Shown here piece after piece: positions 1 through 55,372 of a stretch of DNA of 55,372 bases (the first letter of the stretch is position 1; every line of letters begins with the position of its first letter). The position numbers were made by a program, and so were the translations under genes. Under the pieces are notes generated by a model. It saw only the letters and a list, made by a program, of their open reading frames with translations, was not told the origin of the DNA and did no database searches. The stretch comes from a virus. The stretch lies in the IMG/VR virus record IMGVR_UViG_3300034071_002180, positions 1 to 55,372 of that record; one strand, written 5' to 3'.

Positions 1-32
1 CCAAGGTGTTATTGTTTTCTAAGGAGGAAACT

Positions 33-596
33 ATGATTAAATTTATCGAAAGAAACAAAGAGATCATTAGCACACTCAGTATCGTAGCATTAGTAACTGT
101 TTTGTCGAACGGAGCCAATGCTGATTCGGGTCTTGATACTAAAAACAACTTGAGCATAGAACAGGCTCAGACATCGGAAACCGCCTCGAAAGAGGTTTTT
201 TTGGTTTCTAAAGCAAAAAAACTAGAGAGTTTTGAGAACAAGGTTTCTCTGACTGATTTAGAACTAAAGGAACTGCTTTCGCTAGTAGGATTCAAGGGTA
301 AAGACCTTGTAGTTGCTTGGGCAGTTGCTAAAAAGGAGTCTAATGGGCGACCACTGGCTTTTAATGGCAACCACAAGACTGGTGATTCATCTTATGGAAT
401 GTTCCAAATCAATATGATTGATACCCTTGGTCCTGATCGTAGGACTAAGTTTGATCTTGACTCTAATGCCGAACTCTTCAACCCCGTCAAGAATGCAGAG
501 ATTGCATACTACATGACAAATGGTGGAGAAGATTGGTCTTCTTGGAAGGGCATTACTCCAAAGACCAGAATGTGGATGAATAAATTTCCTAAATAA
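33..596 (+). CDS. secreted lysozyme/transglycosylase-like protein
   Basis: A 187-residue protein with an N-terminal hydrophobic segment (about residues 10-30, ending near GANADS) that looks like a signal peptide or anchor. The C-terminal half resembles a lytic transglycosylase/lysozyme-like fold: a glutamate in KKESNGRP (candidate catalytic acid), then SYGMFQINM and a late NAEIAYYM helix, the usual order in SLT/Rpf-type domains. It would cleave the glycan strands of peptidoglycan outside the membrane. The ATG at 33 is chosen because AAGGAGG lies 6 nt upstream; an earlier in-frame ATG lacks such a site. It stands alone, convergent with the next gene across a shared terminator. Whether it serves lysis or DNA entry is not visible. 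Confidence 0.7.
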   Translation: MIKFIERNKEIISTLSIVALVTVLSNGANADSGLDTKNNLSIEQAQTSETASKEVFLVSKAKKLESFENKVSLTDLELKELLSLVGFKGKDLVVAWAVAKKESNGRPLAFNGNHKTGDSSYGMFQINMIDTLGPDRRTKFDLDSNAELFNPVKNAEIAYYMTNGGEDWSSWKGITPKTRMWMNKFPK

Positions 597-609
597 TCTA
601 TAAAATAAT

Positions 610-639
610 ATACCCCCTTGGAGAAATCCTTGGGGGTAT
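610..639. terminator. bidirectional intrinsic terminator
   Basis: Perfect 8-bp stem ATACCCCC/GGGGGTAT with a short loop, followed by TTTTATTA on the plus strand. It sits in the 47-bp gap between two convergent genes and can serve both. Confidence 0.75.
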
Positions 640-643
640 TTTA

Positions 644-1444
644 TTATCTAAAATTAACTTCTGACTTAACCCCATCTGAGAAAGTGTAAGAAGGGAACCA
701 GCCAAGAAGATCTCTGTTATCTATTTCTGATAGAACTGTTAGGTCTGGCAAATTTAAAACGGTATAAGTAATAGTAACACCATTAGCCTTATACTCGTTT
801 ACCAGATCAATCATAGTAAACTGGTTTCCAGTAAAAATATCTGTAAGCAAAAAGTCGTTATCCTTAAGATACTCAATAGATAGTACATTGGCTTTTGCTA
901 TATCTAAAATATGGACATAGTCTCTTGTTGAAGAAACGCTATTAATGTTTATATTTGGATTTTTACTAATTATTGAAAATATGTTTCCACCTTGCTCATC
1001 CTTTATTTTGTCAGATTTTCCAACAATGTTAAAATATCTTAAAATAACAAGTTTTTTACATAAAATTTTTAATATTTTTTCTTCTAAAAGTTTTGATTTG
1101 GCATATGGGTTGTATGGATTATATATTGCTGCAGAGGATGCAAATATAACTGGTATATTTAAAACCTTAGAAACTAAAGCAACAGACAAGGTAGATCCTA
1201 TATTGTTTAAATAATAAAGAATAGGGTTTTTTACAGACTCTGTAATTGATTTTTTAGCAGACAGGTGAATTATTGCTTTTGGTTTTTTTAAAGACAAACA
1301 AAATAGTTTAAATATGTTTCTTGTGTCATTGTTATTTTTTTTATCAAACTCTATAACGTTATATCCATTTTTTATTAAAAGTTCTTTTGTTGCTGATCCA
1401 ACATAACCAAATGATCCAGTCAAAACTACGCTAGCAGTTTTCAA
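644..1444 (-). CDS. NAD-dependent nucleotide-sugar epimerase/dehydratase
   Basis: 266 residues, short-chain dehydrogenase fold of the extended GalE-like type. The Rossmann glycine motif GSFGYVG lies at residues ~10-16, an acidic residue ends strand beta2 (IEFDKK), and the catalytic Y-x3-K is seen as YAKSK near residue 120; STRDYVHILDIA matches the conserved RDYVHV segment of the family. It is shorter than classic GalE (~330). Likely interconverts or modifies an NDP-sugar, possibly feeding the adjacent glycosyltransferase. Start is TTG; it overlaps the upstream glycosyltransferase gene by 14 nt, so translation is probably coupled. The exact sugar cannot be told. Confidence 0.85.
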   Translation of the reverse strand: MKTASVVLTGSFGYVGSATKELLIKNGYNVIEFDKKNNNDTRNIFKLFCLSLKKPKAIIHLSAKKSITESVKNPILYYLNNIGSTLSVALVSKVLNIPVIFASSAAIYNPYNPYAKSKLLEEKILKILCKKLVILRYFNIVGKSDKIKDEQGGNIFSIISKNPNININSVSSTRDYVHILDIAKANVLSIEYLKDNDFLLTDIFTGNQFTMIDLVNEYKANGVTITYTVLNLPDLTVLSEIDNRDLLGWFPSYTFSDGVKSEVNFR

Positions 1445-2348
1445 CTATTTCACCATTTATAAAATCAAGCCCAGCAAATGTTCCATATTCTAGAAGAGTT
1501 CTTTCATTTCCAAGCAACATATCTCCAACTGTTCCTTCTGTTAAAGTTTTATAGATTAATTGTTTAGATACTAAATCTAAACGGTTAAATTCATCAGGGT
1601 AGTCTGTCCAAAGAATCTTTCTCTTATTTATTTCACCTGCAATGTTGTGATTATAGTAAAGATGATACATATACTGCTCATCAGGAACTAATATGTCATA
1701 CCCATGCGTGTAGGCCCTTGCTGCCAACCATATTTCTTCTCCGTAAAATGCAATGTCTGTGTTGAAAGGTAAAAATCCTTTAACAGTAAATATTGATCCT
1801 CCAGATACTGACTTTACAAATCTATTTCCATCGAGGATCGGCATTGCTGTTTGTTGTGGAATTCTTGTTAGCCTAAACTGATCTGGCTTTTCATGAAATG
1901 AGATATTAGATAAGTGGCCAGGTGGTAGAAAATCTTTTTCTACAAACTTAGCGGTTGCAGATGGATACCAGTAATTTGCTGGGTACATTGTAAGAAGTGG
2001 TTTGTGAATTCCCTGAATTTGATAATTTAAAACCGAGTTTATGGCAACTTCGTCCCAACCACTAATAAATCTAGAATGTGAGTCGCATTGAAGATAATAA
2101 TCTTCGCCATCATAAAATTGATGAGCAAGGGCTCTTCCGATTCCCAAACCAATATTTTCTGGAGCCTTGCTTTCAGCATGCTTAACATTAGGCAAATCAG
2201 GAACATTAATCTCTGATTCATCTACATAAACTGTGTGAACACCAAAATTAATTGTGTGGTTCCCAGATGACTGCTTTATTGCATCTAGAATTGTAGGGGT
2301 TACCTCTAAATCTCTATATGCTGCTATCTGAACAAATATGCTGGCCAT
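1431..2348 (-). CDS. glycosyltransferase, GlcNAc-transferase (PF11397) type
   Basis: 305 residues beginning SIFVQIAAYRD, the hallmark start of the PF11397 family, with the metal/sugar-binding segment QCDSHSRFISGWDE (D-x-DSH-like) near residue 100 and a SGGS...PFNTDIAFYGEE segment later. The eukaryotic prototype is the Skp1 hydroxyproline GlcNAc-transferase (established knowledge), so a hydroxylated protein side chain is a possible acceptor here, by inference only. It overlaps the radical SAM stop by one base and the epimerase by 14 nt: a tight operon. Genes for a Pro/Thr-rich fibre and a collagen-like protein lie just upstream. Confidence 0.85.
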   Translation of the reverse strand: MASIFVQIAAYRDLEVTPTILDAIKQSSGNHTINFGVHTVYVDESEINVPDLPNVKHAESKAPENIGLGIGRALAHQFYDGEDYYLQCDSHSRFISGWDEVAINSVLNYQIQGIHKPLLTMYPANYWYPSATAKFVEKDFLPPGHLSNISFHEKPDQFRLTRIPQQTAMPILDGNRFVKSVSGGSIFTVKGFLPFNTDIAFYGEEIWLAARAYTHGYDILVPDEQYMYHLYYNHNIAGEINKRKILWTDYPDEFNRLDLVSKQLIYKTLTEGTVGDMLLGNERTLLEYGTFAGLDFINGEIVENC

Positions 2349-3352
2349 TAGTCACCCCAAATCGCATGAACGCATGTTCTGCAGAAGTTTTCAAATGACT
2401 TAACTGTCATTAACTTATGCTCAATGCTCATCCATATATCGCTAATTGGCTTATCGTTTATATTTCCAAATACCGTTTCAAAATCGTAGTCATTACAACA
2501 AATAAAGGTGTCTCCATTAGCAGCAACGTGTAGCCATCCATTTGGTCTGCCACCTACTTCTCTTCCGTTACCACAACCAACTACTCTTTCCTTGCCTTTT
2601 TTCTCTTTGCTCTCAATAGCAGCCTTATTTGTAATAATTTGATGAGTATCTAAGTGACCATTTCTATCTACAAGGTATGGCATTTCGTATACTTGTAGTC
2701 CAGGAAACTTTTCTCTCCAACCATTTGTCATTCTTGCAAGTAATCCAGTTTCAAGATCTATGTCCATTTCTGGAGCATTTTTTAACTGTTGAATCCAACC
2801 ACCATACTCTACAAGAGAATTTTTATTAATACCGTTTACTTGTATTGACATGGCTTTGCTTGTTACCATATCTGGCAACTGCTCTACCGCATATGTCACC
2901 TGCTCTATTAATTTATCAAACATTTTTACGGGTTTTCCTGTTGCTTTTGCCCATTCTTCTGGATCTGATGCAGGAATATTAAAACAAATACCATGAACAA
3001 CATCTTGATATTCTCTAATAAGGTCAGTTCTTGCTTTAGTTAGTGGCGTTCCATTAGTTAACACAATGGTTCTTATCTTGTTTTTTCTTAAAACCTCTAG
3101 CATTTCTGGAAAGTACTTATAAAGAAGAACTTCGTTGTAGTGTGCCGTATATATAAAATCAAAATTATCAGAAACAAACGTGCCTTTACCTGCAACAAGT
3201 TGATTAATAATGCTTTCAAAGGTTTCAATTGGCATATTTGTTCTTTGTGCCAAAGGATTTTCTGCATATCTTACTGGACAAAACCAACAGCCTACATTAC
3301 AAAGACCATTGGGGTCAATTTGTGCCATTGATATTTTGTATTGATATTTCAT
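2348..3352 (-). CDS. radical SAM/SPASM-like enzyme
   Basis: 334 residues. The radical SAM [4Fe-4S] signature appears as CNVGCWFC (CxxxCxxC) at residues ~18-25. A C-terminal cysteine cluster (CGNGREVGG, FICCN, FCRTCVHA) resembles a SPASM/twitch domain for auxiliary iron-sulfur clusters, and the segment FGNINDKPISDIW is typical of SPASM proteins. Such enzymes often modify peptides, sugars or cofactors; the substrate is unknown. It follows a Cys-rich zinc-ribbon gene by one base and overlaps the PF11397 glycosyltransferase gene, so it likely acts in the same decoration pathway. Confidence 0.85.
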   Translation of the reverse strand: MKYQYKISMAQIDPNGLCNVGCWFCPVRYAENPLAQRTNMPIETFESIINQLVAGKGTFVSDNFDFIYTAHYNEVLLYKYFPEMLEVLRKNKIRTIVLTNGTPLTKARTDLIREYQDVVHGICFNIPASDPEEWAKATGKPVKMFDKLIEQVTYAVEQLPDMVTSKAMSIQVNGINKNSLVEYGGWIQQLKNAPEMDIDLETGLLARMTNGWREKFPGLQVYEMPYLVDRNGHLDTHQIITNKAAIESKEKKGKERVVGCGNGREVGGRPNGWLHVAANGDTFICCNDYDFETVFGNINDKPISDIWMSIEHKLMTVKSFENFCRTCVHAIWGD

Positions 3353-3353
3353 A

Positions 3354-3584
3354 TTACCACTTACCTATTGGACACTTGGCTGCTTCAAGTTTAGTTTTTA
3401 TAGACATAATGCATCCACACTTTTTGCATTGAGAGGTTAAAGAAATTAACTCTGGGCATGCTCTACATATTGACATTCTTGATGCTGCTAAATCATCGGC
3501 AGCATGTTTTGTCATTGGGTTTAGTAAGTCTAATGGAGTTACTCCATTTTTTTCTTTATATTTTTCCCATGCTGACTTTGACAT
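3354..3584 (-). CDS. small zinc-ribbon protein
   Basis: 76 residues. The C-terminal half holds CRACPEL...CKKCGC...CPIGKW, a paired CxxC arrangement expected to bind zinc and recurrent in phage genomes next to modification genes. First gene of the radical SAM operon: GGGAG lies upstream of the ATG, and a TATAAT box is seen at 3612-3617 on the minus strand. Function unknown; it could be a partner of the radical SAM enzyme. Confidence 0.75.
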   Translation of the reverse strand: MSKSAWEKYKEKNGVTPLDLLNPMTKHAADDLAASRMSICRACPELISLTSQCKKCGCIMSIKTKLEAAKCPIGKW

Positions 3585-3624
3585 TTGTTCTCCCTAAATA
3601 GTTGTTATTCTATTATACACGATA

Positions 3625-4041
3625 TCACTCAGTGTATTGTGGCTGTGTTGGAGCCCAAGGAATTAAATCTGCCATGTCTCTATTCGTTATAGTAAATTTT
3701 TCTCCGTCAAAAGTGGCATTTGGAGATTGAACATATCTTCCATATGGGTAGTCTCTTAAATCAAGAACTAATGGATTGCTTAATAAGACGCTTCCAAAAT
3801 ATTCAGAAGTTTGTAATTCATTGATCATTGATCCATCTTTAATAAATCTAACTGTTATCCCGTCATGATTTGGATAACTTTGAGATACATCAATTACTGT
3901 ATTGCTAGACATAAACATTTCTTTATATTCGTTCCATGTTGGTATATCATATATGCATTGTCCATCAATTACCCAAACTAACGGTACTCCATTTATACCG
4001 TCGTTTCCTCTAACAAACTGTATATCTATATCTGTTAACAA
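3625..4041 (-). CDS. hypothetical protein downstream of the fibre gene
   Basis: 138 residues from a TTG start that overlaps the fibre stop codon (TTGTTAA) and is preceded 6 nt away by GGAGGAGG; a GTG 21 nt further upstream is possible but has no ribosome site. No family recognised. The sequence is beta-rich and contains LVWVIDGQCIYDIPTWNEY. Coupling to the fibre gene suggests a chaperone, fibre tip or attachment accessory, but that is only inferred. Confidence 0.65.
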   Translation of the reverse strand: MLTDIDIQFVRGNDGINGVPLVWVIDGQCIYDIPTWNEYKEMFMSSNTVIDVSQSYPNHDGITVRFIKDGSMINELQTSEYFGSVLLSNPLVLDLRDYPYGRYVQSPNATFDGEKFTITNRDMADLIPWAPTQPQYTE

Positions 4042-6785
4042 TTGTATCCTCCTCCGAAACACCTATCAAATGGTGGGTTTGAACAACTTGCTCCGCTTCC
4101 ACAGCCAGTACTACATCCAGTAGAAGCACAACATCCAATAGATACGTCAAACGATGTACAGGTTACCCCAGATGTTGGTGCTGCAGTTGTGGTTGCTGCA
4201 GTTGTGGCTGCAGTTGTGGTTGCTGCAGTTGTGGCTGCGGTTGTAGTTGCTGCGGTCGTAGTAGTTGTTGGTGCTGCAGTTGTAGTTGCTGCAGTCGTTG
4301 TTGTGGTTGGTGCTGGGGTCGTAGTTGCTGCAGTCGTTGTTGTGGTTGGTGCTGGGGTCGTAGTTGCTGCAGTCGTTGTTGTGGTTGGTGCTGGGGTCGT
4401 AGTTGCTGCAGTCGTAGTTGTTGCAGGAGCAAAATATGGGAAGAATGGAGGTGCTGCAGTTGTAGTTGTACAATTTGGCAATGCTGGTGCAGACCCTTGT
4501 TGATAAGTAATATTGCTTACGCCATCATAATTTCCACTTATCCAATTAGCAAGTGATGATTGAGTTGTAAAGGAAGATCCTCCGTCTGATATTGCAACTC
4601 CGTTTGTACAGAATGAAGCAAACCATCCAGTTGCTGCTGTCGTAGTTGTTGTAGTTGTTGGTGCTGGGGTCGTAGTAGTTGTTGGTGCTGGCGAAGTTGA
4701 TGCTGCAGTCGTAGTTGCTGCTGTCGTTGTTGTTGTAGTTGTTGGTGCTGCAGTCGTAGTAGTTGTTGCAGTAGTTACTCCACAACTTGCTGGTGAAACA
4801 GAAGGTGTATTTGATGTTCCTGCTGCACAGTTCCATCCTGAACCAATTTCTCCCATAGATGTCATTTCATTAAATATCGCACTACACGTTGTTCCTGCTT
4901 CAAACAGTGGTCCGACAACTGTTCCAGGACTATAACCTGCGCTTACGCTGCCACAATATGTGTACCAGACTCCTGATGTTACTGGTGCTACGGTAGTTGT
5001 AGTTGTTGTTGCTGCGGTCGTGGTTGTAGTTGTTGCTGGTGTTGAAGATGTAGTTCCTGGTGCGACTGTTGTTGTAGTAGTTGTAGTAGGATTACATCCA
5101 GTTGGTGTTGTAGAAACCCCACCCTGTGTAGTATTTCCTATTCCTGGCTCATCTGCATCACATGCAGCGTTTAGACCTGTTACTGCAGCACTACTGTTAG
5201 CGTAAGTTCCACTGACTCCTGCTCCATTAGTACAGCAAGCATAATAAGTTGTTCCTGTTGGTGCTGGAGTAGTTGTAGTGGTTGTAGTTGTTCCAGCACA
5301 TCCAGTTGGTAGTGCAGGAGCAGATCCTTGCTGGTAAGTAACATTACTTACATTTTCATAATTACCATTTATCCATGCTTCAAGTGCTCCAACGGATGTA
5401 TACTGAGATCCTCCGTCTGTCATTGCAATTCCATTAGAACAGAATGAGGCAAAATATCCACTTGTTGGTGCAGCAGTTGTTGTTGTAGTCGTGGTTGTAC
5501 TTGTAGTGACACCTGAAGGAACAGTGTAACTTATTGTTGAAGAAGCAGATGCTCCTTGTTGATTGTCAGAAGCATAAACAGTTAATGTTAAAGTATAAGT
5601 TGTTCCCTTGTTTGCCATTCCAAGGTATGCGTCAGTATCTGAGTTAGCATTACTTGTATAAGTGCTTCCATTAGCAGTTGAAGGAGACGCAGTTATTTGA
5701 TAAGATGATGCATTTGAATAGTTAAATATTGTCCAGATAGCCTGTTGTGTTTGTGTATCGGTACATCCTCCTACGTCAGGGTTTTCACACTGAGCAGAGA
5801 AAGAACTAATTGTTGGTGTAATTACTGGCGCTACAGTCGTAGTTGTAGTTGTTGTTGCTGCAGTCGTGGTTGTAGTTGTTGCTGGTGTTGAAGATGTAGT
5901 TCCTGGTGCGACTGTTGTTGTAGTAGTTGTAGTGGCTGGTGCTGGTGTTGAAGATGTAGTTCCTGGCGCTGCTGTAGTAGTTGTAGTGGCTGGCGCTGCT
6001 GTAGTAGTTGTAGTGGTTGTCGGTGCTGCGGTTGTAGTAGTTGCTACAGCAACACCTTCATATATATCTCCATACAAAACCCAACTATCTGTTGCAACTT
6101 TTATTAAAGTTCCCTTGCTATATCTTCCATCTAAGAATAATTGTGAATTTTTACTATTAATAGTCACACCAGATGCTGGAACAAAAGTTGTTTTTTCTGA
6201 ACCAAATTCAATAAAATGATATTGATATCCAACTGGAATTGCAACTGAAGAATTTAGCGGGATAGTTAAATTCATTGGTGAAGATGTTGACAAAAGAATA
6301 GTCTTGCTAACATCTGCCAACTCTAATGTAAAACTAGAATTTTTTGTAATAACTGTTGAGGTATTTGAAATGCTTGGCTCAAGATCAAATTGGAATGTTC
6401 CTGAGTTCCAGTCAATTCCAACTCCTGCAAGCGTTGACTGATTTACGGTAGAGTTATCTATTCCAGAATCAACATATGCTTTTGTTGCAAGAAGGGCTGT
6501 GTTTGCTATTCCGTGAACATTTATTGTGGCTGCATTGTGTGCTGCGATGGCTGCATCTCTATTTACTATTTCTGCTGCGTCGGCATCTACAAGGTTTTGA
6601 AGGTGTTTTGCTATTGAAGGGGATACAAGGTTTGATGGTGTTGTATTTGCGCCATCATAAGTATAGGATCCATAGTGATATAGTCTGAGCGCTGCCTGAA
6701 TATCGGCTGCATCTCCAAGACCTGGGATTTTGGCATTAAATAGTCCAGTACCATTAACGGTATTGTCAATATTTTCTGCTGCCAC
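4035..6785 (-). CDS. Thr/Ala/Pro-rich tail fibre with Cys-containing modules
   Basis: 916 residues. Residues ~1-115 (MAAENIDNTVNGTGLF..., helical, ending in KAYVDSG) look like a virion-attachment/trimerisation part of phage fibres. Then follows a beta-rich segment and, from ~250 on, long mucin-like tracts of T, A and P that separate folded inserts: an Ig-like domain (PTISSFSAQCENPDVGG), two near-duplicate modules sharing VTYQQGSAPALP or ITYQQGSAPALP, and two other Cys-containing modules. The end is a Cys-dense tail. Low-complexity Thr tracts are potential O-glycosylation sites (inference). Opposite-strand Val-rich frames here are artefacts of the repeat. RNA start ATG at 6785. Confidence 0.8.
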   Translation of the reverse strand: MAAENIDNTVNGTGLFNAKIPGLGDAADIQAALRLYHYGSYTYDGANTTPSNLVSPSIAKHLQNLVDADAAEIVNRDAAIAAHNAATINVHGIANTALLATKAYVDSGIDNSTVNQSTLAGVGIDWNSGTFQFDLEPSISNTSTVITKNSSFTLELADVSKTILLSTSSPMNLTIPLNSSVAIPVGYQYHFIEFGSEKTTFVPASGVTINSKNSQLFLDGRYSKGTLIKVATDSWVLYGDIYEGVAVATTTTAAPTTTTTTTAAPATTTTTAAPGTTSSTPAPATTTTTTTVAPGTTSSTPATTTTTTAATTTTTTTVAPVITPTISSFSAQCENPDVGGCTDTQTQQAIWTIFNYSNASSYQITASPSTANGSTYTSNANSDTDAYLGMANKGTTYTLTLTVYASDNQQGASASSTISYTVPSGVTTSTTTTTTTTAAPTSGYFASFCSNGIAMTDGGSQYTSVGALEAWINGNYENVSNVTYQQGSAPALPTGCAGTTTTTTTTPAPTGTTYYACCTNGAGVSGTYANSSAAVTGLNAACDADEPGIGNTTQGGVSTTPTGCNPTTTTTTTVAPGTTSSTPATTTTTTAATTTTTTVAPVTSGVWYTYCGSVSAGYSPGTVVGPLFEAGTTCSAIFNEMTSMGEIGSGWNCAAGTSNTPSVSPASCGVTTATTTTTAAPTTTTTTTAATTTAASTSPAPTTTTTPAPTTTTTTTAATGWFASFCTNGVAISDGGSSFTTQSSLANWISGNYDGVSNITYQQGSAPALPNCTTTTAAPPFFPYFAPATTTTAATTTPAPTTTTTAATTTPAPTTTTTAATTTPAPTTTTTAATTTAAPTTTTTAATTTAATTAATTTAATTAATTTAAPTSGVTCTSFDVSIGCCASTGCSTGCGSGASCSNPPFDRCFGGGYNC
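4294..4410. repeat. three exact 39-bp tandem repeats in the fibre gene
   Basis: Three back-to-back identical 39-nt units, each 13 codons, encode the Thr/Ala/Pro motif TTTTTAATTTPAP. The unit length keeps the frame, so copy-number change by slippage would lengthen or shorten the fibre stalk without truncating it. Shorter degenerate copies flank the array. Confidence 0.9.
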
Positions 6786-6804
6786 TATAGATCACCCTTT
6801 TTCA

Positions 6805-7404
6805 TTATACCACCGTAATAAATAGGTGGACAAGTTTAGGCCCAGTCATATCTGACCAGACTCCATCTACATATTCTACTCCCTTTATTTCAAGTGGTAG
6901 TGCTAAGAATCCCTGTGTTGTTATTAAGTCTTTTACTATAAGGTTTGTTGCTAGTGGTCCAGATGTTTCTGACGAAGATATTGAGTACTGAATGCTGAAT
7001 CTGGAAGAACTCACAGTCCCATCTGATAAAGCATAGATATCTGTAACATTGATTGGTGGAATTGTTATCTTTCCATTTACTGGACTAAAAGGACCTTTTA
7101 TATCTGAGTAAAAATCTGTTTTTAAACTAACAAGAGGAGTCCACTGAGGAGTACCTGATGGAGTGGAGATATATTGAAAAACTGTTCTGTATGTATCTGA
7201 ACTTGGACTATAATCAACAGCAAGGTCTAATGCTTGAACATCTTGAGCAATTAAATTTGCTACACTAGCGTTTCTTGGATCTCCCTGAACGCCAACAATA
7301 ATACTTCCACGGTCACCTGGTGGTCCAAAATCTAAATCAAGTTTTATTTCTGCTGGCCCACCAAAGACCGCCATATCATCATTTGATAATAGTATGTCTG
7401 CCAT
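6805..7404 (-). CDS. putative virion structural protein
   Basis: 199 residues, beta-rich, Ser/Thr-rich, no signal peptide and no recognised family. Contains LDFGPPGDRGS, a short collagen-like GPPGDRG turn, then alternating hydrophobic beta segments. Lies between the long fibre gene (20 nt) and another beta-rich gene (2 nt) in a run that also encodes a collagen-like protein, so a tail-fibre or baseplate role is inferred from context. Confidence 0.6.
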   Translation of the reverse strand: MADILLSNDDMAVFGGPAEIKLDLDFGPPGDRGSIIVGVQGDPRNASVANLIAQDVQALDLAVDYSPSSDTYRTVFQYISTPSGTPQWTPLVSLKTDFYSDIKGPFSPVNGKITIPPINVTDIYALSDGTVSSSRFSIQYSISSSETSGPLATNLIVKDLITTQGFLALPLEIKGVEYVDGVWSDMTGPKLVHLFITVV

Positions 7405-7406
7405 TA

Positions 7407-8162
7407 TTAAGCACCTGTTGCAGGGAATACTGCAGTAACTATTCCTGAGTCAATTGGATTTGTAACAAGTGTTGCGTGTTCTACTGTAAACTTATTTGCT
7501 GGAGTTCCAATAAGAGAATATGGCTGCTTTGCACTTACTGTAATTTTTGCAAGATACACTGTTGAAGCAACAAAATTTCCAACCAAAGGAGTTGTTCCAT
7601 TAGATTCAAACCAGGAGACTGTTCCTGAATGTTCTGCTGTTTCAAATACTGATGAAACTGGTGTTGCTCCTTTAACTGGTTTTGTGACTCCTCTAATATT
7701 ATAGTTTGAAAGTGTTGGACGGTTATTTGGATTTGCTCCAGTAACTTGGTCTGTAATAGTTATCTTGCCTGTCATCAGCGTGTATACTTTTTCATAAAAA
7801 GGATTTTCGTAATTTCCTTCTGCTGCCCTTACCTCAACGTCATAGACATACTCTGTTCCAGCATTTAGTTCTACTGAGTCAGACGGTCTAATTGCACACT
7901 GAACAAATGTTCCGTCATCTGATATTTTAGCAAAACATTTAATTGGGGTTCCTGCAGATCCACGAACGGTAGATATTGTAAACTGAGCGCTATCATATGG
8001 GGCTGAAACGTCCAAAGCATAGTCTGGACTATTTGCAAAATTTGTTGGCACTGTAAAAGCACCTAAAAGGTGAGATGTTCCGTCGTCCTTTTTCGGGTAG
8101 ATACGAAACTCAAAGGTATCACCCTTATAATAATTAAAGTCATAGGTCGCTGGAAATGCCAT
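7407..8162 (-). CDS. putative baseplate/fibre protein with Ig-like folds
   Basis: 251 residues. The N-terminus (YDFNYYKGDTFEFRIYPKK) resembles the opening of BppU-type upper baseplate proteins, which start with a drive to bind a 'KGDT' beta-sandwich. The C-terminal part (SSVFETAEHSGTVSWFESNGTTPL) looks like a bacterial Ig-like domain. No signal peptide. Part of the minus-strand structural block. Confidence 0.6.
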   Translation of the reverse strand: MAFPATYDFNYYKGDTFEFRIYPKKDDGTSHLLGAFTVPTNFANSPDYALDVSAPYDSAQFTISTVRGSAGTPIKCFAKISDDGTFVQCAIRPSDSVELNAGTEYVYDVEVRAAEGNYENPFYEKVYTLMTGKITITDQVTGANPNNRPTLSNYNIRGVTKPVKGATPVSSVFETAEHSGTVSWFESNGTTPLVGNFVASTVYLAKITVSAKQPYSLIGTPANKFTVEHATLVTNPIDSGIVTAVFPATGA

Positions 8163-8169
8163 GGTTTTA

Positions 8170-8901
8170 TTATACCACGCTGACGTAGACAGAATTGAGG
8201 ATTACGGATGAGTCAAAGTCTGTTCTGATTTGAGGCACTGCTCCATTGCCCCACATGGCTTGATCTTCAATAAATATTTGCTGTGTTGCTGATAAGTTAT
8301 AAACGTTTTGATATTTAAAAGACCCAACCAACTGGACAAACTCTTTGTCTTTGCTTGCAAAATATGTCCTTAGCCAAACTTCTGTATTAGCGGTATATGT
8401 CGTTAGTTCAAAGTTATATGTTACAAATACTTGGGATCCTTCTTTGATACCATGAAAGTTTAGGGCTCGCTGGTGGCTGTTCCAAAGACTGGTACATCCT
8501 TTTGGAAGGTATGTCTCATTCTGAGTTTTTTCTTTTGTGTCTAATGACAATGTCACCCACCCATCATCGCCTTGAGAGATTCCAAGTTTTATTGGTTTGT
8601 CAATAGTGTTTTCATATGAGGCCCAACCAGCCTGTTGTCCTGAAGAAGATAAAGAACTTAACCCGTTTTGTCCAGTTGCTCCCTTTTCTCCCTTTTGCCC
8701 CTTTTGTCCTTCTGGACCTATAGGACCTGGCAATCCATCTTTACCATCTCTTCCTGCTGGTCCTTGAGGACCTTGTGGTCCAGGAACTGGTAGAAATGAA
8801 AGAGTATTTTCTTGATATGTAGAGATTTGACTTTGCTCTACTTGAGCAGCATAAGAAGATTTTTTTGCACCAGGGAAGTCCATAGATTTAGAAGCAGCCA
8901 T
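8170..8901 (-). CDS. collagen-like virion protein
   Basis: 243 residues. Residues ~38-77 are an uninterrupted run of Gly-X-Y triplets (GPQGPQGPAGRDGKDG and onward, ending KGATG), the pattern of a collagen triple helix. A beta-rich C-terminal domain (~150 residues) follows, as in phage fibre trimers. Several triplets carry Pro in X or Y positions, which would suit a prolyl hydroxylase; several 2OG-Fe(II) oxygenases are encoded in this window. The ATG at 8901 lies 20 nt after the previous small gene. Confidence 0.85.
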   Translation of the reverse strand: MAASKSMDFPGAKKSSYAAQVEQSQISTYQENTLSFLPVPGPQGPQGPAGRDGKDGLPGPIGPEGQKGQKGEKGATGQNGLSSLSSSGQQAGWASYENTIDKPIKLGISQGDDGWVTLSLDTKEKTQNETYLPKGCTSLWNSHQRALNFHGIKEGSQVFVTYNFELTTYTANTEVWLRTYFASKDKEFVQLVGSFKYQNVYNLSATQQIFIEDQAMWGNGAVPQIRTDFDSSVILNSVYVSVV

Positions 8902-8921
8902 AAGGACATTATCTCACGGGA

Positions 8922-9008
8922 TTATTTATTTACTTTAAAAGTTTTGTTTTTAATTCTAACCACTGATGGTAACTCAGGTCTAGGGGTTGTAATTTTTACT
9001 ACTGCCAT
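8922..9008 (-). CDS. 28-residue basic peptide in the structural operon
   Basis: A small frame MAVVKITTPRPELPSVVRIK... (28 residues, basic) fills the gap between two structural genes. Its ATG overlaps the upstream stop codon (TAATG), which is the usual coupling in this genome. No family recognised; it may be a real mini-gene or an unfolded linker peptide. Confidence 0.5.
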   Translation of the reverse strand: MAVVKITTPRPELPSVVRIKNKTFKVNK

Positions 9009-9388
9009 TATAGGCTACCTGTAACATCGCCAATTACTGAGATGGTTCCAATCAGAGGAGTCCAGATTGTGTCTGAGTCAATTGTAACCTGTAGATCAAA
9101 GGTTAGTTCTGTTACTATTGTTTTATAGCCAGTACCCCATAGTTCTGTAATTGATGCTGGTGCCATAATGTCTACATATCCTGCTCCAGGTGTAATTTCC
9201 AGGGAATCAAGAGCATCAGATTGAGGATCATAAGAAGTAGCCTCATACGTCCAATCAGAGGTATCAAAATATGTGGTTTCATCATCATCTAAAAATTCAA
9301 CACGAAGTGGGGAGGTGTCGCCTCTAACAATTTGCCATTTAATTCTGGCTGGATCTGCTCCAAAAACCTCTGGTCCATGCATAGTCAT
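9008..9388 (-). CDS. baseplate-like beta protein
   Basis: 126 residues (MTMHGPEVFGADPARIKWQIVRGDTSPLRVEF...). The RGDTSPLRVEFLDDD opening and the repeated Thr/Asp-rich strands resemble N-terminal BppU-like domains of baseplate proteins. TATAAT at 9395-9400 stands 6 nt before the ATG, so the transcript is probably leaderless, and this gene would head the whole minus-strand tail operon down to 3625. Confidence 0.6.
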   Translation of the reverse strand: MTMHGPEVFGADPARIKWQIVRGDTSPLRVEFLDDDETTYFDTSDWTYEATSYDPQSDALDSLEITPGAGYVDIMAPASITELWGTGYKTIVTELTFDLQVTIDSDTIWTPLIGTISVIGDVTGSL

Positions 9389-9412
9389 AATGTGATTATA
9401 CCATAAAAAAGA

Positions 9413-9455
9413 CTAATACCTTGATTGGTGGGTATAGGACAAACCAAGGTATTAG
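9413..9455 (-). terminator. intrinsic terminator upstream of the tail operon
   Basis: An 11-bp perfect stem CTAATACCTTG/CAAGGTATTAG with a 21-nt loop, followed on the minus strand by TCTTTTTT. It would stop transcription arriving from the glycosyltransferase side before the leaderless promoter of the tail operon. Confidence 0.75.
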
Positions 9456-9596
9456 CCAGTAATAAAATTATACCATAATAGACAAAATGGACATTGATAT
9501 TTAAAGTTATCAAATTGTTATAATAAAGAATGTCCGATTTGATACCATAAGTCTGTTTTAGCCAGGATTGCGATAGTGTATACTTTAAATATATAA
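9456..9596. other. AT-rich gap with inverted repeats
   Basis: No gene seen. The gap contains a 7-bp inverted repeat (GGACATT around 9489, AATGTCC around 9529) enclosing a GATA/TATC hairpin, TATAAT- and TATACT-like boxes on the plus strand, and no long frame. It might hold a small RNA, but the evidence is weak. Confidence 0.3.
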
Positions 9597-9620
9597 GAAA
9601 AAAGAACTATCTTTATAGTT
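9597..9620 (-). terminator. terminator after the glycosyltransferase gene
   Basis: Read on the minus strand, AACTAT-AAAG-ATAGTT is followed by C and a run of six T. It lies 14-37 nt past the stop codon of the next minus-strand gene. Confidence 0.65.
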
Positions 9621-9633
9621 TTAAAAACTATCT

Positions 9634-10305
9634 TTATATATAGTATATAGGCCAATTCATATTAATGCAAAGTGTGTGATAATTAATTTTTTCTTTGTTA
9701 AATACAACATCTAAATTACTATTAAACAAGGTTTTGTATTCAGCAGCGTGACTATAATAATCATTATTAAAAAATATTAATTCCTTGTTTTTCATTGCTA
9801 CTTCTGATACAATTCTATTTTCTAAAGATGCAAAAGGTAAATTTGGAATATCTTTTATGTCTGTATTTCTATATTCTAAAATAATTTTATCTATCATTTC
9901 TTTAATAATTTTATTATTTTTTACTGCGCCAAAATTTGAAGATCCTATACCTGAATGTTGAAATCCCTCTGGAGAAAATACAAGGTCTTTACCGTCATAA
10001 ATATTTAATAATGTTTCATCTATACCTTTAACACATACAGCATCCATATCGGAATAAAATCCTCCGTGATTATAAATTGTAACTAATCTCCAAATATCTG
10101 ATTGGTGTGTTTTAGCAGACTCTAAATAATAACTATGTAAAAATTCATCATATTCTTTTACTGCCAAAGATCTTTCTTCTGCTCCGACATATCTATATTC
10201 CCACCCTGGATTTAGATTTTTCCAAGTGTTTGTAATGTCTTTTTGAAATGGTAACAGATCGTTATATTTGTTTTCGTGAGTTTGCCAAATAATCTTTGGT
10301 ATCAT
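9634..10305 (-). CDS. glycosyltransferase with DxD motif (Gly_transf_sug/OCH1-like)
   Basis: 223 residues starting MIPKIIWQTHENKY, then NLNPGWEYRYVG, HQSDIWRLVTIYNHGGFYSDMD: this is the PF04488 'DXD sugar-binding' family, with the metal-binding DMD near residue 95 and the upstream SDxxR (SDIWR). It transfers a sugar from an NDP-sugar, probably in the cytoplasm. A paralogue is encoded at 28058-28699. Neighbours are a terminator on one side and a small membrane protein gene six bases upstream. Confidence 0.85.
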   Translation of the reverse strand: MIPKIIWQTHENKYNDLLPFQKDITNTWKNLNPGWEYRYVGAEERSLAVKEYDEFLHSYYLESAKTHQSDIWRLVTIYNHGGFYSDMDAVCVKGIDETLLNIYDGKDLVFSPEGFQHSGIGSSNFGAVKNNKIIKEMIDKIILEYRNTDIKDIPNLPFASLENRIVSEVAMKNKELIFFNNDYYSHAAEYKTLFNSNLDVVFNKEKINYHTLCINMNWPIYYI

Positions 10306-10310
10306 TTTAA

Positions 10311-10580
10311 TTACTTCTTGTCATTTTTAGCAATATGTTCAAGCAAAATTCTATACAATTCGTCTAGTTTTCTTTCTTGGCGATCTCGTGATTCTTCGGA
10401 ATTAATTTTTTGTTCCTGAACAGCCAACTCTAATCTTGACATTTGGTCTTTCATCGATGATCCAGAATTGGGCTTAAGTTCGCTGAGATAATGTTTTACC
10501 ATCCACTTGATTGCAAAGGCGATTGATGATACAATTGTAAGTATCGCTACGATTAAGGAAGCCCAGTCTTGTATTGTCAT
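10311..10580 (-). CDS. small membrane protein with coiled coil, holin-like
   Basis: 89 residues from the ATG at 10580 (MTIQDWASLIVAILTIVSS). One transmembrane helix (residues ~6-30) is followed by a charged helical tail (SRLELAVQEQKINSEESRDRQERK). This layout matches DUF2746-like proteins that many actinophages carry, sometimes suggested as holins. A longer frame upstream lacks coding character. TATAAT at 10590-10595 on the minus strand lies 9 nt before the ATG. Confidence 0.6.
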   Translation of the reverse strand: MTIQDWASLIVAILTIVSSIAFAIKWMVKHYLSELKPNSGSSMKDQMSRLELAVQEQKINSEESRDRQERKLDELYRILLEHIAKNDKK

Positions 10581-10614
10581 AACTATATTATTATAACAGG
10601 AGTATTTGAATAAA

Positions 10615-11385
10615 ATGAAAACAGAGATACTTAACACACTAGAGCATTCGACGAATCTTATTATATCCCCTGACATGGATGGTTTTATGTCCGCAAAATT
10701 ACTAGAGCGTTTTAACGGTTCGAAAATAGTGGGTTCGTACGATAAAAATCTTTTATGTCTCGCCGACGGGATCAATCCAGAAGAATGTTTGTTCGTCGAC
10801 TGCGATATGAATCGACAAGAGTTTGTATCTCTCGGAAACCATATGCGACTCTTGGAAGATAATATGTCTGTCGAGTCGTTTAATCCAAATGTTCACTTTG
10901 GCGTTTCGACATATAGCGACAAGTTTCCTTTCGCAACCGCTTTTTTGATAAGTTTCGCAATAGAGGCTGATCTCTCCGAACAAGACCTTATACGCATGGC
11001 TTTCGCTGACTCAACTCTCAAGAACATGGAGAAATACAGCGACAACATGCGAAACTGGTCTACACGGATGGATCATTTTGCAACAAGGTACATAATAGAC
11101 AATTCGGACATTGCAAGAAAGAATGATGCACAAGCAAGGTTTGATTATGTTGATCAATCATTTGTGTCAAAACGTTATGGCAAGGAACGTTACTTGGATA
11201 CCCTTAATAAGGCCCTAGAAGGGCAGGGGATGAAGTTCCAGGAACTAACCAATGGTAGGAAGTACCTGTGTGACAAAGTTGGCAAAGAAACCCTTATAAG
11301 GTATAATAGAGATATCATCTCTTATGCAGAGATATTTACAGGGGAGTACTCTGTAACTTACGACCAAGAAAAGGAATGGGTATGA
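10615..11385 (+). CDS. DHH-like phosphoesterase-related protein
   Basis: 256 residues. The N-terminus reads NLIISPDMDGFMSAKLLERF, comparable with the DHH/RecJ motif I (H-x-D-x-DG-x-x-SA), followed ~35 residues later by LFVDCDM, comparable with the motif II/III aspartates. A classic DHH triad is not obvious (SLGNHM is the nearest), so the active site may be altered. Members cleave phosphodiesters in nucleic acids or small nucleotides. ATG 10615 is chosen; a TTG 9 nt earlier is too close to AGGAG. It leads an operon of four overlapping genes. Confidence 0.5.
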   Translation: MKTEILNTLEHSTNLIISPDMDGFMSAKLLERFNGSKIVGSYDKNLLCLADGINPEECLFVDCDMNRQEFVSLGNHMRLLEDNMSVESFNPNVHFGVSTYSDKFPFATAFLISFAIEADLSEQDLIRMAFADSTLKNMEKYSDNMRNWSTRMDHFATRYIIDNSDIARKNDAQARFDYVDQSFVSKRYGKERYLDTLNKALEGQGMKFQELTNGRKYLCDKVGKETLIRYNRDIISYAEIFTGEYSVTYDQEKEWV

Positions 11386-11567
11386 CAAAAGAACAAGCAG
11401 TAGACATAATGATGGAAAGCATCAATGCAGATAATCTTGCATTAGGCCTCCAGGCTGGACTAGATGAGACAGCGCTAAAGTCTCAAATTGAGCAATCACA
11501 GCCAAGCCTTGGCTTTATGATGTCAAACATCTATGACAAGTTAAAAGCAGGTGGCGTAATTGCCTAA
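11382..11567 (+). CDS. small acidic helical protein, unknown
   Basis: 61 residues (MTKEQAVDIMMESINADNLALGL...). AAGGA stands 6 nt before this ATG, and the gene overlaps the DHH-like stop by four bases (ATGA). No family recognised; predicted all-helical. Confidence 0.65.
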   Translation: MTKEQAVDIMMESINADNLALGLQAGLDETALKSQIEQSQPSLGFMMSNIYDKLKAGGVIA

Positions 11568-11760
11568 GTTTTATTACAAACCAATTTTAGAAAAGATTCA
11601 AGAAGCATATCTGGCAAATGCCCAAAAAGAGTACGAGCCAGGGTTTGATGTCGAGTCAAATGTAAGACTTGTTATTGAAGCAGATACTGAGGAGTTGGCT
11701 GATCTATCTCGTTATGGGTTTGTTGATATTCGTATGTGGGAATTAGCCAGTGAAGGTTAA
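11560..11760 (+). CDS. small protein, unknown
   Basis: 66 residues starting at a TTG that overlaps the previous gene by 8 nt (PKFYYKPILEKIQEAYLANAQ...). No motif recognised. Overlap on both sides supports membership in the operon. Confidence 0.6.
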   Translation: MPKFYYKPILEKIQEAYLANAQKEYEPGFDVESNVRLVIEADTEELADLSRYGFVDIRMWELASEG

Positions 11761-12340
11761 CCTTCTATCCCCCGACATTTACGAGATTGAAGACTTTGTA
11801 AGTATCCAAGAGCAAGAAGAGGTTTTGAACTATTGCAAAACCTTAGATGAGGCTGAATGGTGGAAATCTTATAACGAAGAATACGAAAAAGGTTTCTTTT
11901 TTGGAAAGCAAAAAATAGGAGAACTTCCACCAGTCTTTTATCAAATTAGCGACAAAGTAAAAACCTTGTTTGACGATGTTTTATACTTTGATCACGTTTC
12001 GTTGCAAAGACACCCAAGTGGAAACTTTATGGAAGTACATAAAGACTATTGGAATAAAGAGATTGATTACTATATTCGTTATGGGATTGTTATATATTAC
12101 AATGACGATTATCTAGGTGGAGAGATACATTATCCATCCCTGGATTTTTCTCACAAACCAAAAGCCAGGTCTTTAGTTATGCATGGTGGAAATATACCAC
12201 ATGGAACCACAGAAGTTACAAGTGATGGCTATAGGTATTTTTCTACTTCGTTTGTTAGAGGAACTGTCGACAAACCAGTTATCTTAAACCCAGAGTTATT
12301 TGGTGATGTTGAGAAAACTGATGGATCTGCTTATCCTTAA
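11750..12340 (+). CDS. 2OG-Fe(II) oxygenase, prolyl-4-hydroxylase-like
   Basis: 196 residues. Fe(II)-binding HxD is seen as HKD in FMEVHKDYWN, followed by YYNDDYLGGEIHYPSL (the typical strand/turn with GGE-x-x-F/Y) and a distal His in IPHGTTEV. These are the features of the P4H-type 2-oxoglutarate dioxygenases, which hydroxylate Pro, other side chains or nucleobases. GTG start overlaps the preceding gene by 11 nt. Final gene of the operon; its 3' end meets a minus-strand gene with a 4-bp overlap. Confidence 0.85.
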   Translation: MKVNLLSPDIYEIEDFVSIQEQEEVLNYCKTLDEAEWWKSYNEEYEKGFFFGKQKIGELPPVFYQISDKVKTLFDDVLYFDHVSLQRHPSGNFMEVHKDYWNKEIDYYIRYGIVIYYNDDYLGGEIHYPSLDFSHKPKARSLVMHGGNIPHGTTEVTSDGYRYFSTSFVRGTVDKPVILNPELFGDVEKTDGSAYP

Positions 12341-12507
12341 GCGCTATTTCTTATAAACTGTGCTATATCGTGTGACGCATTATGATACATACCGTGAAAT
12401 TTATTCTCAACTTGTTTTGCAATAGCAAACCTTATTCTCTGCTCAATCTGAAATAATAAAATTGCTTGTGCTTGTTCTGGAGTTAGTTGTTGTTGATCGC
12501 TATCCAT
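12337..12507 (-). CDS. small Gln-rich helical protein, unknown
   Basis: 56 residues (MDSDQQQLTPEQAQAILLFQIEQRIRF...). The ATG at 12507 overlaps the upstream stop (ATGGATAG). No family recognised; predicted helical. Confidence 0.6.
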   Translation of the reverse strand: MDSDQQQLTPEQAQAILLFQIEQRIRFAIAKQVENKFHGMYHNASHDIAQFIRNSA

Positions 12508-12667
12508 TTTTGCAACCACATTCTGTGCAACAGGTTTCTGAAAATAATTTTACAGCCAGGTTGGGCTCTTCTATTGACCTTCCCATATTGTCTGTTACTG
12601 GTATAGGCTTGGATTCGAATAAGAATTCGTCATCCCAGGCATTTTCTAGATTATCTAAGATTCCCAT
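12500..12667 (-). CDS. small acidic protein with C-terminal Cys cluster
   Basis: 55 residues (MGILDNLENAWDDEFLFESK...) ending CCTECGCKNG, a four-cysteine cluster that may bind metal. AGGAG is 6 nt before the ATG, and the gene overlaps the next by 8 nt, so both are likely translated together. No family recognised. Confidence 0.65.
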   Translation of the reverse strand: MGILDNLENAWDDEFLFESKPIPVTDNMGRSIEEPNLAVKLFSETCCTECGCKNG

Positions 12668-12698
12668 ATTGATCTCCTAATGATTCTGAAAAATAAAA

Positions 12699-12959
12699 TT
12701 AGATGGAAAGTTTCCAGTTTGCATAATCTGCTTGTTCTTCTTCAGAGCCAAATTTTTCAAACAAGATATCATACATCTCTACCAAAGTTTTACCATCTGC
12801 CCACTCTTGAGTGATAGTGATGCCAACTTCCTGTCTTTCATCGGCTGACATTGCGCTTTGATCCAAACCTTTTTCGACAGTTATGCTTAAAACCAGTTTG
12901 GCCATAAACGTCTCTAGTAACTCAGGTTTTTCTGAAGCCTCAAAATAGTTAGTTAACAT
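12699..12959 (-). CDS. small acidic protein, unknown
   Basis: 86 residues (MLTNYFEASEKPELLETFMAKL...). AGGAGG sits 5 nt before the ATG and TATAAT (12986-12991, minus strand) gives a short leader. Predicted helical; no family recognised. Confidence 0.65.
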   Translation of the reverse strand: MLTNYFEASEKPELLETFMAKLVLSITVEKGLDQSAMSADERQEVGITITQEWADGKTLVEMYDILFEKFGSEEEQADYANWKLSI

Positions 12960-13094
12960 AATTCCTCCTACAAGAACTCTATATAATTATAGCACCTCTT
13001 TCATTGAGCCTTTCTATACCATGCCCAAAACCCAAATAGCCTAAAATCTGAATATTTTGTCCAGATGTATGATACATAGTATTGAGAATAAAAA

Positions 13095-13129
13095 CATAAA
13101 AAAATAGTGCGCCCATAACGGACACACTA
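13095..13129 (-). terminator. intrinsic terminator
   Basis: On the minus strand a 7-bp stem TAGTGTG/CGCACTA (one wobble) is followed by a run of T; it lies 23 nt beyond the next gene's stop. The remaining 12960-13094 gap shows only the promoter of the adjacent gene. Confidence 0.7.
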
Positions 13130-13151
13130 CTAGTTTGATCTATCTAGTTGC

Positions 13152-13433
13152 TTAGATTTTGGGTGCCTTACCCTGTATCCACCCACTATGGATGCCTACT
13201 AGTGGCGCATCAATGTTGACTGCCGTACCTAATGGTAGTGCCGACTCAAACAATTCAATAAACTCTAGTAGGTGTTCCTTAGTATCGAATTCCATACCCT
13301 TAGTAGTACCCATTGTTGTTGTTAATGTTGCTTTTATCATTTGTTCTTCTTTCTTGTAATGGCTTCTGTCGTAGTTACTTATTGTTCCCCCGCTTTTGAG
13401 GTGTGCCCTTCGTCTATCTCGTTCGGATAACAT
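13152..13433 (-). CDS. small protein, paralogue of the 15283 gene
   Basis: 93 residues from ATG 13433 (AGGAG 10 nt upstream), or 62 residues from ATG 13340 (MIKATLTTTMGTTKG). The short form aligns by eye with the product at 15283: both share TLxTxxGxTK, then FI, LPxGxxV, LVG/LGV and GKA near the end. The paralogy favours the shorter form; tight packing favours the longer. Function unknown. Confidence 0.6.
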   Translation of the reverse strand: MLSERDRRRAHLKSGGTISNYDRSHYKKEEQMIKATLTTTMGTTKGMEFDTKEHLLEFIELFESALPLGTAVNIDAPLVGIHSGWIQGKAPKI

Positions 13434-13438
13434 AGTTC

Positions 13439-13555
13439 TTATGCTCCTAGTGTAAAGGCTAACACTAATGCTATGCCTAAGCCTATAAATGCTCCAATAG
13501 GGGCATAGTCTGCGTTCTCATCTAACCAATCAATCAATGATGTAAAAGGGTTCAT
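13439..13555 (-). CDS. 38-residue single-pass membrane peptide
   Basis: MNPFTSLIDWLDENADYAP followed by a hydrophobic helix rich in G, A, I and L. Located in a minus-strand run of tiny genes, 2 nt after the preceding gene's stop. Likely a small inner-membrane protein of unknown role. Confidence 0.55.
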   Translation of the reverse strand: MNPFTSLIDWLDENADYAPIGAFIGLGIALVLAFTLGA

Positions 13556-13557
13556 TC

Positions 13558-13704
13558 TTATTTCTCCATAACGCTAATAATAACCTTGAAATCTTTTTCT
13601 GTTAGTAATACACCAGCGCAACCCCATAGACCTGCTAACCAGTTATCGCCGTACTTCTCTTTTGCTAACTTAACGGCTTCATCTCTTAATTCGTCTTTTA
13701 TCAT
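13558..13704 (-). CDS. 48-residue protein, unknown
   Basis: MIKDELRDEAVKLAKEKYGDNW... then a hydrophobic LAGLWGCAGVLL stretch. AAAGGACAG precedes the ATG, and TTGTCA/TAGAAT-like boxes occur in the gap upstream. No family recognised. Confidence 0.55.
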   Translation of the reverse strand: MIKDELRDEAVKLAKEKYGDNWLAGLWGCAGVLLTEKDFKVIISVMEK

Positions 13705-13793
13705 TTACTGTCCTTTGTTTGATTCTTATACTTAGTATTCTACACTAGGGGACTGACAAAACCAGCCCTATTTGGGGGTGTGTTGGTGTGTGC

Positions 13794-13970
13794 TTAGTCA
13801 CACTGTCCGCATGGGCACTGTGGGAACTCACGCTCCTGCTTAATGCGGTTAGCCATACGCTCAACCTTGATGTAGGTATCGGCAGAGGCTCCTCTAAAGG
13901 ACACTACCTGACCATTTGCTACCATGTGGGCAGCCTTAGCGATTTTTTGTTCTAATGTTAGTGAATTCAT
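13794..13970 (-). CDS. 58-residue protein with CPCGQC motif
   Basis: MNSLTLEQKIAKAAHMVANGQ..., ending FPQCPCGQCD. AAAGGAATTC precedes the ATG. A promoter with TTGACT, 17-nt spacer and TAGTAT lies about 30 nt upstream. Cys cluster suggests metal binding; function unknown. Confidence 0.6.
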   Translation of the reverse strand: MNSLTLEQKIAKAAHMVANGQVVSFRGASADTYIKVERMANRIKQEREFPQCPCGQCD

Positions 13971-14052
13971 TTTGAATTCCTTTCTTTATTTTCTATAGTA
14001 GAATACTATCACACAATACCCCAAAAGTCAAGTCCAAACACGGCGTGTCGTA

Positions 14053-14068
14053 TGTGATTTATACCACA
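14053..14068. promoter_or_regulatory. CRP/GlxR-like half-conserved site
   Basis: TGTGAtttataCCACA, one mismatch from the TGTGA-N6-TCACA palindrome of CRP-family regulators (GlxR in Actinobacteria). Lies in the ~320-nt divergent gap 13971-14292, which also has ACGGCGTGTCG at 14040-14050 and a TATAAT at 14135. Confidence 0.45.
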
Positions 14069-14166
14069 CTGATCGCACGTGCCATTTTGTCAAGTCGACA
14101 CACCGATACTACTAGGATTGTTACGCTATTGTTATAATTCCCCCGATAAATGTGACCTACCTCTCA

Positions 14167-14182
14167 TGTGATACACCTCACA
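14167..14182. promoter_or_regulatory. CRP/GlxR-like operator
   Basis: TGTGAtacaccTCACA fits the CRP-family consensus exactly. It is 50 nt upstream of a TATACT box at 14232-14237 (with TTGTCAG in the spacer) that would drive the 14293 operon. Confidence 0.55.
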
Positions 14183-14292
14183 ATGTCCGATTTATCCCAT
14201 TTATACCCCTCAATTTGTCAGACCCCCCTGCTATACTTACAGTATCAAGAAAAAATGAGGTAAAGAAATCCTCTAAAGAAAGGTGGTCTAAA

Positions 14293-14481
14293 ATGACTAC
14301 ACTAACAATAACAAAATGCTCAGAGTTTTCAGAGCATAACCCTATGAAATCTGCTATCTCAGAAATTGGAGATGAGCAATTTACTTTCTGCCAAGATTGT
14401 GAAAATAACATTGAGCGTTGGTATGATGATACCGACCCTGAGCGTCTACCTATGTGGACAAGATGGAAGGTGTCTAAATGA
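14293..14481 (+). CDS. 62-residue Cys-containing protein, unknown
   Basis: MTTLTITKCSEFSEHNPMKS... with FCQDCENNIERWY. AGGTGG lies 6 nt before the ATG. An earlier in-frame start would overlap the promoter. The CxxC may pair with the earlier Cys. Heads a five-gene overlapping operon. Confidence 0.6.
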   Translation: MTTLTITKCSEFSEHNPMKSAISEIGDEQFTFCQDCENNIERWYDDTDPERLPMWTRWKVSK

Positions 14482-14642
14482 GTATTTGGACTAAATTCGC
14501 TACTGTAAGCGATTACCCTAAAGGCTTAATGAACCTATGCCCATGCGGTCAGGTTGTATTAGCCCCCGCCCTCTACCATGAGGGTCAGCCTTATTGGGAA
14601 AATCCTAATAAGTGTAAAGAATTATTCGAAGGAGTAAAATAA
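14478..14642 (+). CDS. 54-residue zinc-ribbon-like protein
   Basis: MSIWTKFATVSDYPKGL followed by LCPCGQVVLAPALYHEGQPY and a late Cys. ATGA overlap with the gene before. Function unknown. Confidence 0.6.
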   Translation: MSIWTKFATVSDYPKGLMNLCPCGQVVLAPALYHEGQPYWENPNKCKELFEGVK

Positions 14643-14809
14643 TGAGTACCTATGTAAACCTCGCCTCAGTATGTGGCGCAACATCAGCAAGCGTTGATGT
14701 CTATGACTTAGACCTTAACCCTCACGGGGTTATCTGTTGCGATAACTGTAAGTCTATCGTGTTATGCCGTAAGGCTTGGGATTTTCTTTATAAGGAGAAT
14801 AAAAAATGA
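14642..14809 (+). CDS. 55-residue zinc-ribbon-like protein
   Basis: MSTYVNLASVCGATSASVDV..., then CCDNCKSIVLC: at least four cysteines in CxxC-like spacing. Starts in a TAATG overlap. Function unknown. Confidence 0.6.
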   Translation: MSTYVNLASVCGATSASVDVYDLDLNPHGVICCDNCKSIVLCRKAWDFLYKENKK

Positions 14810-14901
14810 AAACACTCCAACAAAAATTAGATGAAAGCGCAATTGCGTTAGAACCAATACTTTGGGAATTGCTAAATGAAATTGAGGAAACTAATGAATA
14901 A
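14806..14901 (+). CDS. 31-residue acidic helical peptide
   Basis: MKTLQQKLDESAIALEPILW..., starting in an ATGA overlap with AAGGAGAAT upstream. Too short to assign; supported by perfect coupling on both sides. Confidence 0.5.
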   Translation: MKTLQQKLDESAIALEPILWELLNEIEETNE

Positions 14902-14983
14902 CTTTTTTGTAAGCGGTAACGCATTGTTTTGGTTTTCTTTTATTTGTTTATTTTATGGCGCTTATTTATTTGTAAAAGAATAA
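14894..14983 (+). CDS. 29-residue membrane peptide
   Basis: MNNFFVSGNALFWFSFICLF... is one hydrophobic helix ending in FVKE. Overlaps the previous gene by 8 nt and is followed directly by a terminator. A small membrane protein of unknown role. Confidence 0.5.
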   Translation: MNNFFVSGNALFWFSFICLFYGAYLFVKE

Positions 14984-14992
14984 ATAAAAAAG

Positions 14993-15020
14993 ATCGCAGA
15001 AATAAAACACTGCGATTTTT
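14993..15020 (+). terminator. intrinsic terminator
   Basis: Stem ATCGCAG/CTGCGAT with a 10-nt loop, ending in five T. Immediately followed by CCACGTGG. Confidence 0.75.
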
Positions 15021-15051
15021 CCACGTGGCGTTTTCCACAGGCTGTGGATAA
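15021..15051. promoter_or_regulatory. CCACGTGG plus inverted DnaA-box-like pair
   Basis: CCACGTGG, then TTTTCCACA and, inverted, TGTGGATAA (the complement of the DnaA box TTATCCACA). The same combination recurs at 16240 and 21021. The rest of the 14984-15282 gap has ACGGCGTGTCG (15090-15100) and TTGACT/TAGTAT-TACTAT promoter boxes. Confidence 0.5.
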
Positions 15052-15166
15052 CTAATGTGTTTAAGGTCACACAAATATTTTCCCATTTTACGGCGTGTCG
15101 ATTTGACTTTTTGACTTTTATCTGCTAGTATTGCTACTATAACAATTAAATAAAGATAAATAAGCA

Positions 15167-15219
15167 ATGAGCCTTAGCAAATAAATGTGACCAGTATCAC
15201 AGTGAGCCTAAGCAAATAA
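15167..15219 (+). other. twin five-residue frames (MSLSK) in a leader
   Basis: ATGAGCCTTAGCAAATAA at 15167-15184 and GTGAGCCTAAGCAAATAA at 15202-15219 both read MSLSK-stop. They differ by a start codon change and a synonymous Leu codon. A CRP-like site lies exactly between them. They could be leader peptides or simply a repeated DNA operator. Confidence 0.4.
15186..15201. promoter_or_regulatory. CRP/GlxR-like operator
   Basis: TGTGAccagtaTCACA matches the CRP-family palindrome and, with TA-like centre, the GlxR type. It precedes the TATACT box at 15246-15251 that drives the gene at 15283. Confidence 0.6.
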
Positions 15220-15282
15220 GTGCCTAATTTGTCAGCCCCCCCTGTTATACTTAATTATACAAACAAACGAAAGGTAGTCAAA

Positions 15283-15468
15283 ATGACTTACACTATAACA
15301 CTAGAAACCTTTACAGGTTCTACCAAAAAAATCAGCCTTGCCTCTAAAGGTGCGGTTGCTCAATTCATCTCAACTTATCCAACACAATTACCTGTTGGCG
15401 TATCTGTAAAAATGTCGTGTGACGCTTTAGGCGTTAGCGGTGTTCTTAGAGGAAAGGCGGTTCTATAA
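15283..15468 (+). CDS. 61-residue protein, paralogue of the 13152 gene
   Basis: MTYTITLETFTGSTKKISLA..., sharing several motifs with the product at 13152 (T-L-x-T, FI, LPxG, GKA). GAAAGG is placed before this ATG. Function unknown. First gene of an operon with five members to 16200. Confidence 0.65.
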   Translation: MTYTITLETFTGSTKKISLASKGAVAQFISTYPTQLPVGVSVKMSCDALGVSGVLRGKAVL

Positions 15469-15624
15469 ATGATAAACTCCGTCTTAACAATTCCCTGCGA
15501 GGAATGCCACTCAACAGGTTTAATCTTTTTTGGCGATAATGATAATTTCGATGTCGAAACTTGCGTATGCGATTTCGGTATGGAACAAGACTTAAACTTA
15601 TTTAACACACCCGAAGCAAACTAA
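15469..15624 (+). CDS. 51-residue zinc-ribbon-like protein
   Basis: MINSVLTIPCEECHSTGLIF... with a later CVCDF: CxxC...CxC pattern like a DnaJ-type or rubredoxin-like knuckle. Starts directly after the preceding stop. Function unknown. Confidence 0.6.
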   Translation: MINSVLTIPCEECHSTGLIFFGDNDNFDVETCVCDFGMEQDLNLFNTPEAN

Positions 15625-15644
15625 AAGAATAGGAAATAAAATAA

Positions 15645-15851
15645 ATGGTAAAAGTAGAACACTCACTAAAGTTCGTAACAGAGTTTGATGAAACTCATCC
15701 AGTGGCACAACATGCCTTATCGATACCTCACTCAGATTTAATTGCTATGCTTGAGGGAATGCTAAAAGATTTAGTAGCGCCTGCGCTAAAAGAAACACTT
15801 GACGAGATAAATGCTCGTGGGTCCTACGCAATTCTAAAGGTGGCCGAATAA
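15645..15851 (+). CDS. 68-residue protein, unknown
   Basis: MVKVEHSLKFVTEFDETHPV...; AGGAAATAAAATAA upstream. Mixed helical protein, no motif recognised. Its stop overlaps the next start (TAATG). Confidence 0.6.
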   Translation: MVKVEHSLKFVTEFDETHPVAQHALSIPHSDLIAMLEGMLKDLVAPALKETLDEINARGSYAILKVAE

Positions 15852-16051
15852 TGATGACTCGTAAAGACTATGTAAAGGTTGCCGAAATTCTTAGCAATTA
15901 CTTTGCTACATCTGTTTTTGATGAGCAAGGAGAAATGCTGTTCGCTGATTTAGTGGATGAATTTTCTCTAATGTTTGAAACAGATAATCCAAGATTTGAC
16001 GCAAACAGATTTGCTCTTGCTTGCTATAAAGAATTGGAGATGAGTAAATGA
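15851..16051 (+). CDS. 66-residue protein, unknown
   Basis: MMTRKDYVKVAEILSNYFAT... with helix-rich composition; no family recognised. Either of two adjacent ATGs could start it. Coupled on both sides. Confidence 0.6.
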   Translation: MMTRKDYVKVAEILSNYFATSVFDEQGEMLFADLVDEFSLMFETDNPRFDANRFALACYKELEMSK

Positions 16052-16200
16052 TTTTAGATAACGGAACACTAATTGCAATTGTAATTGCTTTGGCTGGATC
16101 TCTTTCAATGATGTTATTATTTTGGAAACAAAATGTAGAACAACAAAAAGAAATTCGCAGACTTCAAGTTGCTTTGCGAACTGAACGACTTAAAAAATAA
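16048..16200 (+). CDS. 50-residue membrane protein with basic tail
   Basis: MILDNGTLIAIVIALAGSLS... is a single transmembrane helix, followed by a charged helix (EQQKEIRRLQ...). Overlaps the previous gene by 4 nt. The last operon gene; hairpin motif copy 1 lies 9 nt after its stop. Confidence 0.6.
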   Translation: MILDNGTLIAIVIALAGSLSMMLLFWKQNVEQQKEIRRLQVALRTERLKK

Positions 16201-16208
16201 AATAAATT

Positions 16209-16232
16209 CCTGAGCATGAATAAAAACTGCTC
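16209..16232 (+). ncRNA. CCT-hairpin 3' element, copy 1
   Basis: CCT, then GAGCA, an 11-nt loop ending AAAAC, then TGCTC. One of eight copies in the window whose stems covary; here it ends the 15283-16200 operon. Confidence 0.7.
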
Positions 16233-16239
16233 AAAATTT

Positions 16240-16270
16240 CACGTGGGGTTTATCCACAGGGTTATACACA
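16240..16270. promoter_or_regulatory. CACGTGG plus two DnaA-box-like sites
   Basis: CACGTGG is followed by TTATCCACA (16250-16258) and TTATACACA (16262-16270), both matching the DnaA box TTATNCACA. The 16233-16510 gap otherwise has a CRP-like site, ACGGCGTGTCT at 16438 and a promoter. Confidence 0.5.
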
Positions 16271-16309
16271 GGGTGATTTATGATGTTGGTTACGACACTC
16301 CCGAAATTT

Positions 16310-16325
16310 TGTGAGATTAATCACA
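16310..16325. promoter_or_regulatory. CRP/GlxR-like operator
   Basis: TGTGAgattaaTCACA, an exact TGTGA-N6-TCACA palindrome about 150 nt upstream of the next promoter. Confidence 0.6.
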
Positions 16326-16456
16326 CGACTTGAGCGTCTCACTATTTAAGATTACTCGCTAGTAGGTTGATAATTTATGAGTAATAGGCTAGACTTACAT
16401 AGTAAGAAAAAATAAATAAAAGAAAGTCTATCCGCATACGGCGTGTCTAACCGAAA

Positions 16457-16484
16457 ATGTCAGACCCCTATGATAGGATAGAAT
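16457..16484 (+). promoter_or_regulatory. promoter for the 16511 operon
   Basis: ATGTCA, 16-nt spacer, TAGAAT. The -10 box ends 26 nt before the ATG, leaving room for the ribosome site AAAGAGG. TGTCAG in this position recurs before several operons. Confidence 0.55.
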
Positions 16485-16510
16485 TATCAACAAAAAGAAA
16501 GAGGCAATAA

Positions 16511-16723
16511 ATGTCCGCAAATGTCTACACTATCGAAAGCCTACTTGTAGGAAAAACTTATCACTCTCGCACACTAAAGGGAGAAATTATCTCAGCAGAA
16601 AAGTCTGATGTCTGGTATGGAACAGATACAGAAAGTTATCGTGTTCAGGTTCGCCCTCACTACTCAGCCCCACTTAATCTAAAAGATACTTATCGTATTC
16701 TCGCAGTAAGGATAAATGACTAA
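16511..16723 (+). CDS. 70-residue protein, unknown
   Basis: MSANVYTIESLLVGKTYHSR..., a compact beta-rich protein; AAAGAGG 6 nt upstream. First of seven coupled genes to 17910. No family recognised. Confidence 0.65.
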   Translation: MSANVYTIESLLVGKTYHSRTLKGEIISAEKSDVWYGTDTESYRVQVRPHYSAPLNLKDTYRILAVRIND

Positions 16724-16890
16724 TGCTAAAAGAATACATTGACGAAAACGAGTTTTATTTAATTAAAGATGAGATGAGATTTTGTTGTGATGAGTCACAA
16801 TTTAAATACACTTGTAAAGCCCACGGCGAGGCTATGGGTTGCTATTACCACGAGTTTGACTATACACAGAATTGCGAGGAACAACACTAA
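16723..16890 (+). CDS. 55-residue Cys/His-containing protein
   Basis: MLKEYIDENEFYLIKDEMRF... then CC, C-K-A-H and C-Y-Y-H patterns, plausible zinc ligands. TAATG overlaps at both ends. Function unknown. Confidence 0.6.
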   Translation: MLKEYIDENEFYLIKDEMRFCCDESQFKYTCKAHGEAMGCYYHEFDYTQNCEEQH

Positions 16891-17033
16891 TGGGATACAT
16901 TGAAATTTTTAGAATTGACAACGAGGGCGCAGGTTGGATAGACTTGTCTCAGGCTAATAGCGATGAATTGTTTAATTTAGAGTTAGGCTTACTTAATGAA
17001 GGCGCACTATTTACAACGAAAGAGGCAGAATAA
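16890..17033 (+). CDS. 47-residue acidic protein, unknown
   Basis: MGYIEIFRIDNEGAGWIDLS..., beta-rich start and acidic tail. Coupled by TAATG overlaps on both sides; no family recognised. Confidence 0.55.
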   Translation: MGYIEIFRIDNEGAGWIDLSQANSDELFNLELGLLNEGALFTTKEAE

Positions 17034-17251
17034 TGGACTATGAATACTTAATCACTTGCCAGTATGACTCAGAGGCACAACCTCATTGGGAACAACGCTA
17101 TGAAAATGAATTTGGCGCATGGGAAAGTTTTTTTCGATTTACTGATTGGGGACTTGCTAACGAATACTCAACAGTTAATCTTTACACTCCAACAGGAAAG
17201 TGTTACACCAAAGTATTTTATCGTGACGGAAGGGTACAGGTAAAAGCATAA
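17033..17251 (+). CDS. 72-residue aromatic-rich protein, unknown
   Basis: MDYEYLITCQYDSEAQPHWE..., rich in Trp, Phe and Tyr; no family recognised. Coupled by TAATG overlaps. Confidence 0.6.
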   Translation: MDYEYLITCQYDSEAQPHWEQRYENEFGAWESFFRFTDWGLANEYSTVNLYTPTGKCYTKVFYRDGRVQVKA

Positions 17252-17376
17252 TGCCACTATACGAATTTACTACTTTCATAACTATCGAGGCAGATAACGA
17301 AGAAGATGCCGTCCGTTGGTTTGATTGGAAAACCGAAGATTTAGAAACCTATGTCGCAGAAATTGAGGAGAAATAA
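17251..17376 (+). CDS. 41-residue acidic protein, unknown
   Basis: MPLYEFTTFITIEADNEEDA..., resembling short ferredoxin-like 'sensor' folds of phage mini-proteins; no assignment. Three bases separate it from the next gene. Confidence 0.55.
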   Translation: MPLYEFTTFITIEADNEEDAVRWFDWKTEDLETYVAEIEEK

Positions 17377-17378
17377 TA

Positions 17379-17666
17379 ATGGGAAGCGTAACAGCAATTG
17401 GATTAGCAGATAGCGTATTAGATTTAGAAACGCAGTTAGCGTATCACTTACAGGGTAATCACTATCCACCAGTACCACTAAGCATGGTGCAACCTTGCAT
17501 AGATGCTATTGACGCATACTATGATGAGGACTATGACCGATTTATTGCTATGCCTGAAGGCGTATTCTATAAGGGTATGAGTCATGCCCCTGCCCATGCT
17601 ATTGTAGACCAACACCACTTATCATGGTTCATTGACCCAGTAGATAACTATGAAGATGAGGAATAA
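17379..17666 (+). CDS. conserved actinophage-type protein, unknown
   Basis: 95 residues. The segment AYHLQGNHYPPVPLSMVQPC recalls a hypothetical family that is widespread in actinophages (W/Y-HL-x3-NHYPPVP). The rest is helical with many Asp and His (DQHHLSWFID). No known function. Supports an actinobacterial host. Confidence 0.65.
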   Translation: MGSVTAIGLADSVLDLETQLAYHLQGNHYPPVPLSMVQPCIDAIDAYYDEDYDRFIAMPEGVFYKGMSHAPAHAIVDQHHLSWFIDPVDNYEDEE

Positions 17667-17667
17667 A

Positions 17668-17910
17668 TTGTCTGATACAATGATTGCTATGGAACTAATT
17701 CACGCTGATGATCTAACACCAAGCCAATTGATGATTGGCGATTTAATTAAAGTTGGTGATGACATTGTTGAAGTTATTTATTTAGAAAGTGATTCAACAG
17801 GAGATAACTATTCAGTAGAAACTCAAAACGAATTTGGTGAAAAAGAAGTTATCTTGTATAGTTATACTGATACAATTCCGTTTTATGTTTTTATTGAAGA
17901 TGAAGAATAG
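17668..17910 (+). CDS. 80-residue acidic protein, unknown
   Basis: Start TTG 17668 is chosen because GAGG lies 6 nt upstream and it begins just past the previous stop; ATGs at 17650 and 17656 are alternatives. Beta-rich, acidic C-terminus (FIEDEE). No family recognised. Terminator follows. Confidence 0.6.
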   Translation: MSDTMIAMELIHADDLTPSQLMIGDLIKVGDDIVEVIYLESDSTGDNYSVETQNEFGEKEVILYSYTDTIPFYVFIEDEE

Positions 17911-17917
17911 TTAAAGT

Positions 17918-17945
17918 ATTTTTGTGTGCTTCCCCGCACAAAAAT
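17918..17945 (+). terminator. intrinsic terminator
   Basis: Stem ATTTTTGTG/CACAAAAAT around a C-rich loop, 8 nt after the stop codon. A/T arms make it act in either direction. Confidence 0.65.
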
Positions 17946-17968
17946 GCCACGTGCTACACGTCCCGCCC

Positions 17969-17984
17969 TGTGAGATTTGTCACA
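17969..17984. promoter_or_regulatory. CRP/GlxR-like operator
   Basis: TGTGAgatttgTCACA, an exact CRP-family palindrome that ends 9 nt before the TTGACA of the next promoter. Confidence 0.6.
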
Positions 17985-17993
17985 GTTTAAGAT

Positions 17994-18023
17994 TTGACAT
18001 TTTTTCCCCATGTATGCTAAGAT
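17994..18023 (+). promoter_or_regulatory. promoter, leaderless
   Basis: TTGACA, 18-nt spacer, TAAGAT; exactly 6 nt separate the -10 box from the ATG of the next gene. Confidence 0.65.
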
Positions 18024-18029
18024 TAATTT

Positions 18030-18182
18030 ATGAAGAAAAATCCAGAGGAATTACGCAGGCTTATGGAATTACGCCGTAGCAACGCTGCCTCTGCCGTACC
18101 CTCTAAAAAGAAATATACTCGCAAGGGTAGAAAATGTCAGTCAGAAATGCTACAATTAGATAAACAACAAAAAGGAGAATAG
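18030..18182 (+). CDS. 50-residue highly basic protein
   Basis: MKKNPEELRRLMELRRSNAA..., 16 or so Lys/Arg in 50 residues; possibly a nucleic-acid binder. No ribosome site; the start sits at the predicted transcript 5' end. Confidence 0.6.
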   Translation: MKKNPEELRRLMELRRSNAASAVPSKKKYTRKGRKCQSEMLQLDKQQKGE

Positions 18183-18186
18183 CCCC

Positions 18187-18363
18187 ATGGGAAATATCGC
18201 AGATGAATTTTATGATGAATACTACGCAACAACCTGCCCTGAATGTAAAGAAAATGCCGTTGACGCATATGAGGAAAAATGTACTCATTGCTTGCTAGAA
18301 GAAATGTCCGCACACTACAATGAAGACATTGCTCTAGAAATGAGTCTAGGCCTTGACTACTAA
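18187..18363 (+). CDS. 58-residue acidic zinc-ribbon-like protein
   Basis: MGNIADEFYDEYYATTCPEC... and a later CTHC: a CxxC...CxxC pair 20 residues apart. Located 4 nt after the basic protein gene. Function unknown. Confidence 0.6.
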   Translation: MGNIADEFYDEYYATTCPECKENAVDAYEEKCTHCLLEEMSAHYNEDIALEMSLGLDY

Positions 18364-19087
18364 TACACTTAAACTAAAAAGATCTAAAGACAGAAAGGTC
18401 GCTAATGCCGTCACCTCTAATGGAAAACAAGCAAGTATCGCAAATACCTTTGGCCTACCTGCTGGAAAGGCTTTCTCGTGCCCTGGTGCCACTAGTGTAT
18501 GTGAAAGCGTATGCTACGCAGGAAAACTCGAAAAGGTATTCCCAACCGTAAAGGTTAACCTATTACACAATTGGGCCCTGCTAAAAGACGCAGACTATTT
18601 AACTATGCTTAATCTCATTGCTGAGATGATTGCTGATTTCAAGGCTGATTGTATAAAGAAAGACGCACCTATGCTATTTCGCATTCACTGGGACGGAGAT
18701 TTCTTTAACGATACTTATGCCACTGCCTGGTCCGATGTAATCAAACTTAATCCTGATATTCAATTCTGGGTATACACTCGTGTTAAGTCTGCTGCTCTAA
18801 TCCTTAAAGACATTGAAAACCTATCACTTTACTTTTCTGCTGATAGTGAGAATGTTAAAACTGCCGTTGATCTAAAAATTAATAGCGGTGTTCGCATGGC
18901 ATACCTTGCTAAGAATTTTGCTATCGGTCAAGCCGATGTAAAAGAAATGATTGGTAAGCCTGCTGCTAAGTGTCCTGAGAATAATAAACAAATTCCACTT
19001 ATCTCATCCGCTGGCTCCGCTTGCGTTTCTTGCTCATTGTGTGTATACTCTAAGAGTGACATAATTTTTTCTGCGACTAAGAAATGA
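18353..19087 (+). CDS. GP88-like phage protein
   Basis: 244 residues from a TTG overlapping the previous gene by 11 nt. FSCPGATSVCESVCYAGKLE, then FRIHWDGDFFND, VYTRVKSA and a C-terminal CVSCSLC cluster recall the 'gene product 88' family (PF17338) of actinophages. Six or more conserved cysteines suggest a metal or iron-sulfur site, and some of the pattern resembles radical SAM-like TIM barrels, but no activity is known to me. Confidence 0.65.
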   Translation: MTTNTLKLKRSKDRKVANAVTSNGKQASIANTFGLPAGKAFSCPGATSVCESVCYAGKLEKVFPTVKVNLLHNWALLKDADYLTMLNLIAEMIADFKADCIKKDAPMLFRIHWDGDFFNDTYATAWSDVIKLNPDIQFWVYTRVKSAALILKDIENLSLYFSADSENVKTAVDLKINSGVRMAYLAKNFAIGQADVKEMIGKPAAKCPENNKQIPLISSAGSACVSCSLCVYSKSDIIFSATKK

Positions 19088-19092
19088 GATAA

Positions 19093-19155
19093 ATGAATTC
19101 CTTGCAATTAATATTTTTATTTTGGTTGTTAATACTTTTATTTTTTCACCAATAA
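19093..19155 (+). CDS. 20-residue hydrophobic peptide within a hairpin
   Basis: MNSLQLIFLFWLLILLFFHQ starts 5 nt after the GP88-like stop. It lies almost wholly inside an inverted repeat, TCCTTGCAATT/AATTGCAAGGA, that would sequester it in RNA. Size and hydrophobicity resemble type I toxin peptides (Ibs/TisB class), but similar DNA could simply be a terminator. Confidence 0.35.
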   Translation: MNSLQLIFLFWLLILLFFHQ

Positions 19156-19253
19156 AAATTGCAAGGATCCACGTGGGCAAAACTTTTGGTTTGTCAAGTT
19201 GCGACACGCCTTTAAGATGTGATTAAGGACACACCCCAAAACCCTCCCTTGAT

Positions 19254-19282
19254 TGGCATTTCTGACATTTTTCTGCTAGAAT
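19254..19282 (+). promoter_or_regulatory. promoter for the 19327 gene
   Basis: TTGGCA, 17-nt spacer, TAGAAT. The 19156-19326 gap also contains CCACGTGG (19169-19176) and CGACACGCC (the complement of the GGCGTGTCG element). Confidence 0.55.
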
Positions 19283-19326
19283 TATACTATAAGCAATTAA
19301 CCCCCACAACAGAAAGGCAAGACCCA

Positions 19327-19497
19327 ATGACACTTCACGGATACACTTACCAAATTGGTGATTTATTTACAACCAGCAAGACAGGCGTTACAGGTCGTAT
19401 CGCAGGTTTTACACCAATGTCTAATAAGGTTACCAGAGTTAGTCTAATCTTGGCAAATGGCGCACAACGCCTTGCTATGGTCAAGACAAGCAAATAA
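19327..19497 (+). CDS. 56-residue beta protein, paralogue of 19603
   Basis: MTLHGYTYQIGDLFTTSKTG..., preceded by AGAAAGGCAAG. Aligns by eye with the next gene: Y-x-(I/V)GD-x-FTT-x-K-x-x-V-(T/S)G, then R-V-x-L and NGA. Looks like a small SH3/KOW-like barrel. Function unknown. Confidence 0.65.
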   Translation: MTLHGYTYQIGDLFTTSKTGVTGRIAGFTPMSNKVTRVSLILANGAQRLAMVKTSK

Positions 19498-19527
19498 TCT
19501 CACAATGTGAGAAATGTCGAAATGGAT

Positions 19528-19557
19528 TTGACATTTTTATCCCCAAAATGTTATACT
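19528..19557 (+). promoter_or_regulatory. promoter for the 19603 gene
   Basis: TTGACA, 18-nt spacer, TATACT. A TCACAATGTGA palindrome lies 20 nt upstream, at the end of the previous gene. Confidence 0.6.
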
Positions 19558-19602
19558 TAGGTATAACCAAATAACAACCCCTAAACAGAAAAGAGAAACA
19601 AA

Positions 19603-19767
19603 ATGGCAGTAGCAACAGCAACTTACAAAGTCGGAGATACTTTCACGACACAGAAGTCAAAGGTCAGCGGAGTAATCACAGAGATTACACCACAGGCTAA
19701 TGGAAATGTTCGTGTAAAGTTAGATGTAAATGGCGCAACTCGTTATACAACTTGGACGGCTAAGTAA
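19603..19767 (+). CDS. 54-residue beta protein, paralogue of 19327
   Basis: MAVATATYKVGDTFTTQKSK... shares the GD-x-FTT...VSG...RV motif with its neighbour, so the pair arose by duplication. AAGAGAAAC precedes the ATG. Followed 14 nt later by hairpin motif copy 2. Confidence 0.65.
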   Translation: MAVATATYKVGDTFTTQKSKVSGVITEITPQANGNVRVKLDVNGATRYTTWTAK

Positions 19768-19781
19768 GTAAATAGTTTATT

Positions 19782-19805
19782 CCTGAGTATGAATTAAAAC
19801 TACTC
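19782..19805 (+). ncRNA. CCT-hairpin 3' element, copy 2
   Basis: CCT, GAGTA, 11-nt loop ending AAAAC, TACTC. Compared with copy 1 both sides of a base pair changed (C-G to T-A). Confidence 0.7.
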
Positions 19806-19848
19806 AACACCCCCAACTAATAACCCACAAAAGAAAAGAGATAAACAG

Positions 19849-20271
19849 ATGGCTAGAGCAAAAGCAATAAATGTAAAAATCCCAACAGTTCGTGTAATCG
19901 CAGGACTAGAGCAAGCACTTGCTACACTAGAAGCAGACTACGCAACACAATCAGCAAAAGAAGCGCAATACGAAATTGCTAAGAAGGCTTGGCAAAAAGA
20001 GGTTATTGACTACGCAGTAGCAAACATCTCAAAAGCAGAAAACTTCCGCACCAACTATCGTAATTGGTCAAACAATCTTAACATTGACTTTGACTTGACA
20101 GTATTGGAAAAGGATTTGCCAACAGAGCCTGAAAAGGACTTCGAGGTAATTCACTCCAGCACTTATCGTGAGTCAAAGAAAGAAATCCAAAACGCAATCC
20201 GTATTCTGAAAATGACAGATGAGGAAACAGTAAATACCTCAACCTACAACGCAATCGCTCAGTATCTATAA
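19849..20271 (+). CDS. 140-residue helical protein, unknown
   Basis: MARAKAINVKIPTVRVIAGL..., with a long helical middle (EADYATQSAKEAQYEIAKKA). AAGAGATAAACAG precedes the ATG. No family recognised. A 7-bp hairpin GTATCTA/TAGATAC spans its stop, followed by motif copy 3. Confidence 0.65.
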   Translation: MARAKAINVKIPTVRVIAGLEQALATLEADYATQSAKEAQYEIAKKAWQKEVIDYAVANISKAENFRTNYRNWSNNLNIDFDLTVLEKDLPTEPEKDFEVIHSSTYRESKKEIQNAIRILKMTDEETVNTSTYNAIAQYL

Positions 20272-20283
20272 TTAGATACAACT

Positions 20284-20308
20284 CCTGAGTATGAGTCTAA
20301 ACTGCTCA
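20284..20308 (+). ncRNA. CCT-hairpin 3' element, copy 3
   Basis: CCT, GAGTA, 11-nt loop ending TAAAC, TGCTC (one T-G wobble). Ends the 19849 transcript; a stem-loop sits just upstream. Confidence 0.7.
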
Positions 20309-20425
20309 ACCACGACCACAGAAATGCGTGGCTAAATAAATAGAGTGGAGAATTCGCCAGGCTGATTAGGGCGATCATAGAAATACTATAGAGCCAGTTC
20401 ACACCAACTGCAAGAAGTGTAACTA
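20309..20425 (+). other. structured gap between two hairpin motifs
   Basis: No frame seen. Contains CCACG/CGTGG, CGCC/GGCG, ATAG/CTAT and AGTT(c)ACAC/GTGTAACT inverted repeats and a TACTAT box near 20384, leading into motif copy 4. It may encode a short stand-alone RNA. Confidence 0.4.
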
Positions 20426-20450
20426 CCTGAGTATGTATCAAAACTGCTCC
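20426..20450 (+). ncRNA. CCT-hairpin 3' element, copy 4
   Basis: CCT, GAGTA, 11-nt loop ending AAAAC, TGCTC. No protein gene ends here, so it probably closes a non-coding transcript. Confidence 0.65.
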
Positions 20451-20462
20451 CCGCAAGGGCCC

Positions 20463-20492
20463 TTGACAAATGTCAGTGGCACCCAGTACAAT
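20463..20492 (+). promoter_or_regulatory. promoter for the 20524 gene
   Basis: TTGACA, 18-nt spacer containing TGTCAG, TACAAT. Ends 31 nt before the ATG. Confidence 0.6.
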
Positions 20493-20523
20493 TGAATTAA
20501 CCAACTAACAGAAAGAGGCCCCC

Positions 20524-20952
20524 ATGGACCAAACAGAAACATCAGTAACAGTAATACCAAACACAACACAGGAATTCCTTCAGTCTCAAATTAAAATCAA
20601 GGATGAGCGCATTGCTCAACTTGAGGACCACATTCAAAAAGTAACTCAGCGCTCATATGCAGATTCTGCAGAGCGTAACCGTATTACAGAAGATATGCAG
20701 ACATGGACTCTCTCAGCGCTTGAGAGTGGAACAATTAATGAGTCAGAAGCAGAAGAGATTGCGGAAATCGTTGGATTCGAATTAACGAAAGAATTCGAAT
20801 TAGAAGTTACAGTTATGTATTCAGTCACCGTTAATGCTCGTGATGAAGAGTCTGCACAGAATGTAATTCACGATATTGATTTTGATACCGTTCAATACGA
20901 CTCAGATAATATTTCTTGGTTGTCATCCAGTGTTGACAGAATAGATATTTAG
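20524..20952 (+). CDS. 142-residue coiled-coil protein, unknown
   Basis: MDQTETSVTVIPNTTQEFLQ..., a coiled coil at residues ~15-50 (IKIKDERIAQLEDHIQKV), then an acidic region and a C-terminal beta domain (VMYSVTVNARDEESAQNVI). AGAAAGAGG precedes the ATG. Function unknown. A TAGTAG/CTACTA hairpin and motif copy 5 follow. Confidence 0.65.
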   Translation: MDQTETSVTVIPNTTQEFLQSQIKIKDERIAQLEDHIQKVTQRSYADSAERNRITEDMQTWTLSALESGTINESEAEEIAEIVGFELTKEFELEVTVMYSVTVNARDEESAQNVIHDIDFDTVQYDSDNISWLSSSVDRIDI

Positions 20953-20970
20953 TAGGGGGCTACTAAAGGA

Positions 20971-20998
20971 CCTGAGCATGTCTCTACATAAACTGCTC
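20971..20998 (+). ncRNA. CCT-hairpin 3' element, copy 5
   Basis: CCT, GAGCA, a longer 15-nt loop still ending AAAC, TGCTC. A perfect TAGTAG-GGGG-CTACTA hairpin stands 5 nt upstream. Confidence 0.7.
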
Positions 20999-21020
20999 TC
21001 TCATTATTCCGTGAAAAATT

Positions 21021-21051
21021 CCACGTGGGGCTTATCCACAGGTTATCCACA
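21021..21051. promoter_or_regulatory. CCACGTGG plus two DnaA boxes
   Basis: CCACGTGG, then two exact DnaA boxes TTATCCACA (21032-21040 and 21043-21051) in the same orientation, then the palindrome ATCACATTGTGAT at 21060-21072. The rest of the gap leads to the next promoter. Confidence 0.55.
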
Positions 21052-21123
21052 TGATCAAGATCACATTGTGATTTACGATACAGTTACGAAATGCCCCAAT
21101 TGTCCCATGCTTACTTATACGAT

Positions 21124-21152
21124 TTGACTTTGTCAGTCCACCCATGTATACT
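21124..21152 (+). promoter_or_regulatory. promoter for the DUF932 gene
   Basis: TTGACT, 17-nt spacer containing TGTCAG, TATACT; 31 nt before the ATG with AAAGAGAAA in between. Confidence 0.65.
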
Positions 21153-21183
21153 TAGATTAACAACAACAGAAAAGAGAAAACTC

Positions 21184-22200
21184 ATGGCACATGACCTAGA
21201 AACACAAAACGGAAAAGCATCATTCGCATCTTTCCGTGAACCTGCTTGGCATGGATTGGGTACAGTCTTTACAGAAGAAAAATCTACATCAGAGATGCTG
21301 GCTGCTGCTAGTCTTAATGGTTGGAATGTTCGTCTTGAAGATTTGGAAACCCCTTCACATTTAACAAGCGACAAGGCGTACCAATACGTTTTGCGTACTA
21401 ACCCAACAGATAATTCTCAGACCGACATTCTTGGTGTCGTTGGTGAGCGTTACCATGTTTTACAGAATGAAGATTTATTTTCATTTGGCGATAACATTCT
21501 AGATGGTGGTGGTCGTTGGGAAACGGCTGGCTCAATCAAGGGTGGTCGTGTTGTATTCGGTGCGTTAGCACTAGAGCGAGAAACAGTTCTTGACCCTAGC
21601 GGTGTTGCCGATAAGGTAAAGACTTATTTGCTCATCAACACATCACACGATGGCTCAATCGCTATTCAAGCAAGCATCACGCCAGTTCGTGTTGTATGCG
21701 CTAACACTCTTAACCTTGCGCTTGGTTCAATCAAGAAAAAGAATGGCATCAAGCAATCATTCAAGATTCGTCACACACAAACAGCAAGCGGTAAGGTTGC
21801 TATTGCTCGTGAAACTCTTGGCATGGCTAATAAGTACATGGACGAATTTGACATCATGGCTAAGGCAATGATTGAGAAAGAAGTCACTGCTCTTGATTTC
21901 AACAAAATTATTCTTGCTGCTTATCCTAAGCCAGAAACAGATGCTAAGGGTTCACTAAAGAAGTGGGAAAATAAAGTTGATGTCATTAACGACATTTACA
22001 CAGGCGAGTTTAACGGAATGATTGCGGGTAATTCATGGGGTGCTTTCAATGCGCTAACTGAACGCCTTGATTGGTATCGTTCTGCTCGTGGTGGTTCTAA
22101 CGAATCCATTCTCGCATCAGCATCAGGATTTGACCCTGCGATTAACGCAGAAAAAAATCGTTTGCTAAAAGTTGTACAAAATGTTATGTCTTTAGCATAA
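21184..22200 (+). CDS. DUF932 phage/plasmid-like protein
   Basis: 338 residues. FREPAWHGLGTVF at residues ~15-27 is the signature of the DUF932 (TIGR03299) family; VGERYHVLQNEDLFSFGD and TPVRVVCANTLNLAL are further family blocks. Common in phages and plasmids of Actinobacteria; role unknown, often near replication or recombination genes. An earlier in-frame start would overlap the promoter. Its stop lies in a GTTATG/CATAAC hairpin followed by motif copy 6. Confidence 0.85.
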   Translation: MAHDLETQNGKASFASFREPAWHGLGTVFTEEKSTSEMLAAASLNGWNVRLEDLETPSHLTSDKAYQYVLRTNPTDNSQTDILGVVGERYHVLQNEDLFSFGDNILDGGGRWETAGSIKGGRVVFGALALERETVLDPSGVADKVKTYLLINTSHDGSIAIQASITPVRVVCANTLNLALGSIKKKNGIKQSFKIRHTQTASGKVAIARETLGMANKYMDEFDIMAKAMIEKEVTALDFNKIILAAYPKPETDAKGSLKKWENKVDVINDIYTGEFNGMIAGNSWGAFNALTERLDWYRSARGGSNESILASASGFDPAINAEKNRLLKVVQNVMSLA

Positions 22201-22208
22201 CAAAAAAT

Positions 22209-22232
22209 CCTGAGCAAGATTTAAAACTGCTC
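22209..22232 (+). ncRNA. CCT-hairpin 3' element, copy 6
   Basis: CCT, GAGCA, 11-nt loop ending AAAAC, TGCTC. It lies between the DUF932 stop and tRNA-Asp, four bases before the tRNA. Confidence 0.7.
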
Positions 22233-22236
22233 GCAT

Positions 22237-22310
22237 GGAGTGTTAGCATAGTTGGTTAATGCGCTACCCTGTCACGGTAGAGATCACGGGTTCAAGTCCC
22301 GTACACTTCG
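22237..22310 (+). tRNA. tRNA-Asp (GTC)
   Basis: Full cloverleaf: acceptor GGAGTGT/ACACTTC, D stem GCAT/ATGC, anticodon arm CTACC-ctGTCac-GGTAG, T arm ACGGG-ttcaagt-CCCGT. Discriminator G; CCA is not encoded. Probably read from the DUF932 promoter. Confidence 0.95.
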
Positions 22311-22316
22311 CAAAAT

Positions 22317-22425
22317 CCACGTGGGGAACAAATAGTACAAATCGGACATAAAAATGTCAAATAAAAAAATCTTTACGAAGACTATAAAAGATCCCCCAAA
22401 ATGTCAAACCAAAAAATCTTTACGA
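22317..22425. repeat. CCACGTGG and a 28-bp direct repeat
   Basis: CCACGTGG at 22317 is followed by two near-identical 28-nt direct repeats (22351-22378 and 22398-22425) of the form AAAATGTCAAA...ATCTTTACGA, differing at about three positions. No gene in 22311-22465. Probably operators for the next promoter. Confidence 0.6.
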
Positions 22426-22430
22426 TAGAG

Positions 22431-22459
22431 TTGACATTTCCCCCAAACCATGCGATAAT
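22431..22459 (+). promoter_or_regulatory. promoter, leaderless
   Basis: TTGACA, 17-nt spacer, GATAAT, and 6 nt to the ATG at 22466. Confidence 0.7.
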
Positions 22460-22465
22460 TAATAC

Positions 22466-22630
22466 ATGACCCAAACAATGAGAACTATTGACGAATTAGT
22501 CAATGAGATGTACATGGACAATGAGCAACATCTCGAATACATGGAAAATATGAACGGTGGGGATTGTGATTGTAACATCCACACTACCTTGAATACAATA
22601 GTCAAATACTGGTGGGATGAGGAGAACTAA
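22466..22630 (+). CDS. 54-residue acidic protein, unknown
   Basis: MTQTMRTIDELVNEMYMDNE... with a CDCN pair and YWWDEEN end. Leaderless start. First gene of an operon running to 23018; overlaps the next by TAATG. Confidence 0.6.
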   Translation: MTQTMRTIDELVNEMYMDNEQHLEYMENMNGGDCDCNIHTTLNTIVKYWWDEEN

Positions 22631-22788
22631 TGTTAGGTTATGAGAGAGATGATTTAGATAACATGGTTCTTGCTATTGATTCTGCTTTAACTACCGTGAA
22701 TCCTGACGATGACCCTTGGCTACATAGAAACCTTACACAAGCCTCAGACTTCCTATCAGGGCTATGGGCAGAAGGGTACTTTGACTAA
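22630..22788 (+). CDS. 52-residue acidic protein, unknown
   Basis: MLGYERDDLDNMVLAIDSAL..., helical and acidic. TAATG overlaps on both sides. No family recognised. Confidence 0.6.
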   Translation: MLGYERDDLDNMVLAIDSALTTVNPDDDPWLHRNLTQASDFLSGLWAEGYFD

Positions 22789-23018
22789 TGTGGAGTAGAT
22801 ATACATTTGTTTGCGACCCTGATGAATGCGATGCCCTGGTTGAGTTTACTGCTAGGGATGACTTTGGCTTTCCCCTGGGAGTTGTGGCAATGAAATGCCC
22901 TTGTGGTAGGATGTTAAACTATATTAGTTATGAAGAGGCTTACGCTCCGATCATTACAGATGTGAGCAAGGTCACACCCCGTGAAGTTGTAAAAATCAAC
23001 ACGAACCCGTATAATTAA
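22788..23018 (+). CDS. 76-residue zinc-ribbon-like protein
   Basis: MWSRYTFVCDPDECDALVEF..., then CPCGRM: CxxxxC...CxC, likely zinc-binding. Its stop codon region contains the TATAAT box of the next gene. Function unknown. Confidence 0.65.
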   Translation: MWSRYTFVCDPDECDALVEFTARDDFGFPLGVVAMKCPCGRMLNYISYEEAYAPIITDVSKVTPREVVKINTNPYN

Positions 23019-23021
23019 TAT

Positions 23022-23177
23022 ATGGACCTAAACACACTTATAGAGTATATAAAGATAAACATCATCTCTCTAGAGCAAGACCTAGAAAACGAGGACGGTG
23101 CTGATAGCATTGTTCCTTACCTTGAAGGTGCCATTGATGTATCCCGCCATTATTTGGAGGCAGTCAATGGAGAATAA
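23022..23177 (+). CDS. 51-residue helical protein, unknown
   Basis: MDLNTLIEYIKINIISLEQD...; TATAAT at 23010-23015 sits 6 nt before the ATG and overlaps the preceding gene's end. Start of another coupled series. Confidence 0.6.
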   Translation: MDLNTLIEYIKINIISLEQDLENEDGADSIVPYLEGAIDVSRHYLEAVNGE

Positions 23178-23454
23178 CACAACACTAGACCCATACTTAA
23201 TGAAACAAGTAGAAATGGGTATGGACGGAGCAGATATCCTGCATGGTCACCTTAAAACTCTTATGTATGAGGCAGAGCAACAGTTAGACCTTTGTATTGA
23301 GGCAGAGGAATACTCAGAGGAAGCCATGGACTCTATGGCTCGTACAGAGGCTTCAGGCTATCTTGACGCACTGTCTGAGGTTTATGCCCTAACATATGCT
23401 ATCGCTTTTGCCAAGGAAGAAGTAAAGAACCGCAAGGAGATTCTTGGTGAATAA
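23167..23454 (+). CDS. 95-residue acidic helical protein, unknown
   Basis: MENNTTLDPYLMKQVEMGMD...; GGAGG lies 6 nt before this ATG, inside the previous gene. All-helical, Glu- and Met-rich. No family recognised. Confidence 0.6.
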   Translation: MENNTTLDPYLMKQVEMGMDGADILHGHLKTLMYEAEQQLDLCIEAEEYSEEAMDSMARTEASGYLDALSEVYALTYAIAFAKEEVKNRKEILGE

Positions 23455-23899
23455 CGAACGCTTTATTGAAATGGACTTTGATGAGTGGTGTGATACATAC
23501 AAACCAATCATTAACCATATAGACAGTAATGCATCCTTTGACAATGGCTATGGCGGTATTATGTTTGAGACATATGGTGATGAAGTAGAGTTTGTTAAGT
23601 CTCAATCCCCTGACAAAATTTGGATGTATGGTGACGGAGACGACGGCGGTTCATATGTATGGAGCGGCTGGGGATTTGTAAATAGATTAGGATACTTCAT
23701 CACTGAGGTACCTTGCCCACCTGATACAACCATTCAGGTCAGAGTTAGTTATAACTGGTTCTATTGTGAAAACTGCAGCGCTGAATTCGAGGACCCTGAT
23801 AATACTATCAGAGATGCCTTCGATGAGCACGATTTGTATAAATGCCCACAATGTGCTACACTTGAAGAAATGACCCTAGTAGGATTGGAAAAGAAATGA
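23447..23899 (+). CDS. 150-residue protein with C-terminal zinc ribbon
   Basis: GTG start (AAGGAG 7 nt upstream). N-terminal aromatic/acidic region with YGGIMFETYGDEVEFV and GDGDDGGSYVWSGWGF; C-terminal FYCENCSAEF...CPQCATLEE gives a CxxC...CxxC zinc ribbon. Recalls a hypothetical family common in actinophages. Role unknown. Confidence 0.65.
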   Translation: MNNERFIEMDFDEWCDTYKPIINHIDSNASFDNGYGGIMFETYGDEVEFVKSQSPDKIWMYGDGDDGGSYVWSGWGFVNRLGYFITEVPCPPDTTIQVRVSYNWFYCENCSAEFEDPDNTIRDAFDEHDLYKCPQCATLEEMTLVGLEKK

Positions 23900-24072
23900 T
23901 GACAAATGAAGAAATGCTAGCCTATGTAAAAGAAAGAATAGCAACCCTAACCGAACTCAGAAATGAAATGCATGCCGAAGGCAATCATGCTTCAGATGAA
24001 TACACTGCTGGAGCAATTGACTCCTATGACATTATGCGTATTAAGTTAGAAGGGACCGTTACATTCCTATGA
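23896..24072 (+). CDS. 58-residue helical protein, unknown
   Basis: MMTNEEMLAYVKERIATLTE..., starts in an ATGA overlap and ends in another. No family recognised. Confidence 0.6.
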   Translation: MMTNEEMLAYVKERIATLTELRNEMHAEGNHASDEYTAGAIDSYDIMRIKLEGTVTFL

Positions 24073-24227
24073 ACGAATACACAGTAGAACTTATTCATGA
24101 ACCAAGCGGGGCCCATATGAATTTTGTTATGTTCAGTGATGTCAAGCAGGATGAAGTAGCGCTGGCCAAGGAAATTTGGGCAGACATGTCAGTTGTTGTA
24201 TTAGACTACGTTGAGGAGGAAGAGTAA
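24069..24227 (+). CDS. 52-residue acidic protein, unknown
   Basis: MNEYTVELIHEPSGAHMNFV..., beta then helical, acidic end VEEEE. Coupled by ATGA and TAATG overlaps. Confidence 0.6.
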   Translation: MNEYTVELIHEPSGAHMNFVMFSDVKQDEVALAKEIWADMSVVVLDYVEEEE

Positions 24228-24592
24228 TGGGAGCACGGATTAACTTTGTATTTAAAGATGTTGAGGATGAGGCCCATGTAGTACTCTATAGTCACTGGGG
24301 TGAGACAGAATGGCAGCGGGACCTAGCAATGGCGCTGCAGCATTCAAAGCCTAGGTGGAAAGACTATGCCTACTTCACCCGCATGATGATTAGTTATTTA
24401 ATGCAAGACTCTGTTCTTGAAGAAACAGGGTTTGGTATCTATGCTATCACAGGCAGCAACTTTGATTTAGGTGAGACCACGGTAGTCATCGATATCGCTA
24501 AAGAAACTATCAATCATGTGGGCTCCACTGTCGTAGTTGACTGGAATAAATTTATGGTAGCATACCTACCAGTTTTGGCTGAGCAGATCTAG
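24227..24592 (+). CDS. 121-residue protein, unknown
   Basis: MGARINFVFKDVEDEAHVVL..., with YSHWGETEW and GSNFDLGETTVVIDI; a mixed alpha/beta protein that recalls conserved actinophage hypothetical proteins. Last gene of the operon. Confidence 0.6.
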   Translation: MGARINFVFKDVEDEAHVVLYSHWGETEWQRDLAMALQHSKPRWKDYAYFTRMMISYLMQDSVLEETGFGIYAITGSNFDLGETTVVIDIAKETINHVGSTVVVDWNKFMVAYLPVLAEQI

Positions 24593-24658
24593 GGAGTGGG
24601 TCCTCTAGATTAATAAGGTGGGAAGGGTCGGCGTGGGGCTTGCCCTTCCCCCTACTTT
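24589..24658 (+). terminator. two hairpins, second a likely terminator
   Basis: ATCTAG-GGA/TCC-CTAGAT spans the preceding stop; then GGGAAGGG/CCCTTCCC with a 15-nt loop is followed by a short T-rich stretch CTTTTT. The second stem probably ends the 23022-24592 operon. Confidence 0.6.
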
Positions 24659-24685
24659 TTGGTACAATAGATACAAGGGAGAACT

Positions 24686-24892
24686 ATGCGTATAAGCAGA
24701 CGAGTCACAGAGGAAGAAAAGGTTGCCATGAAAATGGGCAACATGGTTTCTGACCTCAGAGTTGATTTGGAATTAGTCGGGGAATACTTAGCAAAATCTC
24801 AGCCCCATGTAGTGTATAATCGTTTACAGGTAATAGCAGAATCAGCCAAAGAAACTAAGGAAGGTACAAATTATGGCAAAAACAACTTTTGA
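24686..24892 (+). CDS. 68-residue helical protein, unknown
   Basis: MRISRRVTEEEKVAMKMGNM...; AGGGAG precedes the ATG and TACAAT at ~24664 gives a normal leader. No family recognised. Confidence 0.6.
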   Translation: MRISRRVTEEEKVAMKMGNMVSDLRVDLELVGEYLAKSQPHVVYNRLQVIAESAKETKEGTNYGKNNF

Positions 24893-25139
24893 TAACAAGG
24901 CTTTAATCCTTGGACAGTTATGGATTAATTATAAAATGGAAGATGAGTGGGTTGATTTCGTTGAGTACAACGATTTAGGTTTGCCACTTGCTTTCGCATT
25001 TGCCGAGGGTATTATCAATGAAACTCCATCACTACAACAATACATAAATGAAACATGGGACTTACTACTAGAGGGCATGGAACTTGACGACATTGGGTTT
25101 GGTGACTTTCAAGAACTAGTTGACAAACAAAACGAGTAG
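24873..25139 (+). CDS. 88-residue acidic protein, unknown
   Basis: MAKTTFDNKALILGQLWINY..., overlapping the previous gene by 20 nt with AAGG upstream. Acidic and helical; no family recognised. Last gene before the repeat-rich region. Confidence 0.6.
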   Translation: MAKTTFDNKALILGQLWINYKMEDEWVDFVEYNDLGLPLAFAFAEGIINETPSLQQYINETWDLLLEGMELDDIGFGDFQELVDKQNE

Positions 25140-25920
25140 CGTGACCCGAAAGGGCACGTGCCATACTTTTATCAAATTGTCAAACCCCAAACCTCATATC
25201 CAGACATTACGATCCAAACCATAATATCCCCAAACCAGGACATTACGAACCTCCAAAACTTTCCCCCTGCTGAACTTATACCATAGTTTTTAAGGTTTGT
25301 CAAACCATGTTATAATGATATTATGCCACACCACTTTGCAAAGATGTATGAGAACAAGTCCCATAGACATGATTCTCTTTCTGACTCTGCTGTCTTTAAT
25401 GAAGCAGTGGGTACTTTAACGGGTATGTTGTATTCTATTGTTACTCTTAGGGCTTTCTTTCCTTTCTTTAGATCCCCTGAAAAGATCACTGATAATACTG
25501 TTAATCATGCCCCTTATCCTATGCCGTCGGAAAAATCGGGGGAGTCAAAGTATACCCAATTAACCCTATGGTAAATAACAAACCATTATCTCCTGGTTTC
25601 TAAATATTTGATAAAGGTTTGTTAAAAAAAGATTACGATTATCGACAATTTCTCCCTGGTTTTGGGAGATTTTTTATGGGGTTTTAAGGTTTGAAAGGAC
25701 TTGACAAACCATTATATCTGTGATATCATCCGCTGCGGGATATGAAGGTTTGAAGGTTTGACAATATGAAGGTTTTGTGATAGGGCCCCTCTCCCCAAAA
25801 AAGATTACGAACGCCTCTTTAAAAGCGCTCCCTACTCCACTATCCTCCACTTCACTCCACTTCTAGAGTGTCTAATAATATAATCAGTAAGATTAATCTG
25901 TGGATAACTTGTGGATAACT
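25140..25920. other. candidate replication-origin/strand-switch region
   Basis: Apart from one 83-codon frame this ~780-bp stretch is gene-free. It contains repeated AAGGTTTG units (25292, 25610, 25685, 25744, 25752, ~25770), four TTACGA elements, TTGTCAAACC repeats, an AT-rich run near 25870 and two tandem inverted DnaA boxes TGTGGATAA (25899-25907, 25910-25918), with a third at 25944. Gene direction changes here. This is what a phage origin could look like; no initiator gene was recognised nearby. Confidence 0.4.
25323..25574 (+). CDS. 83-residue protein, unknown
   Basis: MPHHFAKMYENKSHRHDSLS...; TATAAT at 25311-25316 is 6 nt before the ATG (leaderless). Central hydrophobic stretch (TLTGMLYSIVTLRAFFPFF) may insert in a membrane. 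No family recognised. It lies alone within the candidate origin region. Confidence 0.55.
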   Translation: MPHHFAKMYENKSHRHDSLSDSAVFNEAVGTLTGMLYSIVTLRAFFPFFRSPEKITDNTVNHAPYPMPSEKSGESKYTQLTLW

Positions 25921-26503
25921 ATGATATTTTTGGCGTATCAGCCTGTGGATAACTATCTCTAAAGGCTCTTATATCATCAAAAATAGGATCGTTTTGAACC
26001 AGGTTCAGGTGTGAGTAGTCTGACTTATTTTCTAGATAGCCAAACCTCATAAACATCATCTTGACATACTCTCCATCCTTAAACTCCTTATGGGTTCTCC
26101 AATGAATCTCTTTATTAGCATTAAAGATCAAGGCAGAGTTATTCTCTAACTCATAGACATCTAAGTTCAAACCCAAAGGCCAAACGGTATTAGCATCTAT
26201 CTGCATATTGATGATTAGGTTATTGTCATCTCCATCAAAGTGTGGGGGAAGGTTAGGCTTTCCATATAGATTGCTATATTCCACATATGTTATGCCACTC
26301 ATGTTCAAAGAAGGATAGCCCATCTCACTTACAATATCGTTAAATTTTTCTATGATTCTTGGGTGTAGTAGGTTCTTTATTGCTGGAATAGCACGAACCC
26401 TACCTAGGTTATTGTCTATTTCAAAATCTACATTTGATACAGTTTTAAGGATATGGTCCATATCTTCATCAGAAAATATGTTATTTATAAGGGTTATTGA
26501 CAT
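25919..26503 (-). CDS. 2OG-Fe(II) oxygenase-like protein
   Basis: 194 residues. HxD is seen as HFD in NLPPHFDGDDNN, the distal His as HWR in ANKEIHWRTH, with a following beta strand MMFMRFGY. This is the double-stranded beta-helix pattern of 2-oxoglutarate dioxygenases. Leaderless: TATAAT 26510-26515 (minus) is 6 nt before the ATG. The C-terminal codons contain a DnaA-box-like sequence. Divergent from another oxygenase-like gene. Confidence 0.75.
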   Translation of the reverse strand: MSITLINNIFSDEDMDHILKTVSNVDFEIDNNLGRVRAIPAIKNLLHPRIIEKFNDIVSEMGYPSLNMSGITYVEYSNLYGKPNLPPHFDGDDNNLIINMQIDANTVWPLGLNLDVYELENNSALIFNANKEIHWRTHKEFKDGEYVKMMFMRFGYLENKSDYSHLNLVQNDPIFDDIRAFRDSYPQADTPKIS

Positions 26504-26538
26504 ATACTCATTATAGCATTGTCTGTTATAATTAAACC

Positions 26539-27045
26539 ATGCCCATAGACAAGTATGAACTCACAAGAAACTACTTCCTTATCAACACCAACTGGGAACA
26601 GGCACTGACTCTCCTATATAAAAATGCGGAAGGCTCACAAAGACCTGAGACCCTATGGTTTAAAATAAAAAACCGTAGATTATTTGATGACCTTCCAGAC
26701 CTTAAAGACTTCTTTGAAAAGATAAACAAGGACTATGGCTCAAAGTATTACGATGACTGCCCATATTACGATGCGTGGCAAGTTGGTATATGTAATTGTG
26801 ATGGTATATGGCATGTTGATGGACCAGTTATATCTTTAGACAATAGTGTAGTTAGCCCTCATAGAGATGTCCACGATGCAGCCTATCTTCAAATGTTAGG
26901 CCAATCATTCTGGAGATTAGGTGGGGAAGAAGAAATTGTCCTAAATCCAGGGGATATCCTTTTCCTATCCAATGAGATTACTCATGAGGTATGGGGGCAA
27001 GGACCTCGTATGGGTATTCTCCTTATGGCATTAAAGCCTCTATAA
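26539..27045 (+). CDS. cupin/JmjC-like putative oxygenase
   Basis: 168 residues. GIWHVDGPV gives HxD; WRLGGEEEIVLNPGDILFLS is the classic cupin turn (PGD); EITHEVWGQGPRMGILLM supplies the distal His and Arg. Likely a 2OG-Fe(II) or cupin-type enzyme. Leaderless: TATAAT 26527-26532, 6 nt before the ATG, back-to-back with the oxygenase at 26503. Confidence 0.65.
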   Translation: MPIDKYELTRNYFLINTNWEQALTLLYKNAEGSQRPETLWFKIKNRRLFDDLPDLKDFFEKINKDYGSKYYDDCPYYDAWQVGICNCDGIWHVDGPVISLDNSVVSPHRDVHDAAYLQMLGQSFWRLGGEEEIVLNPGDILFLSNEITHEVWGQGPRMGILLMALKPL

Positions 27046-27063
27046 AACCACGGTAAATAAAGA

Positions 27064-27378
27064 TTACGATAGGTCCTTTATCGCCCTATTGACCATACGG
27101 ATCAAACCTTTTCGAGTTATCTTCGACGCATCAAATGTCTCCGTATATCCCCCTTGTGGCATATCTGCCTTATCCAGGAAAGAACCATGCTTTTCCCTTA
27201 GTGTTCTTAGTACTAGGGTTTCTATTGCTCTTGCTTGATCCCGTTCGGAAAACCACCAATACTTGATCAATATCCAACCCTTGGTCCTATGGCTTGCAAA
27301 CCTTCTACCAGACACATCTGATATACCCACCTTAATAGCCTTGTGTATGGGGCTGTAGAGTATGTATAGTAGGGTCAT
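27064..27378 (-). CDS. GIY-YIG-like nuclease domain protein
   Basis: 104 residues. LLYILYSPIHKAIKVGISD...RFASHRTKGW and IETLVLRTLRE...PQGGYTETF fit the T5orf172/MUG113 branch of GIY-YIG nucleases: a YIL-x-KVG pair of strands, a distal Arg and a late Glu. Leaderless (TATAAT 27385-27390). Such single-domain phage nucleases can be mobile or act on host DNA. Confidence 0.65.
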   Translation of the reverse strand: MTLLYILYSPIHKAIKVGISDVSGRRFASHRTKGWILIKYWWFSERDQARAIETLVLRTLREKHGSFLDKADMPQGGYTETFDASKITRKGLIRMVNRAIKDLS

Positions 27379-27391
27379 ATGTCTATTATAC

Positions 27392-27420
27392 TTGACATCC
27401 CCCGCAATTTCTGAGATAAT
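27392..27420 (+). promoter_or_regulatory. promoter, leaderless, divergent
   Basis: TTGACA, 17-nt spacer, GATAAT and 6 nt to the ATG at 27427. The oppositely oriented TATAAT of the 27378 gene overlaps its upstream side. Confidence 0.7.
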
Positions 27421-27426
27421 AAGAAT

Positions 27427-27807
27427 ATGAAAAATCCATACAAGGTTATATTAAGCAATGCCAAAGGTGCTCAAAATGGTTGGAACAAGAAGCATCAGAG
27501 TGTAGGAATTAACAGACGAGTAAAGGTCTTTACTATTACCTGGGAAGATGTAGAAAAGGTATTTAATGACCAAGGTGGCAAAAGCAAGTGGCTTGGTATT
27601 CCAATGGACCCTAATGATGTATTTAGAAAGCACTACCCCTTATCTCCAAGTCTAGACAGGCTAGATAATGAAAAAGATTATACTCCAGATAATATATGTA
27701 TCAGTACAAGATTTGAGAATTATGGATTTAACAAATGTAGCGATGAGGTTAAGACTGAGTGTGTAAATTACTTAATTAATAATATTAAACCAGAAGTAAG
27801 CATATAA
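27427..27807 (+). CDS. putative endonuclease-like protein
   Basis: 126 residues. PSLDRLDNEKDYTPDNICIS resembles the conserved core (S-x-DR-x-N-x-KGY-x-x-x-N-x-x-x-S) of phage HNH-like/Bil-type endonucleases in which the second His is replaced. Leaderless start. The following 27808-27904 gap has a TGCCC/GGGCA hairpin. Function is inferred from the motif only. Confidence 0.5.
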   Translation: MKNPYKVILSNAKGAQNGWNKKHQSVGINRRVKVFTITWEDVEKVFNDQGGKSKWLGIPMDPNDVFRKHYPLSPSLDRLDNEKDYTPDNICISTRFENYGFNKCSDEVKTECVNYLINNIKPEVSI

Positions 27808-27916
27808 AGGCTTGTAACCACTATTGCCCGTTTAGGGCATAGGAAGGTTTATAACTTCTATTTTGCGCCGAACTTCAAAACCTATTTTTCGTCGAACTGT
27901 GTGATAAAATAACCCT

Positions 27917-28042
27917 ATGAACAAATTAGAATCATCTTATAATAAGTTTATGGGCTACAGGGTAGCCTGCAGCAATTGCGATCAACTATATATAAAACAA
28001 GATGACGAACCATTTGTATGTCTTGCCTGTGCTATTAAGTAA
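27917..28042 (+). CDS. 41-residue zinc-ribbon protein
   Basis: MNKLESSYNKFMGYRVACSN..., then CVCLAC-type end: CSNC...CLAC zinc knuckle. Leaderless (TAAAAT 27905-27910, 6 nt to ATG). Function unknown. Confidence 0.6.
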   Translation: MNKLESSYNKFMGYRVACSNCDQLYIKQDDEPFVCLACAIK

Positions 28043-28057
28043 TGGTATAATCAAAAT

Positions 28058-28699
28058 GTGATACCTAAAAAAATTTTTCAAACTCACCAATACAAGTACG
28101 AAGACCTTCCAAAATGGTTTAAACAAACATCAATGTCATGGATAAATCTTAACCCAGGATGGGAATACATATACCATGACGCAGTAACCAGAGAAAAGTA
28201 TGTGAAAGATACCAGCCCAGAACTTTATAAAATATATGGAGAAATAAGAAAACCACACCAAGCAGATATTTGGAGATACCTTATTGTAAAAAATGAAGGT
28301 GGTGTATATGCAGATATGGACTCATTTTGCTTAGTTCCAATGGATTATATTTTAGATGGCTTACCAGAACATATTGACCTTGTATCTACTAAAACCGAAG
28401 CCCGTGAACACACAAACAATGCAAACTTTGCAGCCGTAAAAAATTCAAAATTGCTTAACTCTTGCGTAGACAGTATCATAAAGGCACACAGTATTTTTTT
28501 AAATAAACCTGATCAACAGATAATCCATTCGTGTTTTACAGATGGGGTTAAAAATAACCCAGATATAGTTTCTAAAACAATGAGGGCTGGGCATGGCTCA
28601 TCCTACAAGACAGAGTTTGATCAAAATATCCAGAGAATAGACTATTACGGGCAAGAAATGACATATGAAGAGTTTTTGTCAAGACACAATATGATATAA
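28058..28699 (+). CDS. glycosyltransferase with DxD motif, paralogue of 9634
   Basis: 213 residues from a GTG. IPKKIFQTHQYKYEDLP, NLNPGWEYIYHD, HQADIWRYLIVKNEGG and YADMDSF match the PF04488 sugar-binding family in the same order as the 9634 product, with DMD as metal site. Leaderless: TATAAT 28046-28051, 6 nt before GTG, so the GTG is well supported. Confidence 0.85.
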   Translation: MIPKKIFQTHQYKYEDLPKWFKQTSMSWINLNPGWEYIYHDAVTREKYVKDTSPELYKIYGEIRKPHQADIWRYLIVKNEGGVYADMDSFCLVPMDYILDGLPEHIDLVSTKTEAREHTNNANFAAVKNSKLLNSCVDSIIKAHSIFLNKPDQQIIHSCFTDGVKNNPDIVSKTMRAGHGSSYKTEFDQNIQRIDYYGQEMTYEEFLSRHNMI

Positions 28700-28706
28700 T
28701 CAATAT

Positions 28707-28832
28707 ATGAATAAGTCCAAATGCTTTTTTTGTGAAAAGGAAGCCACACATTACGATGTTGTTGTAGATCACTCTGATTATGTGGTTGCGGACGTATGCT
28801 TTAATCATTTGTCTATGAGTCTTAGTTCATAG
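28707..28832 (+). CDS. 41-residue Cys/His protein
   Basis: MNKSKCFFCEKEATHYDVVV..., later CFNH: CxxC...CxxH, a zinc-knuckle pattern. TATAAT 28695-28700 overlaps the previous stop and is 6 nt before the ATG. Confidence 0.6.
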   Translation: MNKSKCFFCEKEATHYDVVVDHSDYVVADVCFNHLSMSLSS

Positions 28833-28833
28833 A

Positions 28834-29070
28834 ATGTCTCACAGAATACTTAAAGATGGATCAGAAGTTGAATCTTTTGATAAGCCAGTTGATTTAATTA
28901 TTCATACTAAAGCCCCTGGAAAATGGAAATTGACTGACTTAGAAACAGGTGAAGAGTACCTTGGATCTGAGATAAGTACAGACTTTGCAGAAGTCTTAAG
29001 AGAAAAAGTTAACATTAATAAAATAGGCACTTGGGTAAAGACCAAGTGGAAACAAAAGCAAGTTGACTAA
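28834..29070 (+). CDS. 78-residue protein, unknown
   Basis: MSHRILKDGSEVESFDKPVD..., beta-rich then basic. Begins one base after the previous stop, so probably co-transcribed. No family recognised. Confidence 0.6.
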   Translation: MSHRILKDGSEVESFDKPVDLIIHTKAPGKWKLTDLETGEEYLGSEISTDFAEVLREKVNINKIGTWVKTKWKQKQVD

Positions 29071-29097
29071 ACCCTTACTTTAAGGTATACTAAATAT

Positions 29098-29382
29098 ATG
29101 GAACAATGGATGAACGACTACGCCTCATATATACTTGTTATAAGTGGTGCTGCAGCCATGTTTACTATTGGCCGTAAAAAGCGATGGGGCTGGCTTTGGT
29201 TTATATTTAATGAATTTATGTGGACGGCCTACGCTCTAATTACAAAGCAGTATGGATTTATCCTTGGCGCTATTCTATACGGAATAGTGGGAGTAAGGTC
29301 ATACATGAGATGGAAAGACATATCATTAGACAAACACTCTTGGAATAAATTTCTTAAGTTAGTTTGGTCACCAAATGATTAA
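29098..29382 (+). CDS. membrane protein with three helices
   Basis: 94 residues; hydrophobic helices at ~10-25, 32-50 and 55-72 (YILVISGAAAMFTIGRK; WLWFIFNEFMWTAYALI; GFILGAILYGIVGVRSY). The W-x-W-F-N-x3-W...YG-x-x-x-G-x-x-x-Y pattern recurs in actinophage membrane proteins distantly like PnuC transporters. Leaderless (TATACT 29086-29091). Confidence 0.6.
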   Translation: MEQWMNDYASYILVISGAAAMFTIGRKKRWGWLWFIFNEFMWTAYALITKQYGFILGAILYGIVGVRSYMRWKDISLDKHSWNKFLKLVWSPND

Positions 29383-29581
29383 CATGGAAATTCCTGATCC
29401 ATTTCAAACCTTTGTAGCCAACAAGTATGCTAATGCCAAAGGTGCTGTGTATGATTTCTTTGCTAAGGAATGGCATATGAGGTGTGGATGCTGTAAAGAA
29501 GAATTGTTTGCTCCAACCCGCAAAATTTTAACAAAAGTTAGACTGTTTCATACAAGAAATGAATGTTTGGGTGGGTATTAA
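29375..29581 (+). CDS. 68-residue Cys-containing protein
   Basis: Starts in the overlap with the membrane protein (ATG 29375, or ATG 29384). MRCGCCKEEL and NECLGGY supply cysteines. No family recognised. Confidence 0.55.
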   Translation: MINMEIPDPFQTFVANKYANAKGAVYDFFAKEWHMRCGCCKEELFAPTRKILTKVRLFHTRNECLGGY

Positions 29582-29823
29582 GCAATACTGCCAGAACCAG
29601 TTACTGATCCAGATCCAGTTACTGACTTAACACCATATGGTGCCCAGTTATCGTTACTTCCTCCACCCACTGCAGGTGGATATCCTGGATTACCAGGGTT
29701 GCTAATTCTAATAAAGTATGCTCCGTCAATACCGTATGGGTCTCCATCAGTAATAACTGTGTCTCCAATGGCATAAAGTGCTCCATTGTTATATAGTCCT
29801 TGATAATTTGGTGGTGTAGGCAT
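29578..29823 (-). CDS. small Gly/Ser-rich carbohydrate-module-like protein
   Basis: 81 residues: MPTPPNYQGLYNNGALYAIG... DTVITDGDPYG...YFIRISNPGN. The NYQGLYNNGALYAIGDTV start resembles short modules in phage fibres and carbohydrate-binding domains (x-W/Y-x2-GT-Y-x2-GD-x-V). Ends in GSGSVTGSGSIA. Leaderless (TATAAT 29830-29835, minus). Confidence 0.55.
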   Translation of the reverse strand: MPTPPNYQGLYNNGALYAIGDTVITDGDPYGIDGAYFIRISNPGNPGYPPAVGGGSNDNWAPYGVKSVTGSGSVTGSGSIA

Positions 29824-29879
29824 GAGATTATTATATCATCTGTTTTGACATCCAAGCGTGGTGGGTGTATACTTAGTAT

Positions 29880-29999
29880 ATGAAAAAGAAAAATGAGTGC
29901 TCATCATGTGGCCTATCACACAAAGATCCTATATTTTGGAACACTCATCAAACCATGAGCGATGGACATATATGGTGCACCAATGCCAAAAGAACCTAA
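29880..29999 (+). CDS. 39-residue zinc-knuckle peptide
   Basis: MKKKNECSSCGLSHKDPIFW... with a later WCTN. A clear promoter precedes it: TTGACA 29845-29850, 17-nt spacer, TATACT 29868-29873, then 6 nt to the ATG. Confidence 0.6.
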   Translation: MKKKNECSSCGLSHKDPIFWNTHQTMSDGHIWCTNAKRT

Positions 30000-30108
30000 G
30001 ATAACTCAGATGGATTGGCGTAGCCTTGGCTATTGGCCAGAATATAAAAACGGGAAGAAAGTGTGGGTACCTAAAGATGACACGAACAACAAAGATAGAG
30101 AAGACTAG
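29983..30108 (+). CDS. 41-residue protein, unknown
   Basis: MPKEPKITQMDWRSLGYWPE..., basic and aromatic; overlaps the previous gene by 17 nt. No family recognised. Confidence 0.5.
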   Translation: MPKEPKITQMDWRSLGYWPEYKNGKKVWVPKDDTNNKDRED

Positions 30109-30379
30109 AATATGGCCATTAAGAGTCATAGGCAACTTCTGTGGTGGCTTTGCTGGTAATCATTTGTTTAAGGCTATGATGTTAGAGGAAGAGTTGGATG
30201 CTGACCTAGGCTTTCGTCATAAGTACCACGCAAAAATGTGGGTAATTCTTAACAAACCTTATAGTTGGTGGGGTACATACTACCAACTTGATATAGAACA
30301 AATGAAAAAAGACTTAGAGGGTTCAGGGTGGGATGACTATGACGAGTTTGGTAAAGCCTATTGGGATAAAGATGAGTAG
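30077..30379 (+). CDS. 100-residue protein, unknown
   Basis: MTRTTKIEKTRIWPLRVIGN... with a short hydrophobic segment and an acidic C-terminus. ATG 30077 is chosen by overlap with the previous gene; an ATG at 30026 is possible. No family recognised. Confidence 0.5.
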   Translation: MTRTTKIEKTRIWPLRVIGNFCGGFAGNHLFKAMMLEEELDADLGFRHKYHAKMWVILNKPYSWWGTYYQLDIEQMKKDLEGSGWDDYDEFGKAYWDKDE

Positions 30380-30479
30380 GATCCTTATCTGCCCCGTTTG
30401 TAAAAAGGAATGGGATTTACGCTGGGGCATTATGGCTAATGAATCCCTGTCCAGACACATGAAAGACTGCACAAAATAA
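30372..30479 (+). CDS. 35-residue zinc-finger-like peptide
   Basis: MSRILICPVCKKEWDLRWGI... ending LSRHMKDC: C-x2-C ... H-x4-C, close to a classic zinc finger. Overlaps the previous gene by 8 nt. Confidence 0.55.
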   Translation: MSRILICPVCKKEWDLRWGIMANESLSRHMKDCTK

Positions 30480-30499
30480 AGTTATGGTATCATAGAGAC

Positions 30500-31183
30500 A
30501 TGGAAAAAATATACTTAGATGAAGATAAGCAAATTTGGATCATTGAAGACTTTCTTACAAAAGAAGAGTTAGAGTGGTTTAAGACTCAGACTGATGATTT
30601 AAATGGATGGTATGCAACAATGAGATCTCCATATGGAAATATTTTAAACAAATTTTTAAACATTGTTCCCAAGTATGATGAGACTGGTAATATTATTTTT
30701 CCAAATAAAGATTCAGAAGTTATTAACTTACCAGTATTTTCTGATCCCGACGGAGTTTGGGACAGACTTGATTCTGTTTTGCCACCATCATACAAAAGAC
30801 ACGCAACACTACAAACATTTAAGTATATGACTGATGAAGAAATTGAAACAAATGTAAACCCAGATGTTTTAACTGAGTATGGAGTAAAGACAGAAGATAT
30901 TGATTTTGCAATGTATTGGCATCAAGATCCTGGAGCAGAAAGCAACATCAATGCATCATTTAGTCTTTATCTTAATGATGATTTTGAGGGCGGAGAACTA
31001 GAGTTTGGAAACTTGCCAATTAAAGTTAAGCCCAAGGCTGGCATGCTTGCTGTAATCCCTGGTGGAGACAAGTACAAGCATAGAGTAAATAAAGTTCTTG
31101 GACCTAACTCAAGACACACACTGTATGGAAACTCATTTATAGACATTGAGTCTGCTCCAGAAAGTACCGCAGACGACTGCTAA
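30500..31183 (+). CDS. 2OG-Fe(II) oxygenase
   Basis: 227 residues. HxD as HQD in MYWHQDPGAES, then SLYLNDDFEGGELEFGNL and a PKAGMLAVIPGGDKYKHRVN core with the distal His and following Arg (RHTLYGNSF). A typical prolyl-4-hydroxylase-like dioxygenase; substrate unknown. Leaderless: TATCAT 30488-30493, 6 nt before the ATG. Confidence 0.85.
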   Translation: MEKIYLDEDKQIWIIEDFLTKEELEWFKTQTDDLNGWYATMRSPYGNILNKFLNIVPKYDETGNIIFPNKDSEVINLPVFSDPDGVWDRLDSVLPPSYKRHATLQTFKYMTDEEIETNVNPDVLTEYGVKTEDIDFAMYWHQDPGAESNINASFSLYLNDDFEGGELEFGNLPIKVKPKAGMLAVIPGGDKYKHRVNKVLGPNSRHTLYGNSFIDIESAPESTADDC

Positions 31184-31203
31184 AAGGGTGTTATAATATA
31201 AAC

Positions 31204-31992
31204 ATGAAATCTATATATGACATCCAATTGGACTCTGCCGAAGGCACTCCAAACTTTCTAGAACAATTCAAGGGCAAAGCAGTATTGCTCATCAACACAA
31301 CTGTGGGTTGTGGTAACGCTGGTCAGATGGAGTCCATTCAGTGGATCCAAGAAGACATGGCTGGAGAAGACTTTACCGTTGTAGCAATTCCTACTAACGA
31401 CTTCTGTGGTCCAAGCATTACAAAGGGCAAGTGGTCAAAAGGTATTACTTGTGGTATGGATTCTAAGTTATACGGAGAAGATGTCTATGGTGTTACATTC
31501 CCATTCTCAGAGATGATTGTTTCTAATCCCGCAGAAATTCCATTAGAGGCACCATGGCTTGGACAAGGTCCAGGGCTTAACGGAAACGGTCAGCCATTTG
31601 GAGAAAGACATGAACTTTATTTAGAGATCTCTAATCAGATTAGATTGCTTGCTGAAGACAAAGTTGCAAACGGTATAGTTGAAAAGACAGATTACGAATC
31701 ACGATACCTAAATCAACATGATGGTGGTTCTATGATGAACGCTAACTTTGAAAAGTATTTAATTGACAAAGATGGTTACGTAGTTAAGCATTATCCTGCT
31801 ACAACACTAAACTGGGATGTAGAGCGCACTCTTAAAGAAGATCTTGCAGCACAAGGAATCTGGGCAAAGATGGGTCCAGATAGATCTGAGTACATCTTCA
31901 ATGAAGAAAACGCTGTTATTCGTGACCATATTGAAAGACTTATGGCTGGCGAAAGATCACGCATCAACCCAAACCTAGTTCTATCTAACTAA
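31204..31992 (+). CDS. divergent, enlarged glutathione-peroxidase-like protein
   Basis: 262 residues, against ~160 for typical GPx. The thioredoxin-like core is visible: FKGKAVLLINTTVGCGNAGQ with the peroxidatic Cys, IPTNDFCGP in place of the FPCNQFG block, and NANFEKYLIDKDGYVVKHYP in place of WNFxKFLI. About 90 extra residues lie between the second and third blocks. Likely a thiol peroxidase of the cytoplasm or a redox partner. Leaderless (TATAAT 31192-31197). Followed 17 nt later by a standard GPx gene. Confidence 0.75.
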   Translation: MKSIYDIQLDSAEGTPNFLEQFKGKAVLLINTTVGCGNAGQMESIQWIQEDMAGEDFTVVAIPTNDFCGPSITKGKWSKGITCGMDSKLYGEDVYGVTFPFSEMIVSNPAEIPLEAPWLGQGPGLNGNGQPFGERHELYLEISNQIRLLAEDKVANGIVEKTDYESRYLNQHDGGSMMNANFEKYLIDKDGYVVKHYPATTLNWDVERTLKEDLAAQGIWAKMGPDRSEYIFNEENAVIRDHIERLMAGERSRINPNLVLSN

Positions 31993-32008
31993 CAGAAAGA
32001 AGACTCAT

Positions 32009-32437
32009 ATGAGTATATATGACTTGTCATTTATTGACAACTCTGGTAATGAAATAAAACTGGAAAGTTTTAAAGGTAAAAGCATATTGATAGTTAACAC
32101 TGCAAGCCAGTGTGGATACACAAAACAATATGAAGACCTACAAAAGATCCAAAGCGACTCTGTTGTTGTAATTGGATTTCCATGTAATCAGTTTGGTAAT
32201 CAAGAGCCAGGAACAACAGAAGAAATCAAAGCATTCTGCACAAACATCTATGGTATAACCTTTCCTATATCACAAAAGGTAGAGGTTAATGGTCCTAATG
32301 CACACGAGATATATAAGTACTGCAAAGACAGTGCTAACGTTACTAATATTGGTTGGAACTTTGAGAAATTCTTAGTATCTGTTGACGGATCAATTACTCA
32401 TTATCCTAGTTCACATCAAGTATCAGACATCGTTTGA
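32009..32437 (+). CDS. glutathione peroxidase (thiol peroxidase)
   Basis: 142 residues. NTASQCGYT holds the peroxidatic Cys, GFPCNQFGNQEPG the Gln and resolving-Cys block, and WNFEKFLVSVDG the catalytic Trp-Asn. A full GPx core of the Cys type that reduces peroxides with thioredoxin; a thioredoxin gene is at 33937. AGAAAGAAGA precedes the ATG, so it is probably the second gene of an operon with its enlarged paralogue. Confidence 0.9.
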   Translation: MSIYDLSFIDNSGNEIKLESFKGKSILIVNTASQCGYTKQYEDLQKIQSDSVVVIGFPCNQFGNQEPGTTEEIKAFCTNIYGITFPISQKVEVNGPNAHEIYKYCKDSANVTNIGWNFEKFLVSVDGSITHYPSSHQVSDIV

Positions 32438-32462
32438 CAATCAGTTTGCCTTAAGGTATACT
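32434..32462 (+). promoter_or_regulatory. promoter, leaderless
   Basis: TTGACA, 17-nt spacer, TATACT, 6 nt to the ATG at 32469. The -35 box overlaps the GPx stop codon. Confidence 0.7.
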
Positions 32463-32468
32463 TGAACT

Positions 32469-32642
32469 ATGAGTATAGATGATATGACATTACGAGAAGA
32501 AATTGCAAGGGCTATAGAAGCCATACCTATTGAACCATCAATAACAAATGCTTTAGGCATGCGTACAGAAGCAGCAAAAATTGCAAGAGGATTGGATAAT
32601 TATATGACTCAATGGTATGAAAGGCAGGTAGATTTCGAATGA
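32469..32642 (+). CDS. 57-residue helical protein, unknown
   Basis: MSIDDMTLREEIARAIEAIP... resembles short helical proteins of actinophages (I-A-x-A-I ... I-A-x-G). Leaderless. Overlaps the next start by ATGA. Confidence 0.6.
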   Translation: MSIDDMTLREEIARAIEAIPIEPSITNALGMRTEAAKIARGLDNYMTQWYERQVDFE

Positions 32643-32728
32643 TAAGTTTTTTCTTTTTAATTCCAGCATTCTTGGTAGGTTATGTAGCATGCTACCTTAT
32701 TATGACATATCATGTTGATCAAAACTAG
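32639..32728 (+). CDS. 29-residue membrane peptide
   Basis: MISFFFLIPAFLVGYVACYL..., one transmembrane helix. Coupled to both neighbours by overlap. Confidence 0.5.
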   Translation: MISFFFLIPAFLVGYVACYLIMTYHVDQN

Positions 32729-33179
32729 CCCAAGTTCATCTGCGTACATCTTTGACGTAGATGGCACCCTGGCCAATGTAGATCCTTACCTGCATTATGT
32801 TCGTGGCTCTAATAGGGATTACGAGGCTTTTCATGAGGCTTCTATTGATGCCCTGCCAAATATACAGGTAGTAGAAATGTTAAACCATGCTTTCTTTGAT
32901 CAGATGCACGTTATTATTGTCACATCAAGAAAAGAAACTTGGCGTGGACTAACATCATATTGGCTTGCCAAAAATGACATTGGTCACCATGCACTGTACA
33001 TGCGTAGTGACGATGATAACAGGCCAGACTACGAAGTTAAAAAAGATATCTTACTTAAGATTAAGAAACATTGGAATGTTGTTCATGCAGTAGATGATAA
33101 TCCCAATGTGATTAGATTGTGGGAAGATCATGGAATTCCAACTACTAAGATTGGTACATGGGATGGAAACAAGTCTTGA
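32712..33179 (+). CDS. HAD-family phosphatase, PNKP 3'-phosphatase-like
   Basis: 155 residues. Motif I FDVDGTLANVDP, motif II IIVTSRKE, motif III/IV Lys then VDDNPNVIRLW: a complete HAD active site. The layout matches the phosphatase half of phage polynucleotide kinases (T4 Pnkp type), though nucleotide phosphatases are similar. Overlaps the small membrane gene by 17 nt. Confidence 0.8.
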   Translation: MLIKTSPSSSAYIFDVDGTLANVDPYLHYVRGSNRDYEAFHEASIDALPNIQVVEMLNHAFFDQMHVIIVTSRKETWRGLTSYWLAKNDIGHHALYMRSDDDNRPDYEVKKDILLKIKKHWNVVHAVDDNPNVIRLWEDHGIPTTKIGTWDGNKS

Positions 33180-33210
33180 TACTTTTATCTCAGTATGGTA
33201 TGATTAGTTT

Positions 33211-33348
33211 ATGAGCAAACGAGTTAAGAAGATTTATAAGTGTGTTGAATGTGAAACAATGATTACGATTGTAACCAAGGTTCACGAACTTCCAGAGTCA
33301 ATAATCTGTCCTTGTGACAACGTAGCAGAAAGCCAGGGTGCAAAATGA
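33211..33348 (+). CDS. 45-residue zinc-ribbon protein
   Basis: MSKRVKKIYKCVECETMITI..., then ICPCDN: CxxC...CxC. Leaderless (TATGAT 33199-33204). Function unknown. Confidence 0.6.
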   Translation: MSKRVKKIYKCVECETMITIVTKVHELPESIICPCDNVAESQGAK

Positions 33349-33506
33349 GAAAGTCTAACAACAAAACCTCTCAGCATAAGATTAAGAGAGCAACAAAGAA
33401 CAAGAAGAGAATACAGGATAAGCCTTATCTTTCTAAATTTGAACGCAAACAGCAACGGATCAGAGAAGAAATTATTCTTGGATCTTTACGCTCAGTCCCT
33501 AACTAG
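33345..33506 (+). CDS. 53-residue strongly basic protein
   Basis: MRKSNNKTSQHKIKRATKNK..., about one third Lys/Arg; likely binds RNA or DNA. Starts in an ATGA overlap. Confidence 0.55.
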   Translation: MRKSNNKTSQHKIKRATKNKKRIQDKPYLSKFERKQQRIREEIILGSLRSVPN

Positions 33507-33519
33507 AACTGGAGATATT

Positions 33520-33663
33520 GTGGTAGATCAAGACGAAGTAAATAAAATATCAAAAGAAATAAAACGTTACATTATTAAACAACACATGAAAACATACTAT
33601 CATTCTACTATTGGGATTTTATGCTTTCTTCTTGGAACATTCTTTGGCTTACTAATTAAATAA
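33520..33663 (+). CDS. 47-residue single-pass membrane protein
   Basis: From GTG 33520 (GGAG 5 nt upstream): MVDQDEVNKISKEIKRYIIK... then a C-terminal helix GILCFLLGTFFGLLI. A longer frame from 33439 would overlap the basic protein by 68 nt, so is less likely. Lies 6 nt before tRNA genes. Confidence 0.5.
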   Translation: MVDQDEVNKISKEIKRYIIKQHMKTYYHSTIGILCFLLGTFFGLLIK

Positions 33664-33669
33664 GGACTA

Positions 33670-33747
33670 GCACCAGTAGCCAAGTTGGTTAAGGCACCGA
33701 ACTCATAATTCGGCTATTCGTAGGTTCAAGTCCTACCTGGTGTACCA
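33670..33747 (+). tRNA. tRNA with CAT anticodon (Met or Ile2)
   Basis: Acceptor GCACCAG/CTGGTGT, D arm GCC...GGC, anticodon arm CCGAA-ctCATaa-TTCGG, T arm GTAGG-ttcaagt-CCTAC, discriminator A and encoded CCA. Elongator Met or lysidine-modified Ile cannot be told apart by eye; no initiator-type features. Confidence 0.9.
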
Positions 33748-33748
33748 T

Positions 33749-33820
33749 ACCTCTGTAACTCAGCGGAAGAGTAGCGGACTTCTAATCCGTTTGTCGCAGG
33801 TTCGATTCCTGCCAGGGGTA
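33749..33820 (+). tRNA. tRNA-Arg (TCT)
   Basis: Acceptor ACCTCTG/CAGGGGT, D arm ACTC/GAGT, anticodon arm GCGGA-ctTCTaa-TCCGT, T arm GCAGG-ttcgatt-CCTGC. No encoded CCA. Reads AGA/AGG-type Arg codons that suit an AT-rich genome. One base after the preceding tRNA. Confidence 0.93.
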
Positions 33821-33837
33821 CATGGTATAATTATATT

Positions 33838-33943
33838 GTGACAATATAGTCGCTGTATCTTTGTCGGGAAACTTTTTTATAGCGTGTTGCAACACTATAT
33901 TGTCCTTAACTTAAAGTCCTGGGTATGACTTAAAAACTACCCA
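33838..33943 (+). ncRNA. candidate structured RNA with three-way junction and CCT-hairpin (copy 7)
   Basis: TATAAT at 33826-33831 predicts a 5' end at 33838. Starting at nucleotide 3: P1 GACAATATAG (33840-33849) pairs with CTATATTGTC (33895-33904); one base later P2 CGCTGTA pairs with TATAGCG (33851-33884); directly after it P3 TGT-TGCA-ACA (33885-33894). Then the CCT element follows: GGGTA, 12-nt loop ending AAAAC, TACCC (33918-33942), which covaries from GAGTA/TACTC. The 3' end overlaps the thioredoxin gene on the other strand. No frame fits inside. Function unknown. Confidence 0.65.
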
Positions 33944-34188
33944 AATATAGATCTTATAACAGATTCTGGCTTAACTCCGCCAAGCATATTATGATACTCT
34001 CCATCAATAAGTGCAATGAATGTTGGAACAGACTGAACTCTATACTCTCTGACTAACTCAGTCTCCGCATCTACGTCAACCTTTGTATATTTTATATCTG
34101 GGTTATCGTTAATAAACCTTTCAATGACTGGAGCCATACTCTTGCATGGGTTACACCAATCTGCTGTAAAATGTAAAAGTTCTTTCAT
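33937..34188 (-). CDS. thioredoxin
   Basis: 83 residues, the compact phage type. LLHFTADWCNPCKSMAPVI holds the redox CxxC as CNPC, then YRVQSVPTFIALIDG contains the cis-Pro and following strand. It could reduce the glutathione peroxidases at 31204-32437. Start overlaps the upstream small gene (ATGA). Confidence 0.9.
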   Translation of the reverse strand: MKELLHFTADWCNPCKSMAPVIERFINDNPDIKYTKVDVDAETELVREYRVQSVPTFIALIDGEYHNMLGGVKPESVIRSIFG

Positions 34189-34316
34189 GGCTTTGGCTTA
34201 TGCTTTACTTCATAAGGGGCAATCTTAGACTTGATGCGACCATCTTTATATAGTCTAACAATCCATCCATCTTTAATCTGAACAGGGTTAAAGGCTGCTG
34301 CTTTTTTCTTTGGCAT
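34185..34316 (-). CDS. 43-residue basic protein, unknown
   Basis: MPKKKAAAFNPVQIKDGWIV..., basic and short, with a beta-strand-like middle. TAATG overlap upstream and ATGA overlap downstream with thioredoxin. No family recognised. Confidence 0.6.
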   Translation of the reverse strand: MPKKKAAAFNPVQIKDGWIVRLYKDGRIKSKIAPYEVKHKPKP

Positions 34317-34756
34317 TACTTTGCCACCTTAAATGGAGAATCAACCCAACTATCTGATTTGGCAACTGGGATACAGTTAGGCACTGGCTTTCCGTCTGCA
34401 CCTGGTTTCATTCCTCTTTGTACATATCCATCCCAGCAAGGTGCTGCTTTGCCCATTTGTGCATCATACATAGCCATAGCAACTTCTGAATCTTCAGGCT
34501 CAACCATTAGTGGTGGGATCTGTACATACATAGACATTGCACATGCAGTGTATAGTCTTGTTGCTTCCCATAATCCGCTTTCTTCTTGTTCAAATAGTTG
34601 AATCATTACCGCAGGATTTTCTGCACTTGCTTCCATATAATATTCTGTTTCTGGATTACCAAGAGCGCCTTCATACATAACATGTACTACTTGCCCTATG
34701 TGTGTATCTCCTTCTCCACCGTGGGAGGTCATTGCGAAATCGCCTTCTTTTAACAT
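34316..34756 (-). CDS. phage protein with CWxGYxxxGMK motif
   Basis: 146 residues. The N-terminal part, DFAMTSHGGEGDTHIGQVVHVM, is beta-rich; the C-terminal CWDGYVQRGMKPGADGKPVP followed by NC is a short segment found at the ends of many phage and giant-virus structural or prohead-related proteins. Leaderless (TATACT 34763-34768, minus). Function unknown. Confidence 0.65.
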   Translation of the reverse strand: MLKEGDFAMTSHGGEGDTHIGQVVHVMYEGALGNPETEYYMEASAENPAVMIQLFEQEESGLWEATRLYTACAMSMYVQIPPLMVEPEDSEVAMAMYDAQMGKAAPCWDGYVQRGMKPGADGKPVPNCIPVAKSDSWVDSPFKVAK

Positions 34757-34773
34757 ATTAATAGTATACCATA

Positions 34774-35040
34774 TTAACCAGCAAGCCTATTATGAGTCCT
34801 TATCCTATGGCAATTGGCACAAACCACCTCACACTTTTCGATCTCTTTCTTAATAGCCTTCCAGGAAAAACCATCGTGGATCATTCTGGATATGTTATAT
34901 TTCTTATCTCTTACATGATCAAAGTCTAAGATTATGTGGTTACCAACACCACAGTCTACACAGCCAGAATCCTCTTTTATCTTAGCAAGCATCTTCTTAT
35001 ACTGCTGCTTATTATAATGGTCTAACTCTTTGTCAGTCAT
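34774..35040 (-). CDS. HNH endonuclease
   Basis: 88 residues. CVDCGVGNHIILDFDHVRDK...CEVVCANCHRIRTHNR is a full HNH domain: two CxxC zinc knuckles and the DH...N/H core. Free-standing HNH nucleases of this size are often homing endonucleases or packaging helpers. TATAAT (35048-35053, minus) is 7 nt before the ATG. A structured RNA candidate lies directly upstream. Confidence 0.85.
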   Translation of the reverse strand: MTDKELDHYNKQQYKKMLAKIKEDSGCVDCGVGNHIILDFDHVRDKKYNISRMIHDGFSWKAIKKEIEKCEVVCANCHRIRTHNRLAG

Positions 35041-35061
35041 TGCTATTATTATACCGTGAAA

Positions 35062-35153
35062 ATATTAAGGCCCCACACAGGCAATTCACCTGACTTGCGC
35101 CACGGTCTCTATCCAATGGGTAACTAATCCATCACTAAGGTCCTGTGTGGGAC
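35062..35153 (-). ncRNA. candidate structured RNA upstream of the HNH gene
   Basis: On the minus strand TATAAT at 35160-35165 predicts a 5' end at 35153. P1 starts at nucleotide 3: CCCACACAGG (35151-35142) pairs perfectly with CCTGTGTGGG (35081-35072), prolonged by ACCT/AGGT; inside are ATGG/CCAT and GAC/GTC hairpins. There is no T run, so it is not a plain terminator. The -10-to-P1 geometry is the same as in the RNA at 33838. Orientation is inferred; the stem is also palindromic on the plus strand. Confidence 0.5.
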
Positions 35154-35168
35154 ACTTCTATTATACTG

Positions 35169-36212
35169 CTACTTTGAACTTATTTCTGCTACTCTTGCCT
35201 TTGAAAACTTGAGCATAGCACTTCTGATTGGAGAGTAGCCAAGATCTTCAGCCTTCTTGCCACAGGTATCAAGCATAAAGTTAAAGAACTTTTTAACGGA
35301 ATCATTTTTTGAGTTCTTCTCTTTGTATGCTATACCGTATGTGAATGTTGATATGTTATAGGATAGTTTATTAGGGTTCTTGTAATTAATTTTAACTACG
35401 CCACTCTTGTCTGGGACAAAGTCTCCAAGGAATACTGACGCTGCACTCACTGTTGGCTGTATAAACCTTCCAGCCTCATTCTCAACAGAGACTGTCTTTA
35501 GTCCTCTTGCATATGATATCTCATTGTATCCAATAGATCCATTTGTAGTTCCTTGTACCATTGCAATTCCATGAGACCCAGAAGCGCTGGTCATATAACT
35601 CTTAGATATATCTCCAGGGAATGCAGTACCAAAGTTTTTATTCCCTGGTTTGTTCCATATAGTTGGAGCAACTGCATTAAGGTATGAGGTAAAAACTTCT
35701 GAAGTTCCAGAACCATCAACACGGTATACAACTCTAATCTTTGTTGCTGGTATCTTAGGTAGTTTTCCTGATATAAGGTTTTCTTTTAATATCTGTGGGT
35801 CGTTCCACATTGTTATTTGTCCCGCAAAAACTTTAGCAAGGGTATCTTTACTCATCTTGATAGTAACTTTATATCCATCAAGTTTGTAGATAATTCCAAT
35901 TGGCCCTGCTACCAATGGAACATATACAAACTCTTTTGATGGCTTTACTTCTGTACCAGAGTAAGGAACATCTGACATAGCAAAGTCTGTTACTCCATTT
36001 GAAAACATATTCTTTCCAGCACCTGATCCAGATGCTCCATATACAACAGAATCTCCTGTTGATTTCATAAATTCGACCCTGCATCTGTCTATAAAGTTAG
36101 CAGCAAATGTGGATCCAGCACCTTGAAGGTTGTCAGCATGTGAAGGGGTAATAAAAAAAGCATTAGCAAATATGGCTAATGCTACTGGTAAAGCAATGAA
36201 TTTAAATTTCAT
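35169..36212 (-). CDS. pstS: PstS-like phosphate-binding protein
   Basis: 347 residues with a signal peptide (MKFKFIALPVALAIFANAFF...SHA) and the PstS opening LQGAGSTFAANFIDRCRVEF, then YGASGSGAGKNMFS, DFAMSDVPYSG, YRVDGSGTSEVFTSYL and SASGSHGIAMVQG: the phosphate-binding Ser/Thr/Arg/Asp residues of the family are present. It would capture phosphate at the cell surface of the infected host. Start 36212 has TATACT 6 nt upstream (leaderless), which rules out a longer form. Phage-borne pstS is known from aquatic phages. Confidence 0.92.
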   Translation of the reverse strand: MKFKFIALPVALAIFANAFFITPSHADNLQGAGSTFAANFIDRCRVEFMKSTGDSVVYGASGSGAGKNMFSNGVTDFAMSDVPYSGTEVKPSKEFVYVPLVAGPIGIIYKLDGYKVTIKMSKDTLAKVFAGQITMWNDPQILKENLISGKLPKIPATKIRVVYRVDGSGTSEVFTSYLNAVAPTIWNKPGNKNFGTAFPGDISKSYMTSASGSHGIAMVQGTTNGSIGYNEISYARGLKTVSVENEAGRFIQPTVSAASVFLGDFVPDKSGVVKINYKNPNKLSYNISTFTYGIAYKEKNSKNDSVKKFFNFMLDTCGKKAEDLGYSPIRSAMLKFSKARVAEISSK

Positions 36213-36285
36213 ACTTACAGTATATATGACAAGGCTATAAACTTTTGTTATAATTGGTAAACTAAGAATTAAATTTAGATGAATA

Positions 36286-36390
36286 ATGAGCAGTTTATGG
36301 ACTTGCTCAGGTCTCCCAGGGTGCGACCCTGGCTTGTCCGTACTCAGCAATAAGGTTGCTAAAAGCAACTGCATGTATCATGACGGAATA
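36286..36390 (-). ncRNA. candidate structured RNA ending in CCT-hairpin (copy 8)
   Basis: TATAAT at 36397-36402 (minus, at the end of hsp20) predicts a start near 36390. The RNA can fold as TCCGT/ACGGA enclosing CATG-ATA-CATG and GTTGC/GCAAC hairpins, followed by a strong CCAGGGT-CGC-ACCCTGG hairpin, GAGA, and the CCT element (GAGCA, 11-nt loop ending AAAC, TGCTC at 36311-36288). About 105 nt long, like the RNA at 33838. No frame inside. Stops before the pstS promoter. Confidence 0.55.
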
Positions 36391-36402
36391 CTATCTATTA
36401 TA

Positions 36403-36819
36403 CTATTTAATTTTAATAGATTTTGGCTTTTTGTCTTCAGGAACAATGCGTACAACATTTACATGTAGCATACCATCCTTTAGTTCTGCAGAAGTTACTT
36501 CCATGTACTCTCCCAGTGCAAAAGATCTTACAAACTTTCTTCCTGCGATTCCCTTGTGAACTACCTCTGCATCTGTCACTTCAACAATCTCACCCTTGAT
36601 GATCAGTGTTCCATTATCTACTGAAACATCAATATCGTCTTTTGAAAAACCAGCGACAGCCAGTGAAATCTTGTATGTATCTTCATCTAGTTTGATTAGA
36701 TCATACGGAGGGTATGACTGTGAGTTTGTTTTATGTGCTGTATTTAGGCGACTCAACTCTCTGTTGAAGCCAATAAAAAAAGGATCATTGAATAGATCCA
36801 TAGCGTACTTTGTTACCAT
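36403..36819 (-). CDS. small heat-shock protein Hsp20
   Basis: 138 residues. The alpha-crystallin domain spans ~40-125: YKISLAVAGFSKDDIDVSVD, NGTLIIKGE, FVRSFALGEYMEVTSAELKDGML, with the G-x-L signature as DGMLHVNV. IbpA-like. It would bind unfolding proteins in the host cytoplasm. GAAAGGGG precedes the ATG. Hsp20 genes are also common in cyanophages. Confidence 0.9.
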   Translation of the reverse strand: MVTKYAMDLFNDPFFIGFNRELSRLNTAHKTNSQSYPPYDLIKLDEDTYKISLAVAGFSKDDIDVSVDNGTLIIKGEIVEVTDAEVVHKGIAGRKFVRSFALGEYMEVTSAELKDGMLHVNVVRIVPEDKKPKSIKIK

Positions 36820-36875
36820 GTTATTCCCCTTTCAAGCGAATAAGTTAATTCCCCCCATTTGGGCAGGTATAAATA

Positions 36876-37718
36876 TTATATCATATTGTATATAGACTCA
36901 GCAATATGGATTTGTTGATGAAATCCCCAATGACCAGGGGGCCAATAGGCGTAGTCTGCTGCGTTATCAAAAAACTCATTATCAGAAAACTCTAAATGGC
37001 ATCCAATGTTTTTTGGTATTTTACTATTTAAGTAGGCGCTCTCAAAATATGTATCAGTAAAATCTTTAAAAGAGTATGGTTCTAAAGTTGAATCATTATA
37101 ATAGGTCCATAATAATTTTATGTTATTGGATTCGCAATATTGAATAAATATTTTTAAAAATAAAATATTATAAAAAATTCCAAATTCTTCGGGCAAAACA
37201 TTTTCTGCCATATGGGGCTCTTTAGAAAACTTTTCAATTAATTTGTTTGAAAGCATTGCTTTTCCTATATTTTCTCTAGACTCTGAGTCATTGTCTTTTT
37301 TGTCATTCATTACTGTAAAATTTATTAAGGGAACCTCAATCCTTGCTATTGGGAATACTGCAAATATATATTCAGGATGGTGAAATTCTTTAAAAAACTG
37401 AAATGCTTTAATTATTTGTGCTTGCATTCCTTCTCCACCTTTTGCTAAATTAACATAATCTTTATTCATTTTTTCTGATATTAGGTAAGGCCATGTCAGT
37501 TCTATAGGCATTCCATGTCCTTCTGTTTGAGAGCATCCCAAAGTTAAAATTTTTTGATTGTTAAACTCATCACATCTATATCCTTGAGAGTTTAGTTTAT
37601 ACTCAATTAAAACAGAATCTGCTTCTATTTTAGGAATACCATTATTACTCATTTCTTTTAAAGATCTATTAACAAAAATATTTGGTATTGTCTTTGGTGT
37701 GTATTTTTTATTAATCAT
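36876..37718 (-). CDS. SGNH/GDSL-like hydrolase, copy A
   Basis: 280 residues. Block I is ILTLGCSQTEGHGMPIELTW with Ser in GCSxT in place of GDS; block II NLAKGGEGMQAQI supplies Gly; C-terminal PPGHWGFHQQIHIAE carries the candidate catalytic His after G-H. Three such genes occur in 4 kb. They likely act as esterases or acyltransferases on sugar groups (family knowledge), target unknown. AT-rich codon use like neighbours. Confidence 0.65.
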   Translation of the reverse strand: MINKKYTPKTIPNIFVNRSLKEMSNNGIPKIEADSVLIEYKLNSQGYRCDEFNNQKILTLGCSQTEGHGMPIELTWPYLISEKMNKDYVNLAKGGEGMQAQIIKAFQFFKEFHHPEYIFAVFPIARIEVPLINFTVMNDKKDNDSESRENIGKAMLSNKLIEKFSKEPHMAENVLPEEFGIFYNILFLKIFIQYCESNNIKLLWTYYNDSTLEPYSFKDFTDTYFESAYLNSKIPKNIGCHLEFSDNEFFDNAADYAYWPPGHWGFHQQIHIAESIYNMI

Positions 37719-37799
37719 TAAACTATCCTATCACTCTATTAGTAAATATATTTATCTTTAAATATTTTCTTTTTTTTAAACTTAAACAGCATGTATAGC

Positions 37800-38639
37800 C
37801 TAACTTTTCTTATTATTTTTTTCATTTTCCCTCGCTTCGTAAAATTTTTCTGCCCAGTACCTATGGAATACCAGCCCTTTGTGTCCATCATTTTTGGTCA
37901 GGTTGTATTTAACGGTTTTTGTTTTATCTTCATGCTGTTCAAAAATTTTTTTTATATTTAACTCCATATTTTTTATATCTAAAGAAATAAATTTTTTAAA
38001 TTCATATTCTTTAAAGATGTCTTCTTCATCACCAAACCATGTAGACCAAAATAGTTTTGTATTGGATGCAGAGCAAAATGATTCTAGCAGTCTCAAACAT
38101 ATCACTGAGTTTCCATGTGCATTTACAAACTCTGCATCCGTAAAGTTATTTTCATCCGCCCGAATATTGTTTAGAAAAAATGAGTTTTCAGTGTCAGCAG
38201 TATGTTTATGACTGTATAAAATAGTTCTATATGTTTCTGGAATTAAAAAATATATTTCATCTGGCACACCGAAGTTATCTACATACTGCATTAATTTTAG
38301 AATTTGTATTGTTATTCCATCACCTATACTTGCAATATTATAATATCCACTGACGCTTTCTTTTTCTTTTATTTTTTTATAAAGGATGTATGCCCATGCT
38401 TCGTCTAGCCCATGGTTAGATCCTTGTGTTTCAGAACACCCCATAAAAAGTATGTGCTTTCCGTTGTGTGTGTCTATAAAATTATCGCACCTAAATCCAA
38501 AAGAGTTAAAATCATCAAGCATACTTTCTGGATAGTTTTTTCTAAAATCTAAATCAGTCTCACCCATTGTATTAAATATAAGATCTTTATTATTTAAAAA
38601 TAAATCTTTAACTATCTTATGATATAATCTTTTTGTCAT
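37800..38639 (-). CDS. SGNH/GDSL-like hydrolase, copy B
   Basis: 279 residues. HILFMGCSETQGSNHGLDEA matches block I of the neighbouring paralogues, NIASIGDGITIQI block II, and NDGHKGLVFHRYWAE the C-terminal H-x-G-x-x-x-H block. Start ATG 38639 overlaps the carbamoyltransferase end, with GGGAG in that gene's last codons. Function as for copy A. Confidence 0.65.
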   Translation of the reverse strand: MTKRLYHKIVKDLFLNNKDLIFNTMGETDLDFRKNYPESMLDDFNSFGFRCDNFIDTHNGKHILFMGCSETQGSNHGLDEAWAYILYKKIKEKESVSGYYNIASIGDGITIQILKLMQYVDNFGVPDEIYFLIPETYRTILYSHKHTADTENSFFLNNIRADENNFTDAEFVNAHGNSVICLRLLESFCSASNTKLFWSTWFGDEEDIFKEYEFKKFISLDIKNMELNIKKIFEQHEDKTKTVKYNLTKNDGHKGLVFHRYWAEKFYEARENEKNNKKS

Positions 38640-40038
38640 AGTTTAACTCCCAACTACCTATATCATGTTCATCATTTAGTAGTGGTTGCCCTTTAATGTT
38701 TAAACTAGTATTAAGAAGTATCGGAACACCAGTTTGTAAATAAAATTTATTCAAAACCCTGTATAGCCCTGGGTGCTGTTCTTTTGTAACTGTTTGAACT
38801 CTTGATGTGCCGTCTGCGTGTACCACAGAGGGGATCTTGTCAGGCTGCAGGCACTTAACTGTGTACTGCATATAAGGACTCTCAAAGTCCATATCAAACC
38901 ATTTGGAGGCATGCTCTGCCATAACTACTGGGGCAAAGGGTCTAAAAAGTTCTCTCTGTTTAATTAGATTTACCTTGTCTTTAATTGATGGATCTCTTGG
39001 GTCCGCAAGTATACTTCTATTTCCTAATGCTCTTGGGCCATACTCTGCTCTTCCTGTTGCTACTGCTACGATTCCGTCTTTCAATATGCCGTCCAAAATT
39101 TTCTGAACAGGGTACTCTCCACCAAGGTCATAGCCAAGATAAGGAGTCTTCCAATCAAGATGCTTTCCATATAGGGCTGCTGATGCGCCTAAAGAACTAC
39201 CAGCATCACCAGGGTTAGGCATGATCCAAATCATATCAAATATTTTCCACAGCAGTGTATTTGCGGATGAGTTTAGTGCACATCCACCCATGAATACTAA
39301 ATTATTTTTGCCAGTTAAACTTTTTGCCATACGCATGAATTGATTTAGCCTTTGCTCGTATACCATTTGTACTGCTGCTGCTATATCAAACTTATCTTGT
39401 TCTGAAACCCAACCCCAGTCAGTTATTCCTTTATGAAAATTATATTTTTGTTTATCATAACTTGGGAAATATTCGTCTACTTTTTTATAATACTTTTGCC
39501 AGTCTCCATAGGCAGCCATCCCCATCATAATATATTCTTCTTGATTTGGCATTAAGCCTATTAGTTGTGTGAATGCTGAATAGAATAGTCCGAAACTTAC
39601 TGGATAGTTTTGTTTATACTTTAGTTTAATCTTGTCGCCTTCACCAACCCAAATTGTGGAGGTATTGTATTCACCCATAGCATCTAAAACAACAATTACA
39701 GCATCGTTGAACAAACTCGTATAGTATCCTGCTGCTGCATGAGAATAGTGGTGGCTAAAGGATTTTCTAGGTATTCCTTCAATATTAAACTGTGGTTTCC
39801 AGTCTCCAGATCCACCCCTTAAAGCCAGTCTAGAGGCCTTTAGAAGAGGTTTCTCGTAGTATGCTATAGCATTAGGGGTGCCGTACTGCAAAGCATTAGT
39901 GATTAAACTATCATTCACATACCAATCATTTTTTTGCTTACTATACCTTTCAGCATGTCCAGCAAAAAGTATCTCTCCATCTTTAATTAAAGAGACAGAT
40001 GCGTCGTGAGAGGTTTCGTTAATTCCAAGGATTATCAT
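38617..40038 (-). CDS. carbamoyltransferase, NodU/CmcH family
   Basis: 473 residues. The ASKHA-type N-terminal fold shows MIILGINETSHDASVSLIKD, HHYSHAAAGYY with the metal-binding His pair, VVLDAMGEYNTSTIW, MMGMAAYGD and FMGGCALNSSAN. The C-terminal domain has YGPRALGNRSILADPRD, LFRPFAPVV and GVPILLNTSLNIKGQPL. Uses carbamoyl phosphate and ATP to carbamoylate a hydroxyl, usually of a sugar. Start ATG 40038 is preferred over 40068, as the family begins with this strand. Somewhat shorter than the ~550-residue relatives at the C-terminus. Confidence 0.92.
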   Translation of the reverse strand: MIILGINETSHDASVSLIKDGEILFAGHAERYSKQKNDWYVNDSLITNALQYGTPNAIAYYEKPLLKASRLALRGGSGDWKPQFNIEGIPRKSFSHHYSHAAAGYYTSLFNDAVIVVLDAMGEYNTSTIWVGEGDKIKLKYKQNYPVSFGLFYSAFTQLIGLMPNQEEYIMMGMAAYGDWQKYYKKVDEYFPSYDKQKYNFHKGITDWGWVSEQDKFDIAAAVQMVYEQRLNQFMRMAKSLTGKNNLVFMGGCALNSSANTLLWKIFDMIWIMPNPGDAGSSLGASAALYGKHLDWKTPYLGYDLGGEYPVQKILDGILKDGIVAVATGRAEYGPRALGNRSILADPRDPSIKDKVNLIKQRELFRPFAPVVMAEHASKWFDMDFESPYMQYTVKCLQPDKIPSVVHADGTSRVQTVTKEQHPGLYRVLNKFYLQTGVPILLNTSLNIKGQPLLNDEHDIGSWELNYDKKIIS

Positions 40039-40990
40039 TATCCAACTCTCTCTTAAATCGTTCTGCAATGTGTATGTGTTGATGAATACCTATGTGTTCT
40101 TTATCATGCCCTGTGTTCCAAACTGTTTTTATTTTATTTTCTTTAATATCCTTATGGCAAGAAAGATTTTCAAACTCAAGTTCATCAAAATTAAATTCTT
40201 TAGGTTCTAAGTAGTTTGAGTATTCAGAAAAACTTTCTTTTAACATTTTTAAAAACAAATTTGTTGTGTGATTCCAAGAACTATATTTAAAATAAATATT
40301 ATTTTGTTTGCAGTATTCGTTTAGTAGTAAAATTGATTGAAGGTTTTTGTAAAGGGCTTGAGTAAATGGAATAACGTCTAAAGGACTATGAGGAAGAACA
40401 CTTAACTTATTAACTTTGTGATCATCGGATGGTCTTAAAAACCAGTGTTGTACGAGTTCATGCTTGTTTAATGGGGTTGGCATCTCTATTTTATTACTAT
40501 CTACCCCTTCTATTCTTCCTAAGTCTGGGTATAATACTAACAAAACTTTTGGGTTTCCATTTTTTTGAAAGTGATGCATTAATCCCTTTAATATTGACTC
40601 TGCTCCCCAGCCACCCATGCCTAAGTTTAGGGCTTCTTTACCGTAAGAATCTGCAATTTGAAAACCCCATATATCCTTGTAAGATCCATCTTTAACTTCT
40701 GGCTCTGTTATGTGATCTCCATGCGTCTGGGAACAGCCTGAAAAAACAAATTCGTAGTACTTGTTAAAGTCTTGGTCCATAGGTCTGTATCGGTAATCTT
40801 CAAGTTGTTGATCAAAAGTAAAAAAACTTAAAGCCTTAGATTGAGTAGTTGAATGAGAGGCAAGAATGTCTTTTAACTCTTCCAGAAACAGGGACATCTC
40901 TTCATTGCTGTATTTATTTTTAGAGTCAACTGTAATACCTTGAAAAAACCTAGTTAAAAAATCAAAAAATCTTCTGTTTATTTCGTTCAA
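40019..40990 (-). CDS. SGNH/GDSL-like hydrolase, copy C
   Basis: 323 residues from a TTG start. YEFVFSGCSQTHGDHITEPE is block I, NLGMGGWGAESI block II and EHIGIHQHIHIAERF the C-terminal His block, near-identical in layout to copy A. First gene of the cassette; its end overlaps the carbamoyltransferase start. No signal peptide, so it acts in the cytoplasm or is a virion protein. Confidence 0.65.
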   Translation of the reverse strand: MNEINRRFFDFLTRFFQGITVDSKNKYSNEEMSLFLEELKDILASHSTTQSKALSFFTFDQQLEDYRYRPMDQDFNKYYEFVFSGCSQTHGDHITEPEVKDGSYKDIWGFQIADSYGKEALNLGMGGWGAESILKGLMHHFQKNGNPKVLLVLYPDLGRIEGVDSNKIEMPTPLNKHELVQHWFLRPSDDHKVNKLSVLPHSPLDVIPFTQALYKNLQSILLLNEYCKQNNIYFKYSSWNHTTNLFLKMLKESFSEYSNYLEPKEFNFDELEFENLSCHKDIKENKIKTVWNTGHDKEHIGIHQHIHIAERFKRELDNDNPWN

Positions 40991-41103
40991 TATATAAACC
41001 TGTTGTCTTTCTTTTTAAAGATTTTTTTTATTTTATAATAAACTTTATACATTAAGTACTTTAGTATCATTTTTTCTCCTATTATTAAATTATATCATAG
41101 AAA

Positions 41104-41131
41104 AGCAGGCCTGTAAAATAACAAGCCTGCT
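41104..41131 (-). terminator. intrinsic terminator
   Basis: On the minus strand AGCAGGC/GCCTGCT with a 14-nt loop followed by TTTTCTAT, 15 nt after the next gene's stop. Confidence 0.75.
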
Positions 41132-41145
41132 AATCTTTAGGAAAA

Positions 41146-41445
41146 TTACTTTACCTGGTTAGTTGGTTTTCCTCCGCCAGATGACTTCTTTGCAGGAGCC
41201 TTCTTTGCGGTCTTCTTAACAACCTTAGCAGTCTTAACTGCCTTGTCTACATCTTCTGCAGATGGCATCTTGCCGAATGCAGGATCGTTAGGGTTGGCTG
41301 CTCTCAATACAACGGGCACAAGTGCTCCAAGTAGTGAGTATGCTAATGTCTGTGGATCTGTAACTCCAGAAGCATACATTGCTGTTGCTGCTCCAAGTAC
41401 TGATCTTCCGTATGACGCTAGTGCGTTTTTGATTTGTTTATTCAT
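41146..41445 (-). CDS. holin-like protein with Lys/Gly tail
   Basis: 99 residues. A hydrophobic N-terminal half (YGRSVLGAATAMYASGVTDP...LLGALVPVVLRAANPNDPAFG) recalls actinophage holin or membrane proteins. The tail AKKAPAKKSSGGGKPTNQVK is Lys-rich and shares AKKSSGGG with the CHAP endolysin tail. AGGAGG precedes the ATG. Role in lysis is inferred. Confidence 0.6.
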   Translation of the reverse strand: MNKQIKNALASYGRSVLGAATAMYASGVTDPQTLAYSLLGALVPVVLRAANPNDPAFGKMPSAEDVDKAVKTAKVVKKTAKKAPAKKSSGGGKPTNQVK

Positions 41446-41455
41446 TTTATTCCTC

Positions 41456-41614
41456 CTAGGATATGAATTTTGTTAGTACTGTAAAACCAATCCATAAACC
41501 AATAATTCCTGCGACTCCCGCAAAAACTGGTGGTGCTGGTACTGGCAATTTGAATGCAGCAAATACTACACCACATCCAAAACCTGTTAATACTGAAAGC
41601 ATAATTTCTTTCAT
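41456..41614 (-). CDS. XapX-domain membrane protein
   Basis: 52 residues: MKEIMLSVLTGFGCGVVFAA followed by KLPVPAPPVFAGVAGIIGLW. Two short helices around PAPPxxAG is the XapX (DUF1427) signature. TAGAAT stands 6 nt before the ATG (leaderless) on the minus strand. Function of XapX is unclear. Confidence 0.7.
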   Translation of the reverse strand: MKEIMLSVLTGFGCGVVFAAFKLPVPAPPVFAGVAGIIGLWIGFTVLTKFIS

Positions 41615-42024
41615 GCGTCTATTCTACCATAGTCATCTGGCAGGAGTTTTTTTAGTTCTTTGTACGCTCCTGATATTTTTTTTAAGGCAAAGTCATGTGG
41701 AGTAATCATGCCATCTACTGCTGAGCCATATTTATCGTAGTGTTCGACCTGTGGACCAACCTCATCAATAAACAACTTTAGCCCAGACTGAACCTCTTCT
41801 ATATACTGATATGCCCAATCACGAGAATCTGAAACAAATTTTAAAAATGCTTCGTTTGATTCTTCTTGATCTGTTTTATTTCCGTCGCTAATAGACTGCT
41901 GCATAAGCAAAAGATTTAATGTGTTTGCCAAAATGATGCGGTTCTTTTTTATTTGAAACACATACAAAGATAAGAATAATAGAGTTAAGAATACAAATAC
42001 TCCGACTAGAATTGACTCAATCAT
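41611..42024 (-). CDS. membrane-anchored helical protein
   Basis: 137 residues; one N-terminal transmembrane helix (ILVGVFVFLTLLFLSLYVFQ) and a long cytoplasmic helical part. Overlaps the XapX gene by 4 nt and the gene before by 4 nt. No family recognised. Confidence 0.6.
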   Translation of the reverse strand: MIESILVGVFVFLTLLFLSLYVFQIKKNRIILANTLNLLLMQQSISDGNKTDQEESNEAFLKFVSDSRDWAYQYIEEVQSGLKLFIDEVGPQVEHYDKYGSAVDGMITPHDFALKKISGAYKELKKLLPDDYGRIDA

Positions 42025-42260
42025 AGTTCTTTTCCACCTTCTCTTACCAACAAAACAATAGCACCATTATCTTCAAGTGCTTTTTTAACACGAATCATGT
42101 ACTCAATAGCCTGTCTCTTTAACTCAACAGTCTCCAAGGACATAAAGTCTTTCTCTTTTGCTTTTACTGTTATAAAATTATCATTATCTACAATTTCCAA
42201 ACTAAAATTGTTTGGGGCATGCAAAGATCTAAACGCTCTTCTCATTGCATCTGTATACAT
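42021..42260 (-). CDS. 79-residue protein, unknown
   Basis: MYTDAMRRAFRSLHAPNNFS..., alpha/beta with LEIVDNDNFITVKA; no family recognised. Ends in an ATGA overlap; starts one base after the WhiB stop. Confidence 0.6.
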   Translation of the reverse strand: MYTDAMRRAFRSLHAPNNFSLEIVDNDNFITVKAKEKDFMSLETVELKRQAIEYMIRVKKALEDNGAIVLLVREGGKEL

Positions 42261-42261
42261 C

Positions 42262-42543
42262 TTACTCCATTGTTAATGATTGCCATGTCATTCCCCAGTC
42301 ATCCTTGCTCTTGTGGCTAGAAAACTCTTTTGATATTTCACCATTCTCTAAGTATACACCACCCCAGACTCCCCACTCTTTTCCTGAAATTCCAACAGAA
42401 AAGCAGTCTTTCCTTACTGGACAGGATGAACAAAGAGCATCAATTGCTGGTCTTAGTAGTTCATCTTCCTCATATTTATCAAAAAATAAGTTTGTATCAT
42501 AGTCTAAACAAACAGCATCATCTTTCCATTTAAACTTATTCAT
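42262..42543 (-). CDS. WhiB-family transcriptional regulator
   Basis: 93 residues. The four cluster ligands are Cys12, Cys38, Cys41 and Cys47 (C...CSSCPVRKDC), followed by the GVWGG beta-turn at 58-62. WhiB-like proteins bind a [4Fe-4S] cluster and sigma factor region 4, and occur only in Actinobacteria and their phages. The basic C-terminal AT-hook-like tail is absent. It may rewire host transcription or block superinfection. TAA-ATG contact with the upstream gene. Confidence 0.92.
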   Translation of the reverse strand: MNKFKWKDDAVCLDYDTNLFFDKYEEDELLRPAIDALCSSCPVRKDCFSVGISGKEWGVWGGVYLENGEISKEFSSHKSKDDWGMTWQSLTME

Positions 42544-42756
42544 TTAGATCACATACTTATCAGGGATTTCCCATCCTTGGCTAGAAGGAATAAACTCTTT
42601 TTTCATTTGCCACTTGTTATTTTTATAGATACCAAATTTTGAGTAGTAGGCTTTCTCTGAGGGAAATGTCTCAACTACTGTCCAACCATCCCATGACAGT
42701 TGTCTATTCTTGTTTACTATTGACTCCATAGTGTCTAAAGAATTAACTAATTTCAT
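42544..42756 (-). CDS. 70-residue protein, unknown
   Basis: MKLVNSLDTMESIVNKNRQL..., ending in WEIPDKYVI; GGAAAG near the ATG. A TTG 27 nt upstream is an alternative. The C-terminal half recalls a short phage domain with W-D-G-W-x-V-x-x-F. First gene of the whiB operon: TTGACA 42828-42833, 17-nt spacer, TAGAAT 42805-42810. Confidence 0.55.
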   Translation of the reverse strand: MKLVNSLDTMESIVNKNRQLSWDGWTVVETFPSEKAYYSKFGIYKNNKWQMKKEFIPSSQGWEIPDKYVI

Positions 42757-42804
42757 AATCTTTCCATTCTGTTTGTGTGCCAAGGCACATTTGAAGCATA
42801 CTAA

Positions 42805-42833
42805 ATTCTAACATATATGACAGAGTTTGTCAA
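42805..42833 (-). promoter_or_regulatory. promoter of the whiB operon
   Basis: Minus-strand TTGACA, 17-nt spacer, TAGAAT, with about a 40-nt leader. Lies just past the stop of the gene at 42840. Confidence 0.65.
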
Positions 42834-42839
42834 GAACTA

Positions 42840-43190
42840 TTAGAATGTGTATACGTTTGTGTTTATATTATTTAGTTTTGATATGTGAACCATCTTTGAC
42901 ACTGGCTCTTTTGGATTAGACAAAAAGGCAAAGTGGTTTAGTTCAGATATGTTTTCTTCTAGCCATTGAGGAGTCACTTTAATAAACTTAATAGACTTAC
43001 CTCTTGACTTCATTCCTTTTTCAGATAGGTTTGCAAACTCCATAGCCATCATATTAATATTGTTTGGACCCGCAGAATATATATGAAAGTTTTTGTCCTC
43101 TTCTAGCAATTCAGAAAGGGCAACGGCCATCGATCTAAGGAATACATTATAGTTGTCAAAACTACTCGTCCCCTGAACCCCTACTATCAT
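42840..43190 (-). CDS. SLOG/Rossmann-like protein
   Basis: 116 residues opening MIVGVQGTSSFDNYNVFLRS, with IYSAGPNNINMMAMEFAN later. The GxQGTSxF and SAGP...N pattern resembles YspA/SLOG-type nucleotide-binding folds. Assignment is tentative. Confidence 0.45.
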   Translation of the reverse strand: MIVGVQGTSSFDNYNVFLRSMAVALSELLEEDKNFHIYSAGPNNINMMAMEFANLSEKGMKSRGKSIKFIKVTPQWLEENISELNHFAFLSNPKEPVSKMVHISKLNNINTNVYTF

Positions 43191-43578
43191 CGTTAATCCC
43201 TTCTCTTAATCTATCCATTATGAATAGCATTTTATCTAATTGTACCTTATCCATGTGTATTGTGTCAACTTGTTCCGCAGACTCCTTGTCAATAAGTTCA
43301 TTGACCAGTGGCGCTTTGTAAAAAATATTATCTTTAATCCAGTACGCACTGTTATCAAAAATAATTACTTTTATATTAGTTTTATCGTAATGTATTTTAG
43401 ACTGTGACCTAGTTTTTAATTTTCTAGATTTACTCTTTCCATTGCTATACCTATACTGAAGCATTGACTGGCTAATAATTGGAGTGCTGATATTATTTGC
43501 TTTGACTCTTAAAATATAAACATAAACAAGCAAGGCAAGTATTACTGTTGTCCCGATAGCACCATACAAATTATTCAT
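43162..43578 (-). CDS. membrane-anchored basic protein
   Basis: 138 residues. One N-terminal helix (GAIGTTVILALLVYVYILRV), a basic Ser/Lys stretch (SNGKSKSRKLKTRS) and an acidic end. GGGAG precedes the ATG; TATACT lies ~20 nt upstream. Overlaps the next gene by 29 nt. No family recognised. Confidence 0.6.
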   Translation of the reverse strand: MNNLYGAIGTTVILALLVYVYILRVKANNISTPIISQSMLQYRYSNGKSKSRKLKTRSQSKIHYDKTNIKVIIFDNSAYWIKDNIFYKAPLVNELIDKESAEQVDTIHMDKVQLDKMLFIMDRLREGINDDSRGSGDE

Positions 43579-43602
43579 AAAGACTCCCAGGTATTTAGTA
43601 TA

Positions 43603-43932
43603 TCATTTTTTATTAGAAAGAGCCTTTATTATCTCTTCGATAACAACTCTTTGATCTTTGTCTAAAGACTTTATTGCATCTAGGTCAAGGCCTTTTGGAC
43701 CTATCTTAACCAGAGGATCTTCTTCTGTTATATCCATGTCGATAAAACCTTTTTCCCAAAGTTTTAAAGTAACTTTTGAAAAGTATATAGAAAGATCATC
43801 ACTAAGTTTAGAGTCTAACTCCTTAAGCCTATCTGTTGGCCTGTAAAGGGGTTCCCCAGTCTCAGAGTCAGTACCTGCAAACTCTAGCCCACCATTAAGT
43901 ATTAACTTATCTACGGAATCAAACTCATCCAC
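43603..43932 (-). CDS. conserved actinophage-type protein, unknown
   Basis: 109 residues: DKLILNGGLEFAGTDSETGE..., LYRPTDRLKELD, LWEKGFIDMDITEEDPLVKI. This resembles a hypothetical family seen beside structural genes in actinophages. Helical, acidic. Two bases from the nuclease gene. Confidence 0.6.
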   Translation of the reverse strand: MDEFDSVDKLILNGGLEFAGTDSETGEPLYRPTDRLKELDSKLSDDLSIYFSKVTLKLWEKGFIDMDITEEDPLVKIGPKGLDLDAIKSLDKDQRVVIEEIIKALSNKK

Positions 43933-43934
43933 GG

Positions 43935-44342
43935 TTATTTCCCAGACTTCTTTCTGGCCTTTGCTAGTTGATCAAAATCTTTAACCTTAGTGTCACCTAG
44001 ATATCCCCAGGCATAGCCATCATTGATCATCATGTCGTTAAGAGATACGGTATCTCCATTAATATATACCCAGCCTAAAATGCGACCATACTTCTCAGAT
44101 GAATCCATCTTCTCAGTCTTAATAATAACAGACTTGGCATCTTTTAGAGCCTTCTTTAGGTACTCTTTAGACTCAAGACCAAGAGTCTTTTCTTTAAGGT
44201 CTTTCGTACGAGACTCAGGGGTATCAATACCAGCCAATCTCACACGGGATTGAAACAAAATATCAAACCCTAAATCAATAAGAACGTCAATGGTATCTCC
44301 ATCTACTACGTTCTCTACTTTTCTTACATAGTATTCATACAT
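43935..44342 (-). CDS. thermonuclease-like (SNase) protein
   Basis: 135 residues. VENVVDGDTIDVLIDLGF holds the Ca-binding Asp; RVRLAGIDTPESR the catalytic Arg and Glu-like region; KYGRILGWVY the second Arg; MMINDGYAW the late block. A complete SNase domain without signal peptide, so intracellular; it may degrade host nucleic acids. Overlaps the upstream gene by 8 nt. Confidence 0.88.
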   Translation of the reverse strand: MYEYYVRKVENVVDGDTIDVLIDLGFDILFQSRVRLAGIDTPESRTKDLKEKTLGLESKEYLKKALKDAKSVIIKTEKMDSSEKYGRILGWVYINGDTVSLNDMMINDGYAWGYLGDTKVKDFDQLAKARKKSGK

Positions 44343-45141
44343 TTGTAGCCTCCTTGTTTTTTACAAAATTGTAAACATCTAAGTCTATACTGTTTAACTC
44401 TAGGACTCTGTCCTTTTCTCCTTGAGTTAACAAGTTTACAAAGTAATCAGACGAAACTTTTTCTTTATTTAACTCAGATGGTCCAACATTAATCTTAGTA
44501 TTAAGATCAAAGTTTATCTCAATGCCGTGGTTTAATAGGAACCAGTCTTTAATTTTACCACAGAACACACCTATGTTATCAACTGTGTTTACGATTTTAA
44601 AACTATTTATATTCTCAATTGCATTAGTTAGAGATGTATTTTCATTTCCAACAAACCAATCAAACCCATAACCTTCATGATACTTCTTCATCATTTCGGC
44701 TCTATGCTTTGTGTAAAAAGACTCTGCATCCCAAGATCTTGGATCAGCAGAGTTACAAATAAATCTACTCTGATAGTTGTTATGAATTAAAAAATTATTA
44801 TCTTCAAACAAATAATATAAAAACTTTTCCTTGTTATCTTTTCTTTCCATGTACTCTGGCCTGTCTTGCAGATATCTAGGATATATAAAATTAAAATAAC
44901 TTGCTCTTGCTTCTACTGGTTCTCTTACTACCGTTGCAGTATCCACATCTTTTAAAAATTCTATGGGGTATGTTCCTCCATGAGCAGAAATGTAGATTTT
45001 TGAATCTAAAAACTCATTACTGTTTGGAAAGTATGTACTAACATAAGATAAAATATCATTATTTATACTATTTTTTATATTATGAGAAATAAATTTTCCA
45101 GCAGTTTTTGGTATATGTAAAAAGTATAACTGCTTATTCAT
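44335..45141 (-). CDS. sulfotransferase-family protein
   Basis: 268 residues. LYFLHIPKTAGKFISHNIKN is the PAPS 5'-phosphosulfate loop of carbohydrate sulfotransferases, and TATVVREPVEARASYFNFIY the 3'-phosphate loop. It should transfer sulfate from PAPS to a sugar or other hydroxyl. ATG 45141 is chosen for GGGGGAG upstream. An APS-kinase-like gene lies 0.5 kb upstream in the same operon and could make the donor. Confidence 0.8.
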   Translation of the reverse strand: MNKQLYFLHIPKTAGKFISHNIKNSINNDILSYVSTYFPNSNEFLDSKIYISAHGGTYPIEFLKDVDTATVVREPVEARASYFNFIYPRYLQDRPEYMERKDNKEKFLYYLFEDNNFLIHNNYQSRFICNSADPRSWDAESFYTKHRAEMMKKYHEGYGFDWFVGNENTSLTNAIENINSFKIVNTVDNIGVFCGKIKDWFLLNHGIEINFDLNTKINVGPSELNKEKVSSDYFVNLLTQGEKDRVLELNSIDLDVYNFVKNKEATNV

Positions 45142-45143
45142 GT

Positions 45144-45347
45144 TTATTTTCTCCCCCATTGTATATAGTTCCACCCACGCTCATGTGCGTAGTAGATAAA
45201 TACTTTAACTACCGTTTCCCAAAACGCAATCGTTACTGAGAGCGAAGCGTTCTTTGTTATAACATAAGCAACCGCAACAGAGGAGAGTGTTCCCCATATG
45301 CGATAACTAAGTGCCTTAGCAAACGATCTTGCTCTGGTTACTGTCAT
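45144..45347 (-). CDS. DUF2061 membrane protein, copy 1
   Basis: 67 residues from the ATGA overlap. RARSFAKALSYRIWGTLSSV, then two helices and YYAHERGWNYIQWG. DUF2061 proteins have K-x-x-S/T-W/Y-R, two helices and an HERxW end. Two more copies are encoded in the window. Function unknown. Confidence 0.8.
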   Translation of the reverse strand: MTVTRARSFAKALSYRIWGTLSSVAVAYVITKNASLSVTIAFWETVVKVFIYYAHERGWNYIQWGRK

Positions 45348-45550
45348 TCCTTGCCCCACTTGACAGCATTCCAAATTCTTTCATGATAATAGTATGCCAC
45401 AAAATTAACCCCATTGGTTATTAGTGTAGCAATAGTAGCCAGACTAATATCTTCGCTCAAAGCATAAAGAGTTACAAACCCTGAAACCATTGCGACAACT
45501 CTCCATGTTAAAGACTTAACAAGTGATCTACTTTTCTTTACGCTCATCAT
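45344..45550 (-). CDS. DUF2061 membrane protein, copy 2
   Basis: 68 residues: KKSRSLVKSLTWRVVAMVSG..., ending YYYHERIWNAVKWGKE. Adjacent tandem copy, same layout as copy 1. Coupled by ATGA. Confidence 0.8.
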   Translation of the reverse strand: MMSVKKSRSLVKSLTWRVVAMVSGFVTLYALSEDISLATIATLITNGVNFVAYYYHERIWNAVKWGKE

Positions 45551-45665
45551 TATCCTTAAACATTGACGCTATAATTCTTTCATCTGCAGCATTGATTGCT
45601 TCCCCAGATTTTTCTATCTGTCTAAAGGCCCAACTGCTTGCGTTTTTCAGTAGCCGAAATAGCAT
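45528..45665 (-). CDS. hidden 45-residue helical protein
   Basis: MLFRLLKNASSWAFRQIEKS... bridges the gap and overlaps the APS-kinase-like gene by 44 nt and the DUF2061 gene by 23 nt. GGGGG lies ~9 nt before the ATG. Amphipathic, charged C-terminus. Likely real because otherwise no gene would start in the gap. Confidence 0.5.
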   Translation of the reverse strand: MLFRLLKNASSWAFRQIEKSGEAINAADERIIASMFKDNDERKEK

Positions 45666-46380
45666 GAATGTCTGCCCCCAAATCTACTTGTTCAATCTTG
45701 TATCCAACATCTCTACCATATACAATGTTGGTAATGTTTGGTAGTCTTAATACTAATGCACCATCCATAAATTCATCCTTGGCAATATATTCTTTTACCT
45801 GATCGAACTTAAGTGGATCTTTCTCGCTTGTATTGTATGTATTACGTACTCCCAGCAAAACCTGCTCTGTTCTCTTCCCTGCCTCTTTGTAAAGAGCGTG
45901 ATGTCCTTCATGCCATGGCTGATATCTGCCCAGCATAAGGGTTGTAGGGGCTGTCCAGTCGTGTAACTGGCAAGCAGCAATGATAAGGTCAGCCTCTTCT
46001 TCTACTGTCATCCCACAGGGGATTCTGACATCGCATGACTCTGGGTCTTCCCACATCTTGTTTGTGTCTTCAAATCTTCCAGACTCAATTCTGTCTACCC
46101 AAATTAAAATATCTGGCTTGCCAAATGCTGCACGAGTCAAGTCGGTAGGGCACACAAAGTCAACTATCACTGGAGCAACTCCCTGCTTAGCAATAAGTCT
46201 TGCCATGTCCCCCATACGTCTTGCCTGTTCAATTCTATCTTCAGGGCTAAAACCTAAGTCTGAGTTTACTGTTGCACGGACCTCATCTGCATTAAGGTGA
46301 ATGGCGTTAATTCTTTCTTTGAGTGCCTTGGCCAACTCTGTCTTACCAGCACCTGGCAGACCAATAATCTGAATAATCAT
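45622..46380 (-). CDS. APS kinase-like / nucleotidyltransferase fusion
   Basis: 252 residues, two domains. Residues ~1-130: Walker A IIGLPGAGKTELAK and HLNADEVRATVNSDLGFSPE followed by DRIEQARRMGDMARLIAKQG, the adenylylsulfate-kinase signature (DGDxxR, LGFSxxDRxxNxRR). Residues ~145-252: LGRYQPWHEGHHALYKEAGK with HxGH as HEGHH, a cytidylyl/NMN-adenylyl-type nucleotidyltransferase, ending with ISATEKRKQ in place of ISSTxIR. Might yield PAPS for the adjacent sulfotransferase, or an NDP-activated sugar. Starts in an ATGA overlap. Confidence 0.82.
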   Translation of the reverse strand: MIIQIIGLPGAGKTELAKALKERINAIHLNADEVRATVNSDLGFSPEDRIEQARRMGDMARLIAKQGVAPVIVDFVCPTDLTRAAFGKPDILIWVDRIESGRFEDTNKMWEDPESCDVRIPCGMTVEEEADLIIAACQLHDWTAPTTLMLGRYQPWHEGHHALYKEAGKRTEQVLLGVRNTYNTSEKDPLKFDQVKEYIAKDEFMDGALVLRLPNITNIVYGRDVGYKIEQVDLGADIHAISATEKRKQLGL

Positions 46381-46940
46381 TCTTCACCTATCTCTGTGTT
46401 TGGCATAATGTCAATTAACAAATGCACTCTGTCAATTTTGCTACTGTTTTCTACTGAGTGTACTCTTGAGTTGTTAATCTCCCAGCATTCTCCTTCTGAC
46501 ATGTTAATTTTTTCTGATCCAACAGTAAAAAAAGTCTGGTCTGATGTAATAATTGGTATGTGATGCCTTCTTGAGGAAAGCAAATACTCACCACTATCAG
46601 AATGTGCAGAAATATTATGTCCTGCTTTTAATTTTATAAAAAGAACATTGCTCCTAATTCCATTATGCTTTAGTTCCAAGTCTTTAATAATTGGATTAAT
46701 CATGTCAAGTAGTGTTTTGTCATTGCTTTTTTCTTCAACAACAAGAGGTTCTCCTTGTTTCCAAGCAAGATTTGTTTTGTATACAAAGTAAGAATTAGTG
46801 TCTTTGTGTGCTTGGAAAATATCTTGTCTTGATGTATCAATAAACCATTCATCAGAAAAATTATTAATATATTTTTGGATTGATGATATATCATAGTTTC
46901 CAAAAAAATTAAAGTTAAAGTTTTCTGACAACTTGTTCAT
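46377..46940 (-). CDS. aspartyl/asparaginyl beta-hydroxylase-like 2OG oxygenase
   Basis: 187 residues. LKAGHNISAHSDSGEYL contains H-x-D (HSD); RRHHIPIITSDQTFFTVGSE, MSEGECWEINNSRVHSVENS supplies the PF05118 core (H-x-P-L/I...WxxxN...H-x-V-x-N). Hydroxylates Asp/Asn or Pro side chains, typically in cytoplasm or Golgi-like settings. Coupled with the APS-kinase fusion. Confidence 0.82.
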   Translation of the reverse strand: MNKLSENFNFNFFGNYDISSIQKYINNFSDEWFIDTSRQDIFQAHKDTNSYFVYKTNLAWKQGEPLVVEEKSNDKTLLDMINPIIKDLELKHNGIRSNVLFIKLKAGHNISAHSDSGEYLLSSRRHHIPIITSDQTFFTVGSEKINMSEGECWEINNSRVHSVENSSKIDRVHLLIDIMPNTEIGEE

Positions 46941-46941
46941 T

Positions 46942-47172
46942 TTAACTAACTAATTTTTCTCGTTCGTCAACAATGCTAAGCGCAAAAGACATCATCTTCT
47001 TATATCCTTCAGAACTATCCATAATCTTATTATAGTGATGACCACAAAACATTAGGTCTCCAGAGATGCCAGTTACCTGAACTAGAGCCTCCGCACTACA
47101 AGAGTCACACCTATCCAATGGAGATAGTCTCCACTGCTTTATTTCTACTGCTTCATCAATCATTGTCTTCAT
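46942..47172 (-). CDS. DUF7455-like zinc-binding protein
   Basis: 76 residues from ATG 47172. WRLSPLDRCDSCSAEALVQV...LMFCGHHYNK is the DUF7455 pattern (L-x-x-LDRCDxCxAxAxV ... FCxHH), common in Actinobacteria. CxxC plus C-x-H-H bind zinc. Overlap with further start at 47217 is possible but lacks a ribosome site. Confidence 0.75.
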   Translation of the reverse strand: MKTMIDEAVEIKQWRLSPLDRCDSCSAEALVQVTGISGDLMFCGHHYNKIMDSSEGYKKMMSFALSIVDEREKLVS

Positions 47173-47182
47173 AGTATACTGC

Positions 47183-47368
47183 CTATTTCTTTCTATTATC
47201 AGTGGAATAAAATCCACTACCGTTGAAAACTGCTCCTACATTAGAGTATACACGAACTAAGGTATGATTGCAAGTCTCACAGACATATCCAGGATCGTTA
47301 TCTTTTATTGAACGCTCTTTAGTGTAGCGTTTTGCACATGGCATGCAATCATATTCGTACAGTGCCAT
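47183..47368 (-). CDS. FmdB-type zinc-ribbon protein
   Basis: 61 residues: MALYEYDCMPCAKRYTKERS..., CETC, VGAVFNGSGFYSTDNRKK. All features of the FmdB/CxxC_CxxC_SSSS family (YEYxCxxC, CxxC, F-x-GSGFYxTD). A small cytoplasmic zinc protein, possibly regulatory. Confidence 0.85.
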   Translation of the reverse strand: MALYEYDCMPCAKRYTKERSIKDNDPGYVCETCNHTLVRVYSNVGAVFNGSGFYSTDNRKK

Positions 47369-47371
47369 GCG

Positions 47372-47479
47372 TTACTTCTTCTTTTTTGCTTTTACTGTCC
47401 AGACTGGTGCATTGAGATTGTCTCCACCCCATTCATATCCAAGTGTTTTAACAACAAACCTAATAAATTTAATACGCAT
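47372..47479 (-). CDS. 35-residue basic peptide
   Basis: MRIKFIRFVVKTLGYEWGGD... ending in KAKKKK. TAATG overlap with the DUF2061 gene; three bases from fmdB-like. No family recognised. Confidence 0.5.
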   Translation of the reverse strand: MRIKFIRFVVKTLGYEWGGDNLNAPVWTVKAKKKK

Positions 47480-47697
47480 TATTTTACCTTGTGTCCAAAC
47501 TTTGCCCAGACTCTCTCATGTAGGTAATAGAATGTCATTTCTAATGCCATGTATGAAAGTGCATATAGTCCAACATACTCCCATTCAGCCTCACCATAAA
47601 TTATATGGCTTGCTGCAAATAAAATTCCAGAAACAAAAGTAAAATGTACAAATGGCCAACTGATTGTTTTTAGTACTGATTTCTTTTTAGATTCCAT
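47479..47697 (-). CDS. DUF2061-like membrane protein, copy 3
   Basis: 72 residues: MESKKKSVLKTISWPFVHFT..., second helix, then FYYLHERVWAKFGHKVK. Same K-x-x-SW ... HERVW layout as the two copies at 45144-45550. Starts in a TAATG overlap with the endolysin gene, so may aid lysis or membrane change. Confidence 0.7.
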   Translation of the reverse strand: MESKKKSVLKTISWPFVHFTFVSGILFAASHIIYGEAEWEYVGLYALSYMALEMTFYYLHERVWAKFGHKVK

Positions 47698-48335
47698 TAT
47701 AGTGCTACCTGAGCCTTTCCTCCGCCACCAGATGACTTCTTTGCAGCAGGCTTTGCAGCCTTCTTTGGTGCTGGTGTTGATGTTGTTGCAGATGCTGTTA
47801 CCTTGTTTAGTAGTGGAGCATTTTCTTCTCCAGTGTATACTGGACGACCCCAACCAACTACGGCGTTAACTAACTTCTTCTTATTGTTCTTCACATATGC
47901 ACGAGTCTTCTCAACACACATTCCGCCGTTGCGCTGATCTCCCTTTGCAGTTCCTGAAGTGTTTCCTTCAATAACTTGAATTGTTCCATCGCCGTTGTTC
48001 TTAATGCAAAGACCAACATGTGAAATACGATTTACGCCATCTTCTGGGAAATCAAAATAGATCCAGTCTCCTGGTGTTGGATCATCATTACGAGCATCTG
48101 ACCAACGCTCAGCCTTCTTAAACCAATCTGCTGCTGCTACTGTTGATGCAGACTTAGGGAATGACTTTACTCCCGCAGTAAATGCTGTCCAAGAAACGAA
48201 TGACTGGCACCATGGTTGGAAATTAACCTTGATCCATGCTCCGTACTTTGTTTCGTTATCTTTAGGGCCTTCAATTGTGCCCAATTCTTTTTTTGCAACC
48301 TCTATAATTGCTTCTACTGATCCTTTTGCAGCCAT
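47697..48335 (-). CDS. CHAP-domain endolysin
   Basis: 212 residues. The CHAP cysteine-peptidase core is clear: PWCQSFVSWTAF with catalytic Cys43, NRISHVGLCIKN with catalytic His, then IEGNTSG with the Asn/Glu. It should cut the peptide cross-links of peptidoglycan. The C-terminal ~45 residues are an Ala/Thr/Pro/Lys linker ending AKKSSGGGGKAQVAL, a tail shared with the holin-like protein at 41146. No signal peptide. AAGGAGG lies 5 nt before the ATG. Confidence 0.88.
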   Translation of the reverse strand: MAAKGSVEAIIEVAKKELGTIEGPKDNETKYGAWIKVNFQPWCQSFVSWTAFTAGVKSFPKSASTVAAADWFKKAERWSDARNDDPTPGDWIYFDFPEDGVNRISHVGLCIKNNGDGTIQVIEGNTSGTAKGDQRNGGMCVEKTRAYVKNNKKKLVNAVVGWGRPVYTGEENAPLLNKVTASATTSTPAPKKAAKPAAKKSSGGGGKAQVAL

Positions 48336-48391
48336 GATTACCTCCTTATAGGTATCTTTATCTTATTATATCACAATAGGCGTTGCCCTGC

Positions 48392-48979
48392 CTATAGGGT
48401 TTCCCACTTAAAGTGTTTTCTATATTTTTCTAAATCAACAATATTTGGATCCACCCACCAATCTTCATGGTACTCTCTTACTACCAATGAATAACCTAAT
48501 GAATCCAAAATCTCTCTTTGAGCATCTCTCATTGCAATATTTCTCCAGTACATGTTTGCATCATGCTCAAATGTAATAACCGTAAACCTGTATTTATTTA
48601 GCGGTACTGCAATCAATCCATGCAAAGATAGATAATGATTTCCGTCTGGCCTTCCGTTAAGTTTGTATCCAGAATCAATATCAACCTGCAAGTAATCTAT
48701 CTGATTAGGAAAATTATTTTCTTCAAAGTATTTAATGTAATCAAACTTTGTGGCATCTCCAAGGATGCAAGGGTTCTTTCTGTTTTCTGTTATTTCTTTA
48801 TGTAGTTCTGGAACTATCTCAAAGGATACGCCATTCCAGTCAAACTCTGTTTCTAGTCTATATGTATTGCTACCATTTTTAGAGTGATATGCTCCTAGTT
48901 CTACATAGTATCCCCCAGTTTTTTGATCCATGAGGTCTATAACAAACTCTTCTTGTCTGCTTGTTGGTTGAAATTGCAT
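48392..48979 (-). CDS. FkbM-family methyltransferase
   Basis: 195 residues from ATG 48979 (GAAAGG upstream). GGYYVELGAYHSKNGSNTYR is a SAM-binding motif I with its typical 'HG..SNT' continuation; YLQVDIDSGY is motif III. FkbM-type enzymes O-methylate sugars. It lies just past tRNA-Asn and heads a small group with the endolysin. Confidence 0.8.
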   Translation of the reverse strand: MQFQPTSRQEEFVIDLMDQKTGGYYVELGAYHSKNGSNTYRLETEFDWNGVSFEIVPELHKEITENRKNPCILGDATKFDYIKYFEENNFPNQIDYLQVDIDSGYKLNGRPDGNHYLSLHGLIAVPLNKYRFTVITFEHDANMYWRNIAMRDAQREILDSLGYSLVVREYHEDWWVDPNIVDLEKYRKHFKWETL

Positions 48980-49003
48980 TGTGTTCCTTTCGGTAGTTTT
49001 CCG

Positions 49004-49076
49004 CTGCCCCACCTGGCCTCGATCCAGGGACATCCGAATTAACAGTTCGGCACTCTACCATCTGAGTTATAGGGCA
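49004..49076 (-). tRNA. tRNA-Asn (GTT)
   Basis: Minus-strand cloverleaf: acceptor TGCCCTA/TGGGGCA, D stem ACTC/GAGT, anticodon arm CCGAA-ctGTTaa-TTCGG, T arm CCTGG-atcgagg-CCAGG (A instead of T at loop position 54). Discriminator G, no CCA. Confidence 0.9.
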
Positions 49077-49111
49077 TAGAAGGCAGTTTTAGTCATGCCC
49101 AGGACATTCGT

Positions 49112-49990
49112 CTAGTTGCGACTATACGAAACTGTATTAATTACAATCTTTGGAAGAGCATTAAAATACTCTTGAAAAGTTTTGTATGTATTATTTTTTA
49201 AGTATGTTGTTGCTGAAACAACTGTGGCTCCTGAAGATCCAGAAAGATTAAACTTAGCAGTAGGAATAGTTCCCTTGTAAATTTCTAATGCTCCGAATGT
49301 AACAATATCGAGTCCAGGACCTCTGTTTGTTGCTTTTTCAAGTAGCAAAGATGTGGCTGTAGTTAATGCTCCAACACCAATAGCCCCAGGAGTACATGCA
49401 GGCCAACCAATAACATCAGATCGAGCATGATTTCCTGTTGCAACAAATACTGGAATATTCTTTGCGTTTAATAAAGAAACTGCTCCAGTAGTGACATTGT
49501 CAAAGTTTGGACTATTTACATTGCATCGACTAAGGTTTCCTGTATCTACTGCAGCCTGACTAATAGATAGTGCGTCAATACTATACTTATCTGAGTTTTT
49601 TGATACCCAATCAATTGCAGCGACCAAAGACTCTGGTCTGTTTGCTGAAGAGCCTGAAGCGGTAACATTTGAGTATCTAATAAAAACAATCTTTACGCTA
49701 GGATCAACCTTGAGCGCTGCCTTTGTCATCCAGTCTCCGTGGTGTGTTCCGTCATTGAGAGATTTTGGCCATACAACTGCGCTGGCTGCGCCTGGACCCT
49801 CTACAAAGTTAGTCTTGTTTGGACAAGATAGGTTTTGTGAGAAACATACTTCATAAATAATAGATGAGAAATTTTTTGAATCAATGGCTGTGTCAATAAT
49901 AGCCAAAACCTTTTGATCTTGTGCCTGTGCTGGTGCAAGTGCTGTAAATGCAATTGCGATTGATAGTAGTGCTAGTAGTGTCTTCTTCAT
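49112..49990 (-). CDS. secreted subtilisin-like (S8) protease
   Basis: 292 residues with signal peptide MKKTLLALLSIAIAFTALAP...QAQ. The S8 triad is seen in order: Asp in LAIIDTAID, His in DGTHHGDWMT, Ser in NLSGSSGATVV (GSS for GTS), with oxyanion Asn in VFVATGNHA. No prodomain is obvious, so it may be directly active. It may digest host surface protein or mature phage fibres outside the cell. AAGGAG precedes the ATG. Phage-borne secreted proteases are unusual. Confidence 0.85.
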   Translation of the reverse strand: MKKTLLALLSIAIAFTALAPAQAQDQKVLAIIDTAIDSKNFSSIIYEVCFSQNLSCPNKTNFVEGPGAASAVVWPKSLNDGTHHGDWMTKAALKVDPSVKIVFIRYSNVTASGSSANRPESLVAAIDWVSKNSDKYSIDALSISQAAVDTGNLSRCNVNSPNFDNVTTGAVSLLNAKNIPVFVATGNHARSDVIGWPACTPGAIGVGALTTATSLLLEKATNRGPGLDIVTFGALEIYKGTIPTAKFNLSGSSGATVVSATTYLKNNTYKTFQEYFNALPKIVINTVSYSRN

Positions 49991-50009
49991 TGTGTTCTCC
50001 TTGTTGTTG

Positions 50010-50228
50010 TTATTGTTTGATTTTTAAAACTACTTGGCAAGGGTCTCCGCCCTCTTCCCATTCTTGTTGTTCTTCATCTGTCATATAGGGATCTCCCTCA
50101 TGAGTATTGCAGAACGGCTCTGTTACCCATCCCCGCTCAATTCCGTTTTCAAGCCAGATCTCAAACTCATCAAAGTCTGACTCTATGTTCTGAATGTCCT
50201 TTAGGATCTCTTCAAATTCTTCGCTCAT
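50010..50228 (-). CDS. 72-residue acidic protein, actinophage type
   Basis: MSEEFEEILKDIQNIESDFD..., then GWVTEPFCNTHEGDPYMTDE and GDPCQVVLKI. The W-x-T-x-P-x-C-x-T-H-x-G pattern recurs in actinophage small proteins. Leaderless: TATACT 50235-50240 is 6 nt before the ATG. Confidence 0.65.
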   Translation of the reverse strand: MSEEFEEILKDIQNIESDFDEFEIWLENGIERGWVTEPFCNTHEGDPYMTDEEQQEWEEGGDPCQVVLKIKQ

Positions 50229-50243
50229 ATTATAAGTATACCC

Positions 50244-50768
50244 CTAAGCGCTTATGATGTCAACTGGTCCCATGCATGATGGGTTAAATTTAATAGCAGC
50301 ATTTACTGCTTGCATTACTCTATTCCTTGCATTTTTCTGCTTATCTGTTGCATACAAAACCCCATAAGCATACTCTGCGCCAGAGCCCATGGCAAGATAT
50401 GGAAGTGTGTACTTAGATAAAGACATATCTCCAGAACTGTGTTCATAGATGTTTCCACGAACTGCAATAATTAAACCAAGGTCTCCATCTTTAGATGTGT
50501 CTACCCAGAACTCATTATAGAATTCACGCAGTTCTTTAATAAACCTTGTCTGCATAAACCTATCTGTATCTTTAATGTTAGGTGCAGTTGGTTTAAAGTT
50601 GTAACGGATTCTTTCTCCGTCCATTGATCCAGCATATCCAATTAAGTATGGACCTATCTTCCAAACCTTTGGTGCTTCAAGTGCTAGAATGGTACCATCA
50701 TCTGATGCTCCACGATCTCCAGCCATGTAAATTTTATCTTCATGGCGTACAACTGCAATACAGGTCAT
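50244..50768 (-). CDS. proteasome beta-subunit-like Ntn hydrolase
   Basis: 174 residues. MTCIAVVRHEDKIYMAGDRG is the N-terminal strand pair of 20S proteasome/HslV-type hydrolases, with Thr2 as candidate nucleophile after Met removal and the D-R (AGDRG) following; YLAMGSGAEYAYGVLYA matches the G-S-G-x-x-Y-A helix. No alpha subunit or ATPase was seen here. Seen in some tailed phages near structural genes. GGAGAGGG lies before the ATG; an AGCCCTCTC/GAGAGGGCT inverted repeat brackets the TATACT box. Confidence 0.75.
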   Translation of the reverse strand: MTCIAVVRHEDKIYMAGDRGASDDGTILALEAPKVWKIGPYLIGYAGSMDGERIRYNFKPTAPNIKDTDRFMQTRFIKELREFYNEFWVDTSKDGDLGLIIAVRGNIYEHSSGDMSLSKYTLPYLAMGSGAEYAYGVLYATDKQKNARNRVMQAVNAAIKFNPSCMGPVDIISA

Positions 50769-50845
50769 GACAGAGCCCTCTCCAGATAGGTGATACTTAA
50801 GTATACCATTGCCTAGAGAGGGCTGTCAACTACCGTCAATAATGA

Positions 50846-51130
50846 CTAATTAGCCTTTTTGTCTACCGTCTTAAACGCATCATTGATCTCTGCCAATGTG
50901 AGTTTTCCATCGTCCAAAAAAGCCCTTGCCAGTCTTTCAATGACTGTTGCTACGCCTAATAGTCCTGCTAAGAATACTGCCTGCATTGTGTCAATTCCAA
51001 CCACTGCCCCAGCACCAAGTACTGACAGACCAGATGCTGCAAAGACTGCTAGGATTCTCATTAAAATATTAGTGATTGCCTTTTGTGGGTGCTCCTTCTT
51101 AGGAGGCTCTACTACCTTTTTAGTTGCCAT
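50846..51130 (-). CDS. holin-like membrane protein
   Basis: 94 residues from ATG 51130 (AAAGGAGG upstream). Basic N-terminus MATKKVVEPPKKEHPQKA, two helices (NILMRILAVFAASGLSVLGAG and TMQAVFLAGLLGVATVIE) and a short charged tail DKKAN. A class II-holin layout. Pairs with the membrane protein directly upstream. Confidence 0.6.
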   Translation of the reverse strand: MATKKVVEPPKKEHPQKAITNILMRILAVFAASGLSVLGAGAVVGIDTMQAVFLAGLLGVATVIERLARAFLDDGKLTLAEINDAFKTVDKKAN

Positions 51131-51132
51131 GT

Positions 51133-51360
51133 TTAGTCCTCCTTTCTTAGCGGGATTGTGATAAGCCAGATTACTGTGGTTGCAAGTACTGCAATACCAA
51201 CAATGTCTCTTGCTGATCCCGTCAAAGTTAGCCATGCAATAAAGAAGCCAAGGAGGGTAAATGCCTGTGCAATTAATTCCATTCCTGCATCTTTAAACCA
51301 TTTCATTAATCCCTTTAGCATTTTGCCTACCAGGTTTATGGCCTTATTGATTATTTTCAT
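51133..51360 (-). CDS. small membrane protein, possible holin partner
   Basis: 75 residues; amphipathic N-terminus MKIINKAINLVGKMLKGLMK, then two helices (TLLGFFIAWLTLTGSARD; VGIAVLATTVIWLITI). Starts in an ATGA overlap with the PA14 protein, AAGGAGG upstream. Could be holin or antiholin. Confidence 0.55.
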   Translation of the reverse strand: MKIINKAINLVGKMLKGLMKWFKDAGMELIAQAFTLLGFFIAWLTLTGSARDIVGIAVLATTVIWLITIPLRKED

Positions 51361-53582
51361 TTGTTCCTCCTTATCATTGCCCCTGCAATTTGTGATACGA
51401 TGATCACTGGGACAATTACTTCTTGCGCTTTTTCTCTCTGATCATCTGTCATGTCGCTACCTAACTCAGAGAAATTAGATAGTAGTTCTACTGGGTCCAC
51501 TGCAAAGACTGCTCCAAGTGGGTCTGCTAAGAATGCCTCTGTTTGTACCTCTGTTACTGCATCTGCTAATGTAAATGGCATTGGTGTATCCCCTGCTGAT
51601 TCTGCTCTGTCAGTAAACTCAACAAATGCTTCAGCAAGTGCTGGGTTAGACTTCATCTGCTCAGCAATCTCTGCAACTTCTGACGGCTTAATACCAAGGT
51701 CTTCTGCAACTTCTACTTTTGCTTCTTGCGTCAATGCTTTAAGGGTTTGACTTACTGCTGTGACTTGTTCAGCAGAAAGTGTAACTAACTTATTATCCTT
51801 GCTTGTAAGGTTAGCAATAACTCCAGATAAATCTTCTGCTGTTCCTGTACCCTTTTCAGGAATAAGTTCTGCTAAAACCTCATCTTTAACTTCTACATCT
51901 GGCTCAGTCCATGGGTTTTCTTCAGGCTCAGGATCTGGTCCTGGTTCTGGTGAAGGTTCAGGAGTAGGCTCTTCTGTGGGTTCCTCAGTAGGCTCTGTAG
52001 TTGGTTCTGTAGTTGGTTCTGGATCTGGTGTAGGTTCTATTGTAGGTTCAGGAGTTGGCTCCTCTGTAGGCTCCTCCGTAGGTTCCTCTGTAGGCTTTGG
52101 GGATGGCTTTGGCGTAGGAGTAGGCTTTGTTTCCTCTGTAGGCTTTGGAGTTGGAGTTGGAGTTGGCTCTTCTGTTGGTTCAGGGCTTGGTTCCTCTGTA
52201 GGTTCTTCTGTAGGTTCTTCTGTAGGTTCTTCTGTAGGCTTAGGACTTGGTTCAGGGCTTGTTTCTGGAGTTGGTTCTGGAGTAGGCTGATTGGCTGCAG
52301 CGTTGGCTGCTGCTTGAGCAATGGCAGACTGAATTTCTCTTTGTAGTTGCTCATCATAGTAACGCCATGCGTCATCAATAGCATTATTTAAATCAATTAT
52401 TGACTGATTGTATATTTCTATTTTGCTATTCTTTAACTCTAAAGCATCTTCTGTATCTGCAACGGCATCAAGATGTTCCTGTGTCTTAGTTTGCAAAACC
52501 TGATTCATTGATGACAGTGTTGCATTCTCAGAGTTGTATACGCTTAGTTTGTCATTGTATACTGCCAACTTATTGTTATAGTTTGTTTGTGCTATATCCT
52601 TTGCTGCAACAGCATCATTGTAAGCATCTGTCTGTGCTTGGGTTGGTCCTGATCCAGAGGAAAATGTATTAAGATTACAACTAAAGTTTTGTCCCCACAC
52701 TCTTGGATCTCCAGCATAGTCGCAGCCTGCTCCAGTCCATCCTCCAGGAATTGCCCATCCAAGATGATAAGATCCTGGTCCTCCACCGTTATACCACCAA
52801 ATCTCTACACTCAATGTTTTATCTTCGCTAACATCATATACTGGTGAATAATCGCTCCAAGTAGTTCCTTGCTCTATCCATTGATCTATTGCAAGATTTC
52901 CGTCTACATACATTCTAAATCCATCATCTGTATATCCTGCAAAATATGTTGATGTGAACCAGGACGGTACTGTTATTTGACCAGTAAATTTAACTATAAA
53001 GTTTTCGTATCTGTTACCACAAACTGGTAGTTGCATGTGGCTTGAGTTCCAAGTACCAGAACAAAGAACAGATCCTGGGGTAGCAACATTACCCTGTCTA
53101 ACAAGAGTATAAACAGTGTATGCCAAACCTGTTCCTCCAGCACTCTGCATACTTGATTGAGTAGTTTGAACATTAATATTGGCTATGCTGAGAGCATCCT
53201 GTGCATCGTTTCTTTCTTCAAGAGCATTGTCTTTATGTTCAAGGGCTAAGGCTACTGTGGCTGTCTGCCCATCCACATTTGACTGAGCAAGGTTCTTTGA
53301 TTCTAAGGCTGTGGCTTCTGCTTCTACTGCATCTTCGTGGGCATCATAGGCATCATCTTTAAGTTCCTTCGCATTTGTGGCTGAGGCAAACTTATTTTCT
53401 GCTATCTCTATAAGATCTATAAAGTTATCCTGATAGCCAAGGTCATCTACGCTATCGTTAAGTTCCTGTATTTCTTGGGCTGCTACTGTGAGTGGATCAT
53501 CAGAGTGGGCTTCCTGGGGGGCTATAAGTAGCCAGCCAAAGGCTAAGACTGTGGCCGTTACTATTCTTAGTAGTCGTTTAAT
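51357..53582 (-). CDS. secreted PA14-domain protein with Pro/Glu/Thr stalk; probable ATT start
   Basis: 741 residues if started at ATT 53582; no ATG, GTG or TTG occurs in the first 102 codons, the first being GTG at 53276. The extended N-terminus is a good signal peptide (KRLLRIVTATVLAFGWLLIA...QEAHS), with AAGGGGGAAAGG just before ATT and TATAAT 40 nt further. Next come coiled coils, a PA14-like lectin domain (~150-290: YFAGYTDDGFRMYVDGNLAI, VEIWWYNGGG), more coiled coil, a long PEPT/PEEPT stalk and a C-terminal helical part with a final hydrophobic segment. Probably a surface or host-binding protein. A CTG 18 nt earlier is an alternative start. Confidence 0.7.
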   Translation of the reverse strand: MKRLLRIVTATVLAFGWLLIAPQEAHSDDPLTVAAQEIQELNDSVDDLGYQDNFIDLIEIAENKFASATNAKELKDDAYDAHEDAVEAEATALESKNLAQSNVDGQTATVALALEHKDNALEERNDAQDALSIANINVQTTQSSMQSAGGTGLAYTVYTLVRQGNVATPGSVLCSGTWNSSHMQLPVCGNRYENFIVKFTGQITVPSWFTSTYFAGYTDDGFRMYVDGNLAIDQWIEQGTTWSDYSPVYDVSEDKTLSVEIWWYNGGGPGSYHLGWAIPGGWTGAGCDYAGDPRVWGQNFSCNLNTFSSGSGPTQAQTDAYNDAVAAKDIAQTNYNNKLAVYNDKLSVYNSENATLSSMNQVLQTKTQEHLDAVADTEDALELKNSKIEIYNQSIIDLNNAIDDAWRYYDEQLQREIQSAIAQAAANAAANQPTPEPTPETSPEPSPKPTEEPTEEPTEEPTEEPSPEPTEEPTPTPTPKPTEETKPTPTPKPSPKPTEEPTEEPTEEPTPEPTIEPTPDPEPTTEPTTEPTEEPTEEPTPEPSPEPGPDPEPEENPWTEPDVEVKDEVLAELIPEKGTGTAEDLSGVIANLTSKDNKLVTLSAEQVTAVSQTLKALTQEAKVEVAEDLGIKPSEVAEIAEQMKSNPALAEAFVEFTDRAESAGDTPMPFTLADAVTEVQTEAFLADPLGAVFAVDPVELLSNFSELGSDMTDDQREKAQEVIVPVIIVSQIAGAMIRRNK

Positions 53583-53640
53583 TACCTTTCCCCCTTGCAG
53601 ACGACATGTCTGATAGGATGATTATACCATTTTATTGCAC

Positions 53641-53674
53641 AAAAAAGGGGCTACCGTAATTGGTAACCCCTTTA
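53641..53674 (-). terminator. intrinsic terminator
   Basis: Minus strand AAAGGGG-TACC/GGTA-CCCC with one mismatch, followed by TTTTTT. Ends the 53687 gene. Confidence 0.8.
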
Positions 53675-53686
53675 ATGTTGGACGAA

Positions 53687-55093
53687 TTACTTTAGCAAAG
53701 CAACCTTTGCCTTTGGATTCTTCTTGTTCCATTGAAGAGCCAACTTGTTGAATGCAGTCTTTACAGACTTAAGTGCAGCAGCGTTATCTGCTGTCAACTT
53801 AGCAATCTGTGCATCCTTAGCAAGAAGAGCAGCATCTGATGCAGTCTTTGCATCTGCAAGTGACTTTGCACCCGCTACCTTCTCTGCTGCTACAGCATCT
53901 GCAACTGCCTTATCTGAAGCAGCCTTTGCATCTGCAAGTGCCTTATCTGATGTAGCCTTTAGATCAGCAAGTGCCTTGGCATGTGTAGCCTTTAGTTCTG
54001 CAAGTTCTGCAGTAAGTGTTGCAAGTGAAGCATTCGCTGCTTCCAAGTCCAACTTGAACTGTGCAATAATCTTATCTGCAGCAACGCCTGCATCTGCAAG
54101 TGCCTTTAGAGCGCTTGCTTCTGCCTTCTTTGCATCAGTTGCTTCTGCTGTTGCCTTTACTAGGTCAGCATTGGCCTTTGCTAGGCTTTCTGCAAGTGCA
54201 GACTTTGCCTTAATCTCTGCCTCTAGTTGAGCCTTTGTTGAAGCGTGTGCTGCTCTTTCAGAAGCAAGTGCTGCTCTTTCAGCAGAAAGTTCTGATACTA
54301 GATCACGAACTGCGATCTCTGCAAAAGGTGCAAGTGCACGAGCAGGTAGACCAATTACATCTGCAGTTGTTGCATCTGAAGCAGTTGTTGGAGCAAATGT
54401 AATAAGTGAACGAGTTCCAGTTGCTGGGAGTGTTGCACTAAACTTTGCAACTCCAAAATCTGAAAGTGTAGCACCAGTTGTTACTGTTGCTGTGTCCATA
54501 ACTGCTGTTGAAGCAAATACGGTTGCTGTAATTGACTTACCAGATACCTTGTTACCAAATGTATCTGTAGCAGTTACTGTAATCTCTTGCTTAGTTCCTG
54601 CTGCGCCTGTTGTAGGTGCTGAAACTGTTAGGTTGTTAATCTTTCCAGCAGTACCCTGTACATAGTATGTAAGAGTTGTTCCACCGTTGTTGATTACAAC
54701 TGTACCAATTGCTGTTGTCTTTGTGTAGACAAAAAATGTTGCAGTTGTTCCAGTACCTGTTGCAATTGTCAAAGATGATGATCCTGACGATGCTCCGACT
54801 GGTGCTGCTGATGTGTGTAGTGCTGATACGATTGTTGCGTTAGTTGCTGATGCAGTAACTGATGTTCCTGCTGCTACTGTTGCTACAAAACGCAATGCAT
54901 CTGCTGCATCGATTGTGTTATCTGCTGGGACTGGTAATGTAGCAGGTGTTGCGATTACACCGTTAGTAGTGTTTGCTACTGAGTCTAGTGTTACTGCGAC
55001 TGTCATTACTGTAGCATTTGCAGGTGCTACTGCGACCATGCCCAAAGTCATGGCTGCAACCACGGCTAGTGCGATTTTCTTAAATGAATTCAT
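53687..55093 (-). CDS. secreted host-like surface protein
   Basis: 468 residues. Signal peptide MNSFKKIALAVVAAMTLGMV...ANA; residues ~40-240 hold Ig-like/invasin-like domains (EITVTATDTFGNKVSGKSIT), then an Ala/Lys/Glu-rich coiled coil (~265-440), ending FNKLALQWNKKNPKAKVALL. This ending, and the overall Ala-rich build, recalls secreted or S-layer-like proteins of low-GC freshwater actinobacteria (from memory, unverified). AAAAGGAAT precedes the ATG. May coat the host or act as decoy receptor; or it is a virion protein. Confidence 0.65.
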   Translation of the reverse strand: MNSFKKIALAVVAAMTLGMVAVAPANATVMTVAVTLDSVANTTNGVIATPATLPVPADNTIDAADALRFVATVAAGTSVTASATNATIVSALHTSAAPVGASSGSSSLTIATGTGTTATFFVYTKTTAIGTVVINNGGTTLTYYVQGTAGKINNLTVSAPTTGAAGTKQEITVTATDTFGNKVSGKSITATVFASTAVMDTATVTTGATLSDFGVAKFSATLPATGTRSLITFAPTTASDATTADVIGLPARALAPFAEIAVRDLVSELSAERAALASERAAHASTKAQLEAEIKAKSALAESLAKANADLVKATAEATDAKKAEASALKALADAGVAADKIIAQFKLDLEAANASLATLTAELAELKATHAKALADLKATSDKALADAKAASDKAVADAVAAEKVAGAKSLADAKTASDAALLAKDAQIAKLTADNAAALKSVKTAFNKLALQWNKKNPKAKVALLK

Positions 55094-55108
55094 TTTATTC
55101 CTTTTCTG

Positions 55109-55372
55109 TTATAGTGTTTTTAGTCCATCCAAATAGTCTTGGATATCTGCTATTTGGCTAGGTTTATATTGTATCACATTTCGACTTTCTAAGTCAAATT
55201 GCTCTTCTGGAGTTTTTGGTCTATCCTTAAAAGTATGAACCTCTACTTCAGTGTCTATATTTTTTGGGGTATGTGATATTGCCCCAAATATTGCTCCACA
55301 CACAGCATCAGCCAAGTCCTTTGACTTTTTGCGTGGGTGGTCAACTCTATCATTTTTCATAATCTTTAACTG
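55109..55372 (-). CDS. terL: C-terminal fragment of probable terminase large subunit
   Basis: The frame runs off the right end of the window without a start (QLKIMKNDRVDHPRKKSKDL...ADAVCGAIF). RVDHP-x4-KDLADAVxGAI is the usual last helix of TerL nucleases (DHP...SKDxADAxAG), which cut and pump DNA into the capsid. ~87 codons visible; an internal ATG at 55360 is unlikely to be the start. It sits 15 nt upstream of the secreted protein gene. Confidence 0.65.
   Translation of the reverse strand, partial: QLKIMKNDRVDHPRKKSKDLADAVCGAIFGAISHTPKNIDTEVEVHTFKDRPKTPEEQFDLESRNVIQYKPSQIADIQDYLDGLKTL

Follow-up and report, generated by a model that had tools for sequence, protein, structure and literature searches.

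Coremin xrRNA-C is carried by beny-, cucumo-, hypo- and other eukaryotic RNA viruses, in which it sits in intergenic or untranslated regions. Its description gives it a 4-bp hairpin (hp1), a 2-nt gap and an AAACURC spacer, with a loop (lp1) that ends in A followed by a base other than C, and reports that scanning ribosomes stall at the RNA both in reticulocyte lysate and in wheat germ extract (PMC10520033). In a solved plant-virus xrRNA, a protective ring is described as arising from the pairing of the apical loop with a 3' segment (PMC12191101). A flaviviral xrRNA has been reported to stop the bacterial RNase J1 in vitro, and the authors remark that xrRNAs never naturally encounter this enzyme (PMC5760640).

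Fold, copies and covariation of the element

The window (the whole stretch of DNA analysed, 55,372 nucleotides of the IMG/VR virus record IMGVR_UViG_3300034071_002180) had been predicted to contain eight copies of a short hairpin, and their number, places, arms and loop lengths (11 nt in six copies, 12 and 15 nt in two) were all confirmed; a pattern search returned the same eight, and none in the reversed sequence. The element is indeed an RNA structure; it is, however, a 27-letter H-type pseudoknot and not a plain hairpin, as the 5' half of a further helix, S1, is formed by the three bases before CCT, and their partners are three bases inside the 11-nt stretch originally taken for a loop. S1 is a 4-bp stem-loop, NNNC/GNNN, whereas the second helix, S2, is RRRYA/URYYY, in which RRRYA in the loop of S1 pairs with the URYYY segment past the AAAC linker that joins the two helices. 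The loop of S1 (lp1) mostly reads C-U-(RRRYA)-W, with W in 103 of 112 copies, and in the main 27-nt class AAACURC lies 2 nt past S1, the two intervening bases being mostly TA, TT, AT or CT. The conserved unpaired letters are CU, W and AAAC; AAAC was part of the search patterns, as was CCT, so that its constancy is partly a result of selection.

A structure scan of the window, which constrained nothing but AAA in the linker, the C-G closing pair and how the 5' part is spaced, and thus neither CCT nor any arm letters, recovered the eight copies, a ninth at minus 49103 that was absent from the original prediction, and one more match at minus 8334, compared with a mean of 0.65 over 20 shuffles and 0 in the reversed sequence. 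The copy number in the window is far above chance (Table 1). Elements 3 and 4 form the start and the end, respectively, of one gene-free stretch. DnaA-box-like repeats were seen downstream of elements 1 and 5. No T tract immediately follows any of the nine window copies; the GC-rich stem plus T run of an intrinsic terminator is thus absent, and the view that the element is not a plain terminator holds within the window.

Table 1. Pseudoknot elements of the window and the tRNA genes next to them.
Feature	Position	Strand	S1	S2	Surroundings and remarks
Pseudoknot element 1	16206..16232	+	ATTC/GAAT	GAGCA/TGCTC	stop of ORF 16048-16200 5 nt upstream
Pseudoknot element 2	19779..19805	+	ATTC/GAAT	GAGTA/TACTC	ORF 19603-19767 11 nt upstream
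Pseudoknot element 3	20281..20307	+	ACTC/GAGT	GAGTA/TGCTC	ORF 19849-20271 9 nt upstream
Pseudoknot element 4	20423..20449	+	CTAC/GTAT, outer pair open	GAGTA/TGCTC	
Pseudoknot element 5	20968..20998	+	GGAC/GTCT	GAGCA/TGCTC	long linker; ORF 20524-20952 15 nt upstream
Pseudoknot element 6	22206..22232	+	AATC/GATT	GAGCA/TGCTC	ORF 21091-22200 5 nt upstream; tRNA-Asp 4 nt downstream
tRNA-Asp	22237..22311	+			4 nt 3' of element 6
Pseudoknot element 7	33915..33942	+	AGTC/GACT	GGGTA/TACCC	preceded by tRNA-Met and tRNA-Arg; minus-strand ORFs opposite
Pseudoknot element 8	36288..36314	-	AGAC/GTCC, outer pair open	GAGCA/TGCTC	flanked by Hsp20-like gene and PstS-like gene
Pseudoknot element 9	49081..49106	-	TGTC/GACT, outer pair open	GGGCA/TGCCT	26 nt; ORF 49112-49990 5 nt upstream; tRNA-Asn 4 nt downstream
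tRNA-Asn	49003..49076	-			4 nt 3' of element 9

The covariation claimed for the stem proved to be real. Strong covariation of S1 was seen in copies from IMG/VR and GTDB that were selected blind to S1. In 112 such unique 24-nt copies, the pairs -1/+10, -2/+11 and -3/+12 were formed in 99, 100 and 80%, compared with 46, 40 and 42% expected, and gave the top three mutual-information values among all position pairs. G stood opposite the closing C in 111 of the 112, at a position that the pattern had left free. Of 119 strict matches in the GTDB scan, 109 formed both inner S1 pairs, compared with a mean of 37.7 and at most 52 in 1000 shuffles. S2 also covaries strongly in a set whose S2 ends were unconstrained, with S2 pair 2 in 103/103, pair 1 in 87/103 and both inner S1 pairs in 101/103.

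Two alignments of 80 and 60 copies, in which the closing S1 pair was fixed by the search pattern, had 95.7% and 95.0% paired cells, respectively, compared with 81.7% and 79.1% when shuffled, whereas slid partners paired in only 23-43% of cells; the covariation score exceeded all 500 shuffles in both. The inner S1 pairs were formed in 75/80 and 77/80 copies, and in 59/60 and 59/60, whereas the outer pair was weaker (59/80 and 43/60). The pair-count and pair-type measures, two of five, failed against the shuffles in the 80-copy alignment (491/500 and 494/500 as high) and were weakly or not above them in the 60-copy alignment (344/500 and 20/500), because the search patterns themselves imposed several of the pairs.

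Comparison with coremin and other RNA families

The phage element has in common with coremin a 4-bp first stem closed by C-G, an AAACURC spacer, which includes AAACUAC, two bases past hp1, an lp1 that ends in A then D, and an intergenic or untranslated placement. The Xrn1-resistant heptaloop of coremin and the phage octaloop in its GAGUA form are one inserted base apart (PMC10520033). In contrast, the coremin lp1 consensus is YGAD or YGN..AD, whereas the phage lp1 is 8 nt long with U, not G, at position 2, and the phage element has an explicit 5-bp pseudoknot, S2, of which no description was found in the available text of PMC10520033. Coremin also needs a downstream hairpin, hp2, for which the phage element is not enriched: a hairpin started within 5 nt in 45% of 400 elements and in 50% of shuffles, with a slightly lower mean energy (-4.3 versus -3.7 in shuffles). 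In addition, the phage element is carried by DNA phages of bacteria, and coremin by eukaryotic RNA viruses.

The tombus/luteovirus-type xrRNA (ST9a, PDB 9CFN) is described, like the phage element, as a stem-loop whose apical loop pairs with a 3' segment, but it has about 55 nt, a 9-bp pseudoknot and other conserved letters, compared with 27 nt in the phage element. A protein-free mechanical block is assumed to be common to flaviviral xrRNA and the phage element. The flaviviral fold is much larger than 27 nt.

No Rfam family reached its gathering score on the window copies or at 18 GTDB loci, in agreement with the original statement that no named RNA family was recognised. A match to a known element, which had been put forward as evidence that would tell against the prediction, was found in part. 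GP20-b (RF03003, cis-reg) gave full-length matches that coincide with the element in KC5a and L. hominis, both Lactobacillus, at sub-threshold scores (20.5, 25.4 and 26.3 bits in three records, of which the first two lie on the element, compared with a gathering score of 36.2), and no match within the window. The Rfam model of GP20-b consists of only the S2 hairpin and a second hairpin; six distinct GP20-b loci permit S1 pairing by eye, L431 and L434 also by full pseudoknot scan. The Vagococcus lutrae element is followed in tandem by a GP20-b-like knot that scores below threshold. From these sequences, GP20-b looks to be a diverged relative whose Rfam model omits S1.

Genes and hosts around the element

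Among the 355 elements flanked by a called neighbour at either end, in counts that rest on crude ORF calls, the flanking genes were on the same strand in 283, convergent in 37, divergent in 26 and antisense in 9, and the orientation of the element follows transcription. The element had been assigned to the 3' ends of transcripts; it does lie just after genes, but it is mainly intercistronic. The distance from the stop codon (n = 330) was never between -7 and +3, and was 4 nt in 3 cases, 5 nt in 49 and 6 nt in 28, the element usually beginning at least 5 nt past the stop. The median distance was 15 nt to the upstream stop and 49 nt to the downstream feature; 77 of the 250 elements with a downstream CDS sit 20-39 nt before its start, and in 24 elements a tRNA lies 3-13 nt downstream. 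In tandem gaps longer than 150 nt (n = 124), 42 elements hug the upstream stop, 16 the downstream start and 66 neither.

Among the first downstream proteins, scaffold families make up the largest named group. Major head proteins recur among the second, and 7 of the 21 annotated records fetched give the second annotated downstream gene as major head, capsid or coat; minor head and head morphogenesis proteins are found upstream. In capsid operons, portal and minor head genes lie upstream of the element, and scaffold and major capsid genes downstream.

The element family is widespread in phages and prophages of many bacterial groups, with relatives in phages of Staphylococcus, Lactobacillus, Bacillus, Arthrobacter and cyanobacteria, and in crAss-like viruses. 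No match was found in 5,426 E. coli genomes. The 101 phage records with E<=0.1 include no gammaproteobacterial organism name; 85 of these records come from Staphylococcus phages and cannot count as independent. A Pseudoalteromonas phage, whose host is gammaproteobacterial, has a near-copy with an AAAG linker. RNase J (TIGR00649, E<1e-40), a proxy for the host 5'-3' exoribonuclease, was found in 31 of 47 S1-positive genomes and not found in 16, which comprised 7/7 genomes titled Bacteroidota, Polynucleobacter, three Aminicenantes, an Omnitrophica, a Melioribacter, a Spirochaetales, a 'Proteobacteria' and a single small Nomurabacteria; the curated cut-off of TIGR00649 was exceeded in 24 of all 50 genomes.

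Candidate functions of the element

We give an even chance to the reading that the element would be a mechanical block to a 5'-3' exoribonuclease, which in most hosts would be RNase J, sparing the RNA downstream. The upstream part of a polycistronic transcript would be attacked endonucleolytically or at its 5' end, the exoribonuclease would then degrade the upstream RNA as far as the knot and halt at its 5' edge in the fashion of coremin xrRNA, and the downstream RNA (tRNA, scaffold and major capsid mRNA, or other genes) would outlive the upstream part. The phage would thereby raise the dose of selected genes within one operon with no promoter needed. The covarying pseudoknot with its coremin-like core, the reported arrest of RNase J1 by a flaviviral xrRNA, the tRNA and capsid genes downstream and the host bias argue for this reading, to which the original guess of an RNA stabiliser comes close, and the sharp limit of 4-5 nt to the stop codon would suit an element that needs to stay folded before a terminating ribosome. 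Against it stand the S1-positive genomes without RNase J and the crAss-like phages that also carry the element, the two missing coremin features (G at lp1 position 2, and hp2), element 7 and other convergent copies, which have no obvious downstream gene to protect, the hugging of the upstream stop in long gaps, which the model does not demand, and the Pseudoalteromonas near-copy.

The hard edge at the stop codon would also fit the leading edge of a terminating ribosome if the knot were a roadblock or translation insulator, keeping post-termination ribosomes out of the next cistron, tRNA or structured RNA, with each gene starting translation independently. This reading, which we consider rather unlikely, draws on the reported stalling of scanning ribosomes by coremin RNA in vitro (PMC10520033), and would account for the convergent-end copies and the hosts without RNase J. 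It leaves unexplained the recurrent scaffold and capsid genes and tRNAs downstream, as well as the bias away from gammaproteobacterial phages. Bacterial ribosomes, moreover, can start at internal sites with no need for scanning. It is unlikely that the knot is a site at which an endoribonuclease or a phage RNA-binding protein sets mature 5' or 3' ends, such as those of tRNAs: the conserved unpaired letters and nearby tRNAs would suit such a site, as would the Rfam DUF2800 RNA that lies 1 nt downstream of the element in one locus, but the same core across phages of many phyla would demand a universal protein, and among four above-cutoff DUF2800 members only the seed locus has an intact knot.

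The original reading as a transcript 3' end, with the element acting as a factor-dependent terminator or stabilising the upstream gene by blocking 3'-5' exonucleases, seems quite improbable. It would fit the greater proximity to the upstream stop, the copies between convergent genes and the T-rich runs downstream of several Firmicutes copies, whereas the predominance of same-strand neighbours, the 77 elements that sit 20-39 nt before a CDS start and the gene order of the capsid operons speak against it. The compact conserved pseudoknot with its invariant unpaired bases, in a topology that is also that of preQ1-class switches, could suggest a small self-cleaving ribozyme or a ligand-binding switch; this is highly improbable, as the nine window copies precede unrelated genes and no ribozyme or riboswitch family reached threshold on the copies examined. 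A promoter, origin or recombination site acting as DNA is strongly disfavoured, to the point of being barely credible: a 'promoter' feature lies under the match in some Staphylococcus phage records and DnaA-box-like repeats follow two elements, but two helices covary, one of them pseudoknotted via the loop of the other, and the orientation tracks transcription.

More broadly, we rate at slightly short of even the proposal that DNA phages bacteria-wide carry xrRNAs, smaller and more widespread than the described classes and with the AAAC-spacer core of coremin, as operon dividers that would protect capsid mRNA and tRNAs from RNase J. Whatever its function, the element represents a strongly covarying phage RNA family, and none of the models in Rfam 15 scored at threshold or above on any tested copy. 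If it does block exoribonucleases, it would be a natural counterpart to the experiment in which a flaviviral xrRNA was reported to block RNase J1 (PMC5760640), and eukaryotic and bacterial viruses would have one common RNA solution to 5'-3' decay, via descent or convergence. Such a block would predict phage 5' ends in the well-studied phages of Staphylococcus, Lactobacillus and Bacillus, which existing 5'-end maps may contain, and would provide a 27-nt protein-free part for tuning RNA stability in bacteria. It would also help to account for the excess of capsid over portal protein that phages obtain from a single late transcript.

An interlocked two-helix fold

The element is real: an RNA pseudoknot of the H type, about 27 nt long, that covaries strongly and is very widespread in phages, with nine copies in the window (elements 1–9). 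It consists of a stem S1 (NNNC/GNNN), whose 5' half lies just before and in a CCT, a stem S2 (RRRYA/URYYY), and an AAAC linker between them. A scan of IMG/VR with the arms of the original prediction found at least 120 stretches, and 111 of the 150 matches listed had a 24-nt spacing. In the 112 unique 24-nt copies listed, which take in the window copies that fit, the positions −1 to −3 and +10 to +12 around the CCT were free in the search pattern. The pairs −1/+10, −2/+11 and −3/+12 formed in 99, 100 and 80% of these copies (expected, 46, 40 and 42%), and their mutual information was the highest among all position pairs (1.32, 1.87 and 0.65 bits, respectively). In addition, the first C of the CCT stands opposite a G in 111 of the 112 copies, so that S1 is a 4-bp stem.

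Pair analysis was performed on the first 80 of 148 copies listed in random order, out of 183 unique strict matches, that is, matches to a sequence pattern that leaves the inner S1 pairs unspecified. Paired cells made up 95.7%, versus 81.7% after shuffling and 23–43% with slid partners, and the covariation score exceeded that of all 500 shuffles; neither the number of pairs nor the number of pair types in these 80 copies was above the shuffles, because several pairs are fixed by the search pattern. A second scan, in which both ends of S2 were left free, gave 103 unique matches among those listed. All 103 form S2 pair 2, 87 form S2 pair 1 and 101 form the two inner pairs of S1; the S2 types include GGGCA/TGCCC, AGGCA/TGCCT, TGGCA/TGCCA and CGGCA/TGCCG. 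When 60 of 100 copies from this set were analysed, 95.0% of cells were paired versus 79.1% after shuffling, and no shuffle reached the covariation score. In 1.0 Mb of IMG/VR loci the full scanner, whose requirements are CCT, AAAC, S2 and the inner pairs of S1, found 161 matches, versus 2 in the reversed sequence. A purine at S2 position 4 was rejected as a general variant, with only 22 unique matches, 7 of them with S1.

A promoter or other DNA site was rejected on the covariation of two interlocked helices. The plain hairpin with an 11-nt loop, which the original prediction had placed at transcript 3' ends, was also rejected, since the loop pairs outside itself; that prediction had picked out the correct object, and one of its guesses came close, but the second helix and most of the surrounding context escaped it.

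Copies in the window and their place among genes

The eight copies first reported were exact in position, arms and loop length when re-checked in the sequence. A structure scan of the whole window, which fixed only the C–G closing pair, the 5' spacing and AAA in the linker, returned these eight, a ninth copy and one extra match, against a mean of 0.65 in shuffled controls and 0 in the reversed sequence. Only tRNA, and no other Rfam 15 family, reached the gathering score in this 55,372-base virus record. Three of the nine copies start exactly 5 nt past a stop codon, an element lies 4 nt upstream of two of the four window tRNAs, and element 7, judged by its ORFs, faces a convergent gene. The repeats that follow elements 1 and 5 resemble DnaA boxes. 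The letters directly before element 4 are found again before an element in the database locus L052, and the gene-free stretch between elements 3 and 4 is possibly a non-coding RNA.

Positions were compiled for 396 distinct elements, drawn from the window and from the IMG/VR and GTDB loci listed, using crude ORF calls and setting aside elements inside ORFs longer than 450 nt. A same-strand upstream gene was present for 330 elements. Between the stop codon of this gene and the element, distances of −7 to +3 nt never occurred; the distance was 4 nt in 3 cases, 5 nt in 49 and 6 nt in 28, then tailed off, exceeding 30 nt in 130, and in two cases (distance −8) the stop codon lay within the element. 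This edge presumably fits the space occupied by a terminating ribosome. In 283 tandem gaps, the median distance was 15 nt to the upstream stop and 49 nt to the downstream feature; a tRNA lay 3–13 nt downstream of 24 elements, and 37 of the 355 elements with two called neighbours faced a convergent gene. Several of six loci titled Aminicenantes or KSB1 (L129, L133, L139, L153, L172 and L187) have similar letters before the element, as though a single conserved gene finished at this point; its stop codon may lie inside the CCTGAG of the element.

Of 185 first downstream proteins, 134 were scanned, with duplicates and many of the shortest removed by hand; head scaffolding came top, with phrog_194 in 8, phrog_24130 in 6, phrog_172 in 5 and phrog_4866 in 3, families whose members may overlap. 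Integrases, nucleases, WhiB-like regulators and unknown families also occurred there, so that scaffolds are the largest named group, yet a minority. Upstream (136 of 196 first proteins scanned), phrog_1221 (12) and Hsp20 (9) led, and in the window, too, each of these two lies upstream of an element; several families of minor head and head morphogenesis proteins came next. Among the second downstream proteins (82 of 117 scanned), phrog_1221 was top (6), and several families of major head protein recurred. In two sets of ten, picked as likely-looking so that the counts give no rate, a scaffold was the first gene in 4 of 10 and a major head protein the second in 5 of 10. The second downstream gene was labelled major head, major capsid, capsid or coat in 7 of 21 annotated records taken from BLAST lists, the last of which, Erwinia phage Faunus, is without S1.

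Features and records discussed in the text
Sequence	Position	Strand	Observation
Window, element 9	49106–49081 (scan match at 49103)	minus	Ninth copy
Window	8334	minus	Extra match of the structure scan
Window	16240–16275; 21020–21055		Stretch shared 3' of elements 1 and 5: CACGTGGGG, then TTATCCACA-like repeats
Window	20308–20422		About 115 nt without genes, between elements 3 and 4
Window	35169–40068	minus	Auxiliary genes: PstS-like, Hsp20, Nol-like carbamoyltransferase
Vagococcus lutrae L429	2001–2093		Two tandem pseudoknots before a phage scaffold gene
L435	1501–1748	minus	Skipping-rope RNA (RF02924) about 90 nt upstream of GP20-b RNA
L178	2824–3009	minus	DUF2800 RNA (RF02960) begins 1 nt past an intact element
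Pseudoalteromonas phage H101 (L424)	~1198–1224		Looser copy, S1 and S2 intact, AAAG instead of AAAC
StauST398-3, StB12			Looser copies, one S2 pair lost
vB_SepS_48			Looser copy, 6-bp S2, one-base shift
Page, S-EIVl			Looser copies, one S2 mismatch
DSS3phi2			Looser copy, without AAAC
StauST398-3, KC5a, A403, D6E, StB12, vB_SepS_48, S. aureus 196			Second downstream gene head, capsid or coat
phig1e			Second downstream gene labelled minor capsid
Vagococcus lutrae, pMP118 remnant			Scaffold gene downstream, next gene unnamed
Page			Portal-type gene, then hypothetical genes
A. kunkeei			Genes unnamed
Arthrobacter Amigo			Two tRNAs downstream
S-SM2, S-RIM4, S-EIVl, DSS3phi2, A-HIS1, cr7_1, H101			Other genes downstream

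Spread among phages and hosts, and GP20-b

A GTDB scan gave at least 119 strict matches in at least 116 loci. Scans of this size would, by a rough estimate, yield some random matches; a chance spread of a short pattern was rejected because S1, free in the pattern, is formed (both inner pairs) in 109 of the 119 matches listed, compared with a shuffled mean of 37.7. Among the locus titles are Bacillota, Saccharibacteria and other Patescibacteria, Aminicenantes, Chloroflexota, Cyanobacteria, Actinobacteria, Alphaproteobacteria, Campylobacterota and Bacteroidota. The 10 S1 failures include the two loci whose titles indicate Gammaproteobacteria in the NCBI sense (Pseudoalteromonas L167, and L197); one betaproteobacterium (Polynucleobacter) and two loci titled simply "proteobacterium" are among the S1-positive matches listed.

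Near-complete matches were found, among others, in phages of Staphylococcus, Lactobacillus, Bacillus, Anoxybacillus, Arthrobacter, Ruegeria, Synechococcus and Acaryochloris, as well as in crAss-like phages, and 9 of 16 phage records re-examined passed the full scanner. Judged from its sequence, phage H101 may be a gammaproteobacterial member. With one query at E ≤ 0.1, 101 phage records matched, under the organism names Staphylococcus (85), Lactobacillus (7), Latilactobacillus (2), uncultured (2), Anoxybacillus (2), Nostoc (1), Acaryochloris (1) and Bacteriophage (1); a query of this type gave no match in 5,426 E. coli genomes, a larger collection searched at a stricter E-value limit. BLAST at E ≤ 10 also listed Klebsiella (4 and 31 records), Vibrio (3 and 30) and Escherichia (6 in one list); the gammaproteobacterial matches listed were partial (61–84% query cover) and mostly within annotated genes. 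Faunus keeps S2 and AAAC and only one of three S1 pairs. Plasmid matches comprised 23 records, chiefly of Ligilactobacillus, Staphylococcus and other Lactobacillales, and also Bradyrhizobium (4), Bosea (1), Pseudoalteromonas (1) and Serratia (1) within annotated genes. With the seeds excluded, the strict pattern occurred in 0 of 368 genomes from the class to which a Pseudoalteromonas genome belongs and in 1 of 298 from that of a Lacticaseibacillus genome, counts too sparse for a host test.

In both KC5a and L. hominis, the Rfam family GP20-b (RF03003) gave a full-length, below-threshold match at the site of the element. None of 101 genomes from the family of the Lacticaseibacillus genome matched GP20-b, whereas 6 of 245 did (4 above cut-off) among those sharing a class with an Anaeromassilibacillus genome. 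S1 is possible by eye in all six distinct loci of this class, a seventh being a second copy in one such genome, and a general scan recovered the complete knot in two of the six. In Vagococcus lutrae, the first knot is the element with one S2 mismatch and the second is sub-threshold and GP20-b-like, indicating that tandem copies exist. A reading of these few sequences suggests that GP20-b is a divergent branch whose model misses S1. DUF2800 RNA was rejected as a regular partner, since the intact knot is present in one of four above-cutoff members, the seed locus itself.

Likeness to exoribonuclease-resistant RNAs

No report of the element, or of an exoribonuclease-resistant RNA (xrRNA) in a DNA phage, was found among titles and abstract beginnings, a body of literature with subscription papers mostly outside it. 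As described in the available text of Dilweg and colleagues (PMC10520033), the core of coremin, an xrRNA class of eukaryotic RNA viruses, is that of the element: a 4-bp stem closed by C–G, two bases, and AAACURC. Coremin RNAs halted Xrn1 one base before the stem and also stalled scanning ribosomes. According to the same text, coremin requires a G at loop position 2 and a downstream hairpin, whereas the element is without that G and, on average, without a hairpin; unlike coremin as described there, it has an explicit loop-to-3' pseudoknot. This is the topology of a solved plant-virus xrRNA, in which it wraps the 3' end around the 5' end (PMC12191101), and a flaviviral xrRNA has been shown to stop RNase J1 (PMC5760640). 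Together, the coremin core, the plant-virus topology and the flaviviral block lead us to infer that the knot would mechanically block 5'–3' RNA decay.

RNase J was sought in 50 GTDB genomes from those behind the 116 loci listed, with doubtful lineages chosen deliberately. It was present (E < 1e-40) in 31 of 47 S1-positive and 0 of 3 S1-negative genomes, in 24 of 50 at the curated cut-off, and in 38 of 50 at E ≤ 0.001, a limit loose enough that even E. coli matches. The 16 S1-positive genomes without RNase J include all seven titled Bacteroidota and three Aminicenantes; two of the 47 S1-positive loci (L130 and L232) sit inside long ORFs, and their matches may be chance. These genomes, together with the elements that face a convergent gene, count against such a block: the knot either blocks other enzymes, or blocks ribosomes, or serves more than one use. 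A ribosome roadblock ranks next among the readings and is rather unlikely. An exoribonuclease-resistant RNA, argued from analogy with the viral RNAs, is the most likely reading of the element, on which our judgement stands evenly balanced.
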